A DNA stretch of 64,000 nucleotides from Methylophilus sp. QUAN. GTDB lineage: Bacteria; Pseudomonadota; Gammaproteobacteria; Burkholderiales; Methylophilaceae. How positions within the stretch are numbered: the first letter of the stretch is position 1; every line of letters begins with the position of its first letter. The DNA lies in contig NZ_JADKYT010000001.1 in NCBI RefSeq assembly GCF_015354445.1, positions 62,001 through 126,000 on the forward strand. Reading direction: 5' to 3'. Under the pieces are notes generated by a model. That model had not been told where the DNA came from. It saw only the letters and a list, made by a program, of their open reading frames with translations, and made no database searches. The translations under genes were made by a program, and so were the position numbers. Below are positions 1 through 64,000 of the stretch, one piece after another.

Positions 1-127
1 CGATAAAATCACGGCAATCAGGCTGATCCAGCGCTTCATCACGCATCGCATTCAGCGGCTTGATCGCTTGTGCCTTAGCGATTTCTTCGCGTTTGGTGGC
101 TAAAATTTTATTTAAAATATCAGACAT
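1..127 (-). CDS. trpC: Indole-3-glycerol-phosphate synthase TrpC (partial, N-terminus only)
   Basis: Only the first ~42 codons are in the window; the gene runs off the left edge. The N-terminus reads MSDILNKILATKREEIAKAQ, which fits the opening helix of TrpC (lead motif ILxKIxxxKxEE). TrpC closes the indole ring of carboxyphenylamino-deoxyribulose phosphate in tryptophan synthesis. It follows trpD and a lipoprotein gene on the same strand, 50 nt after the lipoprotein stop, so it is the distal gene of the trp operon. Identity is inferred from the short N-terminus together with the operon context. Confidence 0.8.
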   Translation of the reverse strand, partial: MSDILNKILATKREEIAKAQAIKPLNAMRDEALDQPDCRDFI

Positions 128-177
128 AATGTACTCGCATGTTTATCGTTTCACTTACTGGCTGCGCGCATGCGCGC

Positions 178-681
178 TTACTGGTAAGTATGATCTTGAT
201 GTTTAATCCAGCCGCTCTGGCGCCCTTGCGGATCGTGGTGCGTCCAATGCATGATGCCACCTTTGGGGTTGTAAATATACTCACCTTTAAAGGTCACTAC
301 ATCACCTACACTCAGTGCTTCCACCCGTGGTGCCAGGTCAATATTATGCGCAAATAACAAGGTTTGTTCAGGCGAGATACTGACCAAAAAACGCTGGTGC
401 CGGGCACCTTTGTTATCGTCAGGCAGCAGTTTTTTCACCACACCGCTCCCCGCCAGCCAGACATGGCTTTGCTTTTGGGCAAAAGCCTGCTTAACGGCGG
501 CATTGTCTTCTGCTGCCAGACCAGCAGACAGTGATTGCAGGTTAAGCGTTTGAGCCTGTGATTTAACTTCAACCGTTGACTGCGGCCGATTGCTTGTACC
601 ATAGCTGCTTGCGCCCTGTTGCGACGTTTGCTGACACGCAGCCAGCAAACAAACCAGCGCAATCAATCCGTAGCGTTTCAT
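178..681 (-). CDS. DUF3465-type lipoprotein inside the trp operon
   Basis: 167 aa. The N-terminus is a lipoprotein signal with lipobox LLAAC (Cys16), so it is expected to be lipidated and held in the envelope. Residues ~65-165 carry the features I associate with DUF3465: a nucleic-acid-binding-like OB region with HVWLAGSGVV, RHQRF, GDVVTFKGEY and the C-terminal IMHWTHHDPQGR. Its function is not known to me. The start overlaps the trpD stop by 4 nt (ATGA), so it is translationally coupled to trpD and cotranscribed with tryptophan genes although nothing in it suggests a biosynthetic role. Confidence 0.8.
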   Translation of the reverse strand: MKRYGLIALVCLLAACQQTSQQGASSYGTSNRPQSTVEVKSQAQTLNLQSLSAGLAAEDNAAVKQAFAQKQSHVWLAGSGVVKKLLPDDNKGARHQRFLVSISPEQTLLFAHNIDLAPRVEALSVGDVVTFKGEYIYNPKGGIMHWTHHDPQGRQSGWIKHQDHTYQ

Positions 682-1706
682 GCCGCCTGGCTCAAGGCTT
701 TCAGTTGTTGCAGTTTATTCAAGGCCGCGCCTGAGTCAATGGATTGCGCCGCTTGCGCAATGCCCGATGGCAAATCATTTGCCAGGCCAGACACATAAAT
801 GGCAGCACCTGCATTCAGCAATACAATATCGCGCGCCGGGCCTTTTTCACCAGACAGCAAGCCCAGGATAATCTCGCTGGAATGCTGTGCGCTTTCCACC
901 CGGATGCTGTTGATGTCATGCAACGGCATGCCAAACTGGGCCGGGTTCAAAGTGTACTCACTGACTTTGCCGTCTTTGAGTTCGGCCACATAAGTGTCGG
1001 CAGAAAAAGAGATTTCGTCCATTTCGTCCGCGCTATGTACCACCATCACATGCTCGCTACCCAGTTTTTGCAAGGTTTGCGCCAGCAATGGCACAAGATC
1101 GCGATGAAACACGCCCATGACCTGGCGCTTGGCACCGGCCGGATTGGTCATTGGGCCTAACAAGTTGAACATGGTACGCACCCCAAGTTCACGGCGCACA
1201 GGCGCGGCATACTTCATGGCGGCATGATGATTTGGCGCAAACATAAAGCCAATGCCCGCTTCATTGACGCAACGCACCACTTGCTCCGGCGTCAACGCGA
1301 TATTCACGCCCAGCGCCTCCAGCACATCGGCAGAGCCACTTTTTGAAGAGGCTGCACGGCCACCATGTTTGGCGATTTTTGCACCAGCGCCTGCGGCAAC
1401 AAAGGCTGATGCCGTTGAGACATTAAATACCTTGTTAGGTGCACCACCCGTGCCACAAGTGTCAATCAAATGACGCGTATCGCTAATATCCACTTTGCTG
1501 GAAAGCTCACGCATCACCTGCGCGGCAGCGGCAATTTCAGTGACGGTCTCGCCTTTAACACGCAAAGCAGACAAAAAGCCCGCAATCTGGATCTGGGTAA
1601 ATTCGCCGCTCATGATCTGCTGCATGATTTGCAGCATTTCTTCATGCGTGAAATCGGTATGGTCAATCAGTCGCTGCAAGGCGATTTTAGGCGTCATACT
1701 CACCAT
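678..1706 (-). CDS. trpD: Anthranilate phosphoribosyltransferase TrpD
   Basis: 342 aa, normal length for the family. It transfers the phosphoribosyl group of PRPP to anthranilate, the second step of tryptophan synthesis. The PRPP-binding signature DTCGTGGAPNKVFNVST starts near residue 82, and the KHGGRAASSKSGSADVLE motif follows. The start ATG overlaps the trpG stop as TAATG and has an AAAGG ribosome site 6 nt upstream, which supports this start over the ATG three codons in. It sits between trpG and the DUF3465 lipoprotein gene. Confidence 0.97.
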   Translation of the reverse strand: MVSMTPKIALQRLIDHTDFTHEEMLQIMQQIMSGEFTQIQIAGFLSALRVKGETVTEIAAAAQVMRELSSKVDISDTRHLIDTCGTGGAPNKVFNVSTASAFVAAGAGAKIAKHGGRAASSKSGSADVLEALGVNIALTPEQVVRCVNEAGIGFMFAPNHHAAMKYAAPVRRELGVRTMFNLLGPMTNPAGAKRQVMGVFHRDLVPLLAQTLQKLGSEHVMVVHSADEMDEISFSADTYVAELKDGKVSEYTLNPAQFGMPLHDINSIRVESAQHSSEIILGLLSGEKGPARDIVLLNAGAAIYVSGLANDLPSGIAQAAQSIDSGAALNKLQQLKALSQAA

Positions 1707-2272
1707 TAATAACCTTTCAGGAAGTTGTCCAGCAACTCATGTCCGTACTCGGTCAAGATAGATTCGGGGTGGAATTGCACACCTTCCACGGCCAGTGTTT
1801 TATGCTTGACGCCCATAATCTCGCCATCTTCAGTCCAGGCAGTGATCTCCAGACAATCCGGAATGGTTTCACGCTCAATGACTAGCGAGTGGTAACGCGT
1901 CGCGGTATATGGGTTAGGCAGATTCCTGAAGACACCGGTATTGGTATGGTGGATCAATGAGGTTTTACCATGCATCAGGGTTTTGGCCTTGATGATCTTG
2001 CCGCCAAAGGCCTGGCCGATGCTCTGGTGACCCAGGCACACGCCCAGCAGCGGAATCTTGCCAGCAAATTCATGAATCAGTGGCACAGAAATACCTGCCT
2101 CATTCGGCGTACAAGGGCCAGGGGAAATCACGATTTTCTCCGGCTGCATTGCTTTAATCTGTTCCAGCGTGATCTCATCATTGCGGTGCACATGTACGTC
2201 TTGCCCCAGCTCGCCGAAATACTGCACGAGGTTGTAGGTAAAAGAGTCGTAGTTATCAATCATCAACAACAT
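1706..2272 (-). CDS. trpG: Anthranilate synthase glutamine amidotransferase component TrpG
   Basis: 188 aa. Class I glutamine amidotransferase that feeds ammonia to TrpE. The nucleophile is Cys79 in [12 protein letters not shown], and the His/Glu pair lies in VQFHPES near the C-terminus. I chose the start [11 protein letters not shown] at 2272: the AGGGAG ribosome site lies 6 nt before it, whereas a longer frame from 2293 would begin inside trpE. The trpE stop is separated from this ATG by a single base, so the two subunits are coupled. Confidence 0.96.
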
Positions 2273-2273
2273 A

Positions 2274-3791
2274 TCAGGCTCCCTTTCCTGCATGGGTTTG
2301 AATATTGGCCGCTTGGTTATCTAAACCAGCCTGCACCAGTTCGGCGGCACGAATCACCGCCTTGGCTTTATTTTGGGTTTCGTCCCATTCAGACTGCGGC
2401 ACCGAGTCGGCAACAATACCAGCACCCGCCTGCACATAAAGCTTGTTGTCTTTAATCACCGCCGTACGGATGGCAATCGCCACATCCATATCGCCGTTAA
2501 AACCTAAATAGCCGACGGCACCTGCGTAAATACCACGCTTGGACGGCTCCAGTTCCTCAATGATTTCCATCGCGCGTACTTTGGGGGCACCGGAAACCGT
2601 GCCTGCAGTAAATGTCGCTTTCAGCACATCAATCGCATCCAGGCCAGGTTTGAGCTGGCCTTCTACATTGCTGACGATATGCATCACGTGTGAGTACCGC
2701 TCAATGGTCATATTGTCGGTGACTTTCACCGTCCCCGTCAGCGCGACACGGCCGACGTCATTGCGACCCAAGTCCATCAATTGCACGTGCTCGGCACGCT
2801 CTTTGGGATCGGCCAGCAATTCGGCTTCCAGCGCCAGATCGTGGTCACGGTTTTTACCGCGAGGGCGTGTACCTGCAATCGGGCGGGACGTTACCGTGGT
2901 GCCTTCCAGGCGCACCAGAATCTCTGGCGAAGCGCCAACCACATGATGGTCGTCCATATCGTAATAGAACATATATGGTGATGGATTCAGGCTGCGCAAG
3001 GCACGGTACAAACTCAGTGGCGGGGCGTCAAAGTCTTGCACCATGCGCTGGCTGAGCACCACTTGCATGATGTCGCCCTCAAGAATGTATTGCTGGCCTT
3101 TTTTAACTGCCGCTTTGAAGTTATCTTCACCAAACTCTGAAATAGCTGCTGTTTTTGCAGTTGGTAATGCCGCAGGAATCTCAACGTTGCAACGTAATTT
3201 CTCCACCAAAGCATGCATGCGCGTACACGCAGTTTCATAGGCATTAGACTTGGCCGGATCGGCATACACAATGAAATACAATTTGCCGGACAGGTTATCC
3301 ACCACAGCAATCTCTTCAGACACCATCATTAAGATGTCTGGTGTACCAATCACGTCTGGCTTTTTCCGCTTGCCCAGACGCTTCTCAATGTATTGAATGG
3401 TCTCGTAACCAAAATAGCCCGCCAGACCGCCGGTGAAACGCGGCAATCCATCGTATGGCGGTGTTTTGAAACGGGCCTGATAGGCTTTAATAAAGTCGAG
3501 CGGGTTTTGATCAGTGTGCGACTCAATGACTTGATCGCCTTGAATGACTTGCAGGGCCTCATCACGTACGACAATACGCGTGGTGGCTGGCAAGCCGATA
3601 ATCGAATAGCGGCCAAAGCGTTCGCCGCCTTGTACGCTTTCGAGCAGGTAAGAGTAGGGTTGATTCGCCAGTTTCAGATACAGCGACAAAGGCGTATCCA
3701 GATCGGCAAAGGTTTCCATCACCAGCGGAATACGGTTGTAGCCTTGCGCCGCCAGCGCGTCAAATTCGGTCTTGCTTAAGGTGCTTAACAT
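2274..3791 (-). CDS. trpE: Anthranilate synthase component I TrpE
   Basis: 505 aa with the start at 3791 ([20 protein letters not shown]), which matches usual TrpE N-termini; the upstream ATG at 3839 would add 16 residues without family support. It converts chorismate to anthranilate with TrpG. The feedback-inhibition motif is visible as [16 protein letters not shown] (~residues 46-60), and the chorismate-binding signature includes [10 protein letters not shown] and the C-terminal [14 protein letters not shown]. It is preceded by a Trp-rich leader peptide at 3884-3952, so transcription attenuation is likely. Confidence 0.97.
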
Positions 3792-3883
3792 GATGCTTTT
3801 TCCAGGTTGATCGTCGAGTGTGTCGTGGGCAAGCCTCACGACAGATCAGTGCAAATGGCGTGCACCAGCGCCGGGGAGTAGGA

Positions 3884-3952
3884 CTAGCCCCGCCACGAAC
3901 GACGCCAGCTTAATACTGGCCAACTGGAAGAATGATGAGCACAAAACATCAT
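3884..3952 (-). CDS. trpL: Putative trp operon leader peptide (attenuator)
   Basis: A 22-codon frame, MMFCAHHSSSWPVLSWRRSW then RG and stop, carrying three TGG codons (3922-3920, 3907-3905, 3895-3893) 90-130 nt before trpE. Its ATG overlaps the gph stop (ATGA). Downstream, CGGGG (3892-3888) can pair with CCCCG (3876-3872), and GTCGTG/CACGAC form a stem at 3842-3822. This is the layout of ribosome-stalling attenuation as known for trp operons of Proteobacteria. I see no strong ribosome site and no U-run after the second stem, so the termination mode is uncertain. Confidence 0.72.
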   Translation of the reverse strand: MMFCAHHSSSWPVLSWRRSWRG

Positions 3953-4662
3953 GATATCTGGACAAATTTCTTGTTATCCCCGCTTAAGAGAGCAGGTAAC
4001 TCCAGCAAGTTCACCACCTCGGTGAGTTGCTGTACCGTGGCATCCACGGTTGCCACATCAATGGCGCGCCCTTGATTATACCCATAAGGCACAGTCACGA
4101 CAAAGCACCCCGCAGCATGTGCTGCCTGAATATCGGTTTCAGAGTCACCCACCAGCACTGCCTCGGCTGGCAAAGTGCCTAGCTTTTGGCAAATATGCAA
4201 CAGCGGCAACGGGTCTGGTTTCTTTTTAGGCAAGGTATCGCCGGAGACAACGATTTCAAAAAAATCCGCCAATCCGGCATGCTGCAATAAAGGCAGGGTA
4301 AACTTTTCCGGCTTGTTGGTGACACAGGCTAAACGATAGCCTTGTTTTTTCAATTGTTGCAACGCTGGCAACACGCCAGCAAAGACCTGGCTGGCTGTCG
4401 CATTCGCCTCATAAAAACCATGATACAGCGGTTGCGCACGGGCAAATTCCTGCTCAGAGGGCTCACCGTGCATGCTACCAACCAAACAACGTTTGATCAG
4501 GTTTTGCACGCCTTCGCCAATATAAGTGGTGATTTGTGCCTGGGGTAACATGGGCTTGCCTAACGCCACCAGCATACGGTTGGCGGCTTCGGCAATTTGC
4601 GGCGCGGTATCAAGCAGGGTGCCGTCCAGATCGAACATCACCACCCTGACTTGGAACCGCAT
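3949..4662 (-). CDS. gph: Phosphoglycolate phosphatase (HAD family)
   Basis: 237 aa. HAD-superfamily phosphatase; the nucleophile motif is FDLDGTLLDT (Asp11, Asp13), motif II is VTNKP, and the C-terminal VGDSETDIQAA supplies the Mg-binding acid. In this family it removes 2-phosphoglycolate, but related enzymes act on other small phosphates. It follows rpe by 27 nt with an AAGGGT ribosome site, and its stop overlaps the trp leader ATG. The order rpe-gph-trpE is a conserved betaproteobacterial arrangement. Confidence 0.92.
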   Translation of the reverse strand: MRFQVRVVMFDLDGTLLDTAPQIAEAANRMLVALGKPMLPQAQITTYIGEGVQNLIKRCLVGSMHGEPSEQEFARAQPLYHGFYEANATASQVFAGVLPALQQLKKQGYRLACVTNKPEKFTLPLLQHAGLADFFEIVVSGDTLPKKKPDPLPLLHICQKLGTLPAEAVLVGDSETDIQAAHAAGCFVVTVPYGYNQGRAIDVATVDATVQQLTEVVNLLELPALLSGDNKKFVQIS

Positions 4663-4689
4663 CTTGATTACCCTTGCAACGCTTTAAAT

Positions 4690-5397
4690 TTATACCGTTG
4701 CCAAGGCAGCTCGCAACTGACCAACAATCGTGTCATAACGGTTAGGGTCAGTGTCTTTACCCGCACCAAACACAGCGCTACCAGCCACGAATGTATCGGC
4801 ACCGGCTTTTGCAATTTCAGCGATGTTGTTCGCGTTCACGCCGCCGTCCACTTCCAGCCAGATTTGACGACCAGTCTGCTCGTAGTAAGCATCAATGCGT
4901 GCACGGGCCTGTTTCAGTTTATCCAGGGTTGCTGGAATGAATTTCTGGCCACCAAAACCTGGGTTCACAGACATCAGCAGAATCATGTCCACTTTGTCCA
5001 TCACGTAGTCCAGGTAATGCAATGGCGTCGCTGGGTTAAATACCAGGCCAGACTTGCAACCGCTGTCACGGATCAATGCCAGGCTGCGGTCGATATGATC
5101 AGACGCTTCCGGGTGGAAAGTGATGATGTCAGCACCGGCTTTGGCAAAGTCAGGGATGATACGATCCACTGGTTTTACCATCAAATGCACGTCGATCAGC
5201 GCGCCAGCATTGTGAGACAACTCACGAATGGCATCACAGACCAATGGACCAATGGTCAGGTTAGGCACGTAATGGTTATCCATCACGTCAAAGTGAACAA
5301 TGTCAGTGCCGGATTTAATGACGTTTTCGATTTCTTGGCCTAATTTGGCAAAGTTGGCAGAAAGAATACTTGGGGCAATGCGAAAAGTTTTATCCAT
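4690..5397 (-). CDS. rpe: Ribulose-phosphate 3-epimerase
   Basis: 235 aa. Interconverts ribulose 5-phosphate and xylulose 5-phosphate; in a ribulose-monophosphate methylotroph this step regenerates the formaldehyde acceptor. The TIM-barrel signatures are present: [13 protein letters not shown] at the N-terminus, [13 protein letters not shown] with the metal-binding Asp, [12 protein letters not shown] and LEVDGGVN. It is the first gene of the minus-strand run into gph and the trp genes and is divergent from hemA. Confidence 0.97.
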
Positions 5398-5612
5398 GCT
5401 GGTGTTCCGTCTCTTGAGTTCCGTGAATTAATCTAATAAAAATTTAGCAAAACCAATATTTTACCGCCAATTTGTTTCAAATTGACAGGATTCTTGCTTG
5501 TGACGCGTGAATATAAGAAAATGTCGGCACTATTAGACATGGATTTCCATCCAAACGCTCATGAACTGTTTGCAAGCGCCGATTTGTTTATCTTTTGACC
5601 CTGTCCCGCAGG

Positions 5613-5618
5613 TAAAAT
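5613..5618 (+). promoter_or_regulatory. -10-like hexamer 6 nt before hemA ATG
   Basis: TAAAAT followed by AGCGCC and then the hemA ATG. A start point 7 nt after the hexamer would be the A of the ATG, giving a leaderless mRNA. There is no Shine-Dalgarno sequence. I see no good -35 at 16-18 nt, so this is a candidate only. Confidence 0.45.
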
Positions 5619-5624
5619 AGCGCC

Positions 5625-6884
5625 ATGCAACTGTATACCATTGGTGTCAACCACACCACCGCCCCCATTGCCATCCGCGAGAACGTTGCGTTTAACAACG
5701 AAACCTTGCCGCAGGCGCTGGCGGATCTGGCACGTCATAACGTGGCAGAAGTGGCGATTTTATCGACCTGCAACCGCACTGAAATCTATGTGCAGTCCAT
5801 CCGCCCCGAAGTGGTGATTGACTGGCTGGCGGCCTATCACCGCTTGGACGCAGACAAATTGCTGCCTTACACCTACACCTTGAGTAGCCACGAAGCGGTC
5901 AAGCATGCGTTCCGCGTCGCCAGTGGCCTGGACAGCATGGTGCTAGGCGAGGCGCAAATCCTCGGGCAATTCAAACAGTCAGTCAAAATTGCGCAAGATT
6001 CAGGCACGCTGGGCACCATGCTGCACAAGCTGTTCCAGCGCACTTTTGAAGTGGCCAAAGAAGTCCGCACCAATACCGACATTGGCGGCAGCTCGATTTC
6101 GATGGCCGCCGCCGCGGTTAAACTGGCGCAGCGTATTTTTGGTGACCTGAGTTCACAAAGTGTGCTGTTTATTGGCGCAGGCGAAATGATAGAGCTGTGT
6201 GCCGACCATTTTGCCGCGCAAAAACCCAAAAAAATCACCGTTGCCAACCGCACACTAGAGCGCGGCGAACAACTGGCAGAGAAAATTCGCGGCCAAGGCT
6301 TAAACGTACAAGCCATTTTGCTCAATGACCTGCCCGAGCGCTTTCAAGAATTTGATATTGTCATCACCAGCACCGCCAGCCAGTTGCCAATTGTCGGCCT
6401 GGGCATGGTGGAGCGCGCCATTAAAGCACGTAAGCACCGGCCGATGTTTATGGTCGACCTCGCCGTGCCGCGTGACATTGAGCCCGAAGTCTCCGCGCTG
6501 GATGATGTGTTTTTATACTCGGTCGACGATCTGGCGCAAGTGGTGACCGAAGGCCTGGGCAACCGCCAGGAAGCCGCCGTCAATGCTGAGCTCATCGTAA
6601 ACTCGCGCGTAGAGCACTTTATGCAGTGGCTCAAACAACGCGAAGCGGTGCCCACTATTAAAGCCTTGCGCGACCAGGTAGACACCGTACGTAAAGCCGA
6701 ACTGGAAAAGGCGCTTAAATTACTGCAAAAAGGCGAATCGCCGGAAAAAGCCCTCGAAGCCCTAAGTAATGCACTCACCAATAAATTTTTGCATGGTCCC
6801 AGCCATGCGCTCAACAACTCTCACGGCGATGCCCATGCGCATATGGAGCACCTCGTGAAACAACTCTTTCAAATTAAAGAATAA
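5625..6884 (+). CDS. hemA: Glutamyl-tRNA reductase
   Basis: 419 aa. Reduces glutamyl-tRNA(Glu) to glutamate-1-semialdehyde, the first step of the C5 route to haem. The catalytic Cys49 is in [11 protein letters not shown]; the glutamyl-tRNA reductase signature follows at [20 protein letters not shown]; the NADPH-binding GAGEMIEL is near residue 188; a C-terminal dimerisation helix ends the protein. It is followed by prfA, a common pairing. There is no ribosome site ahead of the ATG, and a -10-like TAAAAT lies 6 nt upstream. Confidence 0.97.
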
Positions 6885-6931
6885 CTTTTCAAGCCTGGCA
6901 TCCGCGCACGCTTTGAAGATTAGGTAACCAC

Positions 6932-8014
6932 ATGAAACCAAGTATGTTACAAAAGCTCGCCAACCTCAGCGAGCGCCTCGAAGAACTCAACCGCCTGCTC
7001 AGCAGCGAAGGCGTGACTGACAACATGGATAACTACCGTAAGATCATGCAGGAACATACGGAAATTACCCCGATTGTTGAGCAGTACCATATCTATGCAC
7101 AAACCGAGTCTGACATTAAAGAAGCGCATGCCATGCTGGCCGACCCGGAGATGAAAGAGTTTGCCCAGGAAGAAATCGACACTGGCAAAAAGCGCTTGGA
7201 AGAAGTCGCGCTGACACTGCAAAAACTGTTACTGCCCAAAGACCCTAACGACGATAAAAACATCTTCCTTGAAATCCGCGCCGGTACCGGTGGTGACGAA
7301 TCCGGCCTGTTTGCCGGGGACTTGTTCCGCATGTATTCACGCTTTGCCGACCGCCAGGGCTGGAAAGTGGAAGTCGTCTCCGCCAACGAAGGCGAAGTCG
7401 GCGGCTACAAAGAGGTCATTGCCAAAATCATCGGCTATGGTGCTTACTCAAAACTCAAGTTCGAATCTGGTGGTCACCGCGTACAACGCGTGCCAGATAC
7501 TGAAACCCAGGGCCGCATCCACACCTCCGCCTGTACGGTCGCCATTCTGCCCGAGGTAGAAGAAGTGGGGGATGTTGAAATCAACCCGGCCGATATCCGG
7601 ATTGACACCTTCCGCGCTTCAGGTGCCGGTGGTCAGCACATCAACAAAACCGACTCTGCCGTGCGCATTACCCACGCACCCACCGGCATCGTGGTCGAAT
7701 GCCAGGATGGCCGCAGCCAGCACGCCAACAAAGCGCAAGCCATGCAAGTGTTGGCTGCGCGCATTAAAGCCAAGCAAGTCGACGAACAACAAAGCAAAAT
7801 CGCCTCCGAGCGCCGCAACCTCATTGGCTCCGGTGACCGCTCAGAGCGCATCCGCACCTACAACTACCCGCAAGGCCGCATTACCGATCACCGCATTAAC
7901 CTGACACTCTATAAAATTGAAGCGATCACTGAGGGCGATATGGACGAGTTGATTAATGCGCTGGCGACTGAATATCAGGCAGATTTGCTGGCAAGTTTGG
8001 GTGAAGAAAATTAA
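6932..8014 (+). CDS. prfA: Peptide chain release factor 1
   Basis: 360 aa, standard length. Recognises UAA and UAG and triggers peptidyl-tRNA hydrolysis. The GGQ catalytic motif is at residues 233-235 within [12 protein letters not shown]. The start MKPSM matches the usual RF1 N-terminus. RF1 is normally followed by its methyltransferase PrmC, which modifies the GGQ glutamine; here two unrelated genes separate them (8014-9435). The stop overlaps the next ATG as TAATG. Confidence 0.97.
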
Positions 8015-8529
8015 TGCGCTCATTACTCACCTTCATTGGATTAATGTTTTTTCTAAACTTAGCTTTTTCTGAAGAGTTTAGTATCGAGGAAAAAAACCTA
8101 ATCGCCTTGCCTAAGCCGGTAGTTATGGCAATTAGAGCACCAAAAAATTTCGAATTTCCTGAATGTAACCTGGTGGGAAAAGTAGTGAATATTACTGACA
8201 CTGCCAAAGCTTCAGAATATATCGCAACCACATCTCAAGCATGTGGCTGGGGTGCAGCCGCAGGACCTATTTGGGTCGTCGCAAAGGTGAACGGTGGCTA
8301 TACAGTTGTACTACAAACAACTGCATACGCTACTGAAATTTTGAAACATAAAGCTCATGGCCTTCATCAATTAGTGACTACTAGTGGCACAGCAGGCCAC
8401 GCGTCTTACACACGCTGGGAATTTACTGGTAAAACCTACAGACAACTAGAAAACTACGTATTCCTTCCAGATGATGAGAAGTTATGCAAGGCTCATAAAG
8501 AAATATGCCCTTTTGAATCGAACAATTAG
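8014..8529 (+). CDS. Exported protein of unknown function
   Basis: 171 aa. I do not recognise the family. Residues 1-19 form a typical Sec signal ([19 protein letters not shown]), so the product is likely periplasmic. The body has a few cysteines (ECNL, ACGW, LCKAHKEICP) that could pair in the periplasm, and a Gly/Thr-rich central part. The gene is AT-richer than its neighbours, starts on the last base of the prfA stop codon, and interrupts the prfA-prmC pair. These points suggest a later insertion. Confidence 0.6.
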   Translation: MRSLLTFIGLMFFLNLAFSEEFSIEEKNLIALPKPVVMAIRAPKNFEFPECNLVGKVVNITDTAKASEYIATTSQACGWGAAAGPIWVVAKVNGGYTVVLQTTAYATEILKHKAHGLHQLVTTSGTAGHASYTRWEFTGKTYRQLENYVFLPDDEKLCKAHKEICPFESNN

Positions 8530-8568
8530 TGCGTTGGCGACAAACCGCGTCAAGATAATTAGTTAGCC

Positions 8569-9435
8569 ATGCGCACGCACATATTCATGACATCTTTCAA
8601 AATTCCAACGGCCCCCCGCAGCATCCAAAAAGACAACCCAATCAAGTTTCTACTGGATAGCGAGGCTGTAGATTGCCTGGCACACAATATCGGACTGGTA
8701 CACCCAAGCTTTGACGCACAGACTTTTAAGCAGTTAGCACTTACCAACATTGCACCACTAGGCTTTATGGATAGGTCGGCGCATATTGCGGCTGCTTTAA
8801 AAGCAACGCTGCCGGCCAAATTCTCGGATGCCACAGAGATTCTACTTAACACGCTGACGCCGCCCAACGTGCATACCGAGCGCCTGGGCTTGAGCGTGTT
8901 TTTCTACTTGCCACATACGCGTTTTATTGCCGAATATGGGCGTGATGCGCAACACAATGGTGGCGAGGATCCTTTTGACACGGCCATGCGCGCTCAATAT
9001 GAATTGACGCGCCGCTTTACAGCCGAGTTTTCGATTCGCCCGTTTTTGATGCATGATTTTGACCGTACGCTGAACCAGTTAACGCAATGGCTGGATGATC
9101 CTGACCCGCATGTGCGGCGCTTGTGTTCTGAAGGTACGCGCTCGCGTTTGCCATGGGGCGCACGCATCCCGCAATTGATTAAAGACCCGACGCCAACCTT
9201 GCCGATTCTGGAGGCGCTCAAAAACGACCCGAGTTTATATGTGCGCCGCAGCGTGGCAAACCACTTGGGCGATATTGCCAAAGACCATCCGGCAGTAGCG
9301 TTTGAGCTATGTGAGCGCTGGCTCACCAATGCCGACAAAGACCTGAAATGGGTGATCCGCCATGCCGTGCGCCATCCAGCCAAACAAGGCCACGCCACGG
9401 CGATTGCTTTGCGCAAAGCGGCCGGCGGCAGGTGA
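8569..9435 (+). CDS. DNA alkylation repair protein, AlkC/AlkD-like HEAT-repeat family
   Basis: 288 aa. The C-terminal half has the HEAT-repeat signature of the AlkC-like group: FSIRPFLMHD, HVRRLCSEGTRSRLPWGAR, ILEALKNDPSLYVRRSVANH and LGDIAKDHP. Family members bind DNA and excise alkylated bases such as 3-methyladenine. An in-frame ATG at 8587 is an alternative start; neither has a clear ribosome site. The stop overlaps or abuts prmC. For a methylotroph handling formaldehyde and methyl donors an alkylation-repair role is plausible, but that is inference. Confidence 0.8.
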   Translation: MRTHIFMTSFKIPTAPRSIQKDNPIKFLLDSEAVDCLAHNIGLVHPSFDAQTFKQLALTNIAPLGFMDRSAHIAAALKATLPAKFSDATEILLNTLTPPNVHTERLGLSVFFYLPHTRFIAEYGRDAQHNGGEDPFDTAMRAQYELTRRFTAEFSIRPFLMHDFDRTLNQLTQWLDDPDPHVRRLCSEGTRSRLPWGARIPQLIKDPTPTLPILEALKNDPSLYVRRSVANHLGDIAKDHPAVAFELCERWLTNADKDLKWVIRHAVRHPAKQGHATAIALRKAAGGR

Positions 9436-9437
9436 TG

Positions 9438-10280
9438 ATGTCTCACACTGTACAACAATGGCTACAAACGGCCCGGCAACAGTTGGCGCAATTTGTCCCG
9501 CCGGATGAGGCGAGTATGGAAGCGCAAATATTATTGATGCATGTGCTGAATGTGAACCGTGCCTGGCTGATTGCACACGCAACTGACAACCTGACTGACA
9601 TGTCTATCACCAAGGTCGAATCACTCTTGCAACGCCGTTTGCAAGGAGAACCGGTTGCGCATATTTTGGGCTCACGCGAGTTTTTCGGGCTCGCGCTCAA
9701 AGTCACGCCAGACACCCTGATTCCACGCCCGGATACCGAAACCCTGGTCGAAGCCGCCTTAGCAAAAGTCAATGGCCGCATGCGCGTACTGGACCTAGGC
9801 ACCGGCACCGGTGCCATCGCACTGGCCATTGCCAGGCATGCACCGCACTGCGAAGTCATTGCAGTAGATGCTTCAACCGGGGCGCTGGCTGTCGCCCAGG
9901 AAAACGCGCAAGCATTACACTTAAACAATGTGCAATGTGTGCAAAGCAACTGGTTTGCGGCCTTGCCTGCGCACAGATTTGACCTGATTGTCAGTAATCC
10001 GCCCTATATCGAAACAGATGATCCGCATTTGCTGCAAGGCGATTTACGTTTTGAGCCCATCAGCGCACTGGCCTCTGGTGCAGATGGCTTACAAGATATC
10101 CGGCAGATTATCGCCGAGGCCCCTGACTACTTAAATGCCGGGGGCTGGTTAATGCTGGAACACGGCTACAATCAGGCCGAGGCCGTGCAACAATTATTGA
10201 ACGCGCAAGGCTTGCGCACAGTCGAAACCATCAAGGACCTGGGTGGGCAGCCCCGCGTGACGATAGCGCAATGGCCGTAG
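9438..10280 (+). CDS. prmC: Peptide chain release factor N5-glutamine methyltransferase PrmC (HemK)
   Basis: 280 aa. SAM-dependent methyltransferase that modifies the GGQ glutamine of RF1 and RF2. The SAM site is VLDLGTGTGAIALA, and the NPPY substrate motif is at residues 187-190. The start is one of two adjacent ATGs in TGATGATG, right after the alkylation-repair stop; I prefer 9438 because AGG lies at a better distance. The frame stays open upstream inside the previous gene, but those residues lack family character. Confidence 0.95.
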   Translation: MSHTVQQWLQTARQQLAQFVPPDEASMEAQILLMHVLNVNRAWLIAHATDNLTDMSITKVESLLQRRLQGEPVAHILGSREFFGLALKVTPDTLIPRPDTETLVEAALAKVNGRMRVLDLGTGTGAIALAIARHAPHCEVIAVDASTGALAVAQENAQALHLNNVQCVQSNWFAALPAHRFDLIVSNPPYIETDDPHLLQGDLRFEPISALASGADGLQDIRQIIAEAPDYLNAGGWLMLEHGYNQAEAVQQLLNAQGLRTVETIKDLGGQPRVTIAQWP

Positions 10281-10298
10281 TGTAAACCAGTATGATTT

Positions 10299-10331
10299 TT
10301 GCTTGAGTAAAGATGCGTTAGTCTCAAGCAA
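10299..10331 (+). repeat. 9-bp inverted repeat before HAD gene
   Basis: TTGCTTGAG and CTCAAGCAA separated by 15 nt, ending 20 nt before the HAD-phosphatase ATG. It could be an operator or a leader hairpin. No U-run follows. Confidence 0.5.
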
Positions 10332-10351
10332 CACTTCTGGAAAGACAAGCT

Positions 10352-11149
10352 ATGCAACATATTCCACATATCAAAGCCGTTTTATTCGACCTGGATGGTG
10401 TGCTCTACATCGGGAATCAGCTGATTCCCGGGGCATTGTCAGCGGTTGCCCAATTACGCAAGGCAGGGATTAGCGTGCGTTTTGTCACCAATACCAGCAC
10501 GCTTTCTCTCGACTCATTGCAGCAAAAACTGAATGGTTTAGGCTTCAATACAGTGCCCGAAGAAATCATGAGTGCACCACAAGCGACCATACAGTATCTG
10601 AAAAGACAGCCTAACCCGGTCTGCAAATTATTGCTGGCAGAGGACGTTAAAAAAGACTTTGCCTGTTTTGATCAATCAGAAACGGCAGCCAATTATGTGG
10701 TGATTGGCGACATCGGTGATCAGTGGTCTTACGAGTTACTCAATGAAGTATTTCATTGCCTAGTGAATGGTGCGCAGTTGATTGCCATTCATAAAAATCG
10801 TTTCTGGCAAACCGAGACCGGTCTGCAAATGGATATCGGTGCATTTGTGACTGGCCTGGAATATGCCAGCAATACCAAAGCCATGCTGATGGGCAAACCG
10901 TCACAACATTTCTTTAATATGGCGGTCGATGGGTTACGACTCAAGCCATCCGAAGTAGTCATGATAGGCGATGATATCGATGCCGATGTAGGAGGCGCAC
11001 AAGATGCCGGATTACATGGCATTCTGGTGAAAACCGGCAAATATAGGGAAACCTACACACGCTTGTCAGCGGTAGATCCGGATGCCATGATCAACTCGGT
11101 GGCCGATTTGCCAGCGTTGCTGGGCTGCCTGTCCGAAGCGGCACAATAA
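10352..11149 (+). CDS. HAD-IIA family hydrolase (LHPP-like phosphatase)
   Basis: 265 aa. HAD superfamily, type IIA cap. Motif I is VLFDLDGVLYIG (residues 10-21), motif II RFVTNTST, and motif III-IV GDDIDADVGGAQDAG near the C-terminus. It resembles the branch that includes eukaryotic LHPP (phospholysine/phosphohistidine phosphatase); NagD-like nucleotidases are another option. The substrate cannot be read from sequence. The ribosome site GGAAAG lies 9 nt before the start, and an inverted repeat precedes it. Confidence 0.85.
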   Translation: MQHIPHIKAVLFDLDGVLYIGNQLIPGALSAVAQLRKAGISVRFVTNTSTLSLDSLQQKLNGLGFNTVPEEIMSAPQATIQYLKRQPNPVCKLLLAEDVKKDFACFDQSETAANYVVIGDIGDQWSYELLNEVFHCLVNGAQLIAIHKNRFWQTETGLQMDIGAFVTGLEYASNTKAMLMGKPSQHFFNMAVDGLRLKPSEVVMIGDDIDADVGGAQDAGLHGILVKTGKYRETYTRLSAVDPDAMINSVADLPALLGCLSEAAQ

Positions 11150-11191
11150 AAGCAGATACGCCCCGTCTCGCCGTTTGGGCATGCTGCATAG

Positions 11192-11197
11192 TATAAT
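11192..11197 (+). promoter_or_regulatory. -10 hexamer 6 nt before metX ATG
   Basis: Consensus TATAAT followed by TGCAGC and then the metX ATG. Transcription from it would start at or next to the A of the ATG. No Shine-Dalgarno sequence and no clear -35 are present. Confidence 0.55.
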
Positions 11198-11203
11198 TGC
11201 AGC

Positions 11204-12331
11204 ATGTCTGAATCGAATTCTGTTGGTATCGTCAAAGCGCAGGTTGCGCATTTTACCCAGCCGCTGACCCTGAAAAGTGGCGCAGTGCTGCCACAATACC
11301 ACCTGACCTATGAAACCTATGGTGAACTCAACGCGGCCAAAACCAATGCCGTGCTGATCTGTCACGCCCTGTCTGGCAACCACCACGTCGCTGGCCGCTA
11401 TTCGGCAGATGATAAATATCCTGGCTGGTGGGACAACCTGATTGGCCCCGGCAAACCGTTAGACACCAATAAATTCTTTGTGATCGGCCTCAACAACCTG
11501 GGTGGCTGTCACGGCAGTAGCGGCCCTTCGAGTGTCGATCCACTGACTGACAAGCCCTATAGCGCGACATTCCCGGTCGTGACCGTGGAAGACTGGGTAG
11601 AATCACAAGCCCGTTTACTGGATTACCTGGGCATTGATCAATTAGCGGCCGTGATTGGTGGCAGCCTGGGCGGCATGCAGGCACTGCACTGGAACATCGT
11701 TTACCCTGAACGCGTGCGTCATGCGTTTGTGATTGCCTCTGCGCCTAATTTAACCGCGCAGAACATGGCGTTTAACGAAGTGGCGCGCCAGGCCATTATT
11801 ACCGACCCGGAGTTTTTTGACGGCGATTATTACAACCACGGCACGGTACCGCGTCGTGGTTTGCGCATTGCGCGTATGCTCGGCCACATCACCTATTTGT
11901 CTGACGACGTGATGGGCGAGAAATTCGGCCGTAAGCTGCGTCATGGTGACGTCAAATACAGTTTTGATGTCGAATTTGAAATGGAATCTTACTTACGCTA
12001 TCAAGGCGATAAGTTTGCCGGTGAGTTTGACGCCAACACCTATTTGCGCATGACGCGCGCGCTGGATTACTTCGATCCGGCACTGGATTATGACGGTGAC
12101 TTGAGCAAAGCGCTGCGTCGCGCGCAGGCAAAATTTGTGGTGATTTCATTTACCACCGATTGGCGCTTTTCACCTGCGCGCTCGCGTGAGATTGTCAAAG
12201 CACTACTCGATAACGCCTTGCCAGTGAAATATGCCGAGGTCACCTCAGATCACGGCCATGACGCATTCCTGATGCCAGACCCGTATTACCACGACATCAT
12301 GCGCGCATATCTGGAGCAGATTAAAGTATGA
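11204..12331 (+). CDS. metX: Homoserine O-acyltransferase MetX
   Basis: 375 aa alpha/beta-hydrolase. Acylates homoserine (acetyl- or succinyl-CoA; the donor is not decided here) for methionine synthesis. The nucleophile is Ser154 in [14 protein letters not shown]; the oxyanion region [14 protein letters not shown] and the catalytic Asp and His in TDWRFSP and SDHGHDAFL are all present. The N-terminus [12 protein letters not shown] matches related proteins, so the start is secure even though it lacks a ribosome site. Its stop overlaps metW by 4 nt. Confidence 0.96.
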
Positions 12332-12936
12332 TAAATGCGAAAATTACAAATATTCGCCCAGATTTTGCATTAATTACAAACTGGGTGAATGCCAAAGCCA
12401 AAGTCTTAGATTTGGGCTGCGGTGACGGCACGCTGCTGACACATTTGCACGAAACACTGGCAACCACAGGCTACGGTATTGAAAAAGACGATGCCAACTG
12501 GCTGGCGGCATTAAAAAATGGCGTTGATGTGATTCAAATGAACCTCGAAGAAGGCCTCTCCGGCTTCGAAGACCAGTCGTTTGATACGGTGATTTTGTCA
12601 CAAACTTTACAAGCTATGCACAACACTGAAAGCATCGTGCAAGAGATGCTGCGCGTGGGCCGCGAAGTGATTGTGACTTTCCCCAACTTTGGTTACTGGC
12701 GTAACCGCATGCAGATTACATTCGGCACCATGCCAGTGTCTAAAAGCCTGCCTTACCAATGGTATGACACACCCAATGTGCACTTGTGCACCATCAATGA
12801 TTTTGACGATTTTTGCGTGCAGCACCAGATTCAGGTCATTGAACGCAAAGTGATTACTGGCGGCCAGGATGTGCACTTACTGCCCAATCTGATGGGCAAC
12901 CTGGCGATGTATCGCCTAAGAAAATACAGCGCCTGA
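12328..12936 (+). CDS. metW: Methionine biosynthesis protein MetW
   Basis: 202 aa. Class I methyltransferase fold with SAM motif [15 protein letters not shown] and the MetW block [13 protein letters not shown] plus [19 protein letters not shown]. In Proteobacteria it is encoded with MetX and is needed for, or stimulates, homoserine acylation. The ATGA overlap with metX indicates translational coupling and fits a MetX-MetW complex. Confidence 0.95.
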
Positions 12937-13004
12937 TCGCCGCCACAGCAAACAATTACCCTAATATTCGCTGCCTACACTGGCTGACGAATAACCACTA
13001 CCAA

Positions 13005-13036
13005 CAATAGGGCGCATCTCGCATGCTGCCCTATTG
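13005..13036. repeat. Hairpin after metW
   Basis: CAATAGGGC and GCCCTATTG, 9-bp arms with a 14-nt loop, 69 nt after the metW stop. It may end the metXW transcript, although no U-run follows. Confidence 0.45.
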
Positions 13037-13072
13037 CCCACAAAAGACCAACAATTAAAAATAACAGATATA

Positions 13073-13101
13073 TTGACTTCCATCTATTATTTATCAATAA
13101 T
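13073..13101 (+). promoter_or_regulatory. Sigma70-type promoter of the PEP-CTERM gene
   Basis: TTGACT, 17-nt spacer, AATAAT. The -10 lies inside the Fur-box match. It implies a ~125-nt leader that contains a CTGGCG/CGCCAG hairpin at 13178-13200. Confidence 0.6.
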
Positions 13102-13114
13102 GATAATCATTCTT
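13096..13114 (+). promoter_or_regulatory. Fur box
   Basis: AATAATGATAATCATTCTT matches the 19-bp Fur consensus GATAATGATAATCATTATC at 16 positions. The core AATGATAATCATT is a perfect palindrome around a central A. It overlaps the -10 of the PEP-CTERM promoter, the usual position for Fe-Fur repression. Confidence 0.78.
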
Positions 13115-13233
13115 ATTATCAATTAAATAAGAATACATGGTAAGACGTTTGTGAGTAACGCAGCCAGTTAAAAGATTCTGGCGCGGATTAAAGACGCCAG
13201 TCATTAATAATTACTCAAAAGGAAGTTAGTAAA

Positions 13234-13920
13234 ATGAAAGCTCAATATTTAAGCATCGCTATCGGTGCAAGCCTGTTTGCAATCACCAGCCTGGCACAAG
13301 CCAACACTACTTACAGCAGCTTTGTCGACGTCACGGACTCAGTCTCGTTTGATGGCTGGAACCAGCTGAACCGTAACCGCGTTGATGATAATGGCGCCGC
13401 TAACCCACTGACCGCAGCACAATTGGCCGCAGGGACTGCAGGTAACGTTACCGGCTCAGGAGACGCATTGCTGACCCAGGTTTCCGGCAGCTACTACCCC
13501 GCTGGTTTTGGTTTGTATGGTGATGGCAACCTCACATTCACTGACAATACCGTTGCAAGCAACATCAGCGCACTGGCATTTCAGGGCATCGTCAATGACT
13601 TCAATGCCTCATTCGGTGGCGAAGCCTACACTATCACCCTGAGCTACAACGGCGGTAGCCAGGCAATCGCAGGCACATTGGTCAACTTTGTGAATACTGG
13701 TACTGTTGATGACTATTACTACTACTCCTGGGATTTGAGCGGTATTTCTACACCGATCACCTCTTACACTTTAAATTTCAGCGCTGGCTTCTCACAAGCC
13801 CTGGCCTTCCAGGTTGATCAAGTTGCCTCCGTGTCTTCAGTGCCTGAAGCTGACAGCTATGCCATGATGATGCTGGGCCTGGGTGTGATGGGTGCTGTTG
13901 TACGTCGTCGCAACAAATAA
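13234..13920 (+). CDS. PEP-CTERM sorting domain protein
   Basis: 228 aa. A Sec signal peptide spans residues 1-23 (ends SLAQA). The body is a low-cysteine, Asn/Ser/Gly-rich extracellular-type domain. The C-terminus has the PEP-CTERM layout: VPEADSYAMM (a VPE-A variant of VPEP), a short membrane segment LGLGVMGAVV, and RRRNK. Such proteins are processed by exosortase and linked to exopolysaccharide export. The AAGGAA ribosome site is well placed. A Fur box over the promoter suggests iron control. The body domain's function is unknown. Confidence 0.9.
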   Translation: MKAQYLSIAIGASLFAITSLAQANTTYSSFVDVTDSVSFDGWNQLNRNRVDDNGAANPLTAAQLAAGTAGNVTGSGDALLTQVSGSYYPAGFGLYGDGNLTFTDNTVASNISALAFQGIVNDFNASFGGEAYTITLSYNGGSQAIAGTLVNFVNTGTVDDYYYYSWDLSGISTPITSYTLNFSAGFSQALAFQVDQVASVSSVPEADSYAMMMLGLGVMGAVVRRRNK

Positions 13921-13944
13921 TCACCGCATAATAAAGCCATGAAA

Positions 13945-13975
13945 AAAGCCCCGGGATTGCCGGGGCTTTTTATTT
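13945..13975. terminator. Bidirectional terminator
   Basis: AAAGCCCCGG, loop GATTG, CCGGGGCTTT, with A-runs on the left and T-runs on the right. It serves the PEP-CTERM gene and the convergent sigma54 regulator. Confidence 0.92.
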
Positions 13976-13985
13976 GTTAACCATG

Positions 13986-15881
13986 CTAATTCAAATTCAA
14001 CGCTTTCAAACGACGATACAGCGTATTTCTGCTCATGCCTAACTGGCGTGCCACAGCAGAGACATTCCCCGCCTGCTGCTGCATAGCGACACGAATCGCT
14101 TCATCAGACTGTGCTTTCAAGGTTAATACCGGTTGCAGCACGGGGTCACGCTCGGCCTCCACTGCCATTTCATCCAGAAAATCATGCGTCAGGTGCTGCC
14201 GCTCGATCACGCCGCCATCGGCCAGTGCTACTGCCGTACGCAACACATTATGCAACTGGCGCACATTGCCCGGCCACGGGTGCGTGGCAAATATGGCCAT
14301 CACGTCATCACTTAGTGTGGTTTGTGGTGCCTGCTCGATTTGCAGAATCATCTGAATCAGGCGTGACATATCCTGGCGCTGGCGCAAGGCAGGTAACTGC
14401 ACGGTTAACCCGTTGATACGGTAATACAAATCACTGCGAAACTCGCCTGCGGCGACTTTATCCTTGAGCTTCTGGTTGGTAGCGCTCAGCAATATAAAAT
14501 TCACCGGGATGGATTTGCTGGAACCTAAAGGCGTCACGCTGCGTTCCTGCAATACACGCAGCAACCTGGCCTGTAACGACAAAGGCATATCGCCGATTTC
14601 ATCCAGGAACAAGGTACCGCCATCAGCCTGCTGGATTTTGCCGACATTGCCTTTACGCTTGGCGCCGGTATACGCCCCTTCTTCATAGCCGAACAATTCA
14701 GCTTCGATCAATCCTTCCGGCAACGCCGCACAATTGACCGCAATAAACGGCTGCGTTCTGCGCACACTGGCATCATGAATCGCCCGTGAAAATAATTCTT
14801 TACCGGCGCCGGTTTCACCCAGGATCAAGACCGGGATATCGCGGTTAAGCACTTGCTTGACCTGACTGATGGCTAATTTTAATTGCGGGTCGCCGCTATC
14901 CAACAACTCCAGGCTGGCCGCCGATTCACGAGGCACAGACTGCATCGGCCTGCTGGCTATGCCAGGCGCCTGCAGACTGGACGCACGTGCAAACAGGCGC
15001 GCACCGTTGCGCAAACGCAAGGGGAACAAGACATCAGACGACAATCCACGCTGTTTGAATACCAGCCAAGATTCATCAAAAATATCTTCAAACGGGATGC
15101 GACGGGCGGATAACACATCCTGGTCCAGCGGCAGGCCGAACTGGAACTGGCCGCTACGGTTAATCGCCTGCAACTGGCCCTGCGCATCAAACAAGGCCAC
15201 GCCTTCCCACAAAGTGCCGATAAATTCTGGCCGCACATGAAAATGCACGCCAATGTCACCCTCGGCCGTGGCATGGAACAAGCGGTTTTCCACCATTTGC
15301 GCGGCCATTTTGACCAGGGCAAGTGTGTGTTGTTGCGGCGCATTTAAGTCATTGGACACATCCAGCGTGGCGACCAGGTGATTGTTGGCCGCAAATATAG
15401 GCACGGCAGAGCAACTTAATGAATGATGATAAGCCATAAAGTGCTCGGCACCTTGCACGCTGATCGGCAGGCGCTCGACCAGCGCAGTCCCAATCGCATT
15501 GGTGCCACGGTGTTCTTCGCTCCACGAGGCGCCCGGCAACAATGAAGCACGAATCTGGTTTTCTTCAACGCCTTCACCGCGCGTGCGCAAGATCACACCT
15601 TCGCTGTCAGTCAAAATCACCAGGCTGCGCGTATGGGCAATTTGCTCGCTGAGCGTGAGCATTTCCGGCTCGGCATGCGTCAGTAATAAACGGTTCTTTT
15701 CCAGTCGCTGCGACAGTTCCTGCGCCGTAATAATCTGGTCTTCACCTGGCGCCTGCTCGTCCACGCCTTTGACCATGCAACGCCGCCATGAGCGTGCAAT
15801 CGCCTCAGCAATGGCACGCTGATCGTCGCGCATGCCAGGCTGTGGCATTTGAGAAGCGGGCGGGGAATATTTATTGGGCAT
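13986..15881 (-). CDS. Sigma54-dependent transcriptional activator, AcoR-type
   Basis: 631 aa. A GAF-like sensor lies at ~70-205 and an intermediate PAS-like stretch at ~220-300. The AAA+ core at ~330-560 has Walker A GETGAGKE (355-362), GAYTGA (402-407, the sigma54-contact loop, Tyr in place of Phe) and Walker B GGTLFLDEIGD (421-431). A Fis-type helix-turn-helix (NVSAVARQLGMSRNTLYRRL) ends the protein. The lay-out matches AcoR, the acetoin-operon activator. There is no receiver domain, so it should sense a ligand directly. It is divergent from xoxF, whose promoter is of the sigma54 type. Confidence 0.93.
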   Translation of the reverse strand: MPNKYSPPASQMPQPGMRDDQRAIAEAIARSWRRCMVKGVDEQAPGEDQIITAQELSQRLEKNRLLLTHAEPEMLTLSEQIAHTRSLVILTDSEGVILRTRGEGVEENQIRASLLPGASWSEEHRGTNAIGTALVERLPISVQGAEHFMAYHHSLSCSAVPIFAANNHLVATLDVSNDLNAPQQHTLALVKMAAQMVENRLFHATAEGDIGVHFHVRPEFIGTLWEGVALFDAQGQLQAINRSGQFQFGLPLDQDVLSARRIPFEDIFDESWLVFKQRGLSSDVLFPLRLRNGARLFARASSLQAPGIASRPMQSVPRESAASLELLDSGDPQLKLAISQVKQVLNRDIPVLILGETGAGKELFSRAIHDASVRRTQPFIAVNCAALPEGLIEAELFGYEEGAYTGAKRKGNVGKIQQADGGTLFLDEIGDMPLSLQARLLRVLQERSVTPLGSSKSIPVNFILLSATNQKLKDKVAAGEFRSDLYYRINGLTVQLPALRQRQDMSRLIQMILQIEQAPQTTLSDDVMAIFATHPWPGNVRQLHNVLRTAVALADGGVIERQHLTHDFLDEMAVEAERDPVLQPVLTLKAQSDEAIRVAMQQQAGNVSAVARQLGMSRNTLYRRLKALNLN

Positions 15882-15888
15882 TTAACAC

Positions 15889-15945
15889 TGAACACCTGTC
15901 ACATCAGATTGAACAACTGTACCAGTATGACACAGTCGTGAACAG
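15889..15945. promoter_or_regulatory. Candidate upstream activator sites for the AcoR-type regulator
   Basis: TGAACA occurs three times: 15889 (TGAACACCTGTCA), 15910 (TGAACAACTGTA) and 15939 (TGAACAGT). The first two contain ACA-N2-TGT dyads and are 21 bp apart, two helical turns. They lie 100-155 bp upstream of the xoxF -24/-12 element and next to the regulator's own start, so they could serve both activation and autoregulation. Confidence 0.5.
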
Positions 15946-16042
15946 TATTCGCCGCGCGGCGCCCCCTCATGAATGTTTTCATACCAGATTAAGCAATTGA
16001 TTTTAATTCATTTTTTACAATTTCCCAAATAATGCATGCAGT

Positions 16043-16058
16043 TGGCACGCGCGTTGCA
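16043..16058 (+). promoter_or_regulatory. Sigma54 (-24/-12) promoter of xoxF
   Basis: TGGCAC, 5 nt, TTGCA: a full match to the sigma54 consensus with GG and GC at the required spacing. The expected start is near 16069, about 80 nt before the xoxF ATG. Confidence 0.88.
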
Positions 16059-16149
16059 AACAATGGCAAGCCGTCACAAAAGAAGCCTTTGCTGACCGCT
16101 TGCAACACCACACATTCCAGCTTCACCGCAACCATTTTGGAGGTTATTT

Positions 16150-18018
16150 ATGCAACAACGTATCAAGCTCGCCATCACTGCAATGATGCTAGCCAGCGTG
16201 AGCACCAGCGTATTGGCAAATGCCGAACTGGACGCCATGATGAAAGACGACAACCAGTGGCCGATGGCGCGTAAAGACTACGCAAACCAGGGTTACAGCC
16301 GCTTGTCGCAAATCAACAAGAGCAACATCAAACAATTGAAATTGGCTTGGACATTTGCCACCGGCGTTAACCGCGGCCACGAAGGTGCGCCACTGGTCAT
16401 TGGCAATACCATGTATATCCACACCGCATTCCCGAACAACGTGTATGCGCTGGACCTGAACGACAACCAGAAAATCCTGTGGTCTTATTTTCCTAAACAA
16501 GACCCGGATGTACAGTCTGTATTGTGCTGCGACAACGTAAACAAGGGCTTGGGCTACGGCGACGGCAAGATTCTGCTGCAACAGAATAATGGCGTGCTGG
16601 TGGCTTTGGATGCCAAAACCGGCGCCAAATTGTGGGACGTGAAGGTAAACGACCCGAAAATGGGTGCTGCCAACACCAATGTACCACACGTGTTTAAAGA
16701 CAAGGTCATTACTGGCTGTTCTGGTGGTGAGTTCGGCGTGCGTTGCCATATTTCAGCATACAACCTCAAAGATGGCAGCCTGGCATGGAAAGCCTATAGC
16801 ACCGGTCCTGATAGCGAAATGCTGATCGGCAAGGACTTCAACAAAGAAAACCCGCACTACAACGCCTTATCTGTGTATGAAGACGTGAACGGCGGCAACA
16901 AAATGGGCGGCTCCTTCAAGCCGCTGGATAAATCTCAATTGAAATATCCTGAAGCAGACCTGGGTGTGCGCACCTGGTTGAAACCGCAGCAACAGAAAGA
17001 CGGCTGGCAAAACGGTGGCGGCCCAACCTGGGGCTGGTACTCATACGATCCTAAATTGAACCTGATGTACTACGGCACCGGCAACCCAGGTACCTGGAAC
17101 CCGGACGTACGTCCTGGCGATAACAAGTGGTCGATGACGATTTTTGCCCGCGACCTCGATACAGGCATGGCACGCTGGGCTTACCAGATGACACCACATG
17201 ACGAGTGGGATTACGACGGCATGAACGAGATCATTCTGTGGGAAGCCAACGGCAAACAACTGGCCTCACACTTTGACCGTAACGGTTTTGGCTACACCTT
17301 TGACCGCACTAACGGCACTTTGCTGGTAGCGGAAAAAATGCATCCGTTCGTCAACTGGGCGACCAAGATTGACCTGAAAACAGGGATTCCGGTCAAAGAC
17401 CCGAAATACTCCACGCACCAGGATTACAACGCCAAAGGCGTGTGTCCTTCGGCGCTGGGTGTGAAAGATGAACAGCCAGCGGCTTACTCGCCAAAAAACA
17501 AAACCTTCTACGTGCCGCTGAACCACGTGTGCATGACGTATGAGCCTGTTGAATCCAAGTATGTGGCTGGTCAACCATGGGTTGGTGCTACTTTGACTAT
17601 GTTTGCTGGTCCTGACGGTGTGATGGGTGGCTTTATGGCCTGGGATGGCCTCAAAGGCAAAGCCCAGTGGTACAACAAAGAGAAATTCTCTGCCTGGGGC
17701 GGCGCATTGGTCACGGCCTCTGACCTGGTGTTCTACGGCACGCTGGACCGTTGGGTCAAAGCACTGGACGCCAAAACCGGTAAAGAACTGTGGAAGTTCC
17801 AGGTCGGTTCCGGCGTGGTCGGCAACATGATCACCTACGGCCACAAAGGCAAGCAATACGTAGGCGTATTGTCCGGCATTGGTGGCTGGGCGGGTGTGGC
17901 CATGAACCTGGGCCTGACCAACGATACCGATGGTTTGGGTGCAGCCGGTGGTTATAAAGAGCTGACCAAATACAACGCTGCGCCTGGTGGCGGTGGCATG
18001 AACGTATTCAGTTTATAA
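16150..18018 (+). CDS. xoxF: XoxF-type PQQ-dependent (lanthanide) methanol dehydrogenase
   Basis: 622 aa. Signal peptide to about residue 23 (STSVLA), so it acts in the periplasm. It oxidises methanol with PQQ and passes electrons to cytochrome c. The beta-propeller has the vicinal disulfide Cys126-Cys127 (VLCCDN). The catalytic Asp354 is in DEWDYDGMNE and is followed two residues on by Asp356, the extra acid that marks lanthanide-binding XoxF; MxaF has Ala there. In Methylophilaceae such enzymes usually fall in clade XoxF4, which I cannot verify here. TTTTGGAGG gives a strong ribosome site. A sigma54 promoter precedes it and a cytochrome c gene follows 13 nt later. Confidence 0.95.
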   Translation: MQQRIKLAITAMMLASVSTSVLANAELDAMMKDDNQWPMARKDYANQGYSRLSQINKSNIKQLKLAWTFATGVNRGHEGAPLVIGNTMYIHTAFPNNVYALDLNDNQKILWSYFPKQDPDVQSVLCCDNVNKGLGYGDGKILLQQNNGVLVALDAKTGAKLWDVKVNDPKMGAANTNVPHVFKDKVITGCSGGEFGVRCHISAYNLKDGSLAWKAYSTGPDSEMLIGKDFNKENPHYNALSVYEDVNGGNKMGGSFKPLDKSQLKYPEADLGVRTWLKPQQQKDGWQNGGGPTWGWYSYDPKLNLMYYGTGNPGTWNPDVRPGDNKWSMTIFARDLDTGMARWAYQMTPHDEWDYDGMNEIILWEANGKQLASHFDRNGFGYTFDRTNGTLLVAEKMHPFVNWATKIDLKTGIPVKDPKYSTHQDYNAKGVCPSALGVKDEQPAAYSPKNKTFYVPLNHVCMTYEPVESKYVAGQPWVGATLTMFAGPDGVMGGFMAWDGLKGKAQWYNKEKFSAWGGALVTASDLVFYGTLDRWVKALDAKTGKELWKFQVGSGVVGNMITYGHKGKQYVGVLSGIGGWAGVAMNLGLTNDTDGLGAAGGYKELTKYNAAPGGGGMNVFSL

Positions 18019-18031
18019 GGAAGGAAATCTG

Positions 18032-18352
18032 ATGCAATTATTCAACAAAACCTTGCTGGCCACAGCATTGCTGGCGATGACTGCTTCAGCCATCGCTGGC
18101 AGCGGTGCCGAAGCACTGGCACAGAAAAGCGGCTGCCTGTTATGCCACGGCGTAGACAAAAAAATTGTAGGCCCTGCTTACAAAGATGTCGCAGCCAAAT
18201 ACAAAGGTGACAAAACCGCAGAAGCCAAGTTGATTCAAAAAGTTAAAACTGGCGGTAGCGGTGCGTGGGGCGAGATGCCTATGCCACCTAACAGCCCACA
18301 AGTGAAGGACGACGATATCAAGACCATCGTCCAGTGGGTATTAAGTTTGTAG
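18032..18352 (+). CDS. Periplasmic cytochrome c, probable electron acceptor of XoxF
   Basis: 106 aa precursor; signal peptide ends near AIA (residue 22), leaving a mature protein of ~84 residues. One haem site, CLLCH (35-39), and an axial Met in EMPMPPN (probably Met84) identify a class I cytochrome c of the c551/c552 size. It lies 13 nt after xoxF with an AAGGAAGG-type ribosome site. The position says it takes electrons from XoxF, the role of XoxG, but it is much shorter than the usual cytochrome cL-like XoxG and no xoxJ follows. Confidence 0.9.
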   Translation: MQLFNKTLLATALLAMTASAIAGSGAEALAQKSGCLLCHGVDKKIVGPAYKDVAAKYKGDKTAEAKLIQKVKTGGSGAWGEMPMPPNSPQVKDDDIKTIVQWVLSL

Positions 18353-18465
18353 TTCCCCTGTGAAATAAAGCGTCAGTGGCAGCGCTGGAATATGGCTGCC
18401 ATGCTTGCAACGGTGCCTCCACTGGCGCTGCATTTCCAACGTTTTACCATTGATCTCCGAGTGTG

Positions 18466-18493
18466 GCCAACCCGCAAGGGTTGGCTTTTTTTT
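18466..18493 (+). terminator. Terminator after xoxF-cytochrome c
   Basis: GCCAACCC, loop GCAA, GGGTTGGC, then eight T. A strong rho-independent terminator. Confidence 0.93.
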
Positions 18494-18524
18494 GCCTTGA
18501 GATTGGCGACCAGTTAAAAGCGTT

Positions 18525-18530
18525 TACAAT
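18525..18530 (+). promoter_or_regulatory. -10 hexamer 6 nt before AmpG-like gene
   Basis: TACAAT followed by GCGGGC and ATG. A -35-like TTGGCG lies 16 nt upstream (18503-18508). No ribosome site is present, so a leaderless transcript is possible. Confidence 0.5.
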
Positions 18531-18536
18531 GCGGGC

Positions 18537-19781
18537 ATGACCATTGCACAAACCCTGTTTACGCGCCGCATGCTCATGTGTGTGGCACTCGGCTTTAGCT
18601 CCGGCCTGCCACTTTACCTGCTACTGCAACTCCTGCCCGCCTGGCTACGCAGTGAAGGCCTCAACCTTAAAACCATCGCCGCCTTTGCCTTTATGCAGTT
18701 GCCCTACACCTGGAAGTTTTTATGGGCGCCGCTGATGGACAGATACAGCCTGCTACAAGCGCTCGGACGCCGCCGCAGCTGGATATTAGCCACACAACTG
18801 GCCTTGCTTGCCAGCATTATCAGCCTGGGCATGTTTCAACCGCAACAAGACATCACCGCCGTCGCTTTCCTCGCCACCCTAGTCGCCCTGTTTTCCGCCA
18901 GCCAGGACATCGTCATTGACGCCTACCGTCGCGAAATTTTAAGTGATGAAGAGCTCGGCCTGGGCAACAGCATACACGTCAACGCCTATCGCATCGCGGG
19001 GCTAGTGCCCGGCTCACTGGCACTGATACTGGCCGATCACCTGCCATGGTCGCAAGTGTTCCTGATTGTCGGTCTGTTCATGTTACCGGGCATCGGCTTT
19101 ACCCTGTGGTCACAAGAGCCTGCCATTGTCAGCACACCCAAAACTCTGCTGGCCTCGGTCGTAGAGCCATTTAAAGAATTCATGCAACGCAGCGGCTGGC
19201 AGCACGCGCTGTGGGTATTACTGTTTATCCTGCTATACAAACTCGGCGACAGCATGGCCACCGCACTCGCCACCCCGTTCTATATCGACATGGGCTACAG
19301 CAAAACCGATATCGGCGCGATTGTGAAGGGCAGTGGCCTGGTGATGCAAATTGCCGGTGCCTTTGTCGGTGGTTTATGGATGCTTAAACTCGGCATCAAT
19401 CGCGGCCTGTGGGTGTTTGGGGTAGTGCAGGCCTTATCAATACTCGGTTTTGCCTGGCTGGCACATAGCGGCCCGTTTACCGAGATTGGCGTGGTTGAAC
19501 GCAGCATGCTGGGCATTGTGATTGGTGTTGAAGCGTTTGGCATCGGTCTGGGCACCGCGGCCTATGTCGCCTATATGGCGCGTGAAACGAATCCAGCGTA
19601 TACCGCAACACAGCTCGCATTGTTTACCAGCCTGTCGGCCGTCCCGCGCTCTGTGTTTAATGCACTTACTGGCGGCATGGTGGAAAGCCTGGGTTGGGAA
19701 CAGTTTTTTTATGTGTGTACCTTGCTGGCGATCCCGGGGATGTTATTACTATTTAAAGTAGCGGCGTGGCGGGAACGGTAG
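18537..19781 (+). CDS. AmpG-like muropeptide permease (MFS transporter)
   Basis: 414 aa with about 12 hydrophobic segments. The N-terminal part matches AmpG: GFSSGLPLYLL, PYTWKFLWAPLMDRY, LGRRRSW, and ASQDIVIDAYRREIL in the loop after TM4. AmpG imports anhydromuropeptides for cell-wall recycling, which would fit the recycling ligase Mpl at 26.7 kb. The substrate is inferred from family. It is followed by dispersed repeat copy A. Confidence 0.88.
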   Translation: MTIAQTLFTRRMLMCVALGFSSGLPLYLLLQLLPAWLRSEGLNLKTIAAFAFMQLPYTWKFLWAPLMDRYSLLQALGRRRSWILATQLALLASIISLGMFQPQQDITAVAFLATLVALFSASQDIVIDAYRREILSDEELGLGNSIHVNAYRIAGLVPGSLALILADHLPWSQVFLIVGLFMLPGIGFTLWSQEPAIVSTPKTLLASVVEPFKEFMQRSGWQHALWVLLFILLYKLGDSMATALATPFYIDMGYSKTDIGAIVKGSGLVMQIAGAFVGGLWMLKLGINRGLWVFGVVQALSILGFAWLAHSGPFTEIGVVERSMLGIVIGVEAFGIGLGTAAYVAYMARETNPAYTATQLALFTSLSAVPRSVFNALTGGMVESLGWEQFFYVCTLLAIPGMLLLFKVAAWRER

Positions 19782-19804
19782 TTGATTGCTGATCAAGCAT
19801 TCCT

Positions 19805-20387
19805 TTTCGCCTCTCGGCGAGTCACTTTCTGGTGCTTGTCCCCCAGAAAGTAACCAAAGAGGAAGACACCCAGCCATCACGGCCTAAAGGCTCCCTTGCG
19901 TTGCTCAAATTAGGACTTTCGTCCGTTGCTTTGCCGGACTTAGGCATAAGCCGGTCACGAAACTCAACCTGGCAGCTCACACAAAACGTGAGCCGCTGCG
20001 GGATTCGAACAGTCGCTCCCTCTACTCTTATTTTGTTTCCGCTACTCAGCGTGATGGAATGGGAGTTATCTCGCCAAATGAACGTCGCATAAATACGGAC
20101 GGTTCAAAAAAAACAGATTGGTTTATGAAAATCACGAACGGTGGCGCTCGAACGATGTTCGGGGTCCCCATCTGCCGCGCCGAGCAACGCAGGGTTGACG
20201 GGAGTCTTCGGCCATCGGCTGTCCGAGTTCCGCAACAAGCCACGCTCTGTGTGGCTTGTCAGGGCGAGTTTCGATGGACGCCCGGCAAACCGAGTAGCAC
20301 AGGATACAAGCGGAAGCTGGGGTGCACTTTCTTTTGGTTACTTTTCTTTGTGCAAACAAAGAAAAGTAACTCGCCGAGAGGGCGAAA
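19805..20387. repeat. Dispersed structured repeat, copy A (~583 bp)
   Basis: First of three related copies. Ends are inverted: TTTCGCCTCTCGGCGAGT at the left and its near-complement ending GGCGAAA at the right. Conserved hairpins include CTTTCTGG/CCAGAAAG near the left end, GCTCAC/GTGAGC in the middle (~19975-19995), ACAAGCCAC/GTGGCTTGT (~20235-20262) and a 14-bp GTTACTTTTCTTTG stem near the right end. It fills the gap between the convergent AmpG-like gene and xth. Open frames inside are not conserved between copies along their whole length. This copy has an extra segment near 19900-19955. Confidence 0.88.
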
Positions 20388-20434
20388 CAAAACTTCCCAA
20401 TCACCACTCCCCAGACAAAGAATCACTTTTTTAA

Positions 20435-21208
20435 TCAATCCGCATAATCCACCGTCAATGGTGCATGATCACTAAACCGTTCCGCCTTATATACACTGGC
20501 CGCAATCACCTTTGCGCCCAATGCCGGGGTTGCCAGTTGATAATCAATACGCCAACCGACGTTTTTGGCATACGCCTGCCCGCGATTACTCCACCAGGTA
20601 TAGCATTCATCCGTGGTATCAGGATATAGACCGCGATAGGTATCCACCCAGCCCACACGCCCCAGCACATCGGTCATCCAGGCACGTTCTTCTGGCAAAA
20701 AGCCGGAATTTTTGCGGTTGCCTTTAAAGTTTTTGAGGTCTATCTCCTGATGCGCAATATTCCAGTCACCGCAAATCACCACGTCACGACCAGAAGCGAC
20801 CAACTGCTCAAGATGCGGCAAAAATAAATCCATGACCTGGAACTTGAATTGCTGGCGCTCTTCGCCACTGGAGCCACTGGGCAGGTATAAAGACACCACA
20901 CTCAGATTGCCATACTGGCATTCCAGGTAACGACCTTCAGCGTCAATGTGCGCATGACCCAAACCAATGATGACTTTATCAGCAGGCTGTTTACTGTAGA
21001 TGCCCACACCGCTATAGCCTTTTTTCTCGGCATAGTGGAAATAGCCGTGATAACCGGGCGGCTGCAACATCTCGGGTTGCATGTCGCCAGCTTGCGCTTT
21101 GAGCTCCTGCAAACAGACGATATCGCCGCCACTATTCGCCAGCCACGGCAAAAAGCCTTTGTTACAGGCCGACCGTATGCCATTGAGGTTCAAGGTTATA
21201 ATACGCAT
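20435..21208 (-). CDS. xth: Exodeoxyribonuclease III
   Basis: 257 aa. AP endonuclease and 3'-5' exonuclease of base-excision repair. Motifs: [11 protein letters not shown] at the N-terminus, CLQELKAQ (metal-binding Glu), [11 protein letters not shown], and the C-terminal [11 protein letters not shown] and [10 protein letters not shown] with the catalytic His. It is divergent from pyrE with a 26-bp gap, so their promoters overlap. Confidence 0.96.
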
Positions 21209-21234
21209 TGTCTAAATACTTTCTGCTTTTAAAA

Positions 21235-21882
21235 ATGACTACAAACACATTAAGTGCCGATTTTATTGCTTTTTCCATCCACAAGCAGGTGCTGCGCTTT
21301 GGCGAATTTAAAACCAAAGCGGGGCGCTTAAGCCCCTATTTTTTTAACGCTGGCCTGTTTGATGATGGCGAAAGCATGCTCAAACTGGGCGAATTCTACG
21401 CCAACAGCATTCTACAGTCTGGCCTACAATTCGACATGCTGTTTGGACCCGCTTATAAAGGTATTCCGCTGGTCACGGCCATCAGCATTGCGTTTGCGCG
21501 CATGGGTAAAAACTACCCTTATGCCTACAACCGCAAAGAGGCCAAAGACCACGGCGAAGGCGGCACATTGGTCGGCGCCGCGCTCAAAGGCCGTGTGCTG
21601 ATTATTGATGATGTGATTTCTGCAGGCACGTCTATCCGTGAATCCGTAGAGCTGATCCGCCACGCGGGTGCCACGCCTTGTGCAGTAAGCATTGCTTTGG
21701 ATCGCCAGGAAAAAGGCTTGGGCGAATTGTCCGCGGTGCAAGAAGTGGAGCAAACCAACCAGATGCCAGTCGTCAGTATCGCCAAACTGGCCGATTTGTT
21801 CACGTATCTGCAAGGAAATGATCAATTGGCGCAATACTTCCCGGCGATTGAAGCGTATCGTGCACAATATTGCGTACGATAG
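21235..21882 (+). CDS. pyrE: Orotate phosphoribosyltransferase
   Basis: 215 aa. Makes OMP from orotate and PRPP in pyrimidine synthesis. The PRPP-binding motif [17 protein letters not shown] is present, with [18 protein letters not shown] at the N-terminus and the flexible-loop [12 protein letters not shown] use the ATG at 21235; an in-frame TTG at 21208 would add nine residues. A TATAAT at 21197-21202 inside the xth start is the likely -10. No ribosome site is visible. Confidence 0.95.
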
Positions 21883-21899
21883 ACAGTGAGCCAAACAAT

Positions 21900-21925
21900 A
21901 AAGCGAGCAAAGGCTCGCTTTATTT
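21900..21925. terminator. Bidirectional terminator between pyrE and the YidB-like gene
   Basis: AAAGCGAGC, loop AAAG, GCTCGCTTT, flanked by AT-rich runs on both sides. The two genes converge here. Confidence 0.88.
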
Positions 21926-22313
21926 ATTTAAGCATACCCATTAAACGCGACATAATCAGCGCTGGGTTATTCTCCACCGCACCATTCGGCGTCAATTGAT
22001 TCACGACATCCGGCAAATGTTCGGCAATTTTGCCAGTCAGTTCGTCAGTGCTCATGTTCAGCTTACCAGCAAGCCCTGCCAACACAGAGCTGCCTAATGC
22101 AGCACCAATTTGTTGTGCGTTTACGCTCTGGTTAGCGCCTGTACCCACCCAGGAATCCACCTGTTCAGTCAAACCACCATTTTTCAGGGCTTGCAAAATC
22201 CCAGGCAAACCACCGTACTGCTGAAACAACTCCATGGCCAGTTTTGCCAATGGGCCTTTATCACCCATGACTTTGTTCATCATGGCGCCAGCGACGCTAT
22301 CGAATAATCCCAT
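21924..22313 (-). CDS. YidB-like protein (DUF937)
   Basis: 129 aa. Small Gly/Leu/Asn-rich protein: MGLFDSVAGAMMNKVMG at the start, GGLPGILQALKNGGL, VDSWVGTGANQSV, and a C-terminal LPDVVNQLTPNGAV. These are the DUF937/YidB features. Function is unknown. No signal peptide. Repeat copy B begins 41 bp upstream of its start, so its promoter must lie between the two or in the repeat. Confidence 0.85.
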   Translation of the reverse strand: MGLFDSVAGAMMNKVMGDKGPLAKLAMELFQQYGGLPGILQALKNGGLTEQVDSWVGTGANQSVNAQQIGAALGSSVLAGLAGKLNMSTDELTGKIAEHLPDVVNQLTPNGAVENNPALIMSRLMGMLK

Positions 22314-22353
22314 TATGGTTACTCCTAATATAGTTAATTGTTTTAAACTTTTC

Positions 22354-22902
22354 TTTCGCCTCTCGGCGAGTCACTTTCTGATGCTTGCCCCTCAGAAAGT
22401 AACCAAAGAGGAGGGCACCCAGCCATCACGGCCTGACGGCTGCCTTGCGTTGCTCAACAAAATAAGCGGTCACGAAACTCGCCCTAGCAGCTTGCACACT
22501 ACGCAAGCTGCCGCGGTGCTCAAACAGTCGCTCCCTCTACTCTTATTTTGTCTCCGCTACTCAGCGTGATGGGATGGGATTTATCTCGCCAAACTCACGT
22601 CACATAAATGCGGGCGGTCTAAAAACCAGATTCTTTTTCTTCAATTCGCGAATGGTTGCTGTCGTATGGTGTTCGGGGTCCCCATCTGCCGCGCCGAGCA
22701 ACGCAGGGTTGACGGGAGTCTTCGGCCATCGGCTGTTTGAGCTCCGCAACAAGCCACGTTTTGTGTGGCTTGTCAGGGCGAGTTTCGATGGACGCCCGGC
22801 AAGCCGAGTAGCACAGGAATCAAGCGGAAGCTGGGGTGCACTTTCTTTTGGTTACTTATTCTTTGGGCAAGCAAAGAAAAGTAACTCGCCGAAAAGGCGA
22901 AA
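22354..22902. repeat. Dispersed structured repeat, copy B (~549 bp)
   Basis: Same orientation as copy A. The first hairpin reads CTTTCTGA/TCAGAAAG, where A and C have CTTTCTGG/CCAGAAAG: one compensated pair. The middle hairpin reads CAGCTTGC/GCAAGCTG, where copy C has CAGCTCAC/GTGAGCTG: two compensated pairs. The right-end stem has a one-base bulge. It lies between the rluF-like stop and the YidB-like start. Confidence 0.88.
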
Positions 22903-22953
22903 AGCAACCGCCCCACCAAAGAACAACCTTCCTAAGCTACCCCTAAAACCCCA

Positions 22954-24045
22954 TCAAAACCGCTCGTGTGCACCTAAATACCGCCATTGCCCCGGCGGTA
23001 ATTTACCCAAATTGATACTACCAATCCGAATCCGCTTCAATCCAACCACATGCAAGCCAACCAATTCGCACATGCGACGAATCTGCCGTTTGCGGCCTTC
23101 ACGCAACACAAATCGCAATTGGTCTTCATTCTGCCAAGAGACTTTAGCGGGCCTTAGCTGAACGCCATCCAAACTAAGGCCGTGGTTTAATAACGCCAGG
23201 CCATTATTGCTCAGCTGGCCTTCTACCCGCACCAGATATTCTTTTTCTACATTGGAGTCATCACCAATCAGTTTACGCGCCACACGACCATCCTGTGTGA
23301 GCACCAGCAAACCGGTGGAGTCGATATCCAATCTGCCAGCCGGGGCCAGACCACGCAAATGCCCGCGCTTGAAGTCGATGCCACTGCTATCTTCTGACCA
23401 TTGATTGTCGGGATTAAACAACACGACCGCTGGTTCATAACCATCTTCGGCTTGCCCGCTGACGTAACCAACAGGTTTGTGCAGCAAAATGGTCACCGTT
23501 TCGGCCTGGTGCTCTTTGGCATAGGTACTGATGATAATCTCGGCATCTGGATCTATACGCGTGCCTAAGGTTTCGATGATTTCGCCATTGACCTTGACCC
23601 AGCCGTTGACGATCCAGTCATCGGCTTCACGGCGTGAGCATAGGCCACGGTCTGCCATCACTTTAGATAAACGCGGTTGCAAGTCAGCGTCTGCCTCGGT
23701 TGTGGCTGGTCTGCGAACGGGTGAGCGGTCAGCTGTTTTCGCAGCATATGGGCGATCTTTATCACGCGGCTTTTCGCTACGGCCTGCGCTTGACCTGTTT
23801 ACAGGTGGGCGTCCGCCAGCATGTGCTGGCTTCCCTGCCGATTTGCGCGGTTCTTTATCTTTAAATACTTTGTCTTTGCGGGGTGCCTGCTCTTTTGGGC
23901 CAGCATCTTGCTGCACCTCGGCATACACCTCTTTTTTAGCAGGTGGTTTAGTACGATCACGCAACTCAGGTGACAAGCGCCTAACGGTTTTCTGGCGCGC
24001 TTGATCAGTGGTGGCGGGGGATTTATTGAGTTTGAGCGTAGACAA
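22954..24045 (-). CDS. rRNA large-subunit pseudouridine synthase, RluF/RluB type, with basic N-terminal extension
   Basis: 363 aa. Residues 1-120 are a low-complexity Lys/Arg/Pro/Ala-rich extension, likely disordered and RNA-binding. An S4 domain follows at ~124-170 ([18 protein letters not shown]). The catalytic domain has [14 protein letters not shown] with Asp240 as nucleophile, [10 protein letters not shown], and [13 protein letters not shown]. The QIRRMCE form is closer to RluF than to RluB, so I leave the symbol blank. It modifies a uridine in 23S rRNA. Copy B of the repeat follows its stop. Confidence 0.88.
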
Positions 24046-24090
24046 AACAGTCGTCTCACTAATGAAAGATGAATAAGGTGCTATTGTAAT

Positions 24091-25344
24091 TTATTTGGCT
24101 GCTGACGCACGAAAATTCAGGCTACCAGGTTGCTTGCGTGCACTCTCTGGCATATAGCGCAAAATGCTTTCGGCACGCGCCAACGCTGGTTTTTTGGCCA
24201 TAAACTGCTGTTTCCAGGCACGGTGCGGATTTTTGATGATGCCAGCCAGCCAGGCGGCCTGGATCGGATTCATCTGCGCAGGGGAGAGCCCAAAGTAATA
24301 ATTTGCAGCCGCATGTGCGCCACACAAACTCGGGCCCCAGTCGACCGTATTTAAGTACAGGTTGAGAATTTGTGTTTTATCCAGCGTATTTTCCAGCTGT
24401 ACGGCATACAGCAACTCTTCTATTTTACGCTTCCAGGTACGCTCACCGTTGGTGAACATATACTTCACCACTTGCTGGGTAATGGTGCTGCCCCCCACGG
24501 CCTTGTCAGTACTTTCCTTGCCGAGTAGTTGCTGCATTTGTGTGATGGCATAACCAGGGTGGTGCCTGAACTCGGCATCTTCGGCAATGATGGTCGCCAT
24601 CGGTAACCAGCGGCCCATTTTGTCATAGTTGAGCCAATGTACTTTTTCCGGATGCTTTTGCTCATCCAGCAGCGGGCAATCATATTGCACAGACGAAGCG
24701 GTGACTTTGCTTAAGTCCAGCCCACTCACGTGTAATTGCGATAACTGCGGTTGCACACTCCAGCTTTGACGGGGCCAGCGCAAGATTCCTGTGGCTGAAA
24801 GCGCACCTGAGACAGTGGCTTGAGAGATGGCACTAGAATGCGCACGCAAAGGACTCAGCAAACTGGCCAGAGGCGTGGCTGGCAGGGTCCAGTTCAGCTT
24901 TAATGAGCGCATGGTAGCCTTGCCTTCAAAATCAATTTTGAATGGCTGATTGGCCGCATCCACTAATAAATAACCGTTTAATTGCTGCCCATCGAGCTTT
25001 AACCACAACGCCACAGAGTCCAGCATCAATGGTTTATCACTGACGGATTTGGCTTCCAGCCAACAGTGCTGGCAATGCACACGCAAACCATCAGCATCAT
25101 AAAGCCGGACATCGCCATGATGCAGGCTGAAGCCTTTTTTATCCAACAACCAGCGCCCCGCTGGAGAAGTCGCCAGCATCAGCATGGGCAGTACGCGCAC
25201 TTGTATGCCACTGCCTACTGGCAACTTTACCCGCCAGGCAGTTTTGTCATAAGGTTGCCAAACCCAGGCCGCCACGCCGAGGATGGCCAGCAAAGAGGCA
25301 ATCAACAGGCTAATAATGAGGCGTAAGCACCATTTTTTCAGCAT
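24091..25344 (-). CDS. Monofunctional peptidoglycan glycosyltransferase (GT51, MtgA-like) with extra N-terminal domain
   Basis: 417 aa; typical MtgA is about 240. One membrane segment at ~8-28 is followed by ~200 residues that look like an AsmA/DUF3971-type beta domain. The GT51 domain occupies ~235-400: EDAEFRHHPG with catalytic Glu255, GGSTITQQ (284-291) and RKIEELLYAVQLE. It polymerises lipid II glycan strands on the periplasmic side. No transpeptidase domain is present. It is followed by the pseudouridine synthase. Confidence 0.88.
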   Translation of the reverse strand: MLKKWCLRLIISLLIASLLAILGVAAWVWQPYDKTAWRVKLPVGSGIQVRVLPMLMLATSPAGRWLLDKKGFSLHHGDVRLYDADGLRVHCQHCWLEAKSVSDKPLMLDSVALWLKLDGQQLNGYLLVDAANQPFKIDFEGKATMRSLKLNWTLPATPLASLLSPLRAHSSAISQATVSGALSATGILRWPRQSWSVQPQLSQLHVSGLDLSKVTASSVQYDCPLLDEQKHPEKVHWLNYDKMGRWLPMATIIAEDAEFRHHPGYAITQMQQLLGKESTDKAVGGSTITQQVVKYMFTNGERTWKRKIEELLYAVQLENTLDKTQILNLYLNTVDWGPSLCGAHAAANYYFGLSPAQMNPIQAAWLAGIIKNPHRAWKQQFMAKKPALARAESILRYMPESARKQPGSLNFRASAAK

Positions 25345-25356
25345 TGTGGCGTCACC

Positions 25357-25671
25357 TTAAACCAGCAAACGCTCCACCACCTTGCCTTGTTGCAGATGGT
25401 TTTCAATGATGTCATCAATGTCGCTTTCATCGACAAAGGTGTACCACACCGCGTCCGGGTAAATCACCATCACCGGCCCTTCGGCACAACGGTCCAGGCA
25501 ACCGGCACGATTGATGCGGACTTTGCCTGCGCCCGCCAGACCTTGTTGTTTGACTTGTTTTTTCATATAGTCAAACGCGGCCTCGGCGCCTCTGTTCATG
25601 CAGCAGTCTTCGCCATTTTCGCGCTGGTTAAGACAGAAAAATACGTGGTATTGAAAGTGACTTGTGGTCAT
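25357..25671 (-). CDS. Thioredoxin-like [2Fe-2S] ferredoxin
   Basis: 104 aa. Cysteines at FFCLNQR (13), EDCCM (23-24), AGCLDRC (58, 62) give the C-X~10-C ... C-X3-C pattern of thioredoxin-fold 2Fe-2S ferredoxins. Such proteins carry electrons in the cytoplasm; the partner is unknown. It lies 12 bp upstream of the MtgA-like gene on the same strand. Confidence 0.88.
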   Translation of the reverse strand: MTTSHFQYHVFFCLNQRENGEDCCMNRGAEAAFDYMKKQVKQQGLAGAGKVRINRAGCLDRCAEGPVMVIYPDAVWYTFVDESDIDDIIENHLQQGKVVERLLV

Positions 25672-25709
25672 AACGATTGCCTTGTAAAACCTCGCACCGG
25701 ATGCAACGC

Positions 25710-26681
25710 TTATTCGGTGGAGAGTTGGTCATCTCTGGTAAAGGTCCAGGTACGCGTAATGCTCAGTACATCGGTATCCTGGCGGATATCTTCCGGAAAG
25801 ACCGGAAAGGGGGCAGCCAGCTGGACAATGCGGCGTGCAGATTCATCCAATAGCCTGTGCCCGGAGCTCTGGTGGATACGAATACTTTCTATACTACCAT
25901 CGGCTTTCACTGAAACGGTCATTTGCAGCCTGCCATAAAGCTTTTGTGTCATCGCCGCTTGCGGATAATTCAGGTTACCGACACGTTCAATTCTTTGCCG
26001 CCATTGCTCAACATAATTGGCAAAACGATATGCACGCGTGCGCGCACCAACAAACTGGCGCTTGGGCCGCATTTCGTATTCTTCCTGCTGCTTGGCAATC
26101 AGCGCCTCTAGCTTAGCCATCTCTTGCATGGCTGCCGTTTGCGGCTGCGCTTGCACCGGCACATGTTGCGAAGGTGGCTGCTGCCTGGCCGCCGCATGTG
26201 GCTGCGACAACGGCGGTGTTTGCAGGCTGGTCACGGCCTGACTGGCTTTTAACTGTGTGAGCAGCGCTTGTGCTTCTTGTTCCAATTGCGCCACACGCTG
26301 TTTTTCACGCACCAGCTCGGCCTCGTGCGGACTGCTCGCAGTCGTGACTGATGGTAGCGTCGCCTGTGCGGCATGCGGCATGGACGCCTGCATTTGCTGC
26401 ACACTGGGTAGCGGGCTCTTCATCTGCCGTTTTTCATCGGTATTGCCGCCGCGGTCCAGATTGGCTTGCGCCAGTGCATCGGCTTTTTCAGGCGCACTTT
26501 GCGTTTTGCTGTTCACCAGCATCACTTCTAATGAAGGAATCTGGTCTTTAAAGGCTTTAAGTTCCGGTTGAAAATGTAGCGTGAGCACGACCGCATGTGC
26601 CAGTAGCGAAAACCACAACGCCCACACCAGTGGTGAGCGTTTGCGGAAACTCTCCGGTAACCCCATGCGGCGCTTGTCCAA
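25710..26681 (-). CDS. TonB-family energy transducer
   Basis: 323 aa. One N-terminal membrane helix (SPLVWALWFSLLAHAVVLTL), a long central Gln/Ala/Pro-rich part with a coiled-coil stretch (VREKQRVAQLEQEAQALLTQ), and a C-terminal TonB domain (YPQAAMTQKLYGRLQMTVSV, GSIESIRIHQSSGHRLLDES). It would couple inner-membrane proton force to outer-membrane receptors. The start is TTG at 26681, adjacent to the mpl stop with AGGGA just upstream; ATG at 26666 is an alternative. No ExbB/ExbD genes are adjacent. Confidence 0.88.
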   Translation of the reverse strand: MDKRRMGLPESFRKRSPLVWALWFSLLAHAVVLTLHFQPELKAFKDQIPSLEVMLVNSKTQSAPEKADALAQANLDRGGNTDEKRQMKSPLPSVQQMQASMPHAAQATLPSVTTASSPHEAELVREKQRVAQLEQEAQALLTQLKASQAVTSLQTPPLSQPHAAARQQPPSQHVPVQAQPQTAAMQEMAKLEALIAKQQEEYEMRPKRQFVGARTRAYRFANYVEQWRQRIERVGNLNYPQAAMTQKLYGRLQMTVSVKADGSIESIRIHQSSGHRLLDESARRIVQLAAPFPVFPEDIRQDTDVLSITRTWTFTRDDQLSTE

Positions 26682-28052
26682 CTATCCCTGCAAGGCCTGC
26701 AACAATTTTTGGTGTACGCCACCAAAGCCGCCATTACTCATCACCAGCACATGATCGCCTGGTTGCGCCATAGCGGTGACCGCAGCCACCAACTGACCCA
26801 GCTCATCATAGGTTTGCGCTTTTTGCTGGATGGGGGCTAAGGCAGCGGTGGCATCCCATCCTAAATTATTGGCATAGCAAAACACAGCATCCGCATCACG
26901 CAGGCTGTCGGGCAAGGCATCTTTCATCACGCCCAGCTTCATGGTGTTAGAGCGCGGCTCCAGCACGGCCAGAATGCGGGCGGCGCCCACTTTGGCACGT
27001 AACCCGGCCACCGTGGTGGCAATCGCCGTCGGGTGATGCGCAAAGTCATCATAGACGGTGACGTCATTAGCCACGCCTTTTATTTCCATACGGCGCTTCA
27101 CATTTTTAAACTCACCAAGGGCTTCAATCGCGATACAGGGTGCGACGCCGACATGACGTGCGGCGGCAATGACCGCTAATGCGTTGCTGCGGTTATGTTC
27201 ACCAAGCAAGTCCCAGCTCACATTGCCCTGGCGCTCACCGTTTAAATACACATCGAAACGGCCTTGTGCATCAACGTTTTGCACTTGCCAACCACTGACA
27301 CTGTCTATGCGCTCCAAGGCACTCCAGCAACCGCGCGCAATCACGCGATCCAGGCTGTCCTGCTGGTTAGCCACAACCAGGCCTTGTTGCGGTACGGTGC
27401 GTACCAAGTGATGAAACTGTTTCTCGATCGCGGGTAGGTCTTCAAAAATATCGGCGTGATCGAATTCAAGGTTATTGAGCACGGCCGTGCGTGGACGGTA
27501 ATGCACGAACTTGGATCGCTTGTCGAAGAAAGCGGTATCGTATTCATCGGCCTCGATGACAAAAAACGGGGAAACCGATTTCTGGTCTTGTTTAGGCGTT
27601 TGTGGCAAACGGGCAGACACGCCGAAGTTTTCTGGCACACCACCAATCAGGAAACCAGGCGCCAAACCTGCATATTCGAGCACCCATGCCAGCATGGAAG
27701 AAGTGGTCGTCTTGCCATGCGTACCCGCGACCGCCAATACCCATTTGCCTTGCAAAACATTCTCGGCCAGCCATTGCGGACCCGAGATATAAGGTAAACC
27801 CTGGTTGAGAATTTCTTCCATCAGCGGATTACCACGTGTGACCACGTTACCAATCACATAGATATCTGGATTCAGGCTGGTTTGGGCAGGGTCGAAGCCC
27901 TCAATCAATTCGATGCCTTGCGCTTCGAGCTGTGTACTCATGGGGGGGTAAACATTGGCATCACACCCGGTGACACGATGACCGGCCGCTTTGGCCAGCA
28001 CGGCGATGCCGCCCATAAAAGTGCCACAAATACCAAGGATGTGAATGTGCAT
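26682..28052 (-). CDS. mpl: UDP-N-acetylmuramate:L-alanyl-gamma-D-glutamyl-meso-diaminopimelate ligase
   Basis: 456 aa from MHIHILGICGTFMGG, the family's usual N-terminus; the longer frame from 28094 adds unsupported residues. Mur-ligase fold: nucleotide motif GTHGKTTTSSML, central domain YDDFAHHPTAI, C-terminal ILAVLEPRSNTM. It reattaches recycled tripeptide to UDP-MurNAc, which fits the AmpG-like importer at 18.5 kb. The tonB-type gene follows directly. Confidence 0.94.
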   Translation of the reverse strand: MHIHILGICGTFMGGIAVLAKAAGHRVTGCDANVYPPMSTQLEAQGIELIEGFDPAQTSLNPDIYVIGNVVTRGNPLMEEILNQGLPYISGPQWLAENVLQGKWVLAVAGTHGKTTTSSMLAWVLEYAGLAPGFLIGGVPENFGVSARLPQTPKQDQKSVSPFFVIEADEYDTAFFDKRSKFVHYRPRTAVLNNLEFDHADIFEDLPAIEKQFHHLVRTVPQQGLVVANQQDSLDRVIARGCWSALERIDSVSGWQVQNVDAQGRFDVYLNGERQGNVSWDLLGEHNRSNALAVIAAARHVGVAPCIAIEALGEFKNVKRRMEIKGVANDVTVYDDFAHHPTAIATTVAGLRAKVGAARILAVLEPRSNTMKLGVMKDALPDSLRDADAVFCYANNLGWDATAALAPIQQKAQTYDELGQLVAAVTAMAQPGDHVLVMSNGGFGGVHQKLLQALQG

Positions 28053-28122
28053 AAATTTTACCAGAACAATGAATGCATGCATTTTACCAAACAACGTCTG
28101 GTAAAGCGGTAGCGATTAGCGC

Positions 28123-28749
28123 TCAATTTTTGGCAAATAATGGCTGGTACTGGCGGCAGCGGGCAACAATATCCGCAGACTGGAAAATATCGGTAATTAC
28201 CGCCAGTGCATCGGCACCTGCCTCCACCAAGTGGCGGGCGTTATCCAGCGTAATGCCGCCAATGCCGACGACGGGCACGGACAATGACTGTTTGGCTTGG
28301 GTAAATAATGCAGCGGCGGCGCTAGGCGCATTGGGCTTGGTAGAAGAAGGGTAACACGCGCCAAAAGCCACATAACTCGCGCCTGCGGCCTGCGCCTGCT
28401 CGGCCAATTCAAAGCGGTTATAGCAAGAAGCGCCGATGATTTTCTGTGGGCCCAGCATCTCACGTGCAGCAGCGATTTCACTATCATGCTGGCCGACATG
28501 TACGCCATCCGCATCCAAGGCCGCAGCCAGCGCCACATGGTCATTAATCAACAATGGAACATTGAATTGGCGGCACAGAGCGAGTAGAGCTGTCGCCTGC
28601 TCTAAACGCAAAGTGTCACTGGCCGTTTTATGCCGGTATTGCACCAGCGATATGCCACCTTGTAACGCCTCTGACACTTGCGCGCAAAGCAGCGCTGTGT
28701 CATCGCAATCTGGCGTCACCAGATATAAACCGCTAATGCTGAAGTTCAC
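28123..28749 (-). CDS. thiE: Thiamine-phosphate synthase
   Basis: 208 aa from a GTG start (VNFSISGLYLVTPD) that overlaps the thiD end by 17 nt and has AGGA 9 nt upstream. The frame stays open further upstream inside thiD, but those residues do not fit the family. It couples HMP pyrophosphate and thiazole phosphate. TIM-barrel motifs: VQYRHKTA, LLINDHVALA, ADGVHVGQHD, ASYVAFGACYPSSTK, VVGIGGIT. Confidence 0.93.
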   Translation of the reverse strand: MNFSISGLYLVTPDCDDTALLCAQVSEALQGGISLVQYRHKTASDTLRLEQATALLALCRQFNVPLLINDHVALAAALDADGVHVGQHDSEIAAAREMLGPQKIIGASCYNRFELAEQAQAAGASYVAFGACYPSSTKPNAPSAAAALFTQAKQSLSVPVVGIGGITLDNARHLVEAGADALAVITDIFQSADIVARCRQYQPLFAKN

Positions 28750-29590
28750 TCGCTTTTTCCTGCACGTCTGACTCGCGCGCCCAGAAGAACCGGTCAGGAA
28801 TAAATTGCCCCATGCCAGGGCGGAACGCATGACGTAGGGTCTGCCAGGTAAACTCCTGCGCTTCATGCACGGCCTCTTCCATGGTCAAGCCGTGTGCTAG
28901 GCAAGCGGTAATCGCACTGGTCAAGGTGCAGCCGGAGCCATGATAACTGCCCGGCAAGCGCTCCCAGTGGTAATCTTTAATCAGCCCCGGGATCTCGTTT
29001 TGCACACCGTACAAGCTATTAACGACATCCAGCGAGCGCTCGTGCGTACCGGTAATCATCACATACTCGGTGCCCATGCCCAGCAGGCGCAACGCACACT
29101 CCTCGAGCGAACTGTGTTTGACTTCATCACTCTCATCGTAATAAGCCAAGCGGCGTGCTTCCAGGCTGTTGGGCGTAATCAGCGTCGCTTGCGGAAATAA
29201 CAGTTCGCACATGGCGGCCTGCATTTCTTCATTAGACAGTTCATCGCCGCGGCCAGAAGCCAGGATAGGGTCAATGATTAACGGCACATCCGGGTAATCG
29301 GCAACGATTTCTGCAATCACCGCCACGTTTTCCACGCTGCCCAACAGGCCCAATTTAAAGGCGCTGACAGACACGTCTTCCAAGATCGCACGTGCCTGGT
29401 CATTAATCCAGTCTGCATCCAGTGGCATCACACTTTCCACGCCTACGGTATCTTGCACCGTAATGCCAGTAATCACAGACAGCGGGTAACAACCAATACT
29501 GGCGAGCGCCATGATATCTGCCTGCACACCGGCACCACTGCTCGGGTCTGTCGCGGCAAATGTTAAAACGGTGGGAGGAGTATTGGCCAT
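28733..29590 (-). CDS. thiD: Hydroxymethylpyrimidine/phosphomethylpyrimidine kinase
   Basis: 285 aa, ribokinase-like. Phosphorylates HMP twice on the way to thiamine. Motifs: TFAATDPSSGAGVQADI, GITVQDTVGV, IIDPILASGRGDEL, and the C-terminal anion hole PGSYHGSGCTLTSAITA. Its start lies 11 nt after the CCA of tRNA-Gly; the ribosome site AAGGAA begins at the base after CCA. It is cotranscribed with the tRNA and overlaps thiE. Confidence 0.95.
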   Translation of the reverse strand: MANTPPTVLTFAATDPSSGAGVQADIMALASIGCYPLSVITGITVQDTVGVESVMPLDADWINDQARAILEDVSVSAFKLGLLGSVENVAVIAEIVADYPDVPLIIDPILASGRGDELSNEEMQAAMCELLFPQATLITPNSLEARRLAYYDESDEVKHSSLEECALRLLGMGTEYVMITGTHERSLDVVNSLYGVQNEIPGLIKDYHWERLPGSYHGSGCTLTSAITACLAHGLTMEEAVHEAQEFTWQTLRHAFRPGMGQFIPDRFFWARESDVQEKASELQH

Positions 29591-29601
29591 GAAAATTCCT
29601 T

Positions 29602-29675
29602 TGGAGCGGCTGACGGGAATCGAACCCGCGTATCAAGCTTGGGAAGCTGGCGTTCTACCATTGAACTACAGCCGC
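29602..29675 (-). tRNA. tRNA-Gly (anticodon CCC)
   Basis: 74 nt including an encoded CCA. Acceptor GCGGCTG pairs with CAGCCGC; D arm GTTCAATGGTAGAAC; anticodon loop TTCCCAA; T arm CGGGTTCGATTCCCG. It closely resembles E. coli glyU. The anticodon stem has one C-U mismatch at its second pair (positions 28-42). Confidence 0.95.
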
Positions 29676-29690
29676 GAACGAATGACCGCT

Positions 29691-29718
29691 ATTTTACTTG
29701 CTGTCTGGTCGAATACAA
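29691..29718 (-). promoter_or_regulatory. Promoter of tRNA-Gly-thiD-thiE
   Basis: TTGTAT, 16-nt spacer, TAAAAT, ending 15 nt before the tRNA 5' end. Confidence 0.65.
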
Positions 29719-29734
29719 AACATTATTCAGCACA

Positions 29735-29763
29735 AAAACAAAAGCCGGACAATTGTCCGGCTT
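29735..29763 (-). terminator. Terminator of the two-partner secretion operon
   Basis: AAGCCGGACAATTGTCCGGCTT is a perfect 22-bp palindrome (29742-29763), followed on the minus strand by a T-rich run. It lies 17 nt after the tpsA stop. Confidence 0.85.
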
Positions 29764-29780
29764 CTGCTTGGCTGATTAAA

Positions 29781-32700
29781 TTAAATACAATTCGAGTTCA
29801 CGCCGTCTGGCAACTTCACGCCAGAACTCAGGATAGGCGTACTACCCAAATGATCTTCGTTAGTAGGACAAGCCACCGCATCCAGGTCTTCCTCGTCACC
29901 AGCAGCAGGGTTCAGAGAAACGATAAACATCGTATTCAATACCGGGTTGTTTGGAATCAAACCGCCCAGGCCCGCATTGTCACGTGGTGAAATATTCTGC
30001 ACAGTTGTTGGGGGCGTCACAGGCAGCGCCAAAATACTGGCTGTCGTTTCACCGGTATTACTTAGCAACTCATAATTGCCTGCATCAGTGCCACCTAAGG
30101 TGATACCAGAAACAAAGACTTGCTTGCCATTACCAACCGCACTATCTATGAACTGGCCATTCGCTGCCACAACCGTCAGTTGGTCACCTGTAATCATACC
30201 ATTAATGGTTGCCGGCCCAGTATTCACAGTTGCCGCAGTCGTGGTATCAAAAAACTTATCGTTCGCAGTGATCCCGCTAACCGTCACTGGCGCCCGGGTA
30301 ATGGTACCCACATTACCGGAAGCCTGATTGATTGGTAGCCCGGTGCTTTGGTTTGTCTCAAAACTATAGCCATATACAGCCCGATCAATTTGAGCGCCAT
30401 TTCTGGTGACAGTATTTTTCACGTTCTCAATTGACAGCGGGTTCGTTGTCACGAGCTTATCAACGCCGACATTTTTATTGTCATAATTCGCGCTGACAAT
30501 ATCACTGAACTTAATCACGTCGCCATCTCGGCCTTCTGTGACAACCTGCAATCCAGAAATATCTGCCGTCGTTGTCGCGTCATATACCTTGGTCACTGAA
30601 CCCTCTAACGTTGGCGTAATCGCGACTTTTTCTGAATAAATCAAACCGTTACCAGTCGCTGCAGCATTGATTTGTTCAGTGCCATTTTTCACACCGTCAT
30701 AAGTAGTGCCATATTGTTTAAAGTCGTAATTGGTATAAATCTGAGTACCACGTTGACCAACATCCGGCGATGCAGAGTAGATTAACCAGCGCCCGCTAGC
30801 ACCCGTTGTGATGCCAAAATTACCGGTGTTTTTGTAACCCCGCCCAGCAACCAATGTCACTGCATCTTGTGAGTTGCTGGTAGTGACAATATTACCCTTT
30901 TGAATCACATCCCTGCCAGCACGCACGAAGATTGTTTTAGAGTTGCCCTGAATGCCAGTGCCTGTTTTTGCACCACCATTAGCGGTCACTGTCTCGACTG
31001 TGACATCCCCATTGCTGCTTTGCAATTTCACTTCAGCCGCTGAACCGCCAGACTTATTCGTCCCATTTCCATCTGCGCCTGAAGCAGTGATGTTCTTGGT
31101 AGTAATTCCGGTGCCCGCAGCAATATCAACCGCACCAGCACTCTTACCATCCGTGTTATTACGGCCTTCACCACCACTGGTATTGATATTGCCAGTCGTC
31201 ACTGCACCATTTGCTGCAGACAGTGTGACTTTATTACCAATGGCGTTAAAACCACCTTTAGTCGTCACATCACCAACCTCAATATTGCCATAGGTACTTG
31301 TAACTGAAACTTCACCGGATGTTCTGGCAACCGCAGAAGCACTGCCGGCGTTACCGGCACCGGTGCTAATTCCACCAAGTATTGTTGCGTTACCTGCTGT
31401 AGTGACGCTCACATTACCACCTTGGCCACCATACTGCTCCGAATTACCCGCTGCACTGCCAGAGGTATCGATCTTGCCAGACATATCCAAGCTGCCCGCT
31501 GTGATATTCACACTACCGCCATTAAAACCGCGTGTTGAACTGGATGCTGAGCGCCCATTCGCTGTAATATTAGCCGTGCCCAACGCAGCCAAGCCATCGA
31601 CGGTAATCGCCACACTCCCTGCGTGCCCACTGCCCTGGATATTACCGTTAGTACTGATATTACCTGCCGTATGCGTCAATGTTGCCGCCTTCAAAATCAT
31701 GGCACCACCCGCTGCTGTAATATCTGCCCCAATGGCTAAATTACCCGTCTTATCACCATCTGCATCAGCAATTAAAGTGATGCTGCCACTACCAGGCGTG
31801 GTCGTCGCCACCGTTTTAATAGCTGCATTCACATTGATATCATTATTGGCCTCAAGACGAATACTGCCACCAGTATTCATCGTCAGTGCACTGTTTACTG
31901 TGATATTGTTGTTCGCTTGCAAGAACAACTCACTGAAACCCACCACATCAGAAATTTGAATCGTCGTGGTATTGCCTGCATTATCAGCAAAGGCGACATC
32001 TGGCGTGCCATTGGCATTGTTTGTAGGCGAAGCTTGTGTGCTGGAATCCAGCACAATATTTTCAGGGTCTAACAATACCGTACCGCCGATGCCATTCAGA
32101 GACGCGACATTGACCTTACCGATAAAGGCCAAGTTTTGCTTGCCTGACACCTCAACAAAACCACCATTACCACGAGTAGCACCGCCTTGTGCAGAAATGC
32201 TGCCGTAGTAACGTGTCAAATCATCGGCCCAAACAACCACTTTACCGCCATCACCTGTTTGAAGTGCATCCGCTTTGATGGTTGCGCCCTGCGCAACATA
32301 AGTGGTTCTGGAGTTGTACACAGCATCGTTTTTGCCTTGGTAATCACCACCCACCAGCACTTTACCGCCACCGGTGTCACCTGAAGCATCCAACAAAGCA
32401 CCATTCATCAATGCAACTTGCTCACCAGTCACCTCAATCGTGCCGCCCGTGGTGCCTTGACCTTTGGCGATTAATTGGCCGGAAACTTCTACCTTAGCGT
32501 TATCGCCGCCTTCGAGGCGGATCATACCGTTGCGCTCAACCAGCTGGTTGGCTTCAACAATGCCGGAAATATTGATGGCTGATGAACGCGCATTGGTTGC
32601 CATTTGTACAAAGCCACCATCAGCATAAATGTTACCGCTATTCTTAATAGTGGCTTCCAGCGCATCGCCTGATAATTTGGCTTTTACCAAACCATTGCCA

Positions 32701-33464
32701 AAAAAGTCCAATGTTGCTGCTTGTGCAGAGCCAAGTACGACACTGCCGTTGCTAGCGACTAATGTACCGCTGTTATCAACCGTTTTGCCGAGCAAGACAA
32801 TATAGCCTTCATTTTTCGCTTTAATGACACCATGGTTTTCGATATCTCCTCTGATGCTACCAACCGTGAAGTTGTAATTACCTTTCAGAAAGTCATCATT
32901 GGAAATATTCAAGGTTGAAGCCACAATATTACCGACGTTCACCTCAGCGCCTTTTCCAAACAGAATACCATTCTGGTTGATCAGGAACAGGCTACCATTG
33001 GAGTTCAACGTACCCATGATTTCAGAGCGGCTATTACCAATCACACGATACAGCGCACGGCCAGCATCCGGCATAATCACATCCAGCTGATGCCCCTTCA
33101 TCACGCCAAATTTGTAGAAATCTACAATGTTGACATTCGCCGTATGGATATACTGCGTTTGAGTTGGAGTCACCTCTTTTACGGTTAAATCCCCTACAGG
33201 CACGCCAGCGATCACATTGGTATCGGCGGCATAAGAAGAGACTGGCATGACCATGGCCGCAAAAGCGCTTGCAACCAGATAACGCCATTTGCCAGACTGG
33301 GTGAATAAAACATTTAGTGCCGCATTTGCCGCAGGCGCTGCTCCTGTTTGGCCGCTCACGCTGGATTTACCATGTGCTCGCGCTGTTTCGGCAACGGCGA
33401 CCCAAGCTTGCTGGAGTTTGCTCCAGACCAGACGATAGACATGGTTTAAGGATGCTGCTTTCAT
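29781..33464 (-). CDS. Two-partner secretion exoprotein TpsA, filamentous-haemagglutinin/HMW type
   Basis: 1227 aa. A long ESPR-type signal ends near residue 80 (VSSYA). The secretion domain follows, with LFLINQNGILFGKGAEVNVG (the NPNGI-like motif) and LNISNDDFL. A long beta-helix with many short TGN/SGG-rich repeats continues to ~950, then MBG/YDG-type repeats (VYDATTTADISG, APVTVSGITANDKFFDTTTA). Cys1199 and Cys1226 bracket the last 28 residues, as in surface-anchored HMW adhesins. It is exported by the TpsB encoded just upstream. AAGGAG gives the start. A cell-surface adhesin or biofilm role is likely by family. Confidence 0.92.
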   Translation of the reverse strand: MKAASLNHVYRLVWSKLQQAWVAVAETARAHGKSSVSGQTGAAPAANAALNVLFTQSGKWRYLVASAFAAMVMPVSSYAADTNVIAGVPVGDLTVKEVTPTQTQYIHTANVNIVDFYKFGVMKGHQLDVIMPDAGRALYRVIGNSRSEIMGTLNSNGSLFLINQNGILFGKGAEVNVGNIVASTLNISNDDFLKGNYNFTVGSIRGDIENHGVIKAKNEGYIVLLGKTVDNSGTLVASNGSVVLGSAQAATLDFFGNGLVKAKLSGDALEATIKNSGNIYADGGFVQMATNARSSAINISGIVEANQLVERNGMIRLEGGDNAKVEVSGQLIAKGQGTTGGTIEVTGEQVALMNGALLDASGDTGGGKVLVGGDYQGKNDAVYNSRTTYVAQGATIKADALQTGDGGKVVVWADDLTRYYGSISAQGGATRGNGGFVEVSGKQNLAFIGKVNVASLNGIGGTVLLDPENIVLDSSTQASPTNNANGTPDVAFADNAGNTTTIQISDVVGFSELFLQANNNITVNSALTMNTGGSIRLEANNDINVNAAIKTVATTTPGSGSITLIADADGDKTGNLAIGADITAAGGAMILKAATLTHTAGNISTNGNIQGSGHAGSVAITVDGLAALGTANITANGRSASSSTRGFNGGSVNITAGSLDMSGKIDTSGSAAGNSEQYGGQGGNVSVTTAGNATILGGISTGAGNAGSASAVARTSGEVSVTSTYGNIEVGDVTTKGGFNAIGNKVTLSAANGAVTTGNINTSGGEGRNNTDGKSAGAVDIAAGTGITTKNITASGADGNGTNKSGGSAAEVKLQSSNGDVTVETVTANGGAKTGTGIQGNSKTIFVRAGRDVIQKGNIVTTSNSQDAVTLVAGRGYKNTGNFGITTGASGRWLIYSASPDVGQRGTQIYTNYDFKQYGTTYDGVKNGTEQINAAATGNGLIYSEKVAITPTLEGSVTKVYDATTTADISGLQVVTEGRDGDVIKFSDIVSANYDNKNVGVDKLVTTNPLSIENVKNTVTRNGAQIDRAVYGYSFETNQSTGLPINQASGNVGTITRAPVTVSGITANDKFFDTTTAATVNTGPATINGMITGDQLTVVAANGQFIDSAVGNGKQVFVSGITLGGTDAGNYELLSNTGETTASILALPVTPPTTVQNISPRDNAGLGGLIPNNPVLNTMFIVSLNPAAGDEEDLDAVACPTNEDHLGSTPILSSGVKLPDGVNSNCI

Positions 33465-33582
33465 GACACTTCTCCTTTAGTAAGAAACGCCACTGATCCT
33501 AATTAAGGGCCAGTGGGTTACCATCACTTCTCTCAATTCCTGAATATGTGTGTAATTTTGTTTCAGGAAGTTATTTTTGTAT

Positions 33583-33656
33583 GTAGCCCACTATGACTAA
33601 TCGACGCGATGATTAATCCAACTCCAATTGGATTAATCGATACTCATGTGGGCTAC
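33583..33656 (-). repeat. 74-nt nested inverted repeat between tpsB and tpsA
   Basis: Outer arms GTAGCCCA(C)/(G)TGGGCTAC and inner arms GATTAATCC/GGATTAATC form a long hairpin in the tpsB-tpsA intergenic RNA. A second hairpin TCCAGGC/GCCTGGA lies at 33666-33683. Neither is followed by a U-run on the minus strand. Confidence 0.7.
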
Positions 33657-33707
33657 TTTTATATGTCCAGGCTTTTGCCTGGATCATTGCTTACTACAGA
33701 TTTAAAA

Positions 33708-35417
33708 CTAGAAATTTTTTCTTACTTGCGCCCAGAGTTGGTACTCAGTATTACTTTCCGCGCCATCCAGGTCACGCTTTTGCTGTGAATAAGTGGTGGT
33801 CAAAACCCACTGCCCCGGGAACTGGATATCAGTACCAACACCAATATGGTTAGAGCGGACATAAACACTATTACCGATTGGATCATGATTCAGCTTGCCG
33901 CGACCAGCATCATAAAAAGCAAATGGCGTCACTGACTGAATATAAGGTGTGACATCAGCGCCCGTGGTCGCAAACGTTCTACGCACATCGGTGCCTACCA
34001 TCCAGCCCTGATCTGCCTGGCTAGGAATCTCTGAGAACTGGCGCCAGCGGTTGATGGCACCAATCCCGAAACGCTCTGCAATATCCAGGTTATTACCCGC
34101 ACCTTGGTAATCGGCACGCACCACCCAGTTCACACCATTCTCAAACACTTGGGTGCGGCTCGAGGTCCAGTTCCATTTCACAAAACTGCCTTGGGTATCC
34201 AGCTGATTTCTATCATTGGCCTTTGCAGCAGAGTCTTTATATGAGACGTTACCGCCAGTGACCAGGAAACTCCATTGGTAAGCTACGCTACCGATATCAT
34301 TAATCCAGTCGCCTACCAAGCCTAACTCCAGGCTACTAATATCGCGGCGATTATTAATGGAAAATGCATCGACATCATCATCCAGAATCTTGTAGTTACC
34401 ACCTACTTTGAACGCAACACCTTTTTTGGTTTCACGCAGTAATGGATGCTCAAGTGAGCCATAAAAATAATGCGCATCACCAGACGCATCAAATTGCTTG
34501 AAGTCACCGCCGAGCTTGTAATCTACATAGCTGTATGCCAAGTTCATGATCGTGCCAGCGCTGCCGACAGGCGTAAAGTACAAACCACTGATAGAACGCT
34601 GCCCTTCATCTCTGGAGGTTTTACCGACCACCGCCAATTGGTCACCACGGCCACGGAGGTTATTCACCGCCACACCAAAGCCTAACGTTTCACGATTTGT
34701 GTAACGGTTACCATAGTTGTTGGCACTGACAAAACCGGTGACACGAGGCGTGCGTGGTTCCACAGAAACCGCCACATCTGAACTACCGACAGCCTCACCC
34801 GGGTTCAACTGTGAAGTGACCTGTATACCAGGCAAGCCGTTCATTACCATGATGTTGCGCACCAAATTGCGCTCATTGAGCACATCGCCCTTATTCAGGC
34901 CATATTCTGACAGGGATTGAAAATATTCCTGATCCAGGCCTTGCCCGGTCTCAGCTTTCACCTCACCTAGCGTACCTTCCAGGATGGAAAGCTCGACGAC
35001 GGCCTCTGCCTCTGTAGTTTTCTGTAAATCCTGAGTTGGCAAATATACTTGTGTCAGCAAGTAACCACGCTGACGATAGTAATTACGCACTGTACCGACG
35101 GCTTCGTTCAATTCACGCATGCCAATTTCATGACCGGTCAGGTGTGCAAGTTGCGCCGCCAGCACTTCATCTGAAAATTGTTTATTGCCAGAGAATTTGA
35201 ATGCCTTGACAACAATCTTGAGGCTGGACTTTTTTTGTTTCTTTTCTGGCGTAGGTGTTTCTTCTGGCACCTGAATAATCGGTCTTGGTTCAGGCAAAAT
35301 AGGTCTAGGCAAATTCTGCTGAATGTCTGGTATTTGAACACCACCGGCCAGCACTTGCGATGTATAGCTTAATGCCAACAGTTGCAACAAGCCTATACGC
35401 TTTAATTGTATTTTCAA
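33708..35417 (-). CDS. Two-partner secretion outer-membrane transporter TpsB (ShlB/FhaC family)
   Basis: 569 aa. Signal peptide to about residue 24. A Pro-rich linker is followed by POTRA domains (~68-215: VVKAFKFSGNKQFSDEVL, YYRQRGYLLTQVYLP, ILEGTLGEV) and a 16-strand barrel ending in Phe (WAQVRKNF). It secretes TpsA across the outer membrane. The start is TTG with GGGGAG 5 nt upstream. tpsA follows after 243 bp that hold a long inverted repeat. Confidence 0.93.
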   Translation of the reverse strand: MKIQLKRIGLLQLLALSYTSQVLAGGVQIPDIQQNLPRPILPEPRPIIQVPEETPTPEKKQKKSSLKIVVKAFKFSGNKQFSDEVLAAQLAHLTGHEIGMRELNEAVGTVRNYYRQRGYLLTQVYLPTQDLQKTTEAEAVVELSILEGTLGEVKAETGQGLDQEYFQSLSEYGLNKGDVLNERNLVRNIMVMNGLPGIQVTSQLNPGEAVGSSDVAVSVEPRTPRVTGFVSANNYGNRYTNRETLGFGVAVNNLRGRGDQLAVVGKTSRDEGQRSISGLYFTPVGSAGTIMNLAYSYVDYKLGGDFKQFDASGDAHYFYGSLEHPLLRETKKGVAFKVGGNYKILDDDVDAFSINNRRDISSLELGLVGDWINDIGSVAYQWSFLVTGGNVSYKDSAAKANDRNQLDTQGSFVKWNWTSSRTQVFENGVNWVVRADYQGAGNNLDIAERFGIGAINRWRQFSEIPSQADQGWMVGTDVRRTFATTGADVTPYIQSVTPFAFYDAGRGKLNHDPIGNSVYVRSNHIGVGTDIQFPGQWVLTTTYSQQKRDLDGAESNTEYQLWAQVRKNF

Positions 35418-35553
35418 GATGACTCCCCAAAGCTTTAAAATTCCATAATCTTTTTAATGGTATAACAAGGTCAAAAGTTACTTTAAAAAACCACCAAACG
35501 CTAACTTTTTTTTACAACAAATCGACCAATTAGTAGCATATTTGTAACTTTCA

Positions 35554-37827
35554 CTAATATTCCAGCGCATCCACATCCAGCACCCAGCGGATTTTTGCTT
35601 GCAGCGGATGTGTCCTGACCCACTCGACCGCCACCTGCAATAGCTGCTGCAAGGCGCCGCGATGTGCAGACTGCAGCATCACATACCCGCGCTCCATACG
35701 ATTTAGCCTGGCAATGCCTGGACGCACCGGGTCATAGACCAAAGGCTGCTCGGACAAGGCTGCCACTTGTGCAGCGACATAATCCCTGGCCGCTTGACTA
35801 AAGTCAGTCAAAAACTGGTTCACCAGCGTGTAGTCGGTCGCCTCAGCCTTCATCACAGCGATATAGGTTGCTGGCGGGAATTGCATCACCATGCGCTCCT
35901 GCAACAAGTCATCGGCAAACGCCGCATAGTTTTGCTCGCGCAGTGCAGCAAACAAGGCATGCTGCGGAAAGGCGGTTTGTATCAGCACCTCGCCCGGCTT
36001 ATCCCCACGACCGGCGCGACCTGCCACCTGCATCAACTGTGCAAACAGGCGTTCACTGGCCCGATAATCAGGGCTGTATAGTGCGCCATCGATGTCCAAC
36101 ACCCCTACCAGCGTCAAATTGGCAAAATCATGGCCTTTGGCCAACATTTGCGTGCCAATCAGAATATCAACTTGGCCAGCATGTACCGCGGACAACAGCT
36201 CGGTTAAAGCATCCTTAGCCTGAATGGTGTCGCGGTCCACGCGGGCGACACGCGCCTGCGGAAAAAGCTGCTGCAAGCTTTCCTCAACCCGCTGGGTGGC
36301 CTGACCAACCGGGCGCAAATCGGGATTACCGCAGCTCGGACATTGCACAGGAATCGGTTGCTCATCGCCACAATGGTGGCAACGTAATACGCGCTGGCGC
36401 AAATGCAATACCGCTTTGGCAGAGCAGCGGCGGCAATCCGCCAGCCACTGGCAAGCGGAACAATGCAGCACGGGCGCATAACCGCGTCGATTAATAAACA
36501 GCAAGCTTTGCTCACCGCGCTGCAAACGTAGCTCAATGGCCTGTTTTAGTTGCGGCGTCAGTCCGGCTTCCGGCGGGCTGTGCGTAGTATCAATACAAAA
36601 AATACGGGGCAATTTGGCCTGGGCTGCCGCCCGTTTGGTCAGCGTCAGCAATCGGTAACTGGCTTTTTTTGCATTCGATGCAGCTTGTGCCTGATCTCCC
36701 ATAGCGTTGTACCAGCTTTCCAGCGAAGGCGTTGCGCTACCTAATACCACCGGGATCCGGCATTGTTTGGCGCGCACCAGTGCGACATCTCGCGCATGGT
36801 AGCGCATGCCATCCTGCTGCTTGTACGAAGTGTCATGCTCTTCATCCAGAATCATCAATTTCAGATGCGGCATGGGCGTAAACACACTTAAACGCGTGCC
36901 GATGATAATACGCGCAACACCGGATTGTGCCGCCTGCCAGTTTTGCAAGCGCTCACTCTCGCTCAAATGGCTATGCAAGGTCACCAGTGGAAACTGGCTC
37001 AAGCGACTACGGAAGCGACTTTCTAATTGCGGTGTGAGATTGATTTCGGGCACCATGATCAACGCCTGTGCTTGCGGCTCCGCGAGCACGGTTTGCAGCA
37101 AGCGGATATACACCTCGGTTTTACCAGAGCCGGTGACACCGAATAACAACCAGGGTTGGAAACGATCTAAATCGCCCAAAATCGCCTGGACCGCCTGTGC
37201 CTGCTCATCATTCAGTGTCGGCTCCAGATCCGATGCGGGCAGGGAAGGGCGCGTCGCAATCACTTCGCGCCTGGACACGTAGCCAGCATCCAGCAGTGGC
37301 TGTATGGCTTTGCGCCAGGCACCGGACACTTCGCCCAACATCGCCTCACTGCATTCACCCTGCTGCTGCAGGGACGCAACCAGCCTGGTCAGCACTTGTT
37401 GCCGCTTACCAATAAAGTCTTCCGGAATGGTATTCGCCAACTGATACAGCCACATTTTTCGCGTCACCGCCGGTTTAATCTGGCGCAAACGCAGTGGCAA
37501 GCTGGCCAGCACGGTCTGGCCAAAAGGGTAGTGATAATAGTCGGCGCAAAACCGCAGCAACTTCAAGGTCGCGGCATCAAACGGCACATCGTCAAACACC
37601 TGCAGCACGGCTTTAAGCTTGTGTTGTGCAATATCAGTCTCTGTCAATAACGCCATGACGATGCCCACCAATTGCCGCCCGGCGAAGGGCACCACGACGC
37701 GATTGCCTTCGCGAATCAACAGGCCAGGATTTAAATAATCAAACTGACGATCCAGTGGCACGTCCAGCACCACACGCACAATACTGGCGGGGGTTGCGGC
37801 CTGAAGGTCGGTGACAGTTGAACACAT
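35554..37827 (-). CDS. priA: Primosomal protein N' (PriA helicase)
   Basis: 757 aa. Restarts stalled replication forks. N-terminal 3'-end-binding domain, helicase domain with Walker A LFGVTGSGKTEVY and DEEH box (LMILDEEHDTSYKQ), then the zinc-binding cysteines (CSACQWLADCRRC ... CHHCGDEQPIPVQCPSC) and QMLAKGHDF. It is divergent from argS; the shared 59-bp gap holds an inverted repeat. Confidence 0.96.
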   Translation of the reverse strand: MCSTVTDLQAATPASIVRVVLDVPLDRQFDYLNPGLLIREGNRVVVPFAGRQLVGIVMALLTETDIAQHKLKAVLQVFDDVPFDAATLKLLRFCADYYHYPFGQTVLASLPLRLRQIKPAVTRKMWLYQLANTIPEDFIGKRQQVLTRLVASLQQQGECSEAMLGEVSGAWRKAIQPLLDAGYVSRREVIATRPSLPASDLEPTLNDEQAQAVQAILGDLDRFQPWLLFGVTGSGKTEVYIRLLQTVLAEPQAQALIMVPEINLTPQLESRFRSRLSQFPLVTLHSHLSESERLQNWQAAQSGVARIIIGTRLSVFTPMPHLKLMILDEEHDTSYKQQDGMRYHARDVALVRAKQCRIPVVLGSATPSLESWYNAMGDQAQAASNAKKASYRLLTLTKRAAAQAKLPRIFCIDTTHSPPEAGLTPQLKQAIELRLQRGEQSLLFINRRGYAPVLHCSACQWLADCRRCSAKAVLHLRQRVLRCHHCGDEQPIPVQCPSCGNPDLRPVGQATQRVEESLQQLFPQARVARVDRDTIQAKDALTELLSAVHAGQVDILIGTQMLAKGHDFANLTLVGVLDIDGALYSPDYRASERLFAQLMQVAGRAGRGDKPGEVLIQTAFPQHALFAALREQNYAAFADDLLQERMVMQFPPATYIAVMKAEATDYTLVNQFLTDFSQAARDYVAAQVAALSEQPLVYDPVRPGIARLNRMERGYVMLQSAHRGALQQLLQVAVEWVRTHPLQAKIRWVLDVDALEY

Positions 37828-37846
37828 GGGTGAAAATGCTTAATTA

Positions 37847-37886
37847 GGTTAAAATGGCGGTTTGACTATTCAGCACCATTTTAACC
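37847..37886. repeat. 11-bp perfect inverted repeat in the priA-argS gap
   Basis: GGTTAAAATGG and CCATTTTAACC separated by 18 nt, ending at the base before the argS start codon. Each arm contains a TAAAAT hexamer, one facing argS and one facing priA, so it may hold divergent -10 elements, or form a hairpin over the argS start. Confidence 0.7.
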
Positions 37887-39545
37887 TTGAAACAAACGAT
37901 CACAGCACTCATTCTGCAAGCGGTGAAACCGCTGGTAGAAGATACCTCCAGCCTCAATATCATTCTTGAGCGGCCAAAGTCTGCCGACCACGGCGATTTT
38001 GCGACCAATATCGCCATGCAACTGGCCAAGCCTTTAAAGCAAAACCCACGTGCGATTGCGCAGCAGATTATTGATGGCTTGCCCGCCAACAATGTCATTA
38101 GCAAAGTCGATATAGCGGGTGCAGGCTTTATTAACTTCTTTGTCTCGGCTGACAGCAAACAGGCAATTGTGCACGAGGTGCTGCAAGCAGGGGCTGGGTT
38201 TGGCCGCAACCAGGCTGGCCAGGCTGAAAAAGTGCAGGTGGAGTTTGTCTCGGCCAACCCGACCGGACCGTTGCACGTCGGTCATGGCCGTGGCGCCGCA
38301 GTGGGTGACTGCTTGTGCCGCCTGCTGGATGCCAATGGCTGGGACGTGACGCGTGAGTTTTATTACAACGATGCTGGTGCCCAGATCGACAATCTGACCA
38401 AGTCAGTCTTGGCACGTGTGCAAGGCATCAACCCTGATGATGCAGGCTTCCCGGAAGACGGCTACCGCGGCGACTATATTGTCGATATTGCGCAAGCCTA
38501 CCTGGCCAAAGCCACTATTATTGCTGACGACATGCAAGTGACCGCCAGCGGCGATGTGAATGATACCGAGTCCATCCGCAAATTTGCCGTGGCTTATTTG
38601 CGTCACGAGCAAGATCTGGACTTGCAAGCTTTCCAGATCAAGTTTGATGTGTTTTCACTCGAAAGTGCCTTATATAGCGAAGGCAAAGTAGAAAACACCG
38701 TGCAATCCCTGATCGCCAGCGGCCACACCTACGAGCTGGATGACGCCTTGTGGCTGCGCACCACCGAATTTGGCGATGATAAAGACCGCGTCATGCGCAA
38801 AAAAGAAGGTGGTTTCACCTATTTTGTGCCGGATGTCGCTTATCACCGCGAAAAATGGAACCGTGGTTTTAAACGCGTGATCAACGAGCAGGGCGCAGAC
38901 CATCACAGCACGATTACCCGTGTGCGTGCAGGCTTGCAGGCGCTGGACGTCGGCATCCCGCAAGGCTGGCCGGAATACGTACTACACCAGATGGTGACCG
39001 TGATGCGCGGTGGCGAAGAGGTCAAATTGTCCAAACGCGCCGGTAGCTACGTCACTTTGCGTGACCTGATTGAAGAGGTCGGCTGCGACGCCACGCGTTA
39101 TTTCCTGGCTGCCCGCAGCCCGGATTCGCAACTGGTGTTTGATATCGACCTGGCACGCGCGCAAACCAACGACAACCCGGTCTATTACATTCAGTATGCA
39201 CATGCCCGCATCTGCAGCGTGCTCAACCAGTGGAACGGCGATGCAGCCAATTTAACGGCGGCTGAACTGTCGCCACTGCAAAGCGCCACAGAAACAGCGC
39301 TAATGCAAGCGCTGGGCCAATACCCTGAAGTGGTGAGCAGTGCCTGCCAGGCATTGGCACCACATATGGTGGCCAACTACCTCAAGGAGCTAGCCAGTGC
39401 CTTGCATAGTTATTACAATGACACCAAATTTTTGGTGGATGACGAACAAGTCAAACTGGCACGTTTGGCGCTGATCACCGCCACCCGCACGGTGTTGCGT
39501 AATGGCTTGGCGTTATTGGGCGTTGGCGCGCCGGAAAAAATGTAA
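37887..39545 (+). CDS. argS: Arginyl-tRNA synthetase
   Basis: 552 aa, class I. N-terminal Add1 domain, HIGH-type motif as [12 protein letters not shown] near residue 130, and KLSKRAG in place of the classical KMSKS. The DALR anticodon-binding domain is at the C-terminus ([11 protein letters not shown]). The only reasonable start is TTG at 37887; a stop lies eight codons upstream in frame and there is no ribosome site. The inverted repeat abutting the start may matter for regulation. Confidence 0.95.
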
Positions 39546-39587
39546 GCATCCCTTTAATGACTGCTGAATTGATTGGTTAACCTCACA

Positions 39588-40178
39588 ATGAGTCGCGACT
39601 ACAAACCCTCACAAGCCAAAGCAAAAAGCAAAAGCAGCGGCAGCACTTTCTTTAACGGCCTGCTGGTCGGCCTGTTTTTGGGTGTCGCGTTAACCGTGGC
39701 CCTGATTATCTACATCAAAGGTGATCACAGCCCATTCTCCAGCGCATTCAAAAAAGACGAGGGCCAGCAAGAAATCCCGATCAAGAACACCGTCACCGAA
39801 GAAGAAGTCAAACCTGGTAGCGCCTCTATTGAGGACCCGAACAAGTTTGATTTCTATACCATTTTGCCCGACACCGAGAGCAAAATCAGTGAACAGCAAG
39901 TGAAAAAAAACCCGACCATCAAGCAAGAAAGCTATTTTGTGCAAGTCGGCGCCTTTGCCAAAGAAGATGATGCCAACAATCTCAAAACCCGCTTGGCCCT
40001 GGTTGGTTTTGAAGCGTTTGTACAAACCGCAGAAATCCCCAACAAAGGCACCATGCACCGGGTGCGTATTGGCCCGCTCAATGACTTGGCCAAAATCAAC
40101 AAAATTAGCCACGATCTGGAAACCAATGGCTTCCAGGCCAATCTGATCAAGGTCAATATCGAATCTTCCACCCATTAA
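39588..40178 (+). CDS. SPOR-domain membrane protein
   Basis: 196 aa. Short basic N-terminus (DYKPSQAKAKSKSSG), one membrane helix at ~25-45 (GLLVGLFLGVALTVALIIYI), a charged linker, and a C-terminal SPOR domain (YFVQVGAFAKEDDANNLKTR ... RVRIGPLNDL). SPOR domains bind denuded glycan at the septum, so it is probably a cell-division or wall-associated protein. I chose ATG 39588; a TTG five codons upstream is less likely. It follows argS by 42 bp, a common pairing. Confidence 0.88.
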   Translation: MSRDYKPSQAKAKSKSSGSTFFNGLLVGLFLGVALTVALIIYIKGDHSPFSSAFKKDEGQQEIPIKNTVTEEEVKPGSASIEDPNKFDFYTILPDTESKISEQQVKKNPTIKQESYFVQVGAFAKEDDANNLKTRLALVGFEAFVQTAEIPNKGTMHRVRIGPLNDLAKINKISHDLETNGFQANLIKVNIESSTH

Positions 40179-40250
40179 TGCGGTTGTCATCGTATGCACA
40201 GCTGCCACGTTAATGCATGATGTTCCACAAAACTTTAGGAAACTGACTTT

Positions 40251-40898
40251 ATGAAAAATATGTTGTTGAGTTTGATGCTTTGGGCTGGCTTTACGGCGAC
40301 CTCAGCACTGGCAGACCCGCAAATGGGTGAACAGTTTGATCAGGTTGCGCAGCAAATCACGACCGACCAACCGGCCAAAATTGAAGTCATGGAATTGTTC
40401 TGGTACGGCTGCCCGCACTGTTACCACATGGAGCAGCCTTTACAAGCCTGGGTGAAAAAACTGCCCGCAGATGTATACTTCAAACGCATCCCAGCCTTGC
40501 CAAACGCAGGCTGGGCTCCGTTAGCTAAAACCTATTTTGCCATGCAAGAACTCGGCGTGCTGGAAAAACTGCATAGCCAGTTATTTGACGCCATCCACAA
40601 AAGCAAAACCCTGAGCCAACAGGCTGACGAAGCGTCTTTGATCGATTGGGTGACCAAGCAAGGTGGTCTCGATAAAATCAAAGTTGAAAAAGCATTCAAG
40701 TCATTCGCGATTAACATGCAAATGAATAAAGCCATGCAAACTTTCCGCGCTTCAGGCGCGACTGGCGTTCCTGCCCTGATTATCGACGGTAAATTCATCA
40801 CCGGTAGCTCCATGGCCGGTGGCAATGAAGCAGCCCTGCAAACCGCTGACTTTATTATTCAGAATGTGCGCAAAGACAGAGCAGCTGGTAAAAAGTAA
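40251..40898 (+). CDS. dsbA: Thiol:disulfide interchange protein DsbA
   Basis: 215 aa. Signal peptide ends near SALA (residue 21). The thioredoxin-fold active site is Cys54-Pro-His-Cys57 in FWYGCPHCYHME, and the cis-Pro loop is TGVPALIIDG. It oxidises cysteine pairs of periplasmic proteins; XoxF (vicinal Cys pair) and TpsA (C-terminal pair) are possible clients. It follows the SPOR gene and ends in a strong terminator. Confidence 0.94.
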   Translation: MKNMLLSLMLWAGFTATSALADPQMGEQFDQVAQQITTDQPAKIEVMELFWYGCPHCYHMEQPLQAWVKKLPADVYFKRIPALPNAGWAPLAKTYFAMQELGVLEKLHSQLFDAIHKSKTLSQQADEASLIDWVTKQGGLDKIKVEKAFKSFAINMQMNKAMQTFRASGATGVPALIIDGKFITGSSMAGGNEAALQTADFIIQNVRKDRAAGKK

Positions 40899-40913
40899 AT
40901 CTCCGCTTGAATT

Positions 40914-40948
40914 AAAAAACGCCCGATGCCCCACATCAGGCGTTTTTT
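40914..40948 (+). terminator. Terminator after dsbA
   Basis: AAAAAACGCC-GATG paired with CATC-GGCGTTTTTT with one mismatch, ending in six T. Confidence 0.9.
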
Positions 40949-40967
40949 ATTGAGTACTAGCTTTTTC

Positions 40968-41515
40968 TTTCGCCTCTCGGCGAGTCACTTTCTGGTGCTT
41001 GTCCCCCAGAAAGTAACCAAAGAGGACGACACCCAGCCATCACGGCCTTCGGCTCCCTTGCGTTGCTCGTCAAAATAAGCGGTCACGAAACTCAACCTGG
41101 CAGCTCACACAAAACGTGAGCTGCTGCGGGATTCGGACAGTCGCTCCCTCTACTCTTATTTTGTCTCCGCTACTCAGCGTGATGGAATGGGATTATTCTC
41201 GCCAAACTCACATAGTAGAAGTTCGGATGGTTCAAAAACCAGATTCTTTTTCTTCAATTCGCGAATGGTTGCAGTCGTATGGTGTTCGGGGTCCCAATCT
41301 GCCGCGCCGAGCAACGCAGGGTTGGCGGGAGTTCTCGGCCATCGGCTGTCTGAGCTCCGCAACAAGCCACGTTCTATGTGGCTTGTCAGGGCGAGTTTCG
41401 ATGGACGCCCGGCAATTCGAGTAGCACAGGATACAAGCGGAAGTTGGGGTGCACTTTCTTTTGGTTACTTGTTCTTTGTGCAAGCAAAGAAAAGTAACTC
41501 GCCAAAAAGGCGAAA
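40968..41515. repeat. Dispersed structured repeat, copy C (~548 bp)
   Basis: Same orientation as copies A and B. Starts TTTCGCCTCTCGGCGAGTCA and ends AGTAACTCGCCAAAAAGGCGAAAA. It carries the same set of hairpins; the middle one reads CAGCTCAC/GTGAGCTG. It lies between dsbA and the convergent K+ channel gene. Confidence 0.88.
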
Positions 41516-41560
41516 AGCAACGCCCCAATCACCTTACACAATCATTCAAACTAAAACACT

Positions 41561-43261
41561 CTAGCGCCCACCAGCCTTAAGCCAACGCCCAATCCAGGTT
41601 TCCGGCATCTCCGTCCCCGTCACCAGGTAATGCAAGGTTTTAATATCATGCATCACAAAACGCTGTATCGATTTCGCCTGGTCCAGACCACAACACAAAA
41701 TCGTGTCGCCAATTTGCAAGGGCGTAGATAACTCCGGCAATAACATCTTTTGCTCACCGCGCACCAGCATCAGCGGTACCACCGGCATTTCATGTCGCTG
41801 CTGCCCGGCCGGACGCATCATCAAATGTTTAAGTGCAGGCAGTATGCCTTGCTCCATCAGCGCGCACACGGCCACCGCCATGTCGTCCGCAATGGTGATA
41901 TCCCAGGTATCAGGCACTTGCTCGCCTAATTTTGAAACCAGTTGCGCAATGACAGCATTGGCCCAGGCGTTGCCCTGATGCCGCGCAGTCACTAGAAACT
42001 CCGCCAGCATGGGCGACACCATATAAGACAAGCAGGTATGCGCAATCACATCGCTAGGTTGCATCGTGATATCAGCATTAAAGTGCTGAAACAGGGGATC
42101 GTTATGCCGTTTGTTTTTGCGGATGATGACGAACAGCTTGGGATTCAGTTCGAGCGCCGTCATCACGATCGACAAGTTGTTAATATCATTGTCGGTGCCG
42201 GCAACGATACCCACCGCATTTTCTACCCCGGCCTGCTGCAAAATATGCGATTCCACACCACTGCCGATAATACAGTCCTCACATTGCGTGCCTTGCGGGT
42301 CGGCTTCAATAATGGTGACATGCATCTCGCCATTTTGCAGGCTGCTCACAACTGACTTGCCAAAACGACCGAAACCACAGGCAATCCAATGCCCTTGCGG
42401 CACCGGCGCTGGCGTGGCAATCGCATCTCCCGGCGCCCTGGTCAGCCATTCGTGCAACAAATAAGTACCCAGCGCGTTCAGGCGCATGGCCAGATGTTCG
42501 CCAAAAATATTGTAAGGGTTAATAATGCGGTCAGTGCCAAACGAGGCCATATTGGCGGCAATCACATCATTCTGCACGCGTGCCAGCACCGGCAAATCGG
42601 GCTTGATCAGCTTCACAGCCACCGAAATCGCCAGGTTGGCATGGTCATCATCGGTCAGCGCGGCCACCCCACGGCACATCGGGTTTTTAATGCCTGCATA
42701 AAGCAACACTTCTGACAATTTGGCGTCTGCACACAAATGCGGAATATAGAACTGGTAATCGGTCATTTCCAGTTCATTGATACGCTCCGGCGAAATTTCC
42801 AGCACCACGACACGTAACTCATTTTTATCCAGCGCCCGCACCAGTTCGCCACCCGTCTCACCATAGCCACAAATCAGGTAAAACGGCTCCATCAGGTTGC
42901 GCACATCGCGCTGAAACATGGCATTTTTAAAGGCCAGTTTTAAGGCGGACTCCTGAAACAGGGCAATAATCGCGCCGATGGCATAAAACCAGGAAATGAC
43001 CGTCAGGTAAATCGAAAAAGTCATCCACAAGCGCTGATGCGTGGTGAACGGGTAGGGGATTTCACCAAAACCAATGGTGGTGGCGGTGTAGCTCAGGATA
43101 TAAAACGCATCAAAAAAACCGTAGCGATAAGGCTGACCATGATCATCCACACCTGGGATGAGTACAAAACCAATCAGCGCGATCGCATAGCTAATAATGA
43201 CCATGAGCAGCGGCGCACGCATACGCCGCAAGATCAGGAAGATGATTTGATTGAGACTCAC
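41561..43261 (-). CDS. Potassium channel protein with two RCK (TrkA-N) domains
   Basis: 566 aa. Two membrane helices flank a pore loop with filter TTIGFGE (TIGFG at 62-66), so it is a two-TM channel. Two Rossmann RCK domains follow (YLICGYGETGGELVRAL and IACGFGRFGKSVV), each with a TrkA-C-like tail. Filter TIGFG is the usual K+ type. The start is GTG with GGGGA upstream. The small DUF6394 gene lies 21 bp upstream on the same strand. Confidence 0.9.
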   Translation of the reverse strand: MSLNQIIFLILRRMRAPLLMVIISYAIALIGFVLIPGVDDHGQPYRYGFFDAFYILSYTATTIGFGEIPYPFTTHQRLWMTFSIYLTVISWFYAIGAIIALFQESALKLAFKNAMFQRDVRNLMEPFYLICGYGETGGELVRALDKNELRVVVLEISPERINELEMTDYQFYIPHLCADAKLSEVLLYAGIKNPMCRGVAALTDDDHANLAISVAVKLIKPDLPVLARVQNDVIAANMASFGTDRIINPYNIFGEHLAMRLNALGTYLLHEWLTRAPGDAIATPAPVPQGHWIACGFGRFGKSVVSSLQNGEMHVTIIEADPQGTQCEDCIIGSGVESHILQQAGVENAVGIVAGTDNDINNLSIVMTALELNPKLFVIIRKNKRHNDPLFQHFNADITMQPSDVIAHTCLSYMVSPMLAEFLVTARHQGNAWANAVIAQLVSKLGEQVPDTWDITIADDMAVAVCALMEQGILPALKHLMMRPAGQQRHEMPVVPLMLVRGEQKMLLPELSTPLQIGDTILCCGLDQAKSIQRFVMHDIKTLHYLVTGTEMPETWIGRWLKAGGR

Positions 43262-43282
43262 GACTGTCCCCGTTGCTGCACC

Positions 43283-43657
43283 TTAGCGGCGCAAGGTCAC
43301 GGTTTCGTAAATCAGCAAAATCACTGAGGTGATATTAGCCAGGAAAGCACCGCCAGACAAAGAAACAATGCCCACAATCACCTCGGGCTCGGCGCCTTTG
43401 CTCCCTGCCACCACCCAGATAATCGCGGCGGCAATCAGTTGTATGTCAGCCACCAGGCTGGTCGCCAGGTGAATCGCGCCAATCTGGGTACGGTCGCCAA
43501 ACTTGAGCACGGTGGCAATCAGGTTCACCACAATCGCCACATATAACTCGTAATGCAAGTGATGTTGCGGATTATCAATCTCGCCTACAAAAAAACCAAA
43601 ATTGAGTGTCATGGCCAGAATAATAAAAAAGCCAAAAATCACTTTTTCCAAATTCAT
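43283..43657 (-). CDS. Small four-helix membrane protein (DUF6394)
   Basis: 124 aa with four hydrophobic segments (KVIFGFFIILAMTLNFGFF, VAIVVNLIATVL, IQLIAAAIIWVVAG, GAFLANITSVILLIY). It resembles DUF6394, which I recall as a neighbour of TrkA-type channels. Function unknown; the tight link to the K+ channel gene suggests an accessory subunit. GGGGGAAA is the ribosome site. Confidence 0.75.
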   Translation of the reverse strand: MNLEKVIFGFFIILAMTLNFGFFVGEIDNPQHHLHYELYVAIVVNLIATVLKFGDRTQIGAIHLATSLVADIQLIAAAIIWVVAGSKGAEPEVIVGIVSLSGGAFLANITSVILLIYETVTLRR

Positions 43658-43717
43658 TTAGGTTTCCCCCGACGATTGTTTTATGGCATTCTACCCGATT
43701 AAAATTTGTTTACCCCG

Positions 43718-44536
43718 ATGTTTTTTATGTCACAAAACCCTGTGCCTGCCATGCGTATTTTAATTACCGGCGCCTCCAGCGGCCTAGGAGCGGCCATGGC
43801 TGCTGCCTACGCCAGAGAATATGGCGGGAAGCTGGTGCTGGCTTTGTGCGGCAGAAACGAAGCCGCATTGCAAACGCTGGCAGACAGCTTAAAACAGCAA
43901 TATCAAACCACCTGCGTCATTTATTGCGTGGATGTGCGTGTCGCCGAGCAAATGCAATCCATGGCTCAGGACTTTTTACACCGCTTTGGTACGCCGCACA
44001 TCGTTATCGGCAATGCCGGTGTCAGCCGTGGCACCTTAACCGAATTTGCCGAAGACATCCCGGCATTTCAAGCCGTGTTTGAAACCAATGTCATGGGCCT
44101 GGTACACACCTTCCAACCTCTGATCGAGGCTATGAAAACCAGGGCGGCCAAAGGTGAGCCTGCGCAATTGGTTGGCATTGCCAGCGTCGCCGGTATCCGC
44201 GGCCTGCCAGGCTCGGGTGCTTATAGTGCCAGCAAGGCTGCGGCGATCACCTACCTCGAAAGCCTGCGCGTCGAAATGCAACTATACGGCATCGCTGTCA
44301 CCACCATTGCCCCGGGTTATATCCGCACGCCAATGACTGATATCAATACTTACCCCATGCCGTTTTTAATGGATGCCGATGTGTTTGCGCGCAAAGCCGT
44401 GCGGGCGATTGCCGCACAACGCCGCTTTACTGTGATTCCGTGGCAAATGGGCATCGTCGCGCGTCTGATGCGATTATTACCTGCATGCGTGTGGGACTTC
44501 ATCATGAAAAAAGCCCCGCACAAAGCGAGGCTTTAA
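43718..44536 (+). CDS. Short-chain dehydrogenase/reductase (SDR)
   Basis: 272 aa from ATG 43718; ATG 43727 or 43754 (MRILITGASSGLG) are alternatives and no ribosome site decides. The nucleotide motif is TGASSGLG, then NAG (VIGNAGVSRG), the catalytic Ser in IASVAG and YSASK (Tyr-X3-Lys), followed by APGYIRTPMT. A C-terminal hydrophobic stretch suggests membrane contact. The substrate is unknown. A TAAAAT at 43700-43705 may be its -10. Confidence 0.85.
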   Translation: MFFMSQNPVPAMRILITGASSGLGAAMAAAYAREYGGKLVLALCGRNEAALQTLADSLKQQYQTTCVIYCVDVRVAEQMQSMAQDFLHRFGTPHIVIGNAGVSRGTLTEFAEDIPAFQAVFETNVMGLVHTFQPLIEAMKTRAAKGEPAQLVGIASVAGIRGLPGSGAYSASKAAAITYLESLRVEMQLYGIAVTTIAPGYIRTPMTDINTYPMPFLMDADVFARKAVRAIAAQRRFTVIPWQMGIVARLMRLLPACVWDFIMKKAPHKARL

Positions 44537-44553
44537 TCACGACACTGACCGGA

Positions 44554-44889
44554 TCAGGTCAAATCTTTAATCGTTTCGGTTGAACCATTGGTTTTCACCG
44601 AAGCAATGCCATTATCACGCCCAGCTTCCGCAGAGTACATCTGGCTGGTGCCGATGACCTGGCTATTGCCTGCCAGCAAATTAAAATAAGGGCAACCATC
44701 TTTGGCCGTCAGTTTCTGATAACGCTCATCCAAAGGACTGTTTTTTTGCACAGACTCAATGCCGTTTTGTGCCGCCGCTTTGGTGGTGTACTGTTCACTT
44801 TTAAGAATCTGCTCACCATTACCCGCCTTCAATGCAAAACTGAATTGACCGTTCGCATCACTTTTTGTTAGTTCAAACCAACCTGCCAT
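44554..44889 (-). CDS. YegP-family protein (DUF1508)
   Basis: 111 aa made of two ~50-residue DUF1508 repeats: FELTKSDANGQFSFALKAGNGEQIL...YTTKAAAQNGIESVQ and PYFNLLAGNSQVIGTS...YSAEAGRDNGIASVK. Small cytoplasmic protein of unknown function. GAGGAG lies 7 nt before the ATG. Its stop is 17 nt from the convergent SDR stop. Confidence 0.9.
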   Translation of the reverse strand: MAGWFELTKSDANGQFSFALKAGNGEQILKSEQYTTKAAAQNGIESVQKNSPLDERYQKLTAKDGCPYFNLLAGNSQVIGTSQMYSAEAGRDNGIASVKTNGSTETIKDLT

Positions 44890-44975
44890 CGCTCGCTCCT
44901 CTGTCTATCATCAATAAAGAAATTCTTACAACGATTCCAGGTTCATCTTGCGTTTTCAGCTCATGTTTGTAAAGC

Positions 44976-45009
44976 GCCGTTCTTTTTAAACCGTTTTAAA
45001 AAGAACGGC
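44976..45009. repeat. Perfect 15-bp inverted repeat, 4-nt loop
   Basis: GCCGTTCTTTTTAAA, loop CCGT, TTTAAAAAGAACGGC. It lies between the ettA terminator and yegP. The A/T runs are inside the stem, so it is not a standard terminator; it may be a leader hairpin of yegP or a back-up stop. Confidence 0.75.
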
Positions 45010-45044
45010 TGTGGATGATTTACAACATCCCTTAACATTCGCCA

Positions 45045-45075
45045 TAAAAAAGCCCATTCAATCGAATGGGCTTTT
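45045..45075 (-). terminator. Terminator of ettA
   Basis: AAAAGCCCATTC, 4-nt loop, GAATGGGCTTTT, with six T on the minus strand. It begins 3 nt past the ettA stop. Confidence 0.9.
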
Positions 45076-45078
45076 AAG

Positions 45079-46743
45079 TTAACGCGTAATAGGTTTGTAA
45101 CGAATACGCTTGGGTTTAGCACCTTCTTCACCCAGCCGTTTTTTCTTGTCGGCTTCGTATTCCTGGTAGTTACCGTTAAAGAAGGTCCATTGTGAATCAC
45201 CTTCTGCCGCCAGAATATGCGTCGCAATCCTATCCAGGAACCAGCGGTCATGCGAGGTGACCAATACGCAACCGGCAAATTCCAGCAAGGCGTCTTCCAG
45301 CGCACGCAGGGTTTCCACGTCGAGATCGTTTGACGGTTCATCCAGCAGCAAGACGTTGGCGCCGGAAATCAGGGTTTTCGCCAGATGCAACCGGCCACGT
45401 TCACCGCCAGACAGCTGGCCAACGATTTTCTGCTGGTCGCCGCCTTTAAAGTTAAAGCGGCCGATGTAGGCACGGCTAGGCATTTCAAATTTGCCGACAC
45501 TCAACACATCCAGGCCACCAGAAATCGCCTCGAAGACGGTTTTATCGTTGTCCAAACCGTCACGGGTCTGATCGACTGCTGCCAACTTGACGGTAGGCCC
45601 GGTGATGATTTCACCACTATCTGGCTGCTCTTGTCCTTGCAGCATGCGGAACAGTGTCGATTTACCAGCACCGTTAGGGCCGATGACGCCAACAATCGCG
45701 CCTGGCGGCAAGCTGAATGATAAATTATCAATCAGCAGGCGATCACCAAAGCCTTTGGACACATTATTGAACTCAATGACCTGGTTACCCAAGCGGTCAC
45801 CTGGCGGAATAAAGATTTCCTGGGTTTCGTTACGACGCTGGTATTCAACGCTGGACATTTCTTCGTAACGTGCCAGACGCGCTTTACTCTTGCTCTGGCG
45901 GGCCTTAGCCCCCTGACGCACCCATTCCAGTTCTTGCTTCATAGCCTTACGGTGGGCATCTTCCTGTTTCTGTTCCAGGGCTAAACGGTCTTCTTTTTGC
46001 TCCAGCCAGCTGGAATAATTGCCTTTCCACGGGATACCTTCGCCACGGTCCAGTTCCAGGATCCACTCAGCCGCATTATCGAGGAAGTAACGGTCATGGG
46101 TAACAGCCACCACGGTACCCGGGAAGCGCACCAGGAACTGTTCCAGCCACTCCACAGATTCCGCATCCAGGTGGTTAGTCGGTTCGTCCAGCAGGAGCAT
46201 GTCCGGCTTGGACAGCAGCAATTTACACAAAGCCACACGGCGCTTTTCACCGCCAGACAACGGGCCTATCATGGCATCCCACGGCGGCAGGCGCAGCGCA
46301 TCGGCAGCGATTTCCAGTTGTTGTTCAACATCGCTACCACTGGCAGCGAGGATATTTTCATATTTGGCCTGTTCTTCAGCCAATTTGTCAAAGTCAGCAT
46401 CCGGTTCGGCATAAGCCGCGTAAATTTCTTCCAGCTTTTGCTTGGCTTCCATAATGGCGCCCAAACCCGCTTCGACTTCCTGACGCACAGTTTTGTCCGG
46501 ATCTAGCTGAGGCTCTTGTGGCAAATAGCCAATGGACAAATTAGGCTGCCATTGCACTTCGCCTTCGTACTCTTTATCGGCACCCGCCATGATGCGCAGC
46601 ACAGTGGATTTACCCGAACCGTTTAAACCCAGCAGGCCGATTTTGGCACCCGGGAAAAATGACAAAGAGATATTTTTAATGATTTGCCGTTTGGGCGGCA
46701 CGATTTTGCTCACGCGGAGCATGGACATCACATATTGCGCCAT
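45079..46743 (-). CDS. ettA: Energy-dependent translational throttle protein EttA (ABC-F)
   Basis: 554 aa. Two ABC domains without membrane segments: Walker A GLNGSGKST with signature LSGGEKRRVAL, then GPNGAGKST with LSGGERGRLHLAK. The arm and linker typical of EttA and the N-terminus MAQYVMSMLRVSKIVPPKRQ are present. It binds the ribosomal E site and gates early elongation according to ATP/ADP. Transcribed alone, with its own terminator. Confidence 0.95.
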   Translation of the reverse strand: MAQYVMSMLRVSKIVPPKRQIIKNISLSFFPGAKIGLLGLNGSGKSTVLRIMAGADKEYEGEVQWQPNLSIGYLPQEPQLDPDKTVRQEVEAGLGAIMEAKQKLEEIYAAYAEPDADFDKLAEEQAKYENILAASGSDVEQQLEIAADALRLPPWDAMIGPLSGGEKRRVALCKLLLSKPDMLLLDEPTNHLDAESVEWLEQFLVRFPGTVVAVTHDRYFLDNAAEWILELDRGEGIPWKGNYSSWLEQKEDRLALEQKQEDAHRKAMKQELEWVRQGAKARQSKSKARLARYEEMSSVEYQRRNETQEIFIPPGDRLGNQVIEFNNVSKGFGDRLLIDNLSFSLPPGAIVGVIGPNGAGKSTLFRMLQGQEQPDSGEIITGPTVKLAAVDQTRDGLDNDKTVFEAISGGLDVLSVGKFEMPSRAYIGRFNFKGGDQQKIVGQLSGGERGRLHLAKTLISGANVLLLDEPSNDLDVETLRALEDALLEFAGCVLVTSHDRWFLDRIATHILAAEGDSQWTFFNGNYQEYEADKKKRLGEEGAKPKRIRYKPITR

Positions 46744-46825
46744 GAGAAATTCCGGGACGGTGATTGAAAGTGCGTATTTTAATACGCGCGGTCAAAATTA
46801 GCTTGTAGATAAAAGTATTCGGCAT

Positions 46826-46851
46826 GAAAAAAGGGCCTTTCGGCCCTTTTT
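46826..46851 (-). terminator. Terminator of the Hsp20 gene
   Basis: AAAAGGGCC, loop TTTC or GAAA, GGCCCTTTTT, with A- and T-runs on both sides. Confidence 0.9.
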
Positions 46852-46862
46852 AACTTAAACAC

Positions 46863-47324
46863 TTATGCTGCGACGCGTTGTTCAATAAAGCTAGGATTGG
46901 TTTGCGCCTGCGTGCCGATCTGGATTTTTCGTGGCTTCAAGGCCTCAGGGATTTCACGCAGCAGGGCAATGGTTAACAGGCCGTTTTCAAGATTGGCACC
47001 AGTCACTTTGACATGGTCAGCCAGCTGGAACTTGTGTTCAAAATCACGCGTGGCGATCCCACGGTGCAAAAAGGTAGTTTCCTGTTGAGTTTTCGCTTTG
47101 CGGCCAGTCACACGCAACGCCTGGTGTTCGGTTTCAATCTCCAGCTCATCCTGCTGGAACCCGGCGACGGCCATCACAATTTTGTAGGCGTTTTCGTCGA
47201 CCAGTTCGATGTTATAAGGTGGATAGCTGATTTCGTTTTCACTACGCTGGTTTTCGTTGAGCATTTTAGCCAGGCGGTCAAAACCAATGGCGGTTCTGTA
47301 GAAAGGGCTTAAGTCATAAGTACG
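46863..47324 (-). CDS. ibpA: Small heat-shock protein, Hsp20/IbpA type
   Basis: 153 aa from MRTYDLSPFYRTAIGFDRL, with AAGGA 9 nt upstream; a longer frame from 47378 lacks family support. Alpha-crystallin domain at ~35-125: YPPYNIELVDENAYKIVMAV, ELEIETEHQALRVTGRK, FLHRGIATRDFEHKFQL, ENGLLTIALLREIPE. It holds aggregated proteins for disaggregation. I see no convincing sigma32 promoter. Confidence 0.9.
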   Translation of the reverse strand, partial: RTYDLSPFYRTAIGFDRLAKMLNENQRSENEISYPPYNIELVDENAYKIVMAVAGFQQDELEIETEHQALRVTGRKAKTQQETTFLHRGIATRDFEHKFQLADHVKVTGANLENGLLTIALLREIPEALKPRKIQIGTQAQTNPSFIEQRVAA

Positions 47325-47442
47325 CATAAAGTTGATCCTTGTAAAAATAAAGCGATTAACATGAATTTCAGACCTCAAACTGCAAGCATCTGTATTTTCA
47401 ATATGGGAATACGCTTTATTTTTTCAAGGGCCAGCGAGCAGG

Positions 47443-48663
47443 TTAAATACCCAATGCCTCCGTCCAGGCCAAGGCATCCATATGGCACTGGTTCACTTTG
47501 TCAGGGTCTAGTTGCAGCATTGCCGCCAATTGTAAAATCTCCTCGCTGTTGGCATCTTCACACGCTTCTGTCAGCTTGAGGAAAGGGCCAAAAATACCTT
47601 CACGCTTGGTCAAAGCATCTACAATAGTCTCTGGCAACTGCAACTTTTCCAGCACCTTGTCCATGGGTACTTTCAGCATCACATCCAGCAAGGAAAACAC
47701 ACCCACCACAAACAGATTGTCGCGGTCACGTTTCTCAAAGAAAGGCTCGCCCAGCAGCTCGGTCAAACGGCCACGGGTAATGGATGTTTTCATCAGGGCA
47801 GGGGAGCTGCTGTTATTGCCAGCGGTGACCATCAATAACGTTAACCAGCGGTATAACTGATTGCGGCCCAAAATAGTCAGTGCATGGCCAATTGACTGTA
47901 CCTCGCAGGACAAGCCAAAGCCCACAGAATTGATGTAGCGCAGCAGCTTGTAACTCAGGGTAGTATCGCGCTTGAAACCATTTTCTATGGTTTTGTTGTC
48001 CGCCTCCTGGCTGACCAGGTTCAACAAATGCAGCACGCCGTCAAAACTTGGGTTAATGACTTTGCTATTGAGGTTTTCCGGCTTGGCGTAAAAATAACCC
48101 TGGAAGTGCTGGTAACCTGCCTCAAGCAAGCTATCAAACTGGGCAGTCTGCTCGACTTTCTCAGCAATCAGTTTGCAACCTGTCGGTTGATATTTTTTGA
48201 GCCACTGTGTCGCTTGTGCAATATCCACATTTCGCATATCCAGCTTGATGTAATCTGCGTAGGGAATCAATGCCTCTAACTGCGGGTGGTGTTGCGGGTT
48301 ATCCAGCGCAATCCTGAATTTGGCTTCTTTGAGTTCACGGCAACGTGCAATGATCTCGGGGGTCACATCTACTGTATGCACCACCTCTAAAACAGTTTTT
48401 TCAGCAGGCATCAGCTCCAAAAATACACTGCCGAGCATGACATGGTCGACATTGATAAAAGCCAGCTGTTGTCCTAACAACCAGTTGTCCTGCATCTCAT
48501 CAATGGTCGTAGAGAGAATCTTGGCACAGGTTTGAATATCTTCTTCAAATGGCGCATGGCTGCCATTGCTATCGTTCCTGAAAAAGAACTCATAGCCGAT
48601 AATCTCTTGTTGACTGTTAACAATCGGCTGGCGACCGATAATACTGTGTTGTGACGTGGACAT
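47443..48663 (-). CDS. EAL-HDOD (YuxH-family) signalling protein with degenerate EAL motif
   Basis: 406 aa from ATG 48663 (AAAGG 7 nt upstream). An EAL-fold domain (~1-195) begins GRQPIVNSQQEIIGYEFFFR, where EAL is EFF; several catalytic acids seem absent, so it is probably not a phosphodiesterase. An HDOD domain (~200-400) follows (YKLLRYINSVGFGL, LTILGRNQLYRWLTLLM). Members act in c-di-GMP or motility signalling without enzymatic activity. Confidence 0.87.
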   Translation of the reverse strand: MSTSQHSIIGRQPIVNSQQEIIGYEFFFRNDSNGSHAPFEEDIQTCAKILSTTIDEMQDNWLLGQQLAFINVDHVMLGSVFLELMPAEKTVLEVVHTVDVTPEIIARCRELKEAKFRIALDNPQHHPQLEALIPYADYIKLDMRNVDIAQATQWLKKYQPTGCKLIAEKVEQTAQFDSLLEAGYQHFQGYFYAKPENLNSKVINPSFDGVLHLLNLVSQEADNKTIENGFKRDTTLSYKLLRYINSVGFGLSCEVQSIGHALTILGRNQLYRWLTLLMVTAGNNSSSPALMKTSITRGRLTELLGEPFFEKRDRDNLFVVGVFSLLDVMLKVPMDKVLEKLQLPETIVDALTKREGIFGPFLKLTEACEDANSEEILQLAAMLQLDPDKVNQCHMDALAWTEALGI

Positions 48664-48724
48664 GACTGCCTTTCTGATGAGCATCTACTATCAGTATAAG
48701 GGATACTAGCCGTTTTCTTATTTG

Positions 48725-48752
48725 AAAAAAGCCCCGAATGTCGGGGCTTTTT
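48725..48752 (-). terminator. Terminator of glmU-glmS
   Basis: AAAAGCCCCGA, loop ATG, TCGGGGCTTTT, 12 nt past the glmS stop and before the EAL-HDOD gene. Confidence 0.92.
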
Positions 48753-48763
48753 ACCTTTATTAC

Positions 48764-50599
48764 TTACTCAACAGTCACACTCTTGGCCAGGTTACGTGGT
48801 TTGTCCACATCAGTGCCTTTGAGTAAAGCTGCATGATAAGCCAGCAACTGTACCGGAATCGCATGCAAAATAGGCGAGAGCACACCGACATGGCGCGGCG
48901 TACGGATCACATGCACGCCTTCAGACTCTTTAAAATGGCTGTCGGCATCGGCAAACACAAACAGCTCGCCACCACGTGCTTTGACCTCCTGCATGTTGGA
49001 TTTGACCTTCTCCAGCAGAGCATCATTAGGGGCAATCACCACTACCGGCATATTGCTATCCACCAGTGCCAGCGGGCCGTGTTTGAGCTCACCAGCCGGA
49101 TAGGCTTCAGCGTGAATATAGGAAATTTCCTTGAGTTTAAGTGCACCTTCCATCGCAATCGGGAAGTGCACGCCGCGCCCCAGGAACAAAGCATGTTCTT
49201 TATCCCCAAAACGGTGTGCCCATTCGCGGATTTGCGGCTCCAGATTGAGGGCAATTTGCACACTCCCTGTGAGCTGGCGCAAGTCAGCAAGATATTGTTG
49301 CTCCTGGCCTGTGCTTAACAAGCCACGTGCCTTGGCCAGGGTCACTGCCAGGACAAATAGCGCGATCAGCTGCGTGGTGAAGGCTTTGGTACTGGCCACC
49401 CCGATTTCGGCACCGGCGCGCGTATAAAAAATGAGGGAAGATGCGCGCGGAATGGCGCTTTCCTGTACATTGCAAATAGCGAGGCTATGAGTATGGCCTA
49501 GCTTTTGCGCATGCTTGAGGGCTTCCATGGTATCCAGCGTTTCACCCGACTGTGAAATGGTCACAATCAACTGTTTTGGATTGGGCACAGATTCGCGGTA
49601 ACGGTATTCACTGGCGATTTCTACCGAGGTTGGAATTTTGGCGATACTTTCCAGCCAGTATTTCGCTGTCAGGCCAGCGTAGTAACTGGTCCCTGCCGCT
49701 AAAATCAATACGCTGTCGATGTCAGCAAATACCGCAGCCGCTGTTTGGCCGAATAACTCACTTCTGAACGCGCCATCGTCAATCAGCGCCTCAATCGTAT
49801 CGCTAATGGCCCGAGGCTGCTCGTGGATTTCTTTTTGCATGAAGTGGCTGTATGGGCCCAGTTCAAGGGAAGCCAGCGACACATCACTCATATGCACCTT
49901 GCGCTCGACGATGCTGCCCTGTCTATCCGTAATGACCACGGCATCGGTTTGCAGGGTGGCGACATCGCCATCTTCAAGGTAGATCACTTTGCGCGTGGCC
50001 GAAAGGACGGCAGACACATCTGAGGCGACAAAATTTTCACCTTCACCCAGGCCGATGAGCAAAGGGCATCCTAGGCGGGCAACGACCATTTGTTGTGGCT
50101 GATCCAGCGCAATTACGCTGATGGCATACGCGCCTGTCAGCTCGGCAATCGCCTGTTTCACCGCGGTGAACAAGTCATGGCTTTGTTGATAATAGTAATG
50201 CACCAAATGCGCGATGACTTCAGTATCGGTTTGTGAGTAAAACTGGTAACCGAGTGCTTTCAAGCGATCACGCTGTTCGTCGTGATTTTCGATAATGCCA
50301 TTATGCACGACTGCAATCTGTGCGTTGTCTTGCGCAGGAGAAACATGCGGGTGCGCATTTTGTTCTGTGACGCCACCATGCGTGGCCCAGCGCGTGTGGC
50401 CGATACCAATCTGGCTATGCATGCTTTCTGCTTTTAACTGCAGCTCGGACACACGCCCGACAGCGCGAGCGCGTTCTATGGTTTGATTGAGCACGGCAAT
50501 CCCGGCTGAATCATAGCCACGATATTCGAGCCTGCTTAAACCCTCGATCAGGAGAGGAACGATATTTCTATTGGAGACCGCACCGACAATGCCGCACAT
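48764..50599 (-). CDS. glmS: Glutamine-fructose-6-phosphate aminotransferase
   Basis: 611 aa. Makes glucosamine 6-phosphate, the entry to peptidoglycan and LPS amino sugars. The N-terminal amidotransferase starts MCGIVGAV (Cys2 nucleophile after Met removal). Two SIS domains follow ([20 protein letters not shown]) and the end is KSVTVE. It lies 4 nt after glmU, so both steps of UDP-GlcNAc synthesis form one operon. Confidence 0.97.
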
Positions 50600-50603
50600 A
50601 CGC

Positions 50604-51974
50604 TTATTTTTTCACCTTTTGTGGACGTTTCCATCCCTGAATTGACCGTTGTTCCCGTGCGCGGCACAGCGTTAAGCTATCTGCCGGCACATCTTTGGTA
50701 ATGGTTGAGCCTGCTGCAATCGTTGCCCCATGGCCCACAGTCACTGGCGCAACTAATTGGGTATCGGAGCCGACAAACACATTATCCTCAATGATGGTTT
50801 TATGTTTGTTCGCCCCGTCATAATTACAAGTGATCACGCCGGCACCGATATTCACATTGGCACCAATGCTGGCATCGCCCACGTAAGTCAAATGATTGAC
50901 CTTACTACCGACGCCCACGGTGGCATTTTTGATTTCAACAAAATTGCCGACATGTGTCTCTGCGGCTAACTGCGTACCAGGGCGCAAACGCGCAAACGGG
51001 CCAACTTTGCTGCCTGGGCCAACCTTAGCATCATCTATATGCGTAAATGCTGCCAAACGTGTGCCTTTGGCGATCACGGCATCCTTAATCACACAATGCG
51101 GGCCAATCTGTACATCATCTTCAAGCGTGACCTGACCCTCAAAGACACAGTTCACATCAATCAACACATCGCGACCGCATTGTAATGCGCCACGGATATC
51201 AATACGCTGCGCATCCAGCAAGGTCACGCCTTGTATCATCAGCGCTGTTGCCTGGCGCAGTTGGTACTCACGCTCGATTTGCTGCAAGTCCAGTTTGGAG
51301 TTAATGCCGGTGACCGACCAGGCGTCGGCGACCACATGCGGCAATACCGCACGGCCTTCATTGACGGAGAGGGCGATGATATCGGTTAAATAATATTCCT
51401 GTTGCGCATTCTGGTTGCTGATATTAGCCAACCAATGTTTCAACTGTACATTCGGCATCGCCATAATGCCGGTATTCACTTCCTGTATTGCGCGCTGGGC
51501 CTCACTGGCATCTTTATGCTCGACAATGGCGACGACTTCATGCCTGTCATTACGCACAATACGGCCATAACCGGTAGGGTCTGCCTTGATAAACGTCTGC
51601 ACCACCAGGTGCTGATCAGCTTGCGTCAGCATGTCACGGCAAGCCGCCACATCGACCAGTGGCACATCCCCTAGCAGAATGAGTGTTTTACCATGATCAG
51701 GCAAGGTGGGCAGGGCTTGTTGTACAGCATGGCCGGTACCCAGTTGTTCTGCCTGCAATACCCATTGCAGGTCATCACCTGGCGTCTGTTGTTGTACTTG
51801 TTCGCCGCCAAAGCCATACACCACCGTGATGGTTTGCGGATTCAGCTGGCGGGCCGCATCAATCACATGATGCAAAATAGGCTTGCCCCCCACCGCATGC
51901 AGCACCTTAGGCAGGTCTGATCGCATGCGTGTGCCTTTACCCGCAGCGAGAATTACAATATTCAAATCAGTCAT
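50604..51974 (-). CDS. glmU: Bifunctional UDP-N-acetylglucosamine pyrophosphorylase/glucosamine-1-P acetyltransferase
   Basis: 456 aa. N-terminal uridyltransferase with [17 protein letters not shown], then a left-handed beta-helix of hexapeptide repeats ([30 protein letters not shown]). It makes UDP-GlcNAc. The start lacks a ribosome site and has TAAAAT exactly 6 nt upstream. The atp operon terminator lies just before that hexamer. Confidence 0.96.
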
Positions 51975-51980
51975 GCTGTT

Positions 51981-51986
51981 ATTTTA
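51981..51986 (-). promoter_or_regulatory. -10-like hexamer 6 nt before glmU ATG
   Basis: On the minus strand: TAAAAT, AACAGC, ATG. Same spacing as at hemA, metX and the AmpG-like gene. Confidence 0.45.
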
Positions 51987-51993
51987 TCTCAGA

Positions 51994-52020
51994 AACAAAA
52001 AAGGCGGCTCGAAAGCCGCC
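51994..52020 (-). terminator. Terminator of the atp operon
   Basis: On the minus strand GGCGGC, loop TTTCGA, GCCGCC followed by six T, 27 nt after the atpC stop. Confidence 0.92.
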
Positions 52021-52047
52021 TGTTTTATTGCCATACTCCACAGGAAT

Positions 52048-52473
52048 CTAGTGCACAGATTTACGCAATTTCTGGATTGCCTGGATTTGTGCGATCGCTT
52101 CTGCCAATTCAGCCTGGGCAGCTGCGTAATCGATCTCTGAAGAACGGTTACGCAATGCTTCTTCTGCGGCTTCTTTCGCTGCGATGGCTTTTGCTTCATC
52201 AAGGTCTTGGCCACGAATTGCGGTGTCCGCCAGCACTGTCACCAGTCCTGGTTGTACTTCCAGCATGCCGCCGGAAATATAAATCACCGTCTCTTCTTGC
52301 TCGGCAGTTTGCTTGATACGCAATGCGCCTGGCTTGATGGTGGTAATCATCGGTGCGTGATGTGGATAAATACCCACTTCACCTGCGCCAGCTGGTGCAA
52401 CCACAAACTCGGCTTCACCAGAGAAGATGGACTCTTCGGCACTCACAACATCGATATGCACTGTATTTGCCAT
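52048..52473 (-). CDS. atpC: ATP synthase F1 epsilon subunit
   Basis: 141 aa. Rotor subunit that couples and brakes F1. N-terminal beta-sandwich ([41 protein letters not shown]) and a C-terminal helical hairpin. Last gene of the atp operon, followed by the terminator. Confidence 0.95.
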
Positions 52474-52544
52474 AATGTTCTCTTTTCTATATCACTGAAG
52501 ATTTTTGATGCAAGCAGGTTTAAGCCTGCCTGCACCGGCAACCA

Positions 52545-53990
<1,446 letters not shown>

Positions 53991-54048
53991 CTAACTGTAT
54001 GAGTCAGATCTAATTGAATTCTTTCACGATGCTTTTAAAGCACGCGCC

Positions 54049-54918
54049 TTAGGAGGAAACCGCTGCCGCACCGCCGACGATTTCTGAAATCTCTTTGGTA
54101 ATCGCTGCCTGACGGGCTTTGTTGTATACCAGTTTCAGCTCGCCAATCACGCTCTTCGCGTTATCGGAAGCAGACTTCATCGCCACCATACGGGCAGATT
54201 GCTCGGACGCCATGTTTTCGGCCACTGCGTTGTAAATCAGTGACTCGATATAACGCGTCATCAACTCATCTACCACTGGTTTTGCTTCAGGCTCATAGAT
54301 GTAATCCCAATGGCCATTCGGGCTGCCCAGTTGCTCACCGGTCAATGGCAACAATTGTTGCATGGTCGGCTCTTGCTTCATGGTGTTGATGAACTTGGTA
54401 TAGCAGATGTAAAGCTGATCAATTTCACCAGCGATGTACGCATCCAGCATGACCTTGATGGTACCGATCAACTTTTCCAGATGCGGAGTATCGCCCAAGC
54501 CAGTGATATGGGATTTCACTTGCGCGCCGATACGGTTCATAAAGCCGTAGCCTTTGTTACCGATTGCGCTAACGCTGATGCCTTTGCCTTCAGCTTCCCA
54601 GGCTTTCATCTGGTTCAGTGACAAACGCAATACGTTGGTATTCAAACCACCGCACAGGCCTTTGTCTGAACTGACCACAATCAGGCCGACATTTTTCACC
54701 ACGTCACGTTTAATCAAAAACGGATGACGATACTCGGATTGTGCAAAGGAGAGGTGAGCCGCCACGTTACGGATTTTATCCGCGTAGGGGCGGGAAGCAC
54801 GCATTCTGTCTTGCGCTTTACGCATTTTAGAAGCGGCTACCATCTCCATCGCCTTGGTGATCTTGCGTGTATTTTCTACACTCTTGATCTTGGTTCTAAT
54901 CTCTTTACTACCTGCCAT
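54049..54918 (-). CDS. atpG: ATP synthase F1 gamma subunit
   Basis: 289 aa. Central stalk. N-terminal helix [30 protein letters not shown], and the C-terminal helix [20 protein letters not shown] that sits in the alpha3beta3 hexamer. Confidence 0.97.
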
Positions 54919-54947
54919 ATTAGGTTCCTAAGTCGAAGTGTCAGAGA

Positions 54948-56489
54948 TTAATAAGCGTTGGTTGCTTTGAAATCTTGAATCGCAGCTTCCAATGCTTTCT
55001 CGTTATCACCGCTCAGATCTTTGCTGGACTCGATAGCATCAATGATGTTCTTGTACTTGGAGTTCAGGAAACCATGCAATGCATTTTCAAATGCCAATAC
55101 CTTGTTGGTTGGCACGTCATCAAAGAAACCTTTGTTCGCTGCAAACAAGCTTACGCCCATATTTGCCACGTTCAATGGCGCATATTGTGCCTGTTTCATC
55201 AACTCGGTAAACATACGACCGCGGTCCAGTTGTTTACGGGTAGCTTCGTCCAAGTCGGAAGCAAACTGCGCAAACGCAGCCAGTTCACGATATTGCGCCA
55301 AAGCCAGACGTACACCACCGCCCAGTTTTTTGATGATTTTAGTTTGTGCAGCACCACCCACGCGAGACACAGAAATACCGGCGTTGATCGCAGGACGAAC
55401 ACCCGCGTTAAACAAGTCAGTTTCCAGGAAAATCTGACCATCGGTAATTGAAATCACGTTGGTTGGAACGAATGCAGACACGTCACCGGCTTGAGTTTCA
55501 ATCACTGGCAATGCAGTCAATGAACCTGTTTTACCTTTAACTTCACCGTTAGTGAATTTTTCAACATACTCTTCGTTCACGCGAGCAGCACGCTCCAACA
55601 AACGTGAGTGGATGTAGAACACGTCACCTGGGTAAGCTTCGCGGCCTGGTGGACGGCGCAGCAACAGGGAAATCTGACGGTAAGCAACCGCTTGTTTGGA
55701 CAAGTCATCGTAAACGATCAATGCATCTTGGCCACGGTCACGGAAGTATTCACCCATAGTACAACCGGCATAAGGTGCCAGGAATTGCAGGGCAGCAGAG
55801 TCAGAAGCAGAAGCCGCAACGATAATGGTGTAAGCCATCGCGCCGTGCTCTTCCAGCTTACGTACCACGTTGGCAATGGTTGAAGCCTTTTGGCCAACCG
55901 CAACGTAGATACAAGTCATGTTCTGACCTTTTTGGTTGATGATTGCATCAACGGCAACAGCTGTTTTACCAGTCTGACGGTCACCAATGATCAATTCACG
56001 TTGGCCACGGCCAACTGGTACCATGGAGTCGATAGACTTCAGGCCAGTTTGCACTGGTTGTGACACAGATTTACGTGCAATCACGCCTGGCGCAATTTTT
56101 TCAATTTTGTCAGTCAGTTTGGCGTTAACCGGACCTTTGCCATCAATAGGCTGACCCAGCGCGTTCACTACGCGACCAATCAGTTCCGGACCGACTGGCA
56201 CTTCCAGAATACGGCCTGTACATTTACAGGTATCACCTTCTGTAATGTGCTCGTAATCACCCAATACCACGGCACCTACGGAGTCACGCTCCAGGTTCAA
56301 TGCCAGACCGAAAGTGTTGCCTGGAAACTCAATCATCTCGCCGGACATCACGTTAGACAGGCCATGGATACGCACAATGCCGTCTGTTACGGAAATCACG
56401 GTACCCTGAGTACGGGCTTCCGCAGAAGTAGAGAAGTTTTCCAAACGGCTCTTAATGAGCTCGCTAATCTCTGATGTAGATAACTGCAT
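54948..56489 (-). CDS. atpA: ATP synthase F1 alpha subunit
   Basis: 513 aa, standard length. Nucleotide-binding non-catalytic subunit. Walker [12 protein letters not shown] (~169-179), [12 protein letters not shown], and the signature [13 protein letters not shown]. Confidence 0.98.
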
Positions 56490-56505
56490 TTAATTCTCCT
56501 ATGCC

Positions 56506-57042
56506 TTATGCTGTGAGCGTATAGGCTAAATTTTGTAACTGACCTTGGACAGACGCGTCGATAACGGTGTCGCCAACAATAATTTTGATGCCGCCGATGA
56601 TTTCCGGATCTACGGAAACGCTTGCTTCAATTTTCTTGCCGAACTTGGCTTCCAGACGTTTTACCAAATCTTTAGTTTGCGTTGCCGTGATTTTGGCAGC
56701 GGCAATGATTTGTGCGTCCAAGGTGCCTTCATCTTGCGCTTTCAAAGCCTCAAAAGCTTCAGCAATGGCAGGCAATAAGGATAAACGGCCATATTCAACC
56801 AAGGTCTTGATCAAATTTTGACCATGCTCGGTAAGATTGTCGCCGCAAACCTTGAGGAATGCGGCTTCAATATCAGCGGCATTCAGCTTAGGGTCATCAA
56901 TCAGGGTTTTCATTTGGTCATTTGCTGCGACTGCCGCGGCCAATGCCAACATTTCAGACCATTTTGCCAATGCTTTTTTCTCTTTGCCCAGCTTGTAGGC
57001 AGCGACAGCATAAGGCCTTGCAATGGTTGAGAGTTCAGCCAT
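56506..57042 (-). CDS. atpH: ATP synthase F1 delta subunit
   Basis: 178 aa. Peripheral-stalk subunit that caps F1. TIARPYAVAAYKLG at the N-terminus and the OSCP/delta signature VDPEIIGGIKIIVGDTVID at the C-terminus. Confidence 0.96.
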   Translation of the reverse strand: MAELSTIARPYAVAAYKLGKEKKALAKWSEMLALAAAVAANDQMKTLIDDPKLNAADIEAAFLKVCGDNLTEHGQNLIKTLVEYGRLSLLPAIAEAFEALKAQDEGTLDAQIIAAAKITATQTKDLVKRLEAKFGKKIEASVSVDPEIIGGIKIIVGDTVIDASVQGQLQNLAYTLTA

Positions 57043-57059
57043 GTTTTATCCCTTTTACC

Positions 57060-57530
57060 TTAAAGTTCCGCAGCGAGTTTAGCCAACATTTCGCTGTGTG
57101 CTTTAGCGTCAATCTCTTTACGCAGGATTTTTTCAGCACCGGCTACGGCCAATGTGGAAACCTGTGCGCGCAAACCTTCTTTGGCACGGTTCACTTCCTG
57201 ATCGATTTCAGCTTTGGCACCGGCAATAATGCGATCACCTTCAGCTTTGGCATTACCCTTAGCTTCATCAATGATTTGAGCGGCGCGTTTTTCGGCTTGC
57301 CCAATGATCTCAGTTGCCTTTTGTTTGGCCTCGTTCAGCGTGGTTTCAGATTTTTTGGCAGCCACTTCCAGGGCACTTTTGCCTTCCTGGGCAGCAGCCA
57401 AACCATCTGCGATCTCCTTTTGGCGCGCTTCGATCGCTGTTAACAGCGGCGGCCAAACGAATTTCACCGTGAACCAGATCAACACTGCAAATGCGATAGC
57501 TTGCGCGATGAGTGTGAAATTAATATTCAT
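57060..57530 (-). CDS. atpF: ATP synthase F0 b subunit
   Basis: 156 aa. One N-terminal membrane helix ([20 protein letters not shown]) and a long charged coiled coil ([20 protein letters not shown] and beyond) that forms the peripheral stalk. Confidence 0.96.
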
Positions 57531-57559
57531 TTTGGATCCATCATACTGATTGGTTGAAA

Positions 57560-57580
57560 GGTTTAAGTCACACTTAAACC
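57560..57580 (-). repeat. Hairpin between atpE and atpF
   Basis: GGTTTAAGT and ACTTAAACC with a 3-nt loop, next to TACCG/CGGTA repeats at 57582-57600. It lies downstream of atpE in the polycistronic RNA and may protect or help set the higher yield of the c subunit. Confidence 0.6.
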
Positions 57581-57608
57581 CTACCGGGCGGTATTTACCG
57601 AGTAAAAA

Positions 57609-57875
<267 letters not shown>

Positions 57876-57923
57876 TTAATACCCTCTCTTATAAAGAATT
57901 AAAAACAACTACAAAGTTAAAAA

Positions 57924-58760
57924 CTAGTGTGACTCATGCGCCATGGCCAGGTAGACCACAGTCAGCATCATGAAAATAAACGCTTGCAATGCCACAATCA
58001 GGATGTGGAAGATAGACCAGCCAGCTCCCAGAATGGCACCAAACACGGTTCCGCTCAGGCCTGTGGCAGCCCACATACCCAACAGCAAGAAGATGATTTC
58101 ACCGGCGTACATGTTACCGAACAGACGCAACGAGTGAGAAAGTGGTTTTGAAACGTATTCAATCAGGTTGAACAGGAAGTTGGCAGGCCATACCAGCGGA
58201 TTGCTGCCGAATGGTGCACAGAATAGTTCGTGGATCCAGCCACCCAGGCCTTTAGCCTTGATGGAGAAGAAAATCATCAGGAACCAGACAGCCAATGCTA
58301 AAGCAAAGGTAGTATTGATATCGGAAGTAGGAACGATACGCCATTTTGCGTGTTCGCCACCGAAGAATGACACAATAGAAGCGACCCAGTCGACCGGCAG
58401 GAAGTCCATGGAGTTCATGGCCAGCACCCAGATAAACACGGTCAGGGCAGTTGGGGCAATAAAGGAATGACGGTCACCGTGGAAAATGTTTTTAACTTGA
58501 TCATCGACAAAACCAAACACCAACTCAACAAAAGCCTGACGTTTGGTAGGCACGCCAGCGGTTGCACCACGTGCTACCCACCAGATCAAGCCCATGACCA
58601 GCAAGCCCAGCACAACTGAAGTCAACAAGGTGTCGTAGTGCAACACCCAGAAGCCTTCAGAGGCAGTGTTGCCGTTAACGCCCTGAGCATTAAAGCTCAA
58701 ATGGTGCGCGATATATTCAGAAGGGGTGAGTTCTACGTTTTGTGCGTGTTCAGTTGTCAT
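57924..58760 (-). CDS. atpB: ATP synthase F0 a subunit
   Basis: 278 aa with several membrane helices. The essential Arg is in [15 protein letters not shown], and the C-terminal helix is [18 protein letters not shown]. It forms the proton half-channels. Confidence 0.96.
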
Positions 58761-58789
58761 ATCTTCAAACTATTTTTAAATTAACGTGT

Positions 58790-59182
58790 CTACACATCCA
58801 CTTGTGATTTTGCCAGTGCCGCGCCAGAAAAAAGCGCCGCTGCCGCCAAGCCAGCAATGAGTGCGAAAGGCACCAATGCCTGATACAGCTTGAAAACCAC
58901 AAACAGGATAATCGCGATGATCAATATTTTTACTGCTTCTGCCTTGAGTAAATTTAGCAACACAGCAGTGGGGTCTGTTTTTAAACGACCCTTTTCTGCA
59001 ATTCTCGCTGCAAACCATGCACCGATGACCACAGAAACACCGCCCATAAATGCAGATAATGCAGCCGTTAAACCACCAACCGCATAGGCAATCAACGTGA
59101 CAGCCGCCGTTGCCATGAGCTGCCAGCGCAGCACATTGCTATAGAGCGACATGCCAGCCGCAGTGTTTTGTTGACCACTCAT
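58790..59182 (-). CDS. atpI: ATP synthase protein I
   Basis: 130 aa, four membrane helices (LMATAAVTLIAYAVGGLTAA, FMGGVSVVIGAWFAARIA, ILIIAIILFVVFKLYQAL, LIAGLAAAALFSGAAL). Non-essential assembly factor for the c ring. First gene of the atp operon. Confidence 0.9.
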   Translation of the reverse strand: MSGQQNTAAGMSLYSNVLRWQLMATAAVTLIAYAVGGLTAALSAFMGGVSVVIGAWFAARIAEKGRLKTDPTAVLLNLLKAEAVKILIIAIILFVVFKLYQALVPFALIAGLAAAALFSGAALAKSQVDV

Positions 59183-59229
59183 GGGATGAGACCGCTAAAA
59201 TTCAAGGCAAAATACTACAAAGACGCGAG

Positions 59230-59258
59230 ATTTTGAATTATTCACTCGCCGAAGTCAA
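59230..59258 (-). promoter_or_regulatory. Promoter of the atp operon
   Basis: TTGACT, 17-nt spacer, CAAAAT on the minus strand, 48 nt before the atpI ATG. Confidence 0.65.
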
Positions 59259-59330
59259 GCACCAAACAGGACTTAACTGTCTGAATGTTTGGGAAAAATC
59301 TGCTTTCGAATGGCTTATGTGCGATTTAAC

Positions 59331-60191
59331 TTACGATTTCAGGCGATTATCGGTCAGTTTCGCTATCCAATCGTCCAGTTGATCAAGATTAGAAAAGCTC
59401 AACTTTAACACCCCAGCACCACTAGCTTTACTACTAATCACCACATCGGCACCCAATTGTTCGCTGAGTTGATTTTGCAAGGAAGCGACATCGGGATGCA
59501 CGGCTGGCTTGGCCTTTTTACCTGTAGCGGGCTCTGATTGAATCAAGCGCTCCACCTCACGCACAGACAAACCATCCTGCACCACTTTATTGGCCAGCAA
59601 AATTTGTTGTGCTGGCTCACTACCTACCAACGCCCTGGCATGACCCATATCAATCTGGTTATCCAGCAGCATGTCTTGCACCATAGGCGTCAGTGTGAGC
59701 AGGCGCAGCAAATTAGACACCGCCACGCGTGAACGGCCCACAGCTTCTGCTGCCTTTTCATGCGTCATATCAAACTCATCAATCAGGCGCTTGATCCCCA
59801 TGGCTTCCTCTAGGGGATTAAGGTCTTCACGCTGGATGTTTTCGATCAAGGCCATCGCCAGGGCGGCTTCGTCAGCGATCTCACGCACCAATACCGGCAC
59901 TTCATTGAGCCCGGCTTTTTGCGAAGCACGCCAGCGACGCTCACCGGCAATAATTTCAAATTTCTCGGCCGCAATTTCGCGCACCAGGATAGGCTGCATG
60001 ATGCCTTGTGCCGCGATCGAGTCTGCCAGTGTTTGCAATGCGTCCTCGTTCATATAAGAACGCGGCTGATACTTACCCGGCTGCAACTGACCAACGGGGA
60101 GGGTACGCAAAGTATCCGACTGGGCGATCGTTTCCGTATCACCTGACAACAATGCGTCGAGTCCGCGTCCAAGTCCTTTGGGCTTCACCAT
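59331..60191 (-). CDS. parB: Chromosome-partitioning protein ParB
   Basis: 286 aa. Binds parS and spreads as a CTP clamp. N-terminus MVKPKGLGRGLDALLSGD; CTP-binding boxes GKYQPRSYM and AGERRWRAS; a helix-turn-helix with THEKAAEAVGRSRVAVSNLL; C-terminal dimerisation domain. parA is directly upstream and a parS site lies in mnmG. Confidence 0.96.
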   Translation of the reverse strand: MVKPKGLGRGLDALLSGDTETIAQSDTLRTLPVGQLQPGKYQPRSYMNEDALQTLADSIAAQGIMQPILVREIAAEKFEIIAGERRWRASQKAGLNEVPVLVREIADEAALAMALIENIQREDLNPLEEAMGIKRLIDEFDMTHEKAAEAVGRSRVAVSNLLRLLTLTPMVQDMLLDNQIDMGHARALVGSEPAQQILLANKVVQDGLSVREVERLIQSEPATGKKAKPAVHPDVASLQNQLSEQLGADVVISSKASGAGVLKLSFSNLDQLDDWIAKLTDNRLKS

Positions 60192-60240
60192 ACTGCTACT
60201 TCCTCTTCAATGAGTCTCTAAAAACGTCGCTGATCGACAA

Positions 60241-61002
60241 TTAATTCTTCTGGATGATTTCCTGCGCCAGCTCCAAATAAGCCTGCGCACCTTTGGAGGA
60301 GCGATCATACAGCAATACCGGCATGCCATAACTTGGCGCCTCCGCCAGCCGCACATTTCTCGGTACGATGGTTTGATATACCTTTTTACCAAAATGGCTG
60401 ACCAGTTGTGCCGATACTTGCTGCGCCAGCATATTGCGGTTATCGAACATGGTCCGCAACAAACCTTCTATCTCCAGCACCGGATTTAAGTGAGCACGCA
60501 CTTTCTTGACAGTATTGACCAGGTCTGACAAACCCTCAAGTGCGTAGTACTCGCACTGCATCGGAATCATCACCGAATGGGCGGCAGTTAAAGCATTCAC
60601 CGTCACCAAATTCAGCGACGGCGGGCAATCAAGCAATACATAATCATAGGCATCATCGCCCAGTTTAAGGATGGCATTCTTCAAGCGTGTTTCACGCGCC
60701 ATTTCATTCACCAACTCAACCTCAGCCCCTGCCAGGTCACGATTAGACGGGGCGACATCAAACTTGGCAGCCTCAGCATGCACGATTACCTCTTGCATGG
60801 TTTTATTGCCGATGAGCACCTGGTAAATACTGTCCTTTAAATGCGTTTTGTCAACGCCACTGCCTGTACTGGCATTGCCTTGCGGATCCAAATCAACCAA
60901 CAATACTTTTTTACCATGCTCTGCCAGGCTGGCAGCCAGATTGACGCAAGTGGTCGTTTTACCAACGCCACCTTTTTGGTTGGTGATTGCGATTATTTTC
61001 AT
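60241..61002 (-). CDS. parA: Chromosome-partitioning ATPase ParA
   Basis: 253 aa. Deviant Walker A NQKGGVGKTTTCVNLA, Walker A' LLVDLDPQGNAS, and YVLLDCPPSLN. It moves ParB-parS complexes over the nucleoid. Its ATG overlaps the rsmG stop (TAATG). Confidence 0.97.
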   Translation of the reverse strand: MKIIAITNQKGGVGKTTTCVNLAASLAEHGKKVLLVDLDPQGNASTGSGVDKTHLKDSIYQVLIGNKTMQEVIVHAEAAKFDVAPSNRDLAGAEVELVNEMARETRLKNAILKLGDDAYDYVLLDCPPSLNLVTVNALTAAHSVMIPMQCEYYALEGLSDLVNTVKKVRAHLNPVLEIEGLLRTMFDNRNMLAQQVSAQLVSHFGKKVYQTIVPRNVRLAEAPSYGMPVLLYDRSSKGAQAYLELAQEIIQKN

Positions 61003-61631
61003 TATGTATTCTCAAACACAATTAAATGCCGTTCTGCCTGCAGGTTTGGCACCTGCAAACGGATGACCTCTGTGGGCAACACCGCAGCCTGTTGCAGCTC
61101 ATCGGTTGGCACCACCCCCTTCATCGCCAACCAACGACCATGCGGCGCAATCAAATGCGTCGTCAACTGCTTAAACAAAGCAATATCGGAAAAAGCACGC
61201 GAGACAATCTGCGTAAAAGGCGAGGGTGGTTGATAAGCCTCCACCCGACCATGCACCACCTGCGCATTCGACAAACCCAACTCAGCCTTTACCTGACGCA
61301 TGAAAATCGCTTTTTTCTGCACTGTATCGATAGTAGTCACCTCTACATCCGGTCGTGTAATCGCCACTACCAGCCCAGGTAAACCACCACCACTACCCAC
61401 ATCCAGCAGATTTCCCGGCTGAATATAAGGCAACACACTCAAACTATCCAGCAAATGCAACACCAGCATTTCTTGAGGATCGCGCACGGCTGTCAGGTTG
61501 TAGACTTTATTCCATTTTTGCAGCAACGCCAGATAAGCGAGACACTGCAGCTGCTTTTCCGGCGTCACTATAGATTGTAAACCAAGCGCCTCCACTCCGG
61601 CGGCTAATTGCGGCAACAAATCATCCATCAT
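61002..61631 (-). CDS. rsmG: 16S rRNA (guanine527-N7)-methyltransferase RsmG
   Basis: 209 aa. SAM motif [17 protein letters not shown] and the family blocks [14 protein letters not shown] and IVSRAFSDI. Its start overlaps the mnmG stop by 4 nt (ATGA). Part of the mnmG-rsmG-parA-parB set. Confidence 0.96.
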
Positions 61632-63562
61632 GCGGCTGCAATATCGCCAGACTGGCTTTGCTTTTTATGTTTACGCTTGAGATAAACCAGCAACAGTGAA
61701 ATCGTCGCCGGCGTAATGCCTTGTATGCGGCTAGCCTGACCTATCGTTTCCGGTTTTTGTGCTAATAATTTCTGGCGCGCCTCATTACTCAGGCCATGCA
61801 CATCGTTGTAATCGATCGCATCCCCCAGTTTGATATTCTCACTATTTTTCTGGCGCGAGATTTCTTCATTCTGCCTATCAATATAACCTTGATACTTGGC
61901 TGCGATTTCTACTTGCTCCAATACATCCTCAGCCAACACTTCTGGAGCAGGCACCAAGTCCAACAGTGACTGATAGGCAATTTCCGGCCGACGCAATAAT
62001 TCGAACAATGAATACTCATGCTCCAAAGGCTTACCAAAAACAGCGACCTGTGTTTCACGTGAAACAATTGTATGTTGTCCTGCGGGTTGGCCATTATCCG
62101 GCTGCAAGAATGTACGTTTCAACCTGGCTTGTTCACGCGCAACCGCTTCCTGTTTTTTACAGAACGCTTCCCAACGCACATCATCGACCAAGCCAAGCTC
62201 GCGGCCTTTTTCCGTCAGACGCATATCGGCATTATCTTCACGCAACTGTAAACGATATTCTGCGCGGCTGGTAAACATACGGTAAGGCTCATTCACCCCA
62301 GTCGTAATCAAGTCATCCACCAGCACCCCAAGGTAAGCTTGTTCGCGCGAAGGGCACCAGCCTTCTTTGTCCTGCGCAAATAGTGCGGCATTTGCCCCTG
62401 CGAGCAAACCCTGCGCAGCAGCCTCTTCATAACCCGTAGTACCATTAATTTGCCCGGCAAAAAACAAGCCACGCACAGTTTTTGTTTCAAGAGTCGACTT
62501 CAAGCCTCTAGGGTCATAATAGTCGTATTCAATAGCGTATCCGGGGCGCAGGATGTGCGCATGTTCCAAACCGCGAATAGAACGCACCAACGCCAGTTGA
62601 ATATCAAATGGCAGGCTGGTAGAAATACCATTAGGATAAATTTCGTGTGTGGTTAGGCCCTCAGGCTCCAGAAATACCTGGTGCGACTCTTTATCTGCAA
62701 AGCGATGAATTTTGTCTTCTACCGATGGACAATAACGCGGCCCCACACCCTCAATCACTCCGGTGTACATAGGCGAGCGGTCCAGACCACTGCGGATAAT
62801 GTCATGCGTTTGTTGATTGGTATGGGTAATCCAGCAAGGTAATTGCTGCGGGTGTTGTGCTGCATTGCCTAAAAAAGAAAATACCGGTACTGGCGTATCA
62901 CCAGGCTGCTCAGTCATGACACTATAATCAATGGAACGACCATCAATACGTGGAGGGGTGCCGGTTTTCAAGCGCCCGGCCGGGAGGCCAATTTCACGCA
63001 GGCGTGCAGCGAGCGAGATGGCTGGCGGATCTCCGGCGCGACCAGCACTGTAATTTTGTAAGCCCACATGCACCAAGCCGCCCAAAAACGTACCTGCCGT
63101 CAAGACAACGGATTTTGCGTAAAAACGCAGGCCAATTTGCGTAACGACACCGGCAGCACGATCACCTTCCAGAATAATGTCATCCACCGCTTGCTGGAAC
63201 AGCCACAGGTTAGGTTGGTTTTCCAGGCGGTGGCGAATAGCGGCCTTATACAGGATACGATCAGCCTGGGCGCGCGTCGCGCGAACCGCCGGACCTTTGC
63301 TGGAGTTCAAGATACGGAACTGTATGCCACCCTCGTCAGTGGCCGCCGCCATGGCGCCACCAAGGGCATCAACCTCTTTCACCAGGTGACCTTTACCTAT
63401 GCCGCCAATAGAAGGGTTACAGGACATTTGTCCCAATGTTTCAATGTTGTGGCTTAACAACAGCGTTTTCTGCCCCATACGGGCGGCCGCCAGCGCAGCC
63501 TCGGTACCGGCATGGCCGCCACCCACCACAATGACATCGAATCGATCAGGAAAGTCCATCAT
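61628..63562 (-). CDS. mnmG: tRNA uridine-5-carboxymethylaminomethyl modification enzyme MnmG (GidA)
   Basis: 644 aa. FAD-binding motif [20 protein letters not shown], the GidA signature [12 protein letters not shown] and [13 protein letters not shown], and a C-terminal MnmE-interacting domain. With MnmE it modifies the wobble uridine of several tRNAs. The codons for TIVSRETQ contain a perfect parS site. The first of two ATGs (MMDF) is used; the second is equally possible. Confidence 0.97.
62051..62066. promoter_or_regulatory. parS site inside mnmG
   Basis: TGTTTCACGTGAAACA, the 16-bp consensus ParB-binding palindrome with no mismatch. The only such site I see in the window. It is 1.9 kb from parB. 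Confidence 0.93.
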
Positions 63563-63659
63563 AAAGAATCTTGAACTGTTTGATTTAAAAAGAATTGTGA
63601 TTTTAGCGTAAACTAATCAAATGGTCATTTAATTCGCTGCTTTGATACACTTGTTCCAT

Positions 63660-63716
63660 GTTTTAATATGGATTGATACGGTCTTAATACAAAATTATTA
63701 CGGTTTAATACAAATC
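63660..63716. repeat. Phased TTAATA repeats before the cytochrome gene
   Basis: TTTTAATATGG (63661), TCTTAATACAAAA (63682) and GTTTAATACAAAT (63703) recur every ~21 bp; the last two are preceded by TACGG. They lie on one DNA face 70-130 bp before the start of the cytochrome gene and could be a regulator's sites. Confidence 0.45.
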
Positions 63717-63788
63717 AATTACAAGCAGGCCATATTTACTTAACATAAAAAGAATAGAATTTTTTAAAACAACCAAGGAGCTCTTACC

Positions 63789-64000
63789 ATGAAAATCAAA
63801 ACAATTATTGCTACATTCGGGGTCTTGTTTTCTGTACATGCAATGGCTGATGTGACCAATGCCGAAAAACTGGTATACAAGTACACCAACATTGCACACT
63901 CCGCTAATCCTATGTATGAAGCACCTTCTATTACAGACGGTAAAATTTTCTTCAACCGCAAGTTCAAAACACCTAGCGGTAAAGAAGCAGCTTGTGCATC
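63789..64000 (+). CDS. Probable SHP-like c-type cytochrome (DUF1924), N-terminal part
   Basis: Only 70 codons are present; the gene runs off the right edge. Signal peptide ends near VHAMA (residue 20). The mature part contains KIFFNRKFKTPSGKEAACAS, and the window stops inside what looks like the haem motif CAxCH. The pattern PSGKE-ACASC is what I associate with DUF1924/sphaeroides haem proteins, which bind oxygen or NO. AGGAG lies 9 nt before the ATG. Confidence 0.75.
   Translation, partial: MKIKTIIATFGVLFSVHAMADVTNAEKLVYKYTNIAHSANPMYEAPSITDGKIFFNRKFKTPSGKEAACA

What the first reader, a model, noticed from the sequence alone, without database searches (positions are those of the whole stretch)
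19805..41515. Three dispersed ~550-bp elements with covarying hairpins: a structured repeat of unknown function
Copies at 19805-20387, 22354-22902 and 40968-41515 share inverted ends (TTTCGCCTCTCGGCGAGT...GGCGAAA), the same orientation and the same internal hairpins. Compensatory changes preserve pairing: CTTTCTGG/CCAGAAAG versus CTTTCTGA/TCAGAAAG, and CAGCTCAC/GTGAGCTG versus CAGCTTGC/GCAAGCTG. Changes that keep the stem and not the codons point to selection on RNA or DNA structure. All three lie in intergenic gaps, two of them between convergent genes. No transposase is nearby. I recall similar sequences mis-annotated as small proteins in other Proteobacteria, so the family may be broad and its role undescribed.
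Basis: partly seen in the sequence, partly recalled or inferred. Interest (0 to 1): 0.8.

Follow-up and report, generated by a model that had tools for sequence, protein, structure and literature searches.

The report
Widespread hairpin-ended intergenic DNA repeat
The three look-alike stretches belong to a large, apparently undescribed family of non-coding DNA repeats with hairpin-shaped ends that tends to sit at the ends of genes, and in this genus most of the copies examined point the same way relative to DNA replication.

Summary
The copies belong to a family with 27 two-ended members in this 3.15-Mb genome, matched in 20 of 22 same-genus genomes. Its terminal module, two hairpins, occurs in 57 of 397 Pseudomonadota genomes. 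Stems differ widely yet stay complementary. Counted at fixed positions without selecting for pairing, three hairpins give 2202 Watson-Crick, 21 G.T, 123 C.A and 30 other cells; 104 of the C.A lie at two positions. Both strands fold about equally well. This favours DNA hairpins over an RNA gene. Site 3 was probably gained in one clade; solo end-hairpins occupy sites that hold a full element in related species. Copies favour convergent gene ends, and in four genomes 60 of 69 examined copies follow the replication arm, but in a distant genome orientation is random. This genome has no detectable Y1 transposase. Best reading: a non-autonomous, DNA-structure-based interspersed element (MITE/BIME-like) of a broad superfamily, dispersed by an unidentified, possibly replication-coupled enzyme. 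No description was found in ten open-access searches.

The parts
19805..20387 (+). copy 1 of the element, hairpin A5 to hairpin A3
19805..19820 (+). copy 1 hairpin A5 (TTTCGCC-TCTC-GGCGA)
   Evidence: model match
19821..19854 (+). copy 1 hairpin B5, loop TGCTTGTCCC, C.A at pair 3
19972..19996 (+). copy 1 internal hairpin C
20235..20259 (+). copy 1 internal hairpin D; its loop is of the reverse-complement type of the C loop
20337..20370 (+). copy 1 hairpin B3
20371..20387 (+). copy 1 hairpin A3 (TCGCC-GAGAG-GGCGAAA)
20417..20429 (+). outer motif AAAGAATCACTTT right of copy 1
22354..22902 (+). copy 2 of the element
22354..22369 (+). copy 2 hairpin A5
22370..22403 (+). copy 2 hairpin B5 (compensated stem ...CTGA/TCAG...)
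22487..22511 (+). copy 2 hairpin C (GCAGCTTGC/GCAAGCTGC)
22749..22773 (+). copy 2 hairpin D
22851..22885 (+). copy 2 hairpin B3
22886..22902 (+). copy 2 hairpin A3
22918..22930 (+). outer motif AAAGAACAACCTT right of copy 2
40968..41515 (+). copy 3 of the element; probable gain within one clade
40968..40983 (+). copy 3 hairpin A5
40984..41017 (+). copy 3 hairpin B5
41100..41124 (+). copy 3 hairpin C (GCAGCTCAC/GTGAGCTGC)
41362..41386 (+). copy 3 hairpin D
41464..41498 (+). copy 3 hairpin B3
41498..41514 (-). hairpin A3 read inward: terminator-like stem followed by TTACTTTTCT
   Evidence: 3 such sites in the region, 1.2 expected in shuffles, sd 1.1
40925..40944 (+). intrinsic-terminator-like site after the upstream gene, some 24 nt before copy 3

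Best explanation
It is a non-coding, non-autonomous interspersed DNA element, about 500-600 bp between its end hairpins and probably somewhat longer, working like a MITE or BIME. Its ends are inverted modules, each of two hairpins: A = TTTCGCC-N-GGCGA, and B = a covarying stem, mostly with a GCTTG-type loop. Variable hairpins C and D lie in the two halves. SHOWN: the anatomy, compensatory change with little wobble, dispersal through this genome and genus, solo hairpins at orthologous sites, excess of convergent and lack of divergent gene contexts, and orientation tied to the replication arm in Methylophilus genomes. INFERRED: a gain at site 3, an enzyme supplied in trans that recognises the folded ends as DNA, spread favoured on one strand at the replication fork, deletion between A5 and A3 that leaves one hairpin A, and exchange between copies that shuffles hairpins. 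The A hairpins followed by pyrimidine tracts may also stop transcripts entering from flanking genes; this is conjecture.
For: Own genome: 56 ends = 27 inward-facing pairs 230-600 bp wide + 2 unpaired ends. Site 3: element in 4 of 21 relatives besides the own genome, none found in the other 17. Solo hairpins: 14 places in 22 genomes against 6 for the reversed pattern; 4 of the 14 look coding by eye; of the other 10, 8 have flanks matching a locus that holds the element in another species (the loci compared were mostly ones fetched for holding an element, roughly 6% of a genome by my estimate). Covariation; at fixed positions, distinct arm pairs pair better than in any of 1000 shuffles for B5 (112 of 120 against 105.3) and C (176 of 225 against 116.9), and than all but 13 of 1000 for D (50 of 63 against 29.6). 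Wobble at fixed positions: 21 G.T and 123 C.A among 2376 cells; 50 hairpins of other genera: 652 WC, 2 G.T, 20 C.A, 11 other. The wobble-tolerating strand is the outward-reading one in B5, C and D (C.A 121 to G.T 13 in the 5' half, G.T 8 to C.A 2 in the 3' half), so it follows the end symmetry and not one continuous strand. Both strands fold far better than shuffles. Orientation 60 of 69 (p 2e-10). Convergent context 24 of 46 against 123 of 694 adjacent ORF pairs, divergent 1 of 46 against 110 of 694.
Against: No mobilising enzyme identified; no target duplication recognised. 6 of 7 G021 loci share their site with G014 (97% identity), so current movement is not shown. Orientation is random in G205 (25 of 40; shuffles average 25.6), and in G005 (11 of 14, p 0.06) and G021 (7 of 9, p 0.18) alone it is not significant. 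Orientation counts are not independent (sites inherited in common), and four copies lie in stretches with skew near zero (0.001 and -0.002). Few stem alleles and exchange between copies could hide wobble intermediates. The wobble counts and the shuffles come from a search that favours paired stems and understate mismatches; one search does not, and shows more. Full-length predicted RNA folds contain 9.5-10.8% G-U pairs. Of seven solo alignments only L109 is clean on both sides; loops of A5 and A3 in one copy usually differ.
Confidence: 0.55

Rival explanations
1. A structured non-coding RNA gene family: each copy is transcribed from one strand and the stems are kept for RNA folding.
For: Strong covariation, conserved loops, RNA folding z -10.1 on the + strand and -7.8 on the - strand for copy 3. 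C.A exceeds G.T in the 5' half, as if the minus strand tolerated wobble.
Against: Low wobble outside two positions; the wobble-tolerating strand switches between the halves (few data for D); both strands fold alike, the minus strand slightly better in 29 of 40 sampled copies; no promoter-like site around copy 3 (0 found); no Rfam family reaches its gathering score; orientation follows the replication arm and not neighbouring genes (tandem context: same strand 11 of 21).
Confidence: 0.17
2. A classical MITE, mobilised by a DDE transposase whose own ends match the outer arms; the hairpins are incidental or regulatory.
For: Inverted ends, no recognised coding capacity, an outer motif beyond the hairpins on both sides, similar outer arms in 30 G205 copies fetched, a 230-bp derivative that keeps both ends.
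Against: No end pair wider than 600 bp, hence no transposase-bearing copy, in the own genome; no duplication recognised; end hairpins covary across genera instead of keeping one sequence; replication-arm orientation is not typical of DDE elements (recalled).
Confidence: 0.22
3. A host-selected chromosomal element, such as a portable two-way terminator or a replication or nucleoid organising site, kept for function at gene ends.
For: Convergent-gene bias, inward terminator-like hairpin A plus pyrimidine tract, orientation by replication arm, and for the window copy only two end fragments in plasmids and none in phages.
Against: Site turnover between species, solo hairpins, few or no matches in some same-genus genomes (G006 and G018 none; G001, G015 and G019 two or three), random orientation in G205. 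Convergent bias can also come from selection against promoter damage.
Confidence: 0.15

Closest known systems
REP / BIME / REPIN elements with RAYT (TnpA-REP)
   Same: Chromosomal, intergenic, palindromic, mosaic, inverted arrangement; a recurrent stem mismatch and a conserved loop recall the strand-specific recognition of folded ssDNA reported for TnpA-REP (PMC8266576, passages seen).
   Different: About 550 bp against 20-40 bp (PMC3733652, start of abstract in listing); no GTAG tag seen at the ends; no Y1 transposase match in the own genome or several copy-rich relatives.
Bacterial MITEs
   Same: No recognised coding capacity, inverted ends, many copies, a short derivative that keeps both ends, clade-specific presence at site 3.
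   Different: No parent transposon or target duplication found; the ends are covarying double hairpins, and the end module spans many genera.
IS200/IS605 family (IS608, ISDra2)
   Same: Subterminal secondary structures and use of the lagging-strand template (PMC6006769, start of abstract in listing) resemble the hairpin ends and the replication-arm orientation here.
   Different: Ends here are inverted copies of each other; no Y1 transposase match in the own genome; the halves are partly inverted copies.
Stem-loop sequence families of PMC2267715 (passages seen)
   Same: Intergenic families with conserved hairpins, including double hairpins.
   Different: Its family sequences were not compared; Methylophilus does not appear in the part of its genome table that was shown.

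Membership tests
REP/BIME with RAYT | RAYT (Y1_Tnp) gene in genomes that carry the repeat | tested here: not met
   PF01797: no match in G000, G004, G008, G017 or G007, which have many matches to the element; 10 of 22 genus genomes match at E <= 0.001, 9 over the cut-off. Copies could be relics of a lost enzyme
REP/BIME with RAYT | short (20-40 nt) palindrome with a GTAG or CGTC tag | tested here: not met
   498-612 bp unit; no such tag seen by eye at the ends. GTAGCGAT lies near four solo hairpins of G017
MITE | terminal inverted repeats, no coding capacity | tested here: met
   27 inverted end pairs. Five overlapping ORFs: no Pfam hit above cut-off, no NCBIfam hit. Lengths modulo 3 spread 23/24/31 over 78 of 106 copies; longest open stretch median 104 codons against 87 in mononucleotide shuffles, that is somewhat longer than chance
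MITE | target-site duplication | tested here: inconclusive
   None recognised by eye in flanks or at site 3; intergenic divergence limits the test
MITE | related autonomous transposon with the same ends | tested here: inconclusive
   None in the own genome; L369 carries an IS1595-type transposase between end modules, but it lies inside its own 24-nt inverted repeats and looks nested
Structured ncRNA | match to an Rfam family | tested here: not met
Structured ncRNA | covariation with tolerated wobble on one transcribed strand | tested here: inconclusive
   Double changes abundant and one-sided standard-pair changes absent; one search finds some wobble, on the minus strand in the 5' half and the plus strand in the 3' half
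Structured ncRNA | discrete transcript | not testable with these tools
   no RNA data
IS200/IS605-like ssDNA element | strand-specific hairpin ends and replication-linked orientation | tested here: inconclusive
   Orientation 60 of 69 in four Methylophilus genomes, random in G205; recurrent stem mismatch

The most novel reading that the evidence does not exclude
A large, undescribed superfamily of DNA-hairpin elements in Gamma- and Betaproteobacteria that spreads as folded single-stranded DNA at the replication fork, read by an enzyme that recognises loop and stem shape more than stem sequence, so that stems drift but stay self-complementary and copies are laid down in one orientation per replication arm.
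Probability: 0.27. Interest if true: 0.82.

Novelty: new variant of a known kind. Interest (0 to 1): 0.6.

Why it matters
If right, intergenic space in many Pseudomonadota holds an unnamed element family, dozens of copies in some genomes, whose end structure is shared across orders while its stem sequence is not. It would be a case of DNA-level covariation, a warning for covariation-based RNA discovery, and a replication-polarised repeat in Methylophilus, a natural system in which to ask whether orientation comes from insertion or from selection.

Tried and rejected
Coding origin: five overlapping ORFs gave no Pfam hit above cut-off and no NCBIfam hit. Known RNA: the Rfam gathering scan of the window gave only a tRNA, the relaxed scan of copy 3 only sub-threshold hits. 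REP/RAYT: no Y1 transposase match in the own genome. Solo hairpins as a REP-like target family: only 14 places in 22 genomes, 6 for the reversed control pattern. Phage or plasmid carriage of the window copy: no phage match, two plasmid records with end fragments; one viral contig holds an end pattern. Distant copies find more in plasmids: 18 records with 8-10% of L202, three with L226, one of them over its whole length in a 2.5-Mb Variovorax record. Precise empty site between G014 and G021: the first of two loci tried had no flank match in G021, the second was occupied in both. Cargo: L204 ends bracket a DpnII/MboI-type restriction enzyme gene; L369 holds an IS1595-type transposase, nested; neither explains the family. 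Replication polarity as a general rule: not borne out by G205. RNA strand preference: slight and undecided. Literature: 10 searches found no description; three papers were opened by term search only (PMC2267715 and PMC8266576, passages; PMC10969869, no hits).
Full report
Observation. The three copies at 19805-20387, 22354-22902 and 40968-41515 exist as described, all in + orientation. A search of the own genome with copy 3 found about 25 near-complete copies besides fragments. A model of the terminal module, R1, found 56 ends there: 27 inward-facing pairs 230-600 bp wide and two unpaired ends. In 41 genomes searched, 20 of 22 of the same genus match (G006 and G018 do not); of 19 others, four match, the best at E 1.5e-28. 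Contig lengths equal those of Methylophilus records, so the genus is very probably Methylophilus.

Anatomy. Read inward, each end is hairpin A, TTTCGCC-N-GGCGA, then hairpin B, for example GTTACTTTTCTTTG-CTTGC-CAAAGAA.AAGTAAC, GTCACTTTCTGG-TGCTTGTCCC-CCAGAAAGTAAC or TTCTTTCTTATG-CTTGTC-CATAAGAAAGAA. The halves carry internal hairpins C (loops such as ACACTAC) and D (loops such as GTTCTGT, the reverse-complement type), with several stem alleles. Long arms of the two halves are complementary: 58 nt at 71% in copies 1 and 3, 49 nt at 73% in copy 1, 23-28 nt at 78-82% in copies 2 and 3. Copies look like mosaics of exchanged segments (partly shown; judged by eye). Outside hairpin A a motif AAAGAATNACCTT, read outward, occurs within 60 nt: right 17 of 34 and left 8 of 34 with at most two mismatches, control 2 of 610 windows. 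I chose the motif from these same flanks, so the p-values are post hoc. In 30 copies fetched from G205 similar arms also run on beyond hairpin A. The element is therefore probably longer than the 548-583 bp first reported.

Structure. On 22 terminal modules hairpin B forms 96.6% standard pairs, 8 of 12 pairs change on both sides, 47 cells are doubly changed and none is a standard pair changed on one side only; one of five measures does not exceed shuffles. A first count in 106 genus copies gave 2840 Watson-Crick, 3 G.T, 76 C.A and 13 other cells, but it selects stems by complementarity. At fixed positions, with no such selection, B5 gives 932 Watson-Crick, 72 C.A (71 at pair 3) and 4 G.T in 84 copies; C gives 864, 49 C.A (33 at pair 2), 9 G.T and 23 other in 105 copies; D gives 406, 2 C.A, 8 G.T (6 at pair 2) and 7 other in 47 copies. 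Distinct arm pairs beat all of 1000 shuffles for B5 and C and all but 13 for D. In 50 hairpins from other genera, found with the complementarity-favouring search, there are 652 Watson-Crick, 2 G.T, 20 C.A and 11 other cells, most C.A again at stem position 3 or 4. Mismatches that are wobbles on the outward-reading strand outnumber the reverse in both halves (5' half 121 to 13, 3' half 8 to 2), so the tolerance follows the end symmetry and not one continuous strand; D rests on 7 distinct arm pairs and cells are not independent events. Copy 3 folds far better than shuffles on both strands, and over 40 sampled copies neither strand is clearly preferred. I read this as selection on, or generation of, DNA palindromes, with RNA not excluded.

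Breadth. R1 matches 57 of 397 Pseudomonadota genomes, own genome included, and 39 of 232 genera, at E <= 1e-4 with strict filters. Plasmids: two records with about 60 nt of one end for the window copy; 18 and three records for two distant copies, among them Variovorax and Comamonas. Phages: none. Viral contigs: one pattern hit. E. coli: none for an 81-nt query of the 3' end.

Gain and loss. At site 3 a match exists in G013, G020, G002 and G008 besides the own genome, and none in the other 17 same-genus genomes. In the ten of these where the next gene aligned, eight gaps are 45-135 nt and two are longer, 300 and 1243 nt, without the element. At another locus, compared in 11 relatives, the own genome is closest (88-90%) to exactly those four, others at most 86%, so a gain in a common ancestor is the simplest account. 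Site 2 lacks the element in G013, G014, G021 and G009 and has it reversed in G005. Solo hairpins TTTCGCC-N-GGCGAAA number 14 places in 22 genomes against 6 for the reversed pattern. Four look coding by eye; 8 of the other 10 have flanks matching a locus that holds the element in another species. In the one alignment of seven that is clean on both sides (L109 against L004) the solo is the outer arm of A5 joined to the outer arm of A3; G009 shows a similar remnant at site 1. I infer deletion between the end hairpins; an ancestral hairpin as target is not excluded.

Context and orientation. Of 26 own-genome copies tested 15 lie between convergent genes, 9 in tandem, none divergent, 2 unclassified. 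In stretches fetched from G013 and G008, 24 of 46 copies are convergent against 123 of 694 ORF pairs, and 1 of 46 divergent against 110 of 694. Orientation follows local GC skew in 17 of 21 copies (G013, p 0.007), 25 of 25 (G008), 11 of 14 (G005, p 0.06) and 7 of 9 (G021, p 0.18), together 60 of 69. These are copies from listed matches, some sites are shared by descent, four lie where skew is near zero and a few are near-symmetric, so the joint p-value of 2e-10 is optimistic. By the usual meaning of GC skew the elements point toward the origin; the origin itself was not located. The window has skew -0.062 and all three copies are +, as expected. Neighbouring genes do not explain this: convergent-context copies agree in 21 of 24, and tandem-context copies match gene strand in 11 of 21. 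In G205 there is no such polarity (25 of 40).

Mechanism. The most likely account is a non-autonomous DNA element recognised through its folded ends. Replication-linked, single-strand movement would explain low wobble, a recurrent strand-specific mismatch and the orientation; IS608 and ISDra2 are the known precedent (PMC6006769, start of abstract in listing), and TnpA-REP recognises mismatches and loops of folded ssDNA (PMC8266576, passages). But no Y1 transposase matches in the own genome or in several copy-rich relatives, and the polarity is not general, so the enzyme and the coupling remain inferred. A transcription-insulating role of the A hairpins with their pyrimidine tracts (1663 of 2196 letters pyrimidine; terminator-like site) is possible.

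Novelty. Rfam, Pfam and NCBIfam do not name it, and 10 searches of an open-access library found no description; subscription papers were not searchable, so a prior description cannot be excluded. I rate it a new variant of a known kind.

Noticed in passing
L204:107-1566: In a distant genome (G415) inward-facing end modules bracket a 306-aa DpnII/MboI-type restriction enzyme gene (PF18742, E 5.8e-41), beside a gene that looks like exonuclease III by eye, the same kind of neighbour as at window site 1.
   Followed up: partly
L369:59-3368: In Sinimarinibacterium flocculans the end modules lie 3.3 kb apart around an IS1595-type transposase and two other ORFs, bounded by their own 24-nt inverted repeats (118-141 and 2887-2910): a nested insertion.
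   Followed up: yes
L114, L116, L117, L118 (about 1485-1535): Four solo hairpins of genome G017 share GTAGCGAT a few bases outside the hairpin, reminiscent of a GTAG tag.
   Followed up: no
hits H3-H19: 17 Bacteroides, Parabacteroides and Phocaeicola plasmids carry about 70 nt at 80% identity to the right end of copy L202 (E 8e-6).
   Followed up: no
L242 after the DsbA-like gene: In G012 the site-3 gap holds a different inverted repeat (GGGCACCTCTAAAAATTCAAATT ... AATTTGAATTTTTGGAGGCACCC).
   Followed up: no
G014 and G020 contig ends: Several contigs begin inside or within about 90 nt of a copy, so draft assemblies probably undercount the family.
   Followed up: no
hairpin B, stem position 3-4, many genera: A C.A mismatch on the inward-reading strand (T.G on the other) recurs at one stem position in unrelated genera.
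   Followed up: partly
hairpin C, pair 2, genus copies: 33 of 105 copies have C.A at the second pair of hairpin C, a second preferred mismatch position.
   Followed up: no
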